A stretch of 35,560 nt of DNA from Baffinella frigidus (lineage: Eukaryota; Cryptophyceae; Cryptomonadales; Baffinellaceae): positions 870,258 to 905,817 of the forward strand of contig MU646384.1 in assembly GCA_026770585.1 (NCBI GenBank). The letters are read 5' to 3'. The notes beneath the pieces were generated by a model, which searched no databases, was not told the origin of the DNA, and was given only the letters and a program-made list of their open reading frames with translations. Of the stretch, positions 1-35,560 are shown piece after piece. The position numbers and the translations under genes are program-made. Numbering within the stretch: position 1 is the first letter of the stretch; each line of letters begins with the position of its first letter.

Positions 1-96
1 GGGCGTAGATTCTGGAGCATGGGTGGTGAGGGCGTAGATTCTGGAGCATGGGTGGTGAGGGCGTAGATTCTGGAGCATGGGTGGTGAGGGCGTAGC
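1..96. repeat. 29-bp tandem repeat, about 3.3 copies
   Basis: A unit beginning GGCGTAGATTCTGGAGCATG repeats with a 29-base period three times and breaks off in a fourth copy at the GGCGTAG core. The copies are identical, so this is a young minisatellite. It touches the window edge and probably extends to the left. Confidence 0.9.
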
Positions 97-1150
97 GCTT
101 CCGGTGTCCAGGGGGGTAGGTGTGCCGTTGCTCCACATGCTGAGATTTGTTGCTTTGCTAAGGGAAGACGGTGGAAGACTCAGAAGGTTTCGGGGGGAAG
201 TTTTAGCCTGGGTTTAAGATGCCGTTGAAAATAGCCGTATCGTCACACGTTTTCCAAACAATCGTTTCACGGAAAGAGCTTCTCTTTCAAACGAGTGTGT
301 CTGAGGCTGCCTGAAGTTGGACATTCATCCAACGTCGGTGAAGCCATTGGGGTTCCGCAGCGTTCCAGCAACCGGCGCTGTGTGGAGATGGTTCTTGACT
401 TCCAAAGGAGAGATGACCTCCAATCCAAGACTACTTAGACGTCCTAAGTGGACCTCGCCTTAGAGGTCATCTCACACCACGTCCAAAGCTGCTGATGCTG
501 TCTTGAATGCGGGTATTTGGGGAAGCAGAATCCTCAACCATACTTGATCCCTCCCCCCCTCAGCTGCCTTCAACCAGGATGAGTGTGGAGGACGACCCGT
601 GAGAGTGAAAAGCTTCCACTCTGGGGGGTGTTCGCCGTCACGGGTCAGGGAAGAGGCGTTCACGAACCTGGTACGCAAGGCCTTTTATAGGTGGCAGGCG
701 TATAGGCGTATGATTCGTTTATACGCCACCATCAGGGGGTTCTGGATCACAACACGGCACTGTATGAATGTTACGAGAGGTTTCATGAGGAGCAAGAAAC
801 GGCGGGGCAGAAGTTTGAACCCTGAACTTTGAACCCTGAAGCCTGAACCAGGTGGTGGCGAACTATGGAGCGGAGGTTGCCAAAAGCGCGCACCTGGGAA
901 CGCATGGCAAATTACAGGTCACGCCCCCTGCACCCCACACCTGAATATCAACCTCCAATCCGAAACTCCTAGCGAGTTTCTCCCTTTTTTATTCACCAGT
1001 CCCAATGCGGTAGCTACACCCGAATGGCCTATTCCCTGAGGCCTGGGTGGGGTGATGAGGCGTTGGCCCTCACGCCTTTCCATGTCCTGGGCCTGAGCTT
1101 TTCGCGCAGTCTTAGTATGTCATCAATGAACGCTCCTTTCCTATTCAACT
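97..1150. other. No gene recognised; two small hairpins
   Basis: No convincing exon was found on either strand. An 11-base perfect inverted repeat (GAGATGACCTC at 410-420 and its complement at 463-473) forms a 64-nt foldback enclosing an imperfect palindrome around 433-448. A second small hairpin pairs GGCGTATA near 707 with TATACGCC near 720. A few degenerate heptamers of the AACCCTGA type occur at 820-850. The open frames here are short and lack codon bias. Confidence 0.5.
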
Positions 1151-1734
1151 GAAGTGTGCCGGTGGTCCAGATTCCAGGGGAGCAAGATCATTTCAACATG
1201 TTGCTGCAGAAGAAGAAGCAACACATTTCGTACCTCCCCGCCCCCCCTCGAAAACCCGATTTCCACCCCCAAGACAATCAACTGCAAACGCGCTCCTGTG
1301 CCCCGAATGTTGAGATTCAACCATCCTCACAGTGACGCATTGTACACCAACCCTGATGCTTACCCATGCTAACACGACACCAACCCTCGGCCCGCAACGC
1401 CATCCTGGCGCCGTTCCCGCGAAGAAGGCTAAAGCACGCCGCGTACCTGGCAGGTTTTCCAACATAACGTTCGCGTGGTTTTCCAACCTCAAGTATCTCG
1501 GCGGGATCTGGTAGACCCCTCCCCCTGTTTTGACACCCAGCCCTCTCAAGTGTCCCCTTCTGACAGCCAGCCCTATGAGCAGCCAGCCTTGACCCCTTCT
1601 GACAGCCAGCCCTCCGAAGTCGACTCTTTGGATAGTTGGGGTCTCGCGTGTGTGTTGGCCGCGATCCGAATCAACGCGTTTCACTCTTGGGTTGGCAGGT
1701 ATGATGGGGGGCGGGGAGGGACCGGAGAGACGCA

Positions 1735-2060
1735 GAGGGCTCAGTGCAAGAAGCAAGGCTTGCCCTACGTCATCAACAATAACTGGATTGTTGGTGAGTC
1801 CGCCCTCAACCCGGATGGCGTGTGCTTGCGCGCTCTGTGAGGTTTTTCAAATTGGGGTCGCAACCTTGTCTCTAGCGGCATGGTATAACAGTTCTCCAAC
1901 GGCGTGTCGTGTACGGCTTTCCAACGGCGTTGATGCGCAACCGGGCTTTCTCGATTTGCTAACGGAGTTGGGGTTTCCTCTTGCAGGGAATACCCCCAAG
2001 ATCGTTCGAGCGAAGCGCTGGGGACACTGGTTTGTCCAGAACGATACGGACGGTTTGCCC
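1735..2060 (+). CDS. Possible exons of a BRCT-like domain protein (tentative)
   Basis: Two short open blocks look exon-like. Around 1743-1791 an AG-bounded block reads CKKQGLPYVINNNWIV and ends at a good 5' splice site (GTGAGT). After a pyrimidine-rich tract and TTGCAG at 1985, a block reading KIVRAKRWGHWFVQNDTD follows. Both resemble the BRCT pattern of basic residues, a hydrophobic strand and a conserved Trp. The upstream frame at 1550-1630 contains a repeated PSDSQP motif typical of linkers. The similarity is weak, no full domain can be assembled, and the fold assignment is an inference. A cluster resembling half a RING finger lies downstream on the same strand, which would suit a nuclear repair or ubiquitin-related protein. 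Confidence 0.2.
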
Positions 2061-2323
2061 CGCTCGTGCTGCTCTATATCTCCCCTCCCCCCTCTCTCTC
2101 TCAGCCTCTGTCTCTCTCGTTCTGTCTCTCTCTCTACCTGCAGCACCTCCCATGACTGGCGTGGCCACCTCACAAGTACGCCACCAGATGGATGTGCCGT
2201 GTAGATAGCCTGAGGCGTCTCCACCCGATGGCTCCCAAGTGCCTTCGGTATCTTCCGCGTTGAACCCTTCCCTACACGTGTCAACCCTTCCATACTTTTT
2301 TCGATTCCACTAGAGGACTGTGT

Positions 2324-3567
2324 GTGGCCGAGTGTGTACCACACGACGAAACACTCTGTGGTGTCTGCCTCTCCCCTTCTTACGAAAAGGACCGTCGAGT
2401 AGCATGCCACCATTTTTTTTGCTCGATTGCTGCAGACGTGTCTTTGATTTTGGATCTATTTTGGCTGATGTTTCGAAGGAGGGTGCGATTGAGTTTGTTG
2501 GCGTTGATATCCTTAGTCGCGCAAGCCCCCCCCCGGGTACACATGGTGGGCATGTTGGTTGTGATGCGGACAACTGAGCGTCTTCCTCGTGTGAGCAGGT
2601 TCTTGCCACGACGATGGGAAACTCAAAGATCAGATGAAAGAGGTCTTCGATCCTACTTCCCAAACCCTGAATCTAAAACCTAAACCTCGAACCCTACACC
2701 CGAAACCGTCAACTTCGTGCCTGAGCTTTCCACCCTCGATCCTGAATCTAACCCTCCACCTCAAACCCTACGTCCTAAACCCTGAACCCTAAACAACAAG
2801 CCTGCACCCTGAATCTGAACCGAAACCCCTGAACCCCTGAAACTTTAAACCCTATACCCCAAACCCCAAGCCCTAAGCACGAAACAATAGGTACCAAACA
2901 CTCAACCCTAAACCCTAAACCCTAAACCCTAAACCCTAAACCCTAAACCCTAAACCCTAAACCCTAAACCCTAAACCCTAAACCCTAAAACCTAAACCCA
3001 AAACCCGAAACCCGAAACCCGAAACCCGAAACCCGAAACCCAAAACCTTGAACCTTAAGACCCTGAATCATCTGCCCTGGATCTAGATTGTGAACCTCAA
3101 CCCCTAGACCCTGCACCCTCAAGCCTTAACAAAAAACTCTAAACCCTGAACCTCGAACCCTCTACCAACCCTCAACCGACATTTCGGTGGGGAGAAAATG
3201 TGGCGACTAGTTCCCAGTCGAACAAGGCCTCCTCGGGGGGGTATTCGTGCAGGCCATACCGGTTGAGATCCGAACAATCTACCGTTACGAGTAGTAACCG
3301 TGGTGATATCTGATTTCGAGTAGATGACTCTGTCAAGCATCGTGAGCTCTCGGGCATCCCCAGGAAACGGCCGTTTCCTGGCGCCGCAGCCTGTTTTCCA
3401 AAAACACAATTTTTCCTCTGTTTTCCCAGAACACGATTTTGAATGCGCTCCTCTTCAGTAGCCTCCCGGGAGGCAACACGCCATAACCTCTCGTGTTGCG
3501 CAGATGCTGTTGACCATGGAGACTCTGAAGCCCATCCACGGCCCGCCCCTGAAGGGGGAGTGTCCAC
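2324..3567 (+). CDS. Possible RING-type zinc-finger gene split by a CCCTAAA intron (tentative)
   Basis: At 2354-2413 the frame reads CGVC, then about 12 residues, then CHHFFC. This matches the first half of a RING finger (C-x2-C, then C-x-H-x2-C). Beyond the CCCTAAA array, at 3511, an AG acceptor (GTTGCGCAG) opens a frame that ends ECPLCR and a stop at 3565-3567. The CPxCR ending is typical of the last Cys pair of a RING E3 ligase. The middle Cys pair is not visible in either piece, so the intron boundaries are not settled and an extra exon may be missed. The link between the two pieces is an inference from strand, order and motif. No start codon was chosen. Confidence 0.3.
2655..3170 (+). 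repeat. CCCTAAA telomere-type array
   Basis: Degenerate heptamers surround a perfect core of about twelve CCCTAAA units at about 2906-2990, followed by a run of ACCCGAA variants at 3000-3040. The C-rich strand is the plus strand. The array is flanked by complex sequence on both sides, so it is interstitial and not a chromosome end in this assembly. Confidence 0.95.
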
Positions 3568-4189
3568 TCTGCCGATAGTGGGGGGAATGCACCGTTTATT
3601 CAACACACAGCACGATCGCGGAAAACTCAGGCTCAGTGCAGCACATTTCTGGCAAGTGGCGCGGGTGAAGGTGTACAGTACATTTAATCTATCGTAATTT
3701 TCGCACCGCGCGCTACATCTCGTGTGAGGGATGAGGGAGCATCCCGAGTTGTAGAGTAAGTGGATCGACTGCACGCGCTCCGTGTCTTGAGAGGCTGAAG
3801 AGGTGCGGCAGCGATGCCGCGGTCGGGTGCGAGATGTTCTCGACGGACAACTTCTCCAATAACCTGTTGGCGTCCGAGAAGGGCTGCTGAGAATACCCTT
3901 CCTCGACACGACGTCTGGGGTTGCAATAGGCACTCTGTTGGGGTGGCTGAAGAAGGGGTACAGAACATGTAAACTATTGTCATTCAAGGAGGGACGGTCT
4001 GATTCCGTCTTCAATTACATAGACAACACACCAGATTCTAAGACCCGAATTTAGTCTCGAAAACACAGTAGTTGTTAGTGTTGAGACTCTACACGTCAGA
4101 GTTGGGGCTTCCTGCAAAAGTGGCTCCTGAGTGAGTTGAACCCCAGATAAAATGTCCCCTTTACTGGTGGTGAGTTTTTGTGTTTAGGG
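3568..4189. other. Unassigned sequence with a diverged direct repeat
   Basis: No gene is recognised. The stretch around 3654-3698 and that around 3938-3985 share a diverged block (GAAGGTGTACAGTACAT versus GAAGGGGTACAGAACAT), suggesting an old duplication about 285 bp apart. A long minus-strand open frame (3172-4014) has the amino-acid composition of a chance ORF. Confidence 0.4.
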
Positions 4190-4521
4190 AAGGGTAGAGT
4201 GTTCCCGCGCGAATCGGGGTTTGGGGTTTGGGGGTTAGGAGTTTTGGGTTCAGGGTGCAGGGTTCAGGGTTCAGGGTGCAGGGTGCAGGGCTGAAGGTTT
4301 AGGGTTTAGGGTTTAGGGTTTAGGGTTTAGAATTCAGGGTTGAGGGTTTAGAGTTTAGGGTTTAGGGTGTGCGGGACCAGCACTGGAGTCGCGTAGCAGA
4401 GGTTTGGGGGTTTGGGTCCTCGGTCTGGGGTTCTGAGGTCTAGGGTTGGAGGGCTCTCTGACAGCAGGGGGGCTGTCTAGGGCCGTGACTTGTGTAAAGT
4501 CACTCCGCTTGGGCCTACATG

Positions 4522-4544
4522 GGGGATATCCCTGGATATCCCCA
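4522..4544. repeat. Short perfect hairpin inside the array
   Basis: GGGGATATCC, a short spacer, then GGATATCCCC forms a hairpin inside a non-heptamer island (about 4490-4660). The island carries no recognisable exon. Confidence 0.6.
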
Positions 4545-6468
4545 GAGGCTCTCGACCAGAACGGGGGTTAGGTAACAGCAGATCTGCAGCGCCATGGAAA
4601 ATTTGTCAAGATGCTTGTGCCCCAGCTTCCTCCTCCACCTGATTGATCAACTTCAAGATTTAGTGTTGAAGATTTGGGGTTGAGGGGTTGAGGGTTTGTG
4701 ATATAGAGATAAGGATGCAGGGTTTCAGGGTTTAGGCTGTAGGGTTTAGGATTCAGGGTTTAGGGTTTAGGGTTTGGGCGTTGAGGTTCAGGGTTCAGGG
4801 TTTGGGTCCAGGGTTTAGGGTCTAGGGTTTAGGAATGGTTCAGGGTTCAGGGTTCATGGTTTAGGGTTTAGGGTGTAGGGTCTATGGATTAGGGTTAAGG
4901 TTTCAGGGTTTGCGATGTAGAGTTTAAGGTTTAAGGTTTAGGGTTTAGGGTTTAGGGTTCTGGGTTGAGGGTTTAGGGTTCTGGGTTTAGGCTTTAGGGT
5001 TTGGTGTTGGGTTTCAGGGTTTAGGGTTTAGGGTTTAGGGTGTAGGGCTGAGGGTCTAGGGTTGGTGGTTTATGAATTATGATTTATCGTATAGGGTATA
5101 GGGTTTAGGGTTCAAGGTTTACAGGTTATGGGTTGGGGTTGAGGGTTGAGGGTTGAGGTTTCCAGGGTTTAGGGGTCTGGGTTTACGGTTCAGGGTTTAG
5201 GCTTGGGGGTTCAGTTTCAGGATCAAGTGTTGAAGATTTGGGGTTTGGGATCTAGAGTTTAGGATTTGGGTTTCAGAGTTGAGGGTGTTGAGGTCAAGTT
5301 TGAGGGTTGAGGGTTTAAGGTTTGGGGTTCTGGTTCAGGGCTTGAGGTTTAATGTTCAGGGCTTCAGGTTTAGTGTTTAGGAATTAGAAATGAGGGTTGA
5401 GGGTTGAGGGTTTAGGTTTCAGGGTTCAGGTTTCAGGGTTTAGAGTGTAAAGGTTTTTTTTTAGGATTTAGGGTTCAGGGGTTCGGATGTAGGGTTGAGG
5501 GCTTAGGGTTGAGGGTTTTCAGGGTTTCAGGGTCTAGGGCTAAGGGTTCAGGGTTCAGGGTTTGGGGTTTGGGGTCGAATGTTTAGGGTTCAAGGTCAAG
5601 GTTTTAGGATCTGGGATTGAGAGTTTATGGATTATGTTGCATGGTCCAGGATATAGGGTTGAGGGTTCATGGTTCATGGGTTATGGTTCAGTGTTTAAGG
5701 TTTGGGGTTTAGGTGTTAAGGTTTAGGGTTTAGGGTTTAGGGTTTAGGGTTAAGGGTTTAGGGTTCAGGCTCCATGGTTAATGGTCAAGGGTTTGGGGTT
5801 CAGGCTTTAGGGTTCAGTTTTGAAGGTTTAGGTTTTGGAATTCAGCGTTAAGTGTTGAGTGTTTAGGGTTTGGAGTTTAGGATTTTGTCAGGATTTAGGG
5901 ATCATGGGTTCTGGGGTAGGGTTTAGGGTTGAGGGTTTAGGGTTGTGGGTTGAAGGTTGAGGGTTCAGGGTATAGGAATTAAGGGTTCCGGTTGAGGGTT
6001 CAGGTTTTAGGGATTAGGGTTTTAGGGATTAAGGTTTTAGGGATTAGGGTTAGAGTTTAGGGTTTAGGGTTTAGGGTTTTGAGTTCATGGTTTAGGGTTT
6101 AGGGTTTAGGGTTCAGGGTTTGGGTTTAGGGTTTAGGGTTTAGGGTTTAGGGTTTAGGGTTTAGGGTTTAGGGTTTGGGATTGTTTTGGGATCAAGTGTT
6201 GAATGTTTGGGGTTTAGGGGTTAAGGTTTAGGGTTTAGGGTTTCGGGTTTAGGGTATAGGGTTTCGGGTTTCGGGTTTATGGGTCATGGTTCAGGGTTTA
6301 GGTTGTAGTGTGTTAGGTTTTGTTTTTAGGGTTTAGGGTTTGGGGTTTAGGTCTTAGGGTTTAGGGTTTTGGGTTTAGGGTTTGGGGTTAAGGTTTAGGG
6401 TTTCGGTTTCAGGATTTAGAGTTGAAGGTTGAGGGTTCAGGGTTTTAGAGTTTTGGGTCCAGGAGTAC

Positions 6469-6610
6469 CTCGGACTTGAGAACCTTCTCGGAGCCGCCGA
6501 GGTCCGCGAGGCACAGCGAGCTGCACACCTCCACGCCCATCTCCGCGTGGGCCTGCGCGAGCAAGAAGAGGAGCAGCGCGTGCGCGCGGGACGAGCGCTC
6601 GTTCATCGGT
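6469..6610 (-). CDS. Kinesin motor-domain exon, isolated in the heptamer array
   Basis: Read on the minus strand, this 142-nt block encodes the two nucleotide-sensing switches of a kinesin motor. NERSSRAH is the switch I signature (N-x-x-S-S-R-S/A-H). LADLGGSE is switch II (usually DLAGSE; Gly replaces Ala here). Spacing between them matches the family. The block has clean splice borders: CCCTAG at 6611-6616 as acceptor, itself part of a heptamer, and GAG/GTACTC as donor at 6468. Kinesins are microtubule motors of the cytoplasm. No P-loop exon (GQTGSGKT type) or later motor exons are visible anywhere in the array, so this is either one exon of a gene with very long heptamer introns or a stranded fragment. 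The frame is intact, which favours a live exon or a recent capture. Confidence 0.8.
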
Positions 6611-7109
6611 CTAGGGTAGAGGGTTTGGGGCTTAGGGTTCAGGGTTGAGGGTTTAGGGGTCAGGGTTTAGGGTTGAATGTTTGGGTTTCAGGGTTTAGGA
6701 TTTAGGTTTCAGGGTTCAACATTTAGGGTTTAGTGATTAGGGTACACGACTTAGGGTCTGGAATTTGGAGTTTAGTGTACACGGTTTAGGGTTTAGTGAT
6801 CAAGGTTTAGGGTTTAGGGTTTAGGGTGTAGTGATCAGGGTTGAGGATTAAGGGTTTAGTGTTTGGGGCTTAGGGATTAGGGTTCGGGGTTGAGGATTTG
6901 GGGTTCAGGGTTCAGGGTTAAGTGTTTAGTGTTTAGTGTTTAGGGTTAAGGGTCTGGGGTTTTGGGTTGAGGGTTGAGGGTTGATGGTTTATTAGGGTTC
7001 AGGTTTCACCGGTCAGGATTTACGGATTAGGGTTTAGGGCTCAGGGCTTAGGGTTTAGGGTTTAGGCTTTAGGGTTTAGAGTTTAGGGTTTAGGGTTTGA
7101 GGTTGAGGG

Positions 7110-7385
7110 TATCCCTTATGTGCCTGCGACGTCCTGAGACGTCAAAAGGCTCAAATGTCAACTTTGGCATTTTCTAATTAGGCCGCCTCTTGATGGAAAA
7201 TTATAAAAAAAACACCAGCTTGTCAGGCTCGCTAAGCTGAACAAATTGAGTAATTGGTGCTCAACGAATTGAGAAATTCCTGATTTATGAGACCCGGAAA
7301 ATCGTCCTCCGCTAAATTGGAATCCCTAGACCTGATTCCTGCTGAAAAAAAATGATCACGTACCTTTTTCGGCAGATAAGGGATA
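7110..7385. mobile_element. MITE-like DNA element, 276 bp
   Basis: An AT-rich island in the heptamer array is bounded by terminal inverted repeats. The left end is TATCCCTTATGTGCC and the right end, read in reverse, is TATCCCTTATCTGCC, a match of 14 of 15. There is no coding capacity. The TA at each tip could be a TA target duplication of the mariner type. The ends resemble those of the elements at 19400 and 23227 (ATCCCTnAAGTnGC), so they may share a transposase. Confidence 0.75.
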
Positions 7386-7446
7386 GGGTTTAGGGTCTAG
7401 GGTTGAGTGTTCAGGGTTGAGGGTAGGGTTGAGGGTTCAGAGGGTG

Positions 7447-7527
7447 CTGGGGCTACTAGCCCAGTAGGATCATCCACTTGCCCCCCATAGCCTCGTGAGG
7501 GGGAGTCTGTTGGGCTAGTAGCCCCAG
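7447..7527. mobile_element. Foldback element, 81 bp, with perfect 17-bp arms
   Basis: CTGGGGCTACTAGCCCA at 7447-7463 is exactly inverted at 7511-7527. The 47-bp centre contains a second weak stem (CCCCC/GGGGG). It sits as an island in the TTTAGGG array and has no coding capacity. Confidence 0.75.
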
Positions 7528-7791
7528 AGGGGTAGGGTCTAGGGGTTCGGTTTTAGGGTTCAGGATTTATGGTTTATGGTTGTAGGGTTTGGTGTTCAGG
7601 TTTTGGGTTTACGGTTTAGGGTTTACGGTTGAGGGTTTAGTGATCAGGGTTTAGGATTTAGATTTGAGTGTTTGGGGTTTAGGGTTTGGGGTTTGGGGAT
7701 TGGGGATTGGGGTTTGGTGTTGAGGATTCGGAGCCAGGTTTCAGAGTGTACAGTTTAAGAGTTTATTGTTTAGGGTCAGGGGTCTAGGGTT

Positions 7792-7839
7792 TTCCTACAT
7801 GTATAGGTACTTGTATTCCTACATGCATAGGTACTTGTA
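7792..7839. repeat. 24-bp tandem pair
   Basis: The unit TTCCTACATGTATAGGTACT plus TGTA occurs twice back to back with one base difference (GTATAGG versus GCATAGG). It starts a short non-heptamer island ending near 7895. Confidence 0.8.
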
Positions 7840-9230
7840 TTTATCCCATGCGGTGGGCGCCTTTGCGCCAGCGTGCAGCACAAGCTGTCCTCGTTTAAGG
7901 TTCATGCTATAGGGTTCAGGAAAAAAGGATTAGTGTTCAGAGATTAGGGTTTAGGGTTTATGGTTTAAGGTTTCATGTTTAGGGATCGGGATTTAGATTT
8001 TAGGGAGTGGGGTTTACGGTTTAGGGTGTAGGGTGTAGGATTTATATTCTAGGGTTTAGAGTTTGGGTTCAGGGTTTAGGGTTTAGGGTTTAGGTTTTGG
8101 AGTTTAGGGTTTAGGGTTTAGGGGTTAGGGTTTAGGGTTTTGGGTTTTGGGTTTAGGGTTTAGGGTTTAGGGTTTAGGGTTTAGGGTTAAGGGTTTATGG
8201 TTTAAGGTTCAGGGTTCAGCGTTTAGGGTTGATTTTTATTGTTATTTAAGGTTCGGGGTTTAGGGTTTAGGGTTCAGAGTTCAGAGTTGACCGTTTACAT
8301 TTTACGGTTTATGGTTCAGTGATTCTAGAGTGATTAGGGTTTACGAGTTAAGGTTGAGGGCTTAATGGTTTGGTCTAGGGTTTAAGGTTCAGCATTTAAT
8401 GTTCAGGTTTTTGGATTTAAGGTTTGGGGTTTGGGGTTCAGGGTTTACCGGTGACGGTTCAGGGGTTTGGAGTTTCTGGTCCAGGGTTTATGAAGGAGCA
8501 GTTCAGCTGGGAAATTGAGATTGGGGATTCAGGTTCTAGGGGTTAGGGTTGAGGGTTTAGAGTTTAGGGTTTAGGGTTAAGGGTTTAGGGTTTGGAGTTT
8601 AGGGTAGTGGGTTTAGTGATTAGGGTCCAGGGTTTAGGGTTCAGGGTTCAGTGTTCAGTTTTAGGGTTTAGGGTTTACAGTTTAGGGTTTAGGGTTTAGG
8701 GTGTAGGGCTTAGGGCGTGGGGCTTAGGGCTCAGGGCTTACAGTTTATGGTTTACGGTTTGGGGTTTAGTGATCAATGTTTTGGGGTCAGGGTTTAGTGT
8801 TTGAGGCTTGGGGATTGGGGTTTCTAGTTGAGGATTTAGGATTCAGAGTTTTGGGTATAGGATTCAGGGTTTAGGGTTTCGGGTTCAGGTTTTTGGGTTT
8901 ATTAGGATTTAGGTTTTAGGGATTATCGTTTAGGGTTTAGTGTTTAGGGTTTAGGGTTTAGGGTTCAATGTTTAGGGTTTAGGGTTTAGGGTGTAGGGTT
9001 TAGGAGTGAGGGTTTAGGGTCCATGGTTTAGGGTTTAGGGTTTAGGGTTTAGGGTTTAGGGTTTAGGGTTTAGGGTTTATGTGGGTAGTGAGGGTAGGAG
9101 CTATGCCATATGGCTCAGCTACCATGGCACTACGTATACGTATATATTTATACAGCGAGAGTAGACTGATACTGAAGGGTCATATACGACAGTCATATAC
9201 GAATCTATTTCGTGACTGGCGTCTCTTCAG

Positions 9231-9452
9231 GAAGCCCAAAGGTTGGAGCCGCAGCGCTTCCCTGTGCTTCTTCGCTCTCTCTCTGCCTGCCCGGTGTCGT
9301 CCGGAGGCATGGAGAAGAGCAGCGTCGCCTTGCCGGCGCTGCTGAAGGATGGGCGCGAGGGGCGCGCGAATCTGGTGCCTTGTCACGAAAGGATCCTGCT
9401 CTTTTTGACGGCTCAGAAGCAGGATGGCGCGGCCTTTCTCGTGACCGTTAAG
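9231..9452 (+). CDS. Orphan exon-like open frame of unknown function
   Basis: A GC-rich block opens after a good acceptor (GTCTCTTCAG at 9221-9230) and stays open for 74 codons to AAG/GTTTCA. It includes the stretch CHERILLFLTAQKQDGAAFL. The composition differs from the surrounding array and looks protein-coding. No family is recognised. The minus strand is also open here, so the strand is uncertain. If the plus frame is real, it is the only exon-like block whose coding strand reads TTTAGGG next to an array. Confidence 0.28.
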
Positions 9453-9904
9453 GTTTCAGGGGTTAGGGTTTAGGGTTTAGGGTTCAGGGTTTGGGGTTTA
9501 GGGTTCAGGGTTTATGGTTTGTGGTCTATGGTTTAGGGTCGAGGGTTTCGGGTTTCGGGTCCAGGGTTGCGGGTCTATGGTTTATGGTTTGGTGTTTATG
9601 GTTTGCGTTGTAGGGTTTAGGGTTCAGGTTGTGGTGTTGAGGGTTTAGGGTTGAGGGTTTGAGGTTTCCCAACCCTAGAGTTTAAGTTTTTCCCCTCTTC
9701 GATTTAGAGTTCAGTGATGCGAGTTTAGGGATTACAGTTACCGGTTTGTGGTTCAGTGTTGAGGGTTTACGGGTTACGGTTCAGGGCTTAGAGTTTTTGG
9801 TCTAGGGTTTAAGGTTCAGGATTTACTGTTCAGGTTTTTGGATTTAAGGTTTGGGGTTTGGGGTTCAGAGTTTACCGGTGACGGTTTAGGGTTGGGAGTT
9901 TTTG

Positions 9905-10135
9905 TTCTAAGGGTGCAAGAAAAGGGGGCTCGGTCCAGTCCGAGTAGATAGGACCGGGGAGCTCACCCGTAGATTACTCCCAACTCCTCAAGAGTGAGGT
10001 GGGCTGTGGCCTTCGATGTGAGTGTAAATAAAAGCACCAAAGAACCAAAATCTAGGGTTCAAGGTTTAGGGTCTAGGGTTGAGGTTTTAGGGTGTATGGT
10101 TTAGGGTTCAGGGTTCAGGGGTTTCAGTCGGTCTC
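9905..10135. other. Complex island and array end; nothing recognised
   Basis: A non-heptamer island at 9905-10040 contains an imperfect inverted repeat (CTCGGTCC near 9930 with GGACCGGGGAG near 9951). No exon or RNA gene was recognised. Heptamers resume at about 10051 and end near 10115. Confidence 0.4.
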
Positions 10136-10248
10136 TTAGTTACATGTGGTGTGACATGTGAGCTACACAAATTTGGTACGGTTCTGGATGCAACTTCTTG
10201 TCAACTTTTGCGAGGGTGGAGAAGCAGGGCTTTTGCCTAGGGACATAA

Positions 10249-10351
10249 TCTTCCCCTGCCTAATCCAAAAATCTGAGAGCACATTTAGGAAACAGAATGA
10301 AAAGTTCGCCCACAAATATGTTTTCACATTTTTGGATTAGGCAGGGGAAGA
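10249..10351. mobile_element. Foldback/MITE-like element, 103 bp
   Basis: TCTTCCCCTGCCTAATCCAA and four further bases (10249-10272) are perfectly inverted at 10328-10351. The AT-rich centre is noncoding. It lies in the spacer upstream of the glucosidase II beta gene. Confidence 0.8.
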
Positions 10352-11029
10352 CCCTCAAAACGAGGCTTTGCGGCGTTTCCTGGTCCCGAGGCGGGCCCGT
10401 CGGGCGCTCGATTGGGTGTAACTTTCGATCCCCTGGGCTCATTTCACTTTTCTCGACGGTTCTGAAATCCTCAAGAGGTCCTCTTCCAACCAGCTTCATG
10501 AATCTGGGGCATGAGAGGCCCGAAAACATACTCAAAATACGACTCCCCCCAAACCACCGCATCTGGTTTTGCACACTCTCCCCCCCCTCCTCGCCAAAAC
10601 CTTGTCCCAACAAAGATGCTCAGATTTTCAAGGCGCACACCTTTGCGAGTGAAAGTTTTTTGAAGTAAGCTGGGGCAGAAACGTTGGAGGCAGGTTACCT
10701 TTAGGTCCTTTAGGCCCTTTAGGTTGATTTCGTTGATTTCGTGTTTAATAGACAGGATTGTCGGTGTCAGCCCGTGCCGTCCCCAAGCTAGGACCGGGTC
10801 AGCCTTGCTTCCCAAATAGAGCATTGGGCTCCGCCCGCTGTGGTTTCAGGGGCCGCTCCCGATGGTCGCGCTTAGACCTATCTGGCAAATTTGCCATACT
10901 GGGGTCCTTTATCGTAGTTCGTGACATTGGAGCCATTTTTGGATTTCCTGCTAAATAACCTGTTTGTGCTTCTCCACCTCAATTCTGGGGAGGTCACGTA
11001 CCCAGGTACCGTGGATCCCGGGTGACAAC
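10352..11029. other. 5' spacer of the glucosidase II beta gene
   Basis: No exon was recognised. A block of TTTAGGTCC/TTTAGGCCC units at about 10697-10728 is the reverse complement of the CCTAAAGGA units found at 27800-28520, so the same 9-base satellite occurs here in small form. The promoter should lie here but no clear core element can be named. Confidence 0.4.
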
Positions 11030-14000
11030 ATGAGGTTTGCGATCTCTGCGGGGGGGCTAGGTGCGGCGGTGTTCGCGCTCCTCGTGCACTCTGCCGCGGC
11101 AAACACGCCGGCGACCAAGGGGGTGCACCCAGACCAGATAACGTGAGCCCCCCCCCCCTCGTTGTGCTCACCTTTACCCAACTCGCTGTTCTCAACGCTT
11201 CCACGGGCAGGCTCTACTCGGGTCCCGGAGACTTCGACTGCGCGGATGGGAGCGGCAAGATCTCCATGGCCCAGGTCAATGACGAGTACTGTGACTGCTC
11301 GGACGGCAGCGATGAGCCAGGGACGTCGGCATGCCAGAACGGAAAATTCTGGTGCAAGAACTTTCAGCACAGGGGGCTCTACCTGTTTTCCAGCAGGGTC
11401 AACGACGGTGTCTGCGGTGCGACGCATCCCATCCCGATATTCCGCTCTATCTGACTCCCCCATTTATTCCGTGTGCTCCGTGCTCTCTCTCGCATACATT
11501 TGTCATTCGTCCCATCACCATCCTTGCCAGATCCAGTGCCTAGCGCGGATGGCTGACCTTGGACGGGTCCGTCACCGCAGACTGCTGCGACGGCTCGGAT
11601 GAGCACAACGGGGTGGCGGTGTGCGAGGATCGGTGCGCGGAGGAAGGCCGCGAGATCCGCGAGGCCCTTGTCAAGAAGATCGACCTTCTGGAGCAGGTGC
11701 CTGCCCTCGCGCCGAAAAGCCTGGGCTGCTGCTGCTGCTGCGCAAGGCCTAGCTTCGTCACTGTCTATTTGGACGCACCAATTGATGAGCCAGGGCTCTT
11801 TCCCTCTGCACAGTTGACGAATTTGTACCCACACCCAGCATGGCAGCTTGAGAACCGTGTGTCAACCCGGGTGAGACAGAGCCAGACGGCAGTTGTGGAA
11901 CTGGGCGCGGCACTGGCAGGCAGTACTTACATTTTCTGGTGGCGTTTCGACGCTGATTCTACTGGGTGTGGCAGGGTATTCTGAAGCGGCCGGAATACGT
12001 GGAGCGAGCAACCTCGTTCAAGCAGGGCATCGAGACCAGAACGGTACCGCGACACCTCAGCTGCCGGCCAGCCAGCCAAGGCCCTGTTTCGCAGTCGCCT
12101 TCAAGAATTGCTCGTCTAGTGTGCGGTGATTTATTCTCGCAAGGATGGGCGATACCCGTAGTGGGGTTTGACAATCGCGCTTCTGGTGTGTACTGCTGTT
12201 GTCCCTCGAGGACGGGGTTCATCTCGACCCCCGGGGTCCATTGGCTGTGGTAGAGTATGAGGGGGGGCGAGAAAGTTTGACGGAGGGTGCGGTTGCGACA
12301 GGCGGAGTTGACCAAGACGATCCAGGAGACAGAGGAGAAGATGAACGAAAAGCAGAAAACCATCGACGAGCTCCAGAAGGTGCGCACCCGCGCCTCTCGC
12401 TCTCTTTCTCTCCACCGCGTCGACGCACAACCGACTGACCAGCCAGCAATGCAATCGCGTCTCCCAGCTCACGATTCATCACGGCGATGCAGCAGCCCCG
12501 GACAGCAGCCGGAAGCCAGAACCCCGCACCCCGATGTTGAAACTCCGCGCATCCTGCCACTCTGACCTGGTGGGTGCGGCGAGGGCAGGTAGTGGATGGG
12601 GAGAAGGAAGCGCGGGCGCCTGAGGAGGGGGAGAAGCGGAGGAGCGTTGAGGTTCGGCAGAAGCTGCGCCAGGACGTGCGAGACGCGCGCCGCGCTCATG
12701 AGCTGGCCGTCAAACACCAGGTCTCCCTTCCTCTCTTGCCGCCTTGCTGCCTCCCTACCTTGCACCTTCCAGCATTGCTGCCGTGTACCTCCCTTCTACC
12801 TTGCTGCGGTGTACCTGACCGTGTACCACCCGCGCTTGGGGTCCCGATATCGCGTGTCGCGCGACGTATCTGCCATGCAGCGCCTGTGCAGACACCGTGG
12901 CGTGCCCTCTGCCACACAGCGTCGCTGGTGCCACCAGTGCGGTGTTGCCATAGCGGGGATGGGGGCAGGTTTCACGTGGTTCAGACACGCACGGCTGGGT
13001 CACGCCTGTGCTTCCGAAACGGTGTTCGGGGCTGAGAAGCTGCGGCGGGCTGAGAGGACCCGTGACTCGACCACGCGGCAACGCGTCTGAGGCCCCGAGT
13101 GCGTTGGCGTGGGGTGCAGTTGGAGGAGGTGGCGCGGGCAGCGCAGCTTGTCAAGGACGCCGAGCAGGCGCCGCCGCAGGGGGAGGGGGGGGGGGAGGAG
13201 GTGCACGCTGCTCAGGACGAGTCAGGCGCCGCTGAGGCGAGCATTGTTCCCGACCAGACCTCTCTCTCTTTCTCACCGGATATTGCGCCGGACCGAACGT
13301 TGCTCTGTATCTCACTGGATGTTTCTCGTTCGCACACCGGATGATGCGCCCATGCCTGGGCTCTGCATCACGCGCACCCCATCGGATCCGCTCGCGGCTC
13401 TGGCAAGTGGGTGGTCGGCTCGCTGAGGCGGCATGCTAGCAACGGGCGCTGGCGAGTGCCTCGCTCCACCAGCCCTCCGACACCAAGTGTTCCGATTGTT
13501 TGGGTCTGCCGGATTTGCACCAAGGGTTGACCCCGGTACGAATCGGTGGTCGTTCAAATGTTGAAAACACGTGGCATGCGATGGCTAGTGGCGGGTCCCG
13601 CACGCGGGTGGCTGCGTCTGCCCGTAGGCGTGGGGCTGTATGCACAGGTTCTGATGAAATGCACCATGTGCACAGGCGGAGCCTGTTGCGCCCCACTCTG
13701 TGGATCCGGAACAGATGGTTGCGGAGGAGGGGGAGGATGCCGAGAGGCGCGATGCCGAGTTGCGGGAGGAGGAGGGGGGGGAGGGGGATGGGGGGGAGGA
13801 CGTGGATCAGGACGATGGGGAGGGGGAGGGGCTGGAAAGTGGGTACGATCAGGCGGGTGAGGATGGGAGGGTGTCTGCTGAGGACGAGGAGGAACGCAGG
13901 TGCCCGCCTCCTGCACCCTCCAGCCTGCCTCTCTCTCTCTCTCGCGCTCTCTTTATCTCTCTCTCTCTCTCTTTCCGTCTCTCGCTCGCCCTCTCATTTT

Positions 14001-17000
14001 GTCACTCTGACATTCACACGCGGGACTCGCACGTTGCTTTGCTGGTTGCACCCGCGTCGAGAGTTCACGCGTGAAACGCGCAACCGTACACCCTACAAGA
14101 GGTGAAACGTGGATCCGCTTGGATCCGCGTCCCCCGACGCCGCACCTTGGCCAACCGGATGGGAGTTGTCAACACCCTGGGCGTGAACCCCACAGGGCCC
14201 ATAACCCGAGGAGGCACGCGCTCGGCGCGCTCGTGCCAGCGCCCACCTTGCGTGTCCCACTCAGCATAGTCCCAGGCCACTGCTTGCCCGCACCCGCTTC
14301 CGTCCTGGCAACCCCCACGTGACGTGGTTCCGTGCCGGGGCTCGGGTGCGTTGGTGACATGGGGAGGGCGGGGCGGCAGGCTAAAGGAGGAGGAGGACAA
14401 GGAGGTCGCGTACCCCGAGAGTGAGAGCGAGGTGCTTCTTCGGGAGGCCGAGTCGGCCATCCAAACCATCCGCGACGACAAGTCCAAGCATGAGGTTTGA
14501 GGGGTGAGGGGTGAGGGCTTGGGTTTAGGGGCGATGGGTGAGGGTTCGCGCCCCCCTACCTGAGAACACGCGTGCATACCCCCTGGAACAGAGCAAGGAA
14601 CGTACCTCTGGCGCCCAGCCGCTGCTGCGCGGAGCGCTTGGTTTGAGGGTTCACGCGTCAGGCTCCTGATGACCTCCGACTGATATGCTTCATTTGTTCA
14701 CGTCGTATACGGCAAACGTAGACGCTAATGTTCTCCGCGTGGACATACCCCTGCCCTGCCCTGCGGGTGCGTGCACCGACACCCCCACGCACGGCGTTGC
14801 CCGTGCATGGTTCGGTATCGTGAGTCGTAACGGGGTTGTGTGTGGGGGGCAGAACGACCTGGAGACGACGTCCAAGGTGCTGGAAGGGGACTTCGGACCC
14901 GACTCTGCCTACATGGCACTCTACGATAAGGTACCCCGACCGACACCCTACACAGCCTTACGACCTACATCCAAACCACTGAATTCTGAACTCTGAACCC
15001 TACAGCCTGAACCCTGAACGCTGAACCCCGAAGCCTAATCCCTAGACCCTAAAATAAAACTCCGAGACCCAAAACTGAAAACCGTAATCGCAAGCTTGAA
15101 CCTTAAACCCTGAACCCTGAACCCGAAACCCTAAACCCCAACACGTAAACCCTCGACCCTGAATCCTGACCCCTCAACCCTAAACCCTAAACCCTAAACC
15201 CGAAACCCGAAACCCTAAACCCTAAACCCTCAATCCTAAGCCGTAAACCCTAAACCCTCATCCCTAAACGCTACACCCTAGACCCAAAACCCTAAACCCT
15301 AAACCCTAAACCCTAAACCTTTAAACCATGAACTCTCAACCATAAATGATAAACCATAAATAATAAATCCTGCACAGTCAACCATACACCCGAAACCATT
15401 AACCCTACACCCTTACACGTAAACCTCACACCCTACATCATACACCGTGCACCTTACACTCTACAACCGAAACACTACACCCTAAACCCTAAGACCTGAT
15501 CCCTCAGCTAAAATTTCACACCTGACACCCTCACTAACAATCCCTAAACACTAAACCCTAAACCCGAGAGCCTGAACCCTGAACCCTACACCTTGAACCT
15601 TAACCCTAAATCTTAAAACTTGACCCTAAACCCTAAACCCTAAACCCTAAACCTCAAACCCTAAACCCTAAACCCTAAACCCTAAACCCTGAACTCTAAA
15701 CCCCAAACCCTAAAGCCCGAACCTTAAAATCCCGAACCCTAAACCCTTAGCCCTTAACCCTAACCCCTACACCCTAAACCCTAAACCCTAAACCCTAAAC
15801 CCCAAACCCTAAACCCTAAACCCTAAACCCTAAACCCTAAAACCTCAATCCTAAACCCTAAACCCTAAACCCCAAACCCTAAACCCTAAACCCAAAACCC
15901 CAAGCCCTAAGCCCTAAACCCCAAACCATAGACTCTACACCTGAAACCCTAACCCTAAACCCTGACCCCGAAACCATAAACCCTAAACCATAAATCCTAA
16001 ACTCTAAACATGAGTGTTGAAGGTGAAGGGTTAAAAAAAAAACTCAACCCTAAAACACTCAACCCTAAAAAACTCAACCCTAAACGCTAAACCCTGAACC
16101 CTAAACCCTAAACCCTAAACCCTAAACCCTGAACCCCAAACCCTAAACCCTAAACCCTAAACCCTAAACCCCAAACCCTAAAGCCCGTACCTTAAATCCC
16201 AAACCCTAAACCCTTAGCCCTCAACCCTAAACCCTACACCCTAAACCCTAAACCCTAAAACCTANNNNNNNNNNNNNNNNNNNNNNNNNNAAACCCTAAA
16301 CCCTAAACCCTAAACCCTAAACCCTAAACCCTAAACCCCAAACCCTAAACCCTAAACCCCAAACCCTAAGCCCTAAGCCCTAAGCCCTAAACCCCAAACT
16401 CTACACCTGAAACCCTAACCCTAAACCCTGACCCCGAAACCATAAACCCTAAACCATAAATCCTAAACTCTAAACTTTACAACCTACACTCTAAACCATA
16501 CACCCTAAACCCCACACCCTACACCCTAAACCCCACACCCTTCACCTTAAACCCTACAGCATACACACTTCACCCTTCACTCTACAACAGACACCCTACA
16601 CACCCTCAAACCTACATCCAAACCACTGAACCCTGTGCTCTAAACCCTGCACCCTGATCCCTGAACACTAAACCCCGAACCCCACTCCTCAGACCCTAAA
16701 CTGCAAAACCTAGACCATAAACCGAAAAGGCCATACACCCCAGATCTAAACCCTAAACCCTCAACTCAACCTCAAACCCAAGCCCCAACTCCGACACAGT
16801 CCCTCTGCACTTGTGCGCGCCCCGCCCCTTGCCCCACCTGCCTCTCGTGCCCGTCCACCACAAGTGCTAGAGGTTCACCATTTCGCCCCGTGAGAGCGAA
16901 GCGCCCTGGAGCTGCAGCGCCCGCTGATTTCCGTCTCAATTCACGGGAGAGGAATCGCATGGGTGATTGCTGCCGAGGAGGCACGCATGAGGCAGGCTGG

Positions 17001-18160
17001 CGAGATGCCAGAGCGATGTCGGAGTGGTGCCAGGCGTGGTGACGGAGTGGTTGTCTTTCCCGCGTTGGCAGTGCTTCAGCCAGCAGGTGCAGCAGTACAC
17101 GTACGAGGTATGCATGTTCCGCAACGCGCATCAGAAGGATGGCGCCGCCACAAACATCGGGTAACCCCCGATCTCATGGGGAAACGGTTTTCATTTAAAA
17201 CGTTATGGCAATGAAATTTACTACGCGCAATGAGTTTTACTAGTAATGTTAAAGCGTTCGTGTAGTAATTTTCATTGAATCCAATGGTTTCAAATCAAAA
17301 CCGTTTCCTACGAGATCCCGACGGTGCTCCGCCGCCCCTCTCTTTGCAAACACGCCAACAGACTCACGGAATCACCGCGCCGCACTGTCTACTCTCCCCT
17401 GGTTGATCTGGTCTCCTCAAAATAAGGAGACCAGAAGTTGATTCTCGTGTTCTGTGGTACACATCCATCAACGTGAAAACGATGAGACGACAGCTCGACC
17501 ATATGCCAGGATGCGACTGCCTCAGATGGCTCCACAAGTTGACCTGTTGCAGCGCGCGCTGGCTCTGACAGCCGCGAGTGGCCTGGCAGAAACTGGGGGA
17601 ACTGGAACGACGCGAGCGAGGGTCGGCCGTATAGCGTGATGCATTTCACGAATGGGGGGTCTTGCTGGAACGGGCCTAGCCGAACCCTCAAGGTCACGCT
17701 GCAGTGTGGCATCGACGAGGTGCGTCCCGTCTACCCCCTGCTGGCGGTGACTCTTTGCTCCCCGGTGTTTGGTTGACGGAGCAGGGGCAGATTCAGTTGT
17801 TGCGTGCCCTTGCTGCTGTGCCCCCCCCTCGGCAGTAACCGCAGCGTCCCGTCGCACTCTACCACATGACATCGTGCAGCGCACGCACACTGCGCTGCTG
17901 CCTAGACACACTCGCCTTTTTCCTAGACACACTCGCCTGCTTCCAAGACACACGTCTGCTGCATTCGCGGCAGCGCGCCCTACAGCTGGCGGAGCAGACT
18001 CAGCTGACTCAGCTTCCGCGCGCGGCAGTTTGTCGTGTCGGTGCAGGAGCCGAACAAGTGCGTCTACGAGATGGAATTCCAAACGCCGCTCGCGTGCGGC
18101 GTCGAAGAAGTGGAGAAGGCTCGCCACGAACTGCAGACCCAATTCGGGGGCAGGGCATAG
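11030..18160 (+). CDS. PRKCSH: Glucosidase II beta subunit (13 exons, 507 aa)
   Basis: Regulatory subunit of ER glucosidase II, which trims glucose from N-glycans; the beta subunit binds mannose and anchors the catalytic alpha subunit. Exons: 11030-11142, 11211-11416, 11581-11696, 11975-12043, 12302-12379, 12589-12720, 13120-13200, 13715-13899, 14380-14494, 14853-14930, 17072-17160, 17590-17719, 18029-18160. All phases join. A signal peptide (about 1-25) precedes two LDL-receptor-A-like Cys/Asp blocks (CDCSDGSDEPG at 65-75; DCCDGSDE at 107-114), a charged coiled coil (about 125-260), an acidic stretch (266-330) and an MRH lectin domain (392-488) with C392, C405, C446, C460, C475, C487, R452, Y477 and E480. 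Length is close to the human protein. Exon 7 could instead end at 13245. The C-terminus has no HDEL-type signal. Intron 10 (2,141 nt) is mostly CCCTAAA repeat. Confidence 0.93.
14504..14545. repeat. Small G-rich heptamer-like patch in intron 9
   Basis: GGGGTGAGGGGTGAGGGCTT followed by GGGTTTAGGGG lies just after exon 9. It is the only G-rich patch on the coding strand of this gene and is very short. Confidence 0.5.
14985..16790 (+). repeat. CCCTAAA array filling intron 10, with assembly gap
   Basis: About 1.8 kb of CCCTAAA and variants (CCCTGAA, CCATAAA, CCCCAAA) lies between exons 10 and 11 of the glucosidase II beta gene. A run of 26 N at 16265-16290 marks an assembly gap within perfect units, so the true length is unknown. 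A block of about 365 bp is duplicated at an offset of about 467 bp (15650-16015 and 16117-16482), with the same degenerate spellings in both copies. Confidence 0.95.
16265..16290. other. Assembly gap (26 N)
   Basis: Unresolved bases inside perfect CCCTAAA units. The real array may be much longer than shown, which would lengthen intron 10 of the host gene. Confidence 1.
17170..17317. mobile_element. AT-rich foldback/MITE, 148 bp, in intron 11
   Basis: Near-perfect palindrome: GATCTCATGGGGAAACGGTT at the left end pairs with the right end ending CCGTTTCCTACGAGATC, and an inner pair (CAATGAAATTTACTAC / GTAGTAATTTTCATTG) extends the stem almost to the centre. It begins only 10 nt after the 5' splice site of exon 11 and is far more AT-rich than the gene. 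Confidence 0.8.
17899..17960. repeat. About 21-bp imperfect tandem repeat in intron 12
   Basis: CCTAGACACACTCGCCTTTT, CCTAGACACACTCGCCTGCT and CCAAGACACACGTCTGCTGC follow each other within the last intron of the glucosidase II beta gene. Confidence 0.75.
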
Positions 18161-18402
18161 GCCCGCGCTGGCAGGGCCACTCCAAGTCGAGAGAATGGGT
18201 CCGCGTAATCGTGGCTCTCAGGCGGGGGCTGCAGGAACGCGGGGCTCTTCCTGGGCCGTACAGAGGTGCTCCGCCGGGAGCGCTGGGACGCCATTCGCCC
18301 CAGCTTTCCAGCAGCCAGCATCACCCACGTAATAAATCACGTCGACGAAACGGAGAGAGGTGGCAACGCCCCTTCATTTTACGCATTTCCACAGCGATGT
18401 TT
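18161..18402. other. Short convergent intergenic spacer
   Basis: Only 242 bp separates the stop codons of the two tail-to-tail genes. Both 3' UTRs and polyadenylation sites must lie here or overlap. No canonical AATAAA is evident in the plus orientation except AATAAA within GTAATAAATC near 18330. Confidence 0.6.
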
Positions 18403-21400
18403 CTAGAACCCCTGGAAACAGTCTTCGTACCCCGGCAGGCGCGCCCCCCCCCTCGCCGCGGCAGCCAACGCGCTCTGCCCCCCCGCCGCGCCCCCCTCCC
18501 CCGCCGGAGCCACCGCATCCCAGATGCACGAGACGGGGAGACAGAGGGGGGCGGAGGCGGAGGCGCGGGGGGGGATGGCGTCCCACTGCGGGACAAGAGG
18601 CTCCATCGGCGCTTGCCAGGAGTAGCGAGTCGCCCCCTGCCAGCGGAACAGGGCACGCCGCCGTTGATCCATCACGTATCTCGACTGCGGAATGCTGAGT
18701 GTAAGAGGACACATCGGGGGAGAAGCTTGCCTCGGCCGATATGTGCCAGCGCGCTTCAGTAGTGGGGTACCTCGCTCACAAGAAACTACCCCCCCCCCTA
18801 GGACCCCCATAGCGCCCTAGGCATAGCCCTATTGTAGGGCCCGAGGGGGTGGCGCTTTCTTATGAGCGAGGTACCCCTGTAGCGCGCTTCAGTAGTGGGG
18901 AGGGCTCGCACCTGGACGGGGAAAGTGCGGGAGGCGCCCGGGCCGTCTTCGGCCGAGCCGCGGATCTCGCACTCTTTCCAGAAAGCTACCATGAGTGTGA
19001 TTCGCCGCCGCTCCGGGTGCTCGCTGCCGAGGTGTGTGTAGAGGGGTTAGGGAGCAGGGCACGGCGCGCACACCGAGGTTGGGATCCAGTGGGGGGCAAG
19101 AGCAAGTGAGCGCAAGATATTCTGCAGAAAATGGCAGTATGGTCTGCAGGTAAGTACTTTACAATAATTACGTAAGTGTCGATTCTTTACACGGTGTGTG
19201 GGGAGTTGGGGCTGGAACCTAAAGGAGGCCCCTGGGATGACGCCGTGGAGGACTTTGCCGTCGAAAGCCACGAACCGATTCGTCCTGCGAGAGACGAGAG
19301 AGCTTTCATCGCAGATCGAAAACACCATGGCCGCCATGCAGTCGCTCGACCCCCACTCGCCCCGGGGGTGTTCAGCCGAAAACGTTGGTGGTAGATGCTA
19401 TCCCTTAAGTGGCGAGTAGGCCCATACGCCCTACCGTAGGGCCCTAGGACCTACCTAGGACCTGTCGGGGGTCAATTTTGACCTAGCCACTTCAGGGATT
19501 TTACAGATCGAAACCAACATGGCCACCATGCGTCGAGCGCCGCCACGCACGCACGCCCGCAGCCGCTCGGTCCCCACTCGTCCCGGGGGTGTTCAGCCAA
19601 AAAAAATGTTGGTAGATGCTATTGTACTTTTCGGGTCAGCGCGGATTTTGGATCGGGGTCGGGGAGTCGGGAAAAATCGAAAAAATCGAAAAAGGGCTCT
19701 AGTATTTGTGACATATTATGGGTGGGGGGTGCATCTTGTCATCATATCAATGCATAAGATAGCATAAAACTTTAGATGGACGCACCAATTATCGAGATTT
19801 TCATTTCCCGACACCCCGACCCGACCTCGAGAAAATCCGCGCTGACCCGAAAAGTACAATATAGGGGTTACCCTGGTCCAATACCGGATGCAGAATACAA
19901 TGAATTCGGTGAGTTTCTCCGTATTAGTGTGCATGCCCTGCGCAGGTCATGGGCCTCTGCCGGAACCAGAGAGAGGGTGTAGGTCCAATGTCTGCTCGTT
20001 GCTTCACACCCAAGTCTCTTTCTCCCTCAGGGTGCAGGCGCTGGGGTTTCCAGGTGGGTGCTGAGGTGGTTCTCGGGATTCGGGGTGGGTGGTGTTGAGG
20101 AGCAGGCCGTGAAGGAGGGAGGGAGAGAGGGAGGGAGGGAGGGAGCAGGACGTGGGAAAGACGAGCCAGCCTTGCCCCGCGAGCTTCGCATCCTCCACCC
20201 GCTGATTCGTAATCAGCGTCGGCCCGCCCGTCCCCTCCGACAGATACATGACACTCGTCGCAATCGGGTTCCGCACGCCGCCGAGCCCCTCATCATCCGA
20301 GTCGAAGTGCAGCTGGTGCCCGGAGGGGTGGGGGCGGCAGTGGGCCCACCACTCGGCGCGCGTGGCGTCCTTGACAGCCGGGAAGCGCACCTCTGCGAGA
20401 CGCTGCAGGTGGCGGATCACCTGCGATGCCGCGCGCTAGTCAGCTGCCGGACGCAATCAATGGCAGCTGCGCCGGTGAGCTGCCGAGCAGCAACCGTCCG
20501 CTGCTGCGCTCAGAGAGAAACGTGCGTTTATCACGCATCAATCATTAATAGGGTAACGGCCTGAAAATGGGGTAGTTAGGCCTACGGCATTGCCTAGGAC
20601 CTCCTACCGTAGGCCGAGACTTTTTGGTCCTAGGATCCCTCGGCCTACGGTAGGAGGTCCTAGGCAATGCCGTATGCCTAACGACCCCATTTGCAGGCCG
20701 TTAGCCTATGAACATGGCCACCATATGTTCCCTTGCTCTCTGCTCGGCAGCGGACCACGGGAGGCACGTGCGGGGAGGCGGACCTGTTCAATCCCGTTGC
20801 GAGGAGGGGTCCGCTGCTCCGCTCTGAGAGAAACACAGTACGATTTCTACGCATCGAAACCAAGCTCAGCGGACCTGTTCCATGCCGTTGCGAGGAGGCG
20901 TGCCGTCCAGCGTGTGCATGTACGAGAAGTAGCCCCGCTCTGGTGCGTAGTAGTCATGCTCCGTCCTGCAAGGGTTTAGGGGTTAGGGGTTAGGGGTTAT
21001 GTTTAGGGTTTAGGGGTTGGGGTGCAGGGTGTAGGGTGTGGGGTTTAGGGTGAGGGGTTAGGGGTTAGGCTCTAGGGGTCCCTCCTTCACCCCCGTACCA
21101 CCCGCTCGAGGCTGCACTTCGGCATTCAGAGTTTATGGTTTATGGTTTATGGTTTACGGTGTATGGTTTATGGTTTATGGTTTATGGTTTATGGTGAAGG
21201 GTTTATGGTGTACGGTGTATGGTTTATGGTGTATGGTTTATGGTGGACGGAAAACGGGACTCTATAACCTCAACCCTAAACCCTAGACAACACAGATCAA
21301 GGAAATGCACGCAAGACGAAATCGGAGTGAGTCGCACCAGTAGAGCCCCCTTGGCTTGAACACTTCTTGAAGCATAGCTAGCATGTCCTGCGGGAAGGCC

Positions 21401-21873
21401 TGGTCGAATATGGCGACGATCCGATCGCGCTCTTCCGCGTCATCCCCCGCATCGGGACTCCCCACCCCACGCAACACTTGTGCCGACAACCGAAAGCTGA
21501 AGCCGCCTTCCTGCAGAAGAGCCTCTGCTTCTGCGTCGCGCCCGTTTTGGCAGAGCAGGAGCGCCAGTTTGCTGAGAGCTTTTTCGAGCGTGGCAACCTC
21601 GGGCGCGGACTGAGCTGCGCGAGCGACGCTAATGGCCTCGACGAGCAGCGTCTCAGCTCGTTGCAAGTCGCTCTCGTTGGCAGCCGAGTCCCACACTGCC
21701 TGTGCTAGCGCCACTCGTGCCTCCGCTGCCAAGGATGTCGAAGCCACCGCCTGCTCGAGAATTGGGAGGGCCGCGGCAGCGTCGCCCGTCCTCTGCACGG
21801 ACCGGGCCTCCTCCAGCAGCCCCCGGCAGTGCTTCAGCGCCTTGAAGTCGGCCATCGACATGCGCCCAGCCAT
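18403..21873 (-). CDS. TPR-like plus 2-oxoglutarate/Fe(II) oxygenase (P4H-like), 6 exons, 435 aa
   Basis: Non-haem iron dioxygenase of the prolyl 4-hydroxylase-like class. Exons on the minus strand: 21873-21338, 20965-20875, 20420-20152, 19284-19219, 19023-18912, 18636-18403. All phases join and the total is exactly 436 codons. The first ATG sits in a GCAACATGG context. Residues 10-130 are helical with TPR-like spacing (LEEARSVQRTGDAAAALPIL). The catalytic part reads YFSYMHTL, then HFDSD with the Fe ligands H247 and D249, then VLHGVIPG with the distal ligand H312, then RRRITLMVAFW with Arg for 2-oxoglutarate. The C-terminus is a low-complexity tail ending in YEDCFQGF. No signal peptide is visible, so a cytosolic or nuclear site is likely. 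The substrate is unknown. The exon 3 donor (AC/GTCCTG) is weak but is the only one that restores frame. Confidence 0.92.
18764..18877. mobile_element. Foldback element, 114 bp (GGGGTACCTCGCTCA family), in intron 5 of the oxygenase gene
   Basis: The ends GGGGTACCTCGCTCACAAG and CTTATGAGCGAGGTACCCC are near-perfect inverted repeats. A 20-bp direct repeat (AGCGCGCTTCAGTAGTGGGG) occurs at 18748-18767 and again at 18881-18900, just outside the right end. A second member with the same ends is at 23567-23684. Confidence 0.85.
19311..19621. repeat. Tandem duplication of a roughly 90-120 bp segment, each copy ending at a MITE
   Basis: The segments 19311-19401 and 19505-19621 share CAGATCGAAA at the left and TCCCGGGGGTGTTCAGCC near the right, ending GTAGATGCTAT. 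The first is followed at once by the MITE at 19400, the second by the MITE at 19620. Both lie in intron 3 of the oxygenase gene. Confidence 0.8.
19400..19499. mobile_element. MITE A, 100 bp (ATCCCTnAAGTGGC ends)
   Basis: ATCCCTTAAGTGGC at the left is inverted as GCCACTTCAGGGAT at the right (13 of 14). Internal motifs GTCAATTTTGACC and CGCCCTACCGTAGGGCC recur in inverted orientation in the element at 23227-23324, which is therefore a second copy of the same family. Noncoding. Confidence 0.85.
19620..19861. mobile_element. MITE/foldback element, 242 bp, probable TA target
   Basis: The left end TATTGTACTTTTCGGGTCAG, continuing CGCGGATTTT, is inverted at the right end as AAAATCCGCGCTGACCCGAA followed by AAGTACAATA. 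An inner pair (GGTCGGG with CCCGACC) continues the stem. TA flanks both tips, as in mariner-like elements. It lies in intron 3 of the oxygenase gene and has no recognisable coding capacity. Confidence 0.85.
20104..20148. repeat. GGGA-rich simple repeat
   Basis: GGAGGGAGGGAGAGAGGGAG and similar units lie directly downstream (minus strand) of the weak exon 3 donor of the oxygenase gene, giving a C/T-rich tract in the pre-mRNA. Confidence 0.8.
20548..20709. mobile_element. 162-bp near-perfect hairpin element in intron 2 of the oxygenase gene
   Basis: Arms of about 67 bp pair almost completely. The inner stem GGCCTACGGCATTGCCTAGG (20579 onward) pairs with CCTAGGCAATGCCGTATGCC (ending 20678), around a 26-bp loop containing TCCTAGGATCC. 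The outer ends are ATAGGGTAACGGCC and GGCCGTTAGCCTAT. Noncoding. Confidence 0.85.
20971..21290 (-). repeat. Heptamer array in intron 1 of the oxygenase gene
   Basis: The plus strand reads TTTAGGGG/TTAGGGG at 20971-21070, then a complex piece (about 21075-21125), then a homogenised TTTATGG/TGTATGG array (21128-21245). On the coding (minus) strand these read CCCTAAA and CCATAAA. The 3' splice site of intron 1 is built directly onto the array edge (CCCTAAACCCTTGCAG). Confidence 0.9.
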
Positions 21874-22267
21874 GTTGCCGCCAGGAGATGGGGCTGGTCT
21901 GCGGCGGGGTCGACGGACACAGGCCCAGTATGTGGTGCCTCTTGGTGGTAGCCAGCAGCCCGTTACAGGGATACCTCGCTTGGGGGTCCGCCGGCGAGAA
22001 AAAGGGCCACGCGTGGATTGCTGCACTGGCAGGGGGCTCGCCAAGGTCGGGTGCGGGACCGGGTGTGGGAGTCGCAGCGTTGGAACACGCGGGGGAGGAG
22101 GTCGCCTGCTAACAACGTGTGGAGGAGACGAACCCTAAACCCTAAACCCTCGGCGAGGATCTTTTTGACCATCAAACTTGGAGCCCGGCTGCGAGGTCAA
22201 AATCTGGGGGGAGGAGGCGCTGACGTCAAGGGTCTTGCAGGGATAAGGGAAGTTCCTGAGCGGCAGG
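21874..22267. other. Divergent promoter region between oxygenase and membrane-protein genes
   Basis: About 394 bp separates the two proposed start codons. It contains one end-like motif of the GGGATACCTCG family (TACAGGGATACCTCGCTT at 21964-21981) and three short CCCTAAA units at about 22133-22150. No core promoter motif can be named with confidence. Confidence 0.45.
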
Positions 22268-22951
22268 ATGGAGACAGTGCCGGACGACGAGTCGCTGATC
22301 TGTGATGAGGGCTCCGCGGCTTCAGGAGCCGTCGACATCCTGCCCTTGGACCTCAACTATGTCCGCCTCCCCACCGAATCCAGCGCTTCCCCCGCGCCCA
22401 GATCCCAGCGTCCACGATGTGCCGAGTGGCGTGTTCCCCCGCTTCGCCGACGCGATTCGCCTGTACACGCTCAACGAAACATTTGCACGTGCTCCTCTCG
22501 GCCACGTTCATCGAGATGCTGGGCGGATCAGGATCCGCCCAGTAGAGGGAGGGAGAGAGAGAGAGTATTGACCAGTATCAGCATGATCTCAAGGGCGCTG
22601 GTGTTGGCCAGATCGGAAACCTGTACGCGGCGGGGTTTCTGCTGTTGGTGCTGCTCCTCGCTCTCAACTACATCACCTGGAGACACTACGATGAAACCAT
22701 CTACGCGGTCTGTCCAGCCTCCCTGAACCCGTCCGGGTTTTCCTCTTCACGATTGAGTGTGCGGATGCTGGTGTGTTCCTGGACGGTGCTCGCTCCTTGC
22801 GCAGAGTCGGCTGGAGGTCGAGCGCAGCGCTGAGGGCTGTGCTGCGTCAACGGTGCAGGTTCTCTCGGAGTTCAGCTCAAGTCGCTCGCGCGAAGCAGCC
22901 GACGGGGGAAGCTCTTCGATGACTGAGAAGGCGGGGCGCGAACGCGACTAG
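22268..22951 (+). CDS. Small single-pass membrane protein, unknown family (4 exons, 138 aa, tentative)
   Basis: Proposed exons: 22268-22301, 22402-22505, 22576-22707, 22805-22951. Phases join and the last exon ends at TAG. The protein would start METVPDDESLI, continue with a soluble stretch containing FADAIRLYTLNET, then one hydrophobic segment (LYAAGFLLLVLLLALNYITW, about residues 60-80), then a polar Ser-rich tail ending GRERD. The last two exons are the safest, with a good acceptor (CTCCTTGCGCAG) and sound composition. Exons 1 and 2 rest on phase matching and could be wrong; the exon 2 donor GTTCAT is weak. It is divergently paired with the oxygenase gene. No function is proposed. Confidence 0.45.
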
Positions 22952-23207
22952 GCGTGGGTTTCGAGGAGCATGTGCCACACTATGCCTTACGGTCCTGCCT
23001 TCGCGGGGCACTGCGGCGTTGCCCGGCACATTGCCCAGATGAAAGAGATAGGTTTCCAGGGGTGTGAGGAGCCAGCAGCAGGCGCAGGAAAGAGATGGAG
23101 AGTTTCGCAGACAACCTTGATGGTGATGAAGCAAAATGTACATAACAAGTCACCTGCAGAGGCTGGCGGGGGTGCGGTTAAGTAAACAAAAACGAGGACT
23201 TCACAGC
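22952..23207. other. Intergenic sequence; nothing recognised
   Basis: No exon or repeat was recognised between the end of the membrane-protein gene and the nested MITE block. Confidence 0.4.
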
Positions 23208-23500
23208 GTACAGGGATACCTCGCTTATCCCTCAAGTAGCCAGGGGGTCAAAATTGACCCCCCCCAGGTCCTAGGCTTGCCATCGGGCCCTGCGGTAGGG
23301 CGTATGAGCCTACTCGCCACGGATATGAACACCCTTGCTCGATGGGTCGGTCGGTCGCCGTCTTCTGAAATGAGTGCAAGCGGGTTAAATGAATATCGCG
23401 TGTGTTCGCCCCGCTGGTACTAAATTTACGAGCACGCAGTGGTCGATTCCGTTCCGCATTCTTTAAGTTACGAGTTCTTGTACACGAGGTATCCCTGTAC
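23208..23500. mobile_element. Outer element with perfect 16-bp inverted ends, hosting MITE B
   Basis: GTACAGGGATACCTCG at 23208-23223 is perfectly inverted at 23485-23500. The MITE at 23227-23324 sits just inside the left end, so it probably inserted into this element. The end sequence is related to the GGGGTACCTCGCTCA family at 18764 and 23567. Confidence 0.7.
23227..23324. mobile_element. MITE B, 98 bp, inverted copy of MITE A
   Basis: Begins ATCCCTCAAGTAGCCAGG and contains GGGTCAAAATTGACCC, then GTAGGGCGTATGAGCCTACT and CGCCAC. Read in reverse it matches the element at 19400-19499 along its length, with a shortened right end. Two copies in opposite orientation in one 4-kb stretch show the family has moved. 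Confidence 0.8.
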
Positions 23501-23530
23501 CCCATGAGCGGCAAGACCCCAGGTGAGGAC
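23501..23530 (+). repeat. 30-bp dispersed block, first copy
   Basis: CCCATGAGCGGCAAGACCCC plus AGGTGAGGAC. The same 30 bases with two changes occur at 33472-33501. The block contains an ATG and a CAG/GTGAGG that looks like a 5' splice site. Confidence 0.7.
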
Positions 23531-23566
23531 GCGCAGGAAGTACAGTCATCCGCAGGTGTGCCTACA

Positions 23567-23684
23567 GGGGTACCTCACTCATAAGAAACCACGCCCCCCT
23601 AGCTAGGACCCTACAGTAGGCCTATGCCTAGGGCCCTACGGTGTTCCTAGGGGAGGGGGCGGTTTCTTGTGAGCGAGGTACCCC
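23567..23684. mobile_element. Foldback element, 118 bp (GGGGTACCTCGCTCA family)
   Basis: GGGGTACCTCACTCATAAG at the left and CTTGTGAGCGAGGTACCCC at the right; inner CCTAGG-rich stems pair further. It is the same family as 18764-18877. Just outside the right end GGAGGCCTAAGTG is repeated twice (about 23686-23698 and 23711-23723). Confidence 0.85.
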
Positions 23685-23782
23685 GTGGAGGCCTAAGTGA
23701 ATCTACTGCGGAGGCCTAAGTGGCGTCCTCATAACCGTGCGTCCTTAAATACCCGTAGAGCCTAGATACCCACAACGCTCCA

Positions 23783-24013
23783 GCCGCACGCGCCGACTCC
23801 ACGTTCCGCGCCTTGGAGGCGTGCCGCGTCGAGACCGCGGGGATGCTCTCACTTGCTCATCTCAGCGGGAGTCTTGGCCACGATATTCAGCGCGTGGAGG
23901 CCCGCCTGCCGGTCGGAACCCAACCACCGTCACTCGATGCGTCACCGCTCAGAAAGGGCCCTCTCCTCGCTGCAGGACCTGCTCCCGTTCCTGAACCCGA
24001 AGCTAAGCACTAG
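23783..24013 (+). CDS. Unassigned open frame, possible terminal exon
   Basis: A frame opens after CGCTCCAG and runs to TAG at 24011-24013. Its first part (STFRALEACRVETAGMLSLA followed by HLSGSLGHDIQRVEARL) has a helical, heptad-like pattern that faintly recalls Q-SNARE or other coiled-coil helices. The rest is Pro-rich. No family can be named and the start is not determined. It may be split by an intron after RLP (GTCGG). Confidence 0.22.
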   Translation, partial: AARADSTFRALEACRVETAGMLSLAHLSGSLGHDIQRVEARLPVGTQPPSLDASPLRKGPLLAAGPAPVPEPEAKH

Positions 24014-24224
24014 CCCAGCGAAGAGAAGAATCCTTCATCTTGGAGGCAATTCCCTGTGATTTGTACAAGGGGTTGCCGATTTCCGGCGACACCTTGGGAC
24101 AAATCCAAGCGCAAATTCAAACTTGTCAAGGTTTTTCGCTTTGGAGGGGACAGCGCAGCGCTGGTTCAGGCCCGCGCTGTCCTCCAGTGTGGGGGGCAAT
24201 CCCACAAGGGCTCAGCAGTGAGAT

Positions 24225-25276
24225 TTGGGGTTGAGGGTTTAGGGTGTAGGGTTGAGGGTGTAGGGTTGAGGGTTTGGGGTGCAGGGTTGAAGGTTGAGGG
24301 TTTAGGGTGTAGGGTTTGGGGATTTGGGTTGAGGGTTTAGAGTTTAGGTTTTAGGGTTGAGGGTTGAGGGTTGAGAGTTTAGGGTTTGGGGTTCACGGTC
24401 TAGGGTTCAAGGTTTAGGTTAGGGTTGAGGGTTTAGGGTCTGGGGTTCAAGTTTGAGGGTTGAGGGTTGAGGGTTGAGGGTTGGGGGCTTAGGGCCTAGG
24501 GTGCAGGGTGCAGGGTGCAGGGTTTAGGGTTTGGGGTTTGGGGTTTGGGGTGTGTGGGTGCGGGGATAGTGTTTAAAGTTTAGCGTTTACGTTTTAGTGC
24601 TGAGGGTTAAGAGTGTGGGGTTCAGGGTTTAGGGTTTAGGGGTCAGGACTCACGGTGGTTCAGGGTGCAGGGTTTAAGGTCTACGGTCTAGGGTCCAGAG
24701 TCTCCGGTTTAGGGTATGGGGTCTAGGTTCTAGGGTCTAGTGTCTAGGGTCTCGGGTCTAGGGTCTAGGGTAGTGTCGCCGACGAGTACCAGCGAAGGCT
24801 ACCAATGAGTTGTTGAGCACCAGCGAAGGATGTGTCAGGCTAGAGGAAGTTTTGACCGTTTTTTACACCAACAAAGTGACAGGTTAGAGGCAGTTTTGAC
24901 CTGTTTGTTTGTTGATTTTTTGTTAAAACGGACCCGCACACCAGCCTGTTTCGGTGTTCAACAAAAAAATGGTACTTATGAAACTGGCTCATTGGTTCTT
25001 GTCGGCCACGCTAGTCTAGGGTCTAGGGGCTAGGGTCTAGGGCACCGGATTCAGGGTAAAGGGTTCAGGTTTCATGGTCTGGGATTTGGGGTTCAGGGTT
25101 TAGGATTTGGGGTTAAGGGTTTGGGATTTAAGGTTTAGGGTGCGGGGTTTGGGGCTTAGGGTGTTTAGGGTTCAGGGTTCAGGGTTCAGGGTGCCAGGAT
25201 CAGGGTGCAGGGTTGAGGGTTTAGGGTTGAGGGTTGAGGGTTGAGGGTTGAGGGTTGGGGGTTGAGGGTTCAGGGT

Positions 25277-25308
<32 letters not shown>

Positions 25309-26070
25309 GGTTTCAGTTTTGGAGGTTCAGGGTTCAGAATTCACTTTTCAGGGCTCAGGGTTTAGGGTTGAGGGTTGAGGGTTCAGTGTTCATTGTTTAG
25401 GGTGCAGGGTTCAGGTTTCGGGGTTCTGTGTTTTGGGTGTAAGGTTCAGGGTTCAGGGTTTAGGGTTTGGGGTTTTGAGGGTTATGGGTTGAGGTTTGAG
25501 GGAATAGGATAGGGTAAAGGGTATAGGGTTTAGGGTTTGGGGTTTAGAGTTTAGGGTCCAGGGATCAGGGTGCAGGGTTCAGGATTCAGGGTTTAGGGTT
25601 CAGGGTTCGGGGTTCAGGGTTCATGTTTCAGGTTTCAGGGTTCAGGGTTCAGAGTTCACTTTTCAGGGTTTAGGGTTTAGGATTTAGGGTTGAGGGTTCA
25701 GTGTTCATGGTTTGGGGTCCAGGGTTCAGGTTTCGGGGTTCTGGGTTTCGGGTGTAAGGTTCAGGGTTCAGGATTCAGGGTTCATGTTTTAGGGTTTTTG
25801 GTTAAGTGTGTAGGGTTGAGGGTTGCGGGTTGCGGGTATAGGGTATAGAGTATAGGGTTTAGGTTTTGGGTTTCACGGTTGAGGGTTGAGGGTTCAGGGT
25901 TAGAGTTTAGGGTTCAGGGTTTGCGGTTTTGAGTTCAGGGTTCAGGGTTTAGGGATTAGGGCTTAGGGTTTCGTGTGCATGGTTTAGGGTGCAGGTGTTA
26001 GATTTGATGGTTTGGTTGAGGGTTTACGATTTAGGGTTTATTCAACACGCTCAACCAAACACGCTAAACT
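24225..26070 (-). repeat. Second large TTTAGGG array (about 1.85 kb)
   Basis: Heptamers on the plus strand read TTTAGGG, TTGAGGG, TTCAGGG and TCTAGGG; the minus strand reads CCCTAAA. Local sub-arrays are dominated by one spelling each: TTGAGGG at about 25209-25310, TCTAGGG at about 24720-24770. It is interrupted by the element at 24771-25013. It lies downstream of the minus-strand BolA gene. Confidence 0.95.
24771..25013. mobile_element. MITE-like element, 243 bp, in the array
   Basis: The left end TAGTGTCGCCGACGAGTACCA and the reversed right end beginning TAGCGTGGCCGACAAGAACC match at about 17 of 21 positions. Inside, GTCAGGCTAGAGGAAGTTTT and GACAGGTTAGAGGCAGTTTT form an imperfect tandem pair. 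The composition is AT-richer than the surroundings and it has no coding capacity. Confidence 0.7.
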
Positions 26071-26180
26071 GAACCCTAGTTGCGTTCTCCGATCAGTGTT
26101 TGCCTATGCACGTTGAGAGTGAAACACGAGTAATGAGATGGCAAAGGAAAGTCGCGGCAGGATGCCCTCGGGTTGCGCAC

Positions 26181-26911
26181 CGCAAACTGGTCGGCGAGGA
26201 GAGCATAGACAAGCTGATGGCGCTGCACGAGCCGAAGCCCGTCGAACTTGTCCGACACCACCTGGCCCAACCCAGCATGACCCTGCTCAGCGGCTGGGTC
26301 CCGCGCGCATGCCTGACGCCTCGCGCGCGCAAGCGACGGTGGCGAGGCAGCGGGGTGCGGGGCAGAGGCAGACCTTGAGTTTGAAGTGAGACTCCCGCGC
26401 CTCTTTGCCCTGTGCACGCACACTCATCCGTCACCACTCCCGTCACGCTTCGTGCGAACACACGCCACGCGTTCAGCTGCGGGAACCCACCCTCCACGCC
26501 GTGTGTCTTTTCCCCAAGCACGAACGCGGTGAGGTTGTCAGGAGTGCCTGGCACCACGCCGCCATTCTGCGGACGCAAGCAACGCAGTCTCCCCTCCCCG
26601 CCTCCCACGCACCAGAGGAGAAAAATCCACGCGCTCACCATCCCCAATCCAAGTGCGTGTCACCCCGGGCCCTTTCTGGCGCAGAGCCGCATCAGCCACA
26701 TGCTAGGCTCTCTCTGCGCAGCCTCCCACGCCGCTCTCTCGGGGAGGAGGACCTTCATGCCAGCATGGCCAGCGTGGGACGCAGAGTCGTCGATGAGCTC
26801 CACCTCAGTAGGAGCAAGGTTGTCCGTTACGGCCTTGACGATGGATGTGTAGACCGGGCCACCTGCTCTCGCCCCGCAGGTCCGAATCATCGTCATCGAA
26901 CCCCACGCCAT
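26181..26911 (-). CDS. BolA-like protein (3 exons seen, C-terminus uncertain)
   Basis: BolA proteins partner with monothiol glutaredoxins in iron-sulfur cluster and redox biology. Exons on the minus strand: 26911-26753, 26409-26374, 26261-26181, all in phase 0. The spliced product reads VYTSIVKAVTDNLAPTEVEL, then DDSASHAGHAG, then ESHFKLK, then VVSDKFDGLRLVQRHQLVYA. This is the BolA core: the variable loop with conserved HAGHAG, the SHF strand and the RLVQRH helix with its invariant His. The ATG at 26911 gives a short N-terminus (MAWGSMTMIRTCGARAG) that could be a mitochondrial presequence. The last beta strand normally found in BolA (VHALxxxxxTP) is not present; after a GCG/GTGCGC donor the frame would otherwise read through to a stop at 26076. 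The missing exon may lie beyond the adjoining heptamer array. Confidence 0.85.
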
Positions 26912-27589
26912 CGCCCGTGGTGTAAACCCAGCTAGCCTTCCATCCGTTCCTTGCCGGTGAGAGAGAACCAGGAGGGAAGGGAGGAAGGCTGGTCCGCGGG
27001 TGGGATGTTAATGAGTGAATTAACGTCCCGCCTCCGCCCGAACGGTCCACAACTCTCCCTTCGGACGGGCTCGCCGCGGAATACTGATCATCGCACCGTC
27101 CCGACAAGGGGATCTAAGGTCCCGAGCCCTGCAACCTCTTCAATCGATTCGGGTGGAGAACTTACGGCCGTCGCTTGCGTCGGACGCCATGAACCTAGAC
27201 GTCGGGCGGGCCGTCACGAGAACGCCTTGGACTTGCCGTGCGAGGACTAACTGTCCACGTCTCAGCCACATGCACCTGACGTTGCAAAGGTCACCGAATG
27301 GCAAGAATTTGTTTCAGGTCAGTCGGAGAGGATAGGGGGAGAGCAAAATGTGAGGGCGCTGCGCTCCCTCATAGTCAGACCTATCCTGTTGGATCAGACG
27401 CACCTATCTGTGCTGATCTACGCACGCGTCCACCTCCTCCAGAGCAGATTCCCGCTTCCAGGGTTTTCTGAAAATTTCGGGGAACCCCGACTTTGAATTT
27501 GCGGGGACCCCCGACTTTTGTAAAGCAACTCACCCCCCCACATAATCCCCTTTCACCTTGTGGGGTATTCGTGATTGAAGCTCTTAAAC
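26912..27589. other. Upstream of BolA; nothing recognised
   Basis: Open frames exist on both strands but none resembles a family. A short perfect hairpin (TGAGGGCGCTGCGCTCCCTC) lies near 27351. CGGGGAACCCCGACTTTGAA and GCGGGGACCCCCGACTTTTG near 27479-27518 form a diverged tandem pair. Confidence 0.4.
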
Positions 27590-28798
27590 TTCAACCATGG
27601 GATACCATGAGCCTCAAAGGAAGCTGACTTGGGTTCGGTGCGTGTAAGTGAGCATGGGAGCGATATCGCATACCTTCACCCACCCCAAGAGAACCGCCCT
27701 GTATCCCCTCTTCACGAGCCTCTGCACTGGAGAGCGAAACGCGATCCGAGAGCAAAAATGCTTTCTCTGCAGTCCTTTCTACGGAAGGGCGTGTCGTTGG
27801 CATATGTTGGGAGCATTTAAAACCTAAAGGACCTAAAAAGCGCGGGGACTTTAACCCGAAACCTAAAGGACCTAAAGGACGTTACCTAAAGGTTTCTGAC
27901 CGGTTTCTCTAAGGACTTTAACCCGTTTCTGACCGGTTTCTCGCGATCCTTCTGCACCGGGGGGCCTGATGTGATCCGAAAGGAAGCATGGCCTTTCTGC
28001 AGGACAAGTTCCGGTTTCCGACTTTGTTGGGAGCTCGAAGAACCTAAAGGACCTAGAGCGTGTAGCACCTATTCACCTGCAGAAAGGACGGATTCCATGA
28101 GCCTCTCAACGGCTGACTTGGGCTCGGTGTGTGTGCGAGCGTGTTCCCACTTGGGACTCCTCAAAGACACCAAGAGAGTCACCCTTTATCGCCTCTTCAC
28201 GAGCCTCTGCACTGGAGAGCTCAACGCGATCCCAAAGCAAAAATGCTTTTTCTGCAGATCCTTTCAACGAAAGGGTGTGTCGTTGGTGTATGTTGGGCGA
28301 AATTAAAACCTCAAGGACCTAAAGGACGACCTGTTCAGGATGAGTTCCGGTGTCCGCCTATGGTGTGAGTTAAAAGAACCTGAAGGACCTAAAGGACCTA
28401 AAGGACCTAAAGGAGAGGACCTCAAGAACCCAGAAAACCAAAAATGAAGCATGGTCTTTCTGCAGAACAAGTTCCGGTGTCCGCCTATGGTGGAAGTGAA
28501 AAAAACCTCAAGGACCTAAAGGACGTGGGTGAGTTAGTTCGTCACAGTGGACGAGACACTAGTTCCCAGACCTACCCTCGGGGGTGGTAGCGGGCAGCTT
28601 GAGCCTCCTGGTCTAGTTGCACCTTTCCCCCTAGCGTGAAGCGGTCTTGTTTGTCAACTCATAAAATGTCGCTTTTCTCCCTCCAATAAGTGACCTATCG
28701 ACAACCCTTCAGCGTACCCTGTAGCCGGTTTCTGCAGCGATCCTCTGCACTGGGGCCCTTGATACGATCCGAAAGGAAGTATGGTCTTTCTGCAGGAC
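27590..28798 (+). repeat. Dispersed repeat family with CCTAAAGGA tails
   Basis: At least five related blocks occur. 27700-27800 and 28190-28300 share CACGAGCCTCTGCACTGGAG and an AAAAATGCTTT...CTGCAG stretch. 27940-28050, 28445-28515 and 28725-28798 share GATCCGAAAGGAAG, a TTTCTGCAG site and GTTCCGGTGTCCGCCTATGG. Blocks end in runs of ACCTAAAGG (for example 28376-28416). The family continues on the right of the LTR element at 29947-30002. No protein was recognised; it is probably a transposon or satellite-derived family. Confidence 0.75.
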
Positions 28799-28929
28799 TG
28801 TGAGTACCGGGTCCTGGACGGGCCCGCCTCGGGTAAAAGGGCTCCAAGGGAGAGCGCCTATAAGTAGTTGTAAGGAATCCTGTCAGTGAATCATCAGAGA
28901 CCGGAGAGCTCGCGCGGCATGCCTTCACA
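28799..28929 (+). repeat. 5' LTR of the short retrotransposon
   Basis: 131 bp, TG...CA ends with 5-bp inverted tips (TGTGA/TCACA), identical to 29816-29946. It contains GCGCCTATAAGTAG, a TATA-like site that could drive the element. Confidence 0.9.
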
Positions 28930-29000
28930 GGTTATGGCCCTGTGCTCGCTCCCGCTCTGCGTGCTTCGCTAGCAACACCGGCCGCGAGGGCCGCGGCAAC

Positions 29001-29456
29001 ATGTCGCCAGCGCCACCGCTGCGCGGCCACATCAACATCAACCAAGAAATCCGTAAGTTCCAGCGAGCGCAGATGGGCGACCAGCTCAGCGCTCCGACGC
29101 CCGCCAGCGGCGGCATGGGAGCTGTCCCGGGCGGCACGTTCCTCCTCAACGGCGCGGCGATCTCCTGGAAGAGCAAGAAGCAGCCATACATGAGCCCGGC
29201 TGCCAACATCGACAAGAAATGCGAGACGGCCCATTGCGCCGCAGTGAAGACGGCCCATGGCGCCGCAGTGAAGACGGCCCACGGCGCCGCAGTCAAGACG
29301 GCCCACGGCGCCGCAGTCAAGACGGCCCACGGCGCCACAGCAGAAGAGAAGAGCGACTTCCTCCAGGAGGGATCGATCGACATCAAGAATTTCACGAACA
29401 TCAACAACATGATCAAGACGGCCGCCGGCGCCGCACCAGGCCTCACCGCGGGCTAA
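29001..29456 (+). CDS. ORF of the short LTR element: copia RNase H remnant plus 8-residue repeats
   Basis: A 151-codon frame carried between the LTRs. Residues about 44-61 read GTFLLNGAAISWKSKKQP, the characteristic strand and SKKQ motif of copia-type RNase H. The sequence expected next (STxEAEYMA) is missing and is replaced by a tandem KTAHGAAV repeat coded by a 24-bp unit (29225-29340). Past the stop, another frame (29457-29630) ends LHVDFLSKRVKHGTVD, which recalls the KHIDVRYHFIRD end of the same domain, so the original RNase H is broken by frame changes. An active enzyme is unlikely. The intact 151-codon frame may simply be a chance survivor. Confidence 0.6.
   Translation: MSPAPPLRGHININQEIRKFQRAQMGDQLSAPTPASGGMGAVPGGTFLLNGAAISWKSKKQPYMSPAANIDKKCETAHCAAVKTAHGAAVKTAHGAAVKTAHGAAVKTAHGATAEEKSDFLQEGSIDIKNFTNINNMIKTAAGAAPGLTAG
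29225..29340 (+). repeat. 24-bp coding tandem repeat (about 5 copies)
   Basis: The unit ACGGCCCACGGCGCCGCAGT plus CAAG repeats about five times in frame, giving KTAHGAAV units. Third-position and other silent changes (CATG/CACG, GTG/GTC) separate the early copies from the late ones. Confidence 0.9.
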
Positions 29457-29699
29457 GTACACCAACATCGGCCACGCTTCGCAGCGAAGCGTCGGCATCA
29501 TCGGCAACACATCGACTTCGTTCGGCCTGCTCCGGCGCGACGACCACCAATCCAGCCTCAAGCATCGGCGTCAACAAGATCTACATGTAGATTTCCTCAG
29601 TAAGAGGGTTAAGCACGGCACCGTAGACTAATGAGAGTCTAGAGCGTGTTCGCGTGCGAGACCAAGAGGGAGCCTAGAATTTTGAATCTTGCTCGCATG

Positions 29700-29815
29700 C
29701 CAGAGCAAGGGGGTGCGCACCTAACTTGGAATAGCAAGGGGGTGCGCCACTTGCCAAAGCAAGGGGGTGCGGACTACATGGCCCGCTCGCGCAAGGTTGC
29801 GCGATCGAGGGGGTG
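29700..29815 (+). repeat. Repeated purine tract (CAAGGGGGTGCG) before the 3' LTR
   Basis: AGCAAGGGGGTGCG occurs near 29704, 29733 and 29758; the final GATCGAGGGGGTG abuts the 3' LTR at 29816. The position is where a polypurine primer for plus-strand synthesis is expected. Confidence 0.7.
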
Positions 29816-29946
29816 TGTGAGTACCGGGTCCTGGACGGGCCCGCCTCGGGTAAAAGGGCTCCAAGGGAGAGCGCCTATAAGTAGTTGTAAGGAATCCTGT
29901 CAGTGAATCATCAGAGACCGGAGAGCTCGCGCGGCATGCCTTCACA
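29816..29946 (+). repeat. 3' LTR of the short retrotransposon
   Basis: Identical to 28799-28929 and followed directly by the AGGAC target duplication and the right half of the interrupted host repeat. Confidence 0.9.
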
Positions 29947-31063
29947 AGGACCAGTTCCAGTGTCCGCCTATGGTGGGAGTGAAAATAACCTAGAGGACCA
30001 ACATGGCCCGTCCGAACGGGCGAGACGTTCTGCCCCATCCCACGCGTAGGGGTGGTCGCGTGCTGCTATGGCTCTTACCTCTCGTCTCGCCCTTTGGATC
30101 GTCGCGGCAGTGTTTGACAATTTATTCAAGCCGCTTCTCCCCTTTCCACCAGCAGCCCGACAGAGCTTATGCCGGGTCTCGGAGCCACTGGTGTTTATTC
30201 CAAGGACCCTACAAAACTCCGTTGGGACCTAGGGATTTTCTAAGGGGGGGGGGTGAATAGATGGCATCAAGTCAAACTTGACATTCTGGTGAAAATTACA
30301 GTTGAACACCCGATACGCTTTAGGAGTGACTGATGCGTGTCTTGGTTCGTGGAAATCTGTTTTCCCCTTCTTCTGCACCGATCTACTTTTCTCTATCTCT
30401 CCTCATTCTACAGGGCACGAAGTGAACACGTGTGGGCATCAAAGGTATCTGGAGAAGATACTTTTATCAAGCGACATCAGAGCTGCCTTCCTGGAATATT
30501 GGGCTTACAAAACCCCAAAACTTAAGAACCGGCTTTGGAATGTTCTAGAATGTCCTAGATGGAAAACTCGACCGCGGATAAGGAAGCCGACGGGCTAAAA
30601 GATCACGGGTGCTCCAACACCGCTCTCACTTTTCTCGCTGCTCGTGCTAAACCTCGCCCCCCCTCGCTCTCAGGAGTGGAGCAGGCATCCACCACCTCGC
30701 CCTCAGATGCTCAATCAGTTCGTGTCAAAACGCCCGCCCTTTGTTTTTGATTTATTCAGAAAAACAGGGGAAACGCCCACCCGCTCTTTCTGAACCTTTA
30801 AGAAAATCAAAACTAACAACGCCCTATTTTTTATCAGAGTTGTTTCTTATGGACGAGATGCCCCTGTACACGAACCAGAACTTGACAACGTCTGACATCA
30901 ACCCCCCCACGGGCCACTCCTCTCCTGGGTACGCCGCTGTTGCTCCCGACACCAGACACGCCCCGCTAGCCTACCCCTCAAGCGGCGCGCCTCTTCCGTC
31001 CACAGCCGCGGCCCAAGCCAGCACCCCCCCGACGCGCCCGTCAACCCTCGAATCACGCGGATA
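29947..31063 (+). other. Right end of host repeat, then unassigned sequence with one exon-like frame
   Basis: 29947-30002 continues the CCTAAAGGA-family block split by the LTR element. Beyond it, a strong pyrimidine tract and CAG (30380-30413) precede a frame open to 30598 containing HEVNTCGHQRYLEKILLSSD and WAYKTPKLKNRLWNVL. It resembles no family I know. The rest up to 31063 shows no confident gene; large plus-strand frames beyond 30741 overlap the PDZ gene and are taken as chance. Confidence 0.3.
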
Positions 31064-31600
31064 TCATGAGCAGTCGGCGAGGAAGCTTGCCATCATGTCA
31101 TCGACCATCGCCGAGGAATGGTCTTCGGCAAATGCAAGGTTGCTGCGCGCGATCGCGTCGTCGTCGACATCGTCCTCCACCATCAACACCTGCCCGCCCA
31201 AGGCAACGCACCGTCACACCCAGCACTCCGCAAGGCGGCCGTGTCCCCTGCCGCTGCGCCGAGCCACCCTCCACCGCACGCCACTCTCCCTTCCACGCCG
31301 CACTGCTCAACGCTTGGGCGAGCGGGGCTTCACCTCGGCAGGCTCGGACGAGGGGGGGGCTGCGAAGGCGACGGTGGACGAGCGGCGGCGTTGCTGCTCG
31401 CGGTGCTCTTTCGCCGCGCCAAGGTGCTCCACGATCACCTGCCATCCACGCGGGAGAAGCCTCCGTCACGCCTGCGCATCTCACGGGAACCAGCGTGCGG
31501 TACCCCGCCTCATCCTACGCTGCCACCCGCCGTATACGCCTGCTCCTCGAGCGCAAAGAGAGCGAGAGAGCGAGAGCAAGAGAGAGCGAGCGAGCGAGCG

Positions 31601-31653
<53 letters not shown>

Positions 31654-33036
31654 TCGCACTTCGGCAAAGGAGACGTGGCGGTCGGGAATGTTGGTGGTGG
31701 TGGTTGACGATTTGGAAGAGGATGCTGTGGTGGACAACGCGAGGGCTGGGGGGAGGGGGGGTACTTGGAGGATGTCACGCATGCGGTCAGGCTGGTCGCC
31801 CCCCTTGAGGCGCACCAGCAGCGCCGCGATGGCATCCTGCTCAAGTCAAGGAGGCACGCACGCCTGCTCAGTCGCGTGCCTCGCGCCACAGCCTCTCGGT
31901 CGCGTGCCTCGCGCCACAGCCTCCCACGCATGTCCTGAGAGACAGGGGCGAGACCACTGGATGGACCTCGCCGCTCTGGCGGCACACGTAGCCTGGCAAC
32001 CTCCAGCTGTGGTGGGCAGTGCAGGTACCATGGCAGGGAGGGAACAAAGGCGTACCCCCACCTCCCAAATCCCCAACCGTCACGGCGGGGGGAGACAACA
32101 CAGCGTGACAAGGTGACGCACCTGCTCGGACGGCGTCCACCATATCTTTAGGCGGTAGCAGGCGCGGAGAGCGAGGGCGGGCCTGCCAGCCAGGCTGCCT
32201 CCCGCTGTGAGGGGAGGGAGCACGCCCGTCTGGGGGCGGTCCAGGGCGTAGCTGCGGTTCAGAAGGAGGAGCAGCTCTGGATCCTTGACGCGCCGGTTGA
32301 CGAAGAACACGAGGCGCTCAAAGCGCGGGGCGTTGAGCGCCCGCGTCGACTGCGGGGTGTCGCCATCCACGGCAATCTGCCAGCTCGTCGTTGGCGGCCT
32401 GCCGCCTGCACGCGCCGTGCCCCCCGGCGTCTGCAGGGCGCTTCGCGACGCAGGCCTGCTCCCAGCCAGCCCGGCGGGCGTTCGCTGTCTTGCTTGCCCG
32501 ATGACAGGCCGCACAGCCCCCGAGGCAGAGGGCAGCCTTCTGGAAGCAGGTCGCGAAGGCTGCCTCGCAACTGCCGGCGTCGCGCCCCGCTCCTTCACCT
32601 GCATCGTGCACGTCGTGGTGGGGCGTCGGCCAATACTTTCTGGATCGGTGAGGTCGCGCTGCGCCGCGCACACGTCGGCCGCGCGCATGAGTTCCAAGGT
32701 CACCCTGGGTCTCCTTTCATCGCTCGCCACTTCCACCCCCTGGAGGGATCTCTTGAAATCCGACAACGACCCGTGCACCATCATCTCCATGCCGTGCCCC
32801 TCCACTTCGACTGACACGAGCTTGTCGCCCGGCAGGACGAGCCTCGACTCGGCAGCGGCGCCCCCGGGAAACAGCCTCTCAACCGTCAAAACCTGGCGGC
32901 GGCCATCGTCCGGGTACCCCTTGAAAGGCAAAAACATCTGCCGCCTTGCCACCTTCCAGCTGATCCCAAGCCCGTGGTCCACCCAGCGCGACACATCCCG
33001 AAACGGTCCCGCGCTCGGGCGCACCATCGCGCACAT
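31064..33036 (-). CDS. PDZ-domain protein (4 exons, 440 aa)
   Basis: Scaffold-type protein with one PDZ domain, which binds C-terminal or internal peptides. Exons on the minus strand: 33036-32122, 31836-31660, 31438-31334, 31189-31064; all in phase 0, 441 codons in total. The PDZ domain spans about residues 20-120: the carboxylate loop GLGI at 22-25, then VLTVERLFPGGAAAES and LVLPGDKLVSVEVEG, the classic beta-alpha segment, and VTLELMR as the last strand. A basic, Ser/Pro-rich linker (140-235) follows, then a folded-looking region with FERLVFFVNRRVKDPELLLL. Exon 2 has a helical start and a Ser/Thr-rich part; exon 4 is acidic (VEDDVDDDAIARSN) and ends in ADCS. Donors GTGCGT, GTGCGA and GTGAAG are good. 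The family beyond the PDZ domain is not recognised. The long plus-strand ORFs here are shadows. Confidence 0.8.
31554..31652. repeat. GA/CT simple repeat in intron 2 of the PDZ gene
   Basis: An almost pure GAGAGA run on the plus strand gives a CUCUCU tract in the pre-mRNA, just after the exon 2 donor. It explains the Arg/Glu-rich and Ser/Leu-rich ORFs seen in six frames. Confidence 0.95.
31871..31925. repeat. About 26-bp tandem pair in intron 1 of the PDZ gene
   Basis: GTCGCGTGCCTCGCGCCACA followed by GCCTCT occurs twice in succession. Confidence 0.8.
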
Positions 33037-33817
33037 TGCCTGGCCCCTCGCTGAGCCTTCAAGCTCTCTTCAGAGAACTTCCTCGTCGACGGAGGAAAAG
33101 CACTTGTCCCAGAGAACCTTTTGATATTTGTGTCCCGTCTCCGTCTCCGCCGCGTCTCCGGATCCGGCAGATTTTCGTTTCCGTCTCCGGCCCAGGAACC
33201 TGGGTCCCAGCCAGCGCAAGAAGCAAGGCTGGCAAAGGCACTTCCAACGGCTGCCGCTCACAGAAGTTGACTTGGTTAACTTGCAGCCAGAACTGTACCA
33301 TCGACTGTTTCAAAGTCAACCATTCAGTGTCAACTTGACCCCAAAAGTCGCATTCATCACGGCCTATATATACATATATTTATATAAAAAAATGAAATAA
33401 AAACACTGGATTTGTGACTTGACAGGATATTTTGCGGTGGTCAGGGCACTGTCGTGGGGCGGGGCCGCTCTCCCATGGGCGGCAAGAGCCCAGGTGAGGA
33501 CCACATGACGAAGAGGCATCCGATGGTGTGCAAATCGCCGTTGTGGCGCGCCGGCGAGAGGCACAAGCACTGATGATTCGATTTCTTGCTTGTTTCCGAG
33601 TGCGCGCTTGAGCCGCGCACCTCTGCTGCTGTCGTGCATCAGAAGTCCAGACTGAAGTGGGAAATTTCAGTGATGGCGTCGCTAAAAAGTGTTTTTCCTC
33701 GCAGCCCAACCTTCACAGGGCGGGGAGAAGCGAGGGAGGGAGGGCGATGCGTCTTCTGCGAGTGGTTCGCAGAAAGGCAGGCGCGTTCCGCAGCATCCAG
33801 CTGCGCAGCCAGGAGGC
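33037..33817. promoter_or_regulatory. Divergent spacer between PDZ and nitrobindin-like genes
   Basis: About 780 bp between the two chosen start codons. An AT-rich stretch at 33361-33404 (TATATATACATATATTTATA) stands out in a GC-rich context and could hold core promoter elements for either gene. A 30-bp block at 33472-33501 repeats the one at 23501-23530. The last part (33702-33817) is open in frame with the nitrobindin-like exon 1 and may be coding. Confidence 0.4.
33472..33501 (+). repeat. 30-bp dispersed block, second copy
   Basis: CCCATGGGCGGCAAGAGCCC plus AGGTGAGGAC, 28 of 30 identical to 23501-23530, about 10 kb away. Confidence 0.7.
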
Positions 33818-35016
33818 ATGGAGATGCACACAGATCATGCTGCTCGAATGGCGGCGCAAAATGTGACGATGGGCAGAGGGGGGATGGGAGGAATGGGAGG
33901 AATGGGAGGAATGGCGGTTCCGACAGGAGTTGGAGCTCCGCCGATGCTGGATGGGATCGGAGCTGCTAGCTGGATTCTTGGCGTGTGGACAGGGACGGGG
34001 AAAGCGACGTGGCCTCACCGTGGTGGCGAGGAGTTTCAGTATGCAGAGGAGGCGACATTTGTGCCGGTGGTGGGGCGACCAGCCATCACGTACTCACAGG
34101 TGATGCTGCTGCCCGAGTCGGGAATCGAAAGCATTGTATTTCGTTGTTGCTTCGAAGAAACCCAACGAAAGGATTCAGGTGATAAAGATATTGACCGGTA
34201 CAGTAGGGGCGCGTGTTGCGAGATGTGACTATTGTCCGAGAGATTCTGCACTTTCTCAGATCCACAGACGAGAGATTCAGACAAAACGGTCTCTTCGCTC
34301 CTTGGGCACAGGGCCGCGGCCGGGCTACTTGCAGCTTCCCGAAGAAACGCCATGGCGATGCGCGGCTGACGAGATCGGGGGTTTGGCTTGGTCTGGCAGC
34401 GGACTTGGAGAGTTGGAGACCATGCGACGATGCACAACGAAAACGGCTTTTTGCGGCTCGGCTCCATGGCTGGAGGGCCTGGGAGAGCGCAGATGGTCGT
34501 TTCTCAGGTTCGTCGACCCGAGACGTTCGTTTGCAGCAATCATTTCGGTGCATGCAGAAATGTGTGGCTCTTGTCAGCCAGGAGGATTCACACTGCCGAG
34601 AACAAAGTGAGTGGGGGTTGATTGACAAAGTGAATGGGCGTTGATCGTGCAGGTCACGGGGCTGCACTACCTGTGCGAGGGGGAAGTCGGAGAGTTTGGA
34701 CTCGAGGTTTCGCGCACCCCCTTGGAAAAACATCTGGAATCTGCGCGTGTGGCAAGCCCCTTGGCCCATTGCGTTGGTGCAGGTTGCTGGGAATGCAAAA
34801 GTGCAAAAGTGGTGGCTGACACGCTCGCGCTTGCTGGGGTGGCAGGTTCAATCCGTGCAAATCTGCCAGTCCTCGAACGCAGAAGGGCCGCCGGTGAACA
34901 TGATCAAGCGGCGGTTTTTCCCCAGGGGTGACGGCACGCTCTGCTACACTGTCGACTACTCAACGGTCTGCCCCGTTCTACTCCCCACCCTGTTTGAAGC
35001 ATCCTCGGAAGTGTGA
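33818..35016 (+). CDS. Nitrobindin-like (THAP4 C-terminal type) beta-barrel protein (4 exons, 204 aa)
   Basis: Nitrobindins are small ten-stranded barrels that bind haem and react with nitric oxide or peroxynitrite. Exons: 33818-34099, 34400-34507, 34653-34706, 34846-35016; all phase 0. Family landmarks appear in order: LGVWTGTGKATWP (54-66), FQYAEEATFVPVVGRPAITY (73-92), RTWRVGDHATMHNENGFLR (95-113, the usual YTQRTW...MHxExGYWR), VTGLHYLCEGEVGEFGLE (131-148), then GPPVNMIKRRFFPRGDGTLC and YTVDYST. Before the barrel is a GGM-repeat linker. The C-terminus reads VLLPTLFEASSEV, where the family normally has a haem-ligating His (HLxAxL type); here Thr stands in that place. The frame is open upstream to an AG at 33701, so an earlier exon may supply a longer N-terminus; 33818 is the first ATG in this frame. 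Confidence 0.88.
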
Positions 35017-35120
35017 CTCCCTGGGGCCGAACAGAGCCAGAAATCCCCACGTGCATCGAAATCGGCCGTTGCCCGCGAGTGAGATTCGGAATGTCCCAGG
35101 CTACAGAACATATCGCAGGC

Positions 35121-35560
35121 TTCGGTGGGCAATGGTGGCGTGGTGTTGAGCTTCTCCGGAGGTGGAGCTGCGGCGATGTGCGGCAGAGTTGGAGCGTTTC
35201 GTCGGGCCGGCTTGCACTCAGTGGCCACGGCGGCTGATGAGCGGTTCGTGTGTCAGGGGACGGACGTGGAGCTGGTGCGGTGTCTGGAGGCCACGCTGCT
35301 CCCTCTCGCGAACATGAGCGTGATGCTCGACCCTTCCAGCGGAGTCCCCATGGCATCGGCGGTGCAAGCGCACCGCCCTTCAGCAGGGCCTGCAGGTTGT
35401 TCCCTCCCCTCTCTCAGCCGGGGGCGGTGTGTATGGGCAGTCGAGAAGTGCGGTGCGCTCATCTGGAGTTTGTGTCGGGTGGCAGGGGCATTCCCAGCTT
35501 ACATGGGAGGGGGGGGCATGGGGCAAGAAACAGCGATGGGGGGAGTGGAGATGTCTGGAA
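35121..35560 (+). CDS. Open frame running off the right edge, unknown function (partial)
   Basis: After a CATATCGCAG acceptor a frame stays open to the last base. It includes VGNGGVVLSFSGGGAAAMCG, then DERFVCQGTDVELVRCLEAT and LLPLANMSVMLDPSSGVPM. Composition is protein-like up to about 35355, where GCG/GTGCAA could be a donor; a second exon could begin near 35487 (GGTGGCAG). It lies 105 bp after the nitrobindin-like stop codon, so it is a separate gene or an unusual extension. No family was recognised and the start is not visible. Confidence 0.33.

Follow-up and report, generated by a model that had tools for sequence, protein, structure and literature searches.

Telomere-type heptamer arrays in genes of Baffinella frigidus lie predominantly with CCCTAAA on the coding strand. 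With a probability of about one half, these arrays are telomeric-repeat insertions that have been turned into spliceosomal introns or parts of introns; CCCTAAA-sense arrays would then be those that survive a splicing filter, and the strand rule would therefore be a survivorship filter on splicing. The bias is strong but falls short of a law. The telomere-like intron class with a strand rule that was originally predicted describes the arrays fairly.

Heptamer arrays in the window and its genes

The 382-Mb genome is rich in degenerate TTTAGGG arrays, and a pure 28-mer of the repeat occurs 15790 + 14831 times, compared with 1 + 1 for a reversed control. A scan of IMG/VR with the same 28-mer gave nine stretches. 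The window, i.e. the whole 35,560-nucleotide stretch of DNA analysed, corresponds to C82:870258-905817 within a 925545-base contig. The arrays consist of telomere-type heptamer units in tandem and are interstitial at contig scale. The plus strand reads CCCTAAA in the degenerate arrays at 2662-3041 and 14945-16779, and TTTAGGG in blocks within 4182-10124, at 20971-21240 and within 24234-26040. The orientations predicted for the window arrays thus stand at these coordinates, whereas some of the names given to host genes do not. The features are as follows.

2662..3041, plus: array, CCCTAAA on plus; no identified gene
4182..4447, minus: array, CCCTAAA on minus; no identified gene
4691..6445, minus: array just downstream of the kinesin-like exon; minus strand reads CCCTAAA
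6469..6603, minus: kinesin-like motor exon; Pfam match below the curated cut-off
6612..7098, minus: array just upstream of the kinesin-like exon; minus strand reads CCCTAAA
7384..9079, minus: more array blocks, farther upstream; minus strand reads CCCTAAA; candidate members of the kinesin-like gene
9463..9893, minus: array blocks adjoining the putative plus frame 9306-9434 (possible counter-example)
11030..14930, plus: 5' exons of glucosidase II beta; nine stretches placed by hand, coding score
14945..16779, plus: array, CCCTAAA on sense; takes up most of intron 14931-17071 of glucosidase II beta
17072..18136, plus: 3' exons of glucosidase II beta; Pfam PF13015 above cut-off, PF07915 below cut-off
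20971..21240, minus: small array within intron 20956-21351; minus-strand host gene, weak TPR matches
23852..23905, minus: BolA C-terminal exon (LHALNIVAKTPAEMSK stop), GCAG before it
24234..24771, minus: array block 1 of the last BolA intron; sense (minus) reads CCCTAAA
25017..26040, minus: array block 2, BolA intron 23906-26180
26181..26261, minus: BolA exon, then a gtgcgc donor
26756..26860, minus: BolA N-terminal exon

The predicted glucosidase II beta gene on the plus strand, with an intron reading CCCTAAA on plus, was confirmed. Pfam PF12999 matches two of the 5' stretches around 11230-11680, so that matches to the protein lie on both sides of the array, which is contained in intron 14931-17071. 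Repeated blocks are visible by eye within this array. The BolA gene on the minus strand was likewise correctly recognised, but its description as being followed by an array was too weak, because the C-terminal exon at 23852-23905 places the array inside the last intron. The boundaries of the BolA intron, read by eye, are GT-AG.

The kinesin-like exon was predicted to sit inside an array reading CCCTAAA on minus, and array sequence does lie within about 10 nt of both of its ends. Its Pfam match reaches 24.0 bits against a cut-off of 29.3, and a repeat check was also not above the cut-off. As no second kinesin exon was found within the window, the flanking arrays are candidate intronic arrays. 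In the minus-strand gene that had been called an oxygenase, coding signal flanks the small array on both sides, in agreement with an intron reading CCCTAAA on minus, whereas the name found no support: TPR matches were below cut-off only, and there was no PDB match at E <= 10. A RING gene suggested near position 2655 gave no Pfam match at E <= 0.01. The putative plus frame near 9306-9434, a possible counter-example to the rule, has a coding score of 15.6, and no homologue was found.

Array orientation mostly follows the gene

Exons were located for nine genes. Of the 13 arrays in this set that fall between exons of a single gene, 11 read CCCTAAA on the sense strand (1290/1323 telomeric 6-mer hits). 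Counted by gene, 7/7 array-bearing genes among the nine examined are CCCTAAA-sense by majority. The heptamer is thus shared by introns of seven of the nine genes, which are unrelated. The 13 arrays are assigned to spliceosomal introns on the basis of flanking exons that belong to a single gene, splice dinucleotides having been read for BolA and for a kinesin locus outside the window (L049). Two introns outside the window, in an RF3 and a methyltransferase gene, read TTTAGGG on the sense strand and contradict the claim that genes never do so. Among the matches listed for the RF3 protein (best 120 of 8000 scored), five JGI or ENA proteins show 61-67% identity, followed by cyanobacterial and other ones, a pattern consistent with an alga that has a plastid. 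NDUFAF5, PPIL3 and plastid UVI31+ are the names that we give to what the searches identified as, respectively, a methyltransferase, a cyclophilin and a protein with a PDB best match named UVI31+.

Outside the window, a coding-strand test of 50 arrays (score at least 12, 1 kb; L048 and L049, which had been chosen via kinesin, were left out) gave 24 concordant and 4 discordant arrays and 22 without a coding call. A looser setting (score at least 10, within 500 bp) gave 26 to 3. These calls depend on a codon model that placed one held-out L049 exon, adjoining the array, on the wrong strand, and shuffled flanks alone yielded 136 concordant to 89 discordant calls; against this baseline, the real 26/31 corresponds to p = 0.009. 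The strand rule therefore extends beyond the window as a strong bias. As predicted, array orientation flips with gene orientation, and it does so inside single 10-kb stretches (L033, L034 and L035), which favours that the gene rather than the replicon is followed.

Loss of arrays that form RNA quadruplexes or stable R-loops when TTTAGGG is on the sense strand, with splicing incidental, would predict the same sense bias, and on the TTTAGGG strand quadruplex-type motifs cover 29.9% of the array nucleotides, compared with 0.0% on the other strand. Selection against G-rich UUUAGGG RNA does not, however, predict array ends on CAGG and AGGT, and the available text of PMC9272169 describes the opposite orientation effect for vertebrate repeats in a yeast intron, a finding that also counts against the splicing filter favoured here. 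We consider this explanation unlikely.

Array ends and splice-site words

On the CCCTAAA strand, AG and GT occur at 1.26 and 0.59 per 100 nt, compared with 10.95 and 13.71 on the opposite strand (64 arrays). Genome-wide, CCCTAAA-strand arrays ending in CCCTAAACCCTAAACC are followed by AGG, giving the acceptor-like CC-AGG, 450 times, whereas the permuted words GAG and GGA follow 17 and 32 times; the local sequence background is 470 CCAGG, 324 CCGAG and 258 CCGGA. The donor-like AGGTC-N{0,12}-(CCCTAAA)2 was found 366 times versus 76 for GAGTC, the ratio of AGGTC to GAGTC in local sequence being 329:191. Counting against the donor-side signal, AGGTC in front of the wrong-way (TTTAGGG)2 gave a raw count of 319, in which most of the rows listed are, by eye, array-internal variants. 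On the acceptor side, the 450 CC-AGG sites include some near one another that may be copies.

Smaller local tests were null: donor and acceptor motifs within 25 nt of the ends of 58 arrays showed no clear sense excess, and local CAGG at 2-14 nt after CCCTAAA units showed no excess over permuted words (2 vs 0-3). The genome-wide acceptor excess consequently rests on one exact register. Of the three causes proposed in the original prediction, a use of the repeats in splicing is nevertheless the best supported, since array ends abut splice-site words genome-wide.

Several further candidate signals were rejected. Donor words before arrays in the local set and codon-periodic words beside arrays are confounded by array composition. 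Avoidance of AG in unit changes did not hold, as putatively genic arrays have more AG-creating changes, not fewer: A5>G, A6>G and A7>G number 167, 37 and 28 of 1550 units there, and 43, 2 and 3 of 478 units where coding signal is absent nearby. A simple pyrimidine preference fails because intron-like sequence outside arrays has more T than A (0.233 vs 0.201, with C 0.296 vs G 0.270), whereas CCCTAAA has more A than T.

A telomerase that preferentially primes on ends such as CCTGG could also account for the CC-AGG excess. Such priming is part of an explanation without selection, in which transcription exposes one strand through a nick or R-loop and telomerase adds repeats chiefly to the 3' end of the template strand, so that arrays are CCCTAAA-sense from the outset. 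On the opposite strand, CC-AGG reads CCTGG and then TTTAGGG, which puts GG in the register that priming by telomerase needs, and an exposed GG in register is known from a horse insertion in the passages available of PMC7215372. Yet the permuted GAG becomes CTCGG, with GG equally in register, and is found 17 times versus 450, and the other array end likewise shows an enrichment, of donor-like words. Oriented insertion thus appears distinctly improbable.

Flanking repeats and a proposed origin

Exact direct repeats of 10-21 bp flank 3/58 arrays with clean flanks, compared with 0/2100 permuted pairs; at 55/58 arrays no target repeat of at least 10 bp was found. At L049, the array lies between two copies of GGCACGAGCC and splits a kinesin exon, the joined flanks of which give a gap-free alignment to KIF3B (E 4.9e-8). 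The boundaries of this intron, read by eye, are GC-AG. L049 is the one joined site in the empty-site check that gives a conserved protein, and two of the three repeat-flanked arrays are without a homologue to confirm the frame. By sequence, a few arrays look like insertions into coding sequence that are now putatively spliced out.

Spread of arrays with existing introns, or by segmental or tandem exon-intron duplication that copies orientation from few original insertions, is quite doubtful: between the exons of L048, degenerate copies of these same exons can be made out by eye, the L012 and L047 arrays sit between longer direct duplications, and the glucosidase array has its repeated blocks, but the genes that carry arrays are unrelated, as are the array flanks, and at L049 a conserved exon contains a clean target repeat of 10 bp.

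In the preferred reading, survivorship under a splicing filter, telomeric repeats would enter staggered double-strand breaks and leave a target direct repeat on both sides, as supported at 3/58 arrays, presumably through the action of telomerase or the end joining of telomeric fragments. Within a transcribed gene, such an insertion would be tolerated only if the spliceosome removes it. Perfect (CCCTAAA)n, which is without AG or GT, may act as an inert C-rich intron body, a causal role that we infer from its content; AG and GT boundary signals provided by the flank or the target duplication could then be used without competition, whereas (TTTAGGG)n presents AG and GT in each unit. Survivors would mostly be CCCTAAA-sense, would often run from AGGT to CAGG and would decay with age. 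A tentative extension is that telomerase is an intron factory in this lineage, healing breaks in transcribed exons with telomere repeats, and that the spliceosome makes introns of the CCCTAAA-sense repeats on a genome scale. Telomere maintenance would then feed intron gain, and the strand rule would be its signature.

Comparison with known systems

If true, the proposed origin would be a source of new introns with unmistakable raw material, and one simple repeat that is filtered strand-asymmetrically would allow the cost of cryptic splice sites to be measured genome-wide. Among the open-licence titles and abstract beginnings listed, none dealt with telomere-repeat introns that follow the strand of the gene.

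New introns in Daphnia pulex carry 4-12 bp direct repeats of the adjacent exon end, attributed to staggered breaks (PMC4202315). Comparable direct repeats, of 10-21 bp, flank 3/58 of the present arrays. The string "telomer" occurs 0 times in the text of that paper, and the passages available contain no strand rule. Introner elements of Micromonas, Aureococcus and Amoebophrya, with direct repeats at exon-intron borders according to sections of PMC7789003, are repetitive sequences that make introns across the genome in many unrelated genes, as the present arrays would. They are transposon-like families with inverted repeats, whereas the unit here is a telomere-type heptamer.

Short interstitial telomeric sequences (ITS) of mammals, products of double-strand-break repair, resemble the present arrays as telomere-unit tandem arrays in chromosomes, with candidate target duplications here and direct ones there at a minority; in horse, excerpts of PMC7215372 and PMC2246262 give a direct duplication of the target at 3/66 loci. 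According to the same parts of PMC7215372, human ITS include none in coding exons and have an intron share that fits random insertion, whereas the arrays described here are very numerous, gene-strand-biased and bounded by splice-site words. That paper names the effect of ITS on splicing as worth testing, and the present arrays bear on this question of whether intronic telomeric repeats affect splicing. In a yeast URA3-intron reporter, intronic telomeric repeats act on expression by orientation. There, in the part of PMC9272169 available, vertebrate CCCTAA-sense repeats were more inhibitory than TTAGGG-sense ones; the orientation more harmful in yeast is thus, as CCCTAAA-sense, the common one in B. 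frigidus.

Telomere-type arrays of the window and the genome

The window is eukaryotic nuclear DNA with a GC content of 55.7%, and it carries the following blocks of degenerate heptamers.

Array blocks of the window
2662-3041, CCCTAAA on the plus strand
14945-16779, CCCTAAA on the plus strand
4182 to 10124 (several blocks), TTTAGGG on the plus strand
20971-21240, TTTAGGG on the plus strand
24234 to 26040, TTTAGGG on the plus strand

Such arrays are not peculiar to the window but occur genome-wide: the assembly (382 Mb, 1364 contigs) contains a pure telomeric 28-mer 15790 times on one strand and 14831 times on the other, and the reversed word once on each. The pure 28-mer array is also present in nine IMG/VR stretches (L050-L058). 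Two convergent pairs (L034:6167-6834 and L047:4630-5072), each with a CCCTAAA arm, a short spacer and a TTTAGGG arm, resemble inverted duplications, and in another stretch (L012) arrays are found between exon-like units that recur (TRKS...NV), apparently in a gene with internal repeats. The window also holds short tandem repeats at 1-95 (29 bp, 3.3 copies) and 29224-29340 (24 bp, 4.9 copies), the latter inside a strongly coding-like plus stretch, 28959-29432, which has no Pfam match.

Genes of the window

Genes and exons adjoining arrays
Plus strand, glucosidase II beta, Pfam E 3.7e-22 and 1.2e-11
23852-23905, minus, BolA C-terminal exon, preceded by GCAG
Ending at 26181, minus, previous BolA exon, followed by gtgcgc
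19230-21873, minus, gene with coding signal either side of a small array
Minus strand, kinesin-like exon, E 2.3e-5, 24.0 bits (cut-off 29.3)

The glucosidase II beta intron (14931-17071) contains the large plus array and reads CCCTAAA on the sense strand, as had been proposed. Three joined stretches of the BolA gene match the BolA protein UVI31+ (E 7.3e-17), and the positions of its exons place the arrays at 24234-26040 inside the last intron, where they read CCCTAAA on the sense strand, in agreement with the original prediction, which had the array following the gene. Coding signal on both sides of the small array was likewise recovered for the gene at 19230-21873, but nothing supports the name oxygenase given to it, its only matches being to TPR and below cut-off. 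Array sequence comes to within about 10 nt of the kinesin-like exon at either end, as described, but the exon's kinesin match is below the cut-off, in a second listing too, and a search for a second kinesin exon next to it found none; the arrays around it were therefore left out of the strand count. Nothing supports a tentative plus-strand RING gene. A plus frame at 9306-9434 (coding score 15.6), a possible counter-example to the strand rule, yielded no homologue. At 33959-34120, plus strand, lies a THAP4-type heme-binding (nitrobindin-like) exon (Pfam E 7e-10).

Sample and codon model

Seventeen stretches came from the neighbourhood of the window and from contig C1, three of them (L031, L032, L039) consisting entirely or almost entirely of N; of 30 heavily overlapping short loci around arrays on C1, three were used. 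Two kinesin-gene stretches, on contigs C101 and C2, were selected among 45 listed kinesin matches because exons of a single gene stood on both sides, a choice made ahead of any array inspection; of 13 initially chosen, these two were obtained. Twenty-seven exons placed by hand (1099 codons, GC3 0.82) served to build the codon model; held out, 25 of the 27 were detected, with the right strand in 18 of the 20 scoring at least 12 (hand count).

Outside the window, release factor RF3, a methyltransferase (L034) and a cyclophilin exceeded Pfam cut-offs, and a pseudouridine synthase match stayed below its own. The methyltransferase is presumably NDUFAF5-like. The RF3 gene (L033:245-5893, about nine predicted exons) is of bacterial type in a eukaryotic genome; among the matches listed, the closest are unnamed proteins with 61-67% identity and the named relatives are cyanobacterial, and its product is probably plastid-targeted. 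In the kinesin gene of C101 (L048:1600-3550), degenerate duplicates of the gene's exons can be seen by eye between the intact ones, for example near 1662-1730 and 1796-1945, and at 3211-3276 and 3447-3542.

Strand bias of intronic arrays

Nine genes had located exons, and seven of them have arrays, 13 in all, flanked on both sides by exons of the same gene. Eleven of the 13 read CCCTAAA on the sense strand and two do not (1290 against 33 6-mer hits); without the three window genes the count is 6 of 8 (385 against 33). The exceptions are an RF3 intron array (L033:4993-5056) and a methyltransferase intron array (L034:6703-6834), the latter placed after a CCCTAAA arm with which it forms an inverted pair. 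The claim that genes read CCCTAAA and never TTTAGGG therefore holds as a strong bias, whereas "never" is refuted.

A coding-signal test was applied to 50 arrays outside the window and both kinesin stretches (within 1 kb, score at least 12, low-complexity segments dropped), giving 24 concordant, 4 discordant and 22 without signal. Keeping low-complexity segments gave 25 against 5 (hand count), and over twelve settings the concordant share ranged from 78% (31/40) to 94% (16/17). Shuffled flanks (20 sets) also lean concordant, 136 against 89, presumably because base composition carries strand; against this baseline the real 26 of 31 gives p = 0.009. As originally noted, array orientation flips with gene orientation, and it does so within single 10-kb stretches (L033, L034, L035), which argues for the gene rather than replication direction as the driver. 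In the sample examined there is thus good support for a strong strand bias, linked to the gene, of telomere-repeat introns.

Splice-site words at the array boundaries

Genome-wide, CCCTAAACCCTAAACC is followed by AGG 229 + 221 times, by GAG 7 + 10 times and by GGA 18 + 14 times. Word frequency accounts for less than a factor of two of this excess, since CCAGG, CCGAG and CCGGA number 470, 324 and 258 in local sequence. Similarly, two CCCTAAA units are preceded within 12 nt by AGGTC 155 + 211 = 366 times and by GAGTC 35 + 41 = 76 times, the local ratio of these words being 329:191. Because AGG (450) and AGGTC (366) exceed the permuted words, many CCCTAAA-strand arrays begin after a donor-like word and terminate at an acceptor-like one. 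Two checks limit this result: the local sequence shows no excess of CAGG over permuted words at 2-14 nt downstream of CCCTAAA units, and motifs close to the ends of arrays (within 25 nt) are not clearly enriched on the sense strand, so that the genome-wide acceptor excess rests on one exact register. The wrong-way count, AGGTC before TTTAGGG units, is 148 + 171 = 319, most rows listed being array-internal variants by eye; these word counts give no measure of the number of TTTAGGG-sense introns.

Insertion signature

In the kinesin stretch on C2 (L049), a 220-bp array interrupts the motor exon with the 10-bp word GGCACGAGCC on both sides. Read from the sequence, the frame stays open once the array and one GGCACGAGCC copy are removed, and the peptide joined in this way has a gap-free alignment to KIF3B (E 4.9e-8). 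The matching predicted intron would be GC-AG, and it is one of the 450 CCCTAAACCCTAAACC+AGG places (C2:1535925). Exact flanking repeats of 21 bp and 11 bp were found at L041:9689-9898 and L029:1499-1605, the latter extended with mismatches by eye. Of 64 arrays, 58 have clean flanks; among these, 3 show exact repeats of at least 10 bp near both ends, as against 0 of 2100 permuted pairs. A wider search, up to 100 bp, gave 6 of 64 arrays at a score of at least 11 against 0.8% of permuted pairs, some of these matches reflecting tandem duplication or low complexity instead of a target repeat. The unrelated insertions L049:1604-1852 and L029:1499-1605 share GGCACGA at the insertion point, by chance or site preference.

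Cause of the strand bias and relation to known systems

Across the 64 arrays, the CCCTAAA strand has 1.26 AG and 0.59 GT per 100 nt and the TTTAGGG strand 10.95 and 13.71; quadruplex-type motifs cover 29.9% of the TTTAGGG strand. Because both features concentrate there, a splicing filter, which would favour arrays with the AG/GT-poor strand in sense, and a filter against quadruplexes predict the same CCCTAAA-sense orientation. Splicing is preferred as the best candidate, with the quadruplex filter ranked below it, since the genome-wide counts place splice-site words at the ends of arrays. Two findings speak against splicing: AG-creating unit changes are no rarer in genic arrays, and CCCTAA-sense is reported as the more inhibitory orientation in a yeast intron assay (PMC9272169).

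Among the matches listed, no literature was found that joins telomeric insertion at breaks, intron birth and introners, and the string 'telomer' is absent from an intron-gain review that lists seven mechanisms (PMC3443670). In mammals, telomeric repeats are reported to be inserted at breaks with occasional target duplication (PMC7215372, PMC2246262; reviewed in PMC6410037), in Daphnia introns are described as born at staggered breaks (PMC4202315), and introners are reported from several algae and dinoflagellates (PMC7789003, PMC12730881).
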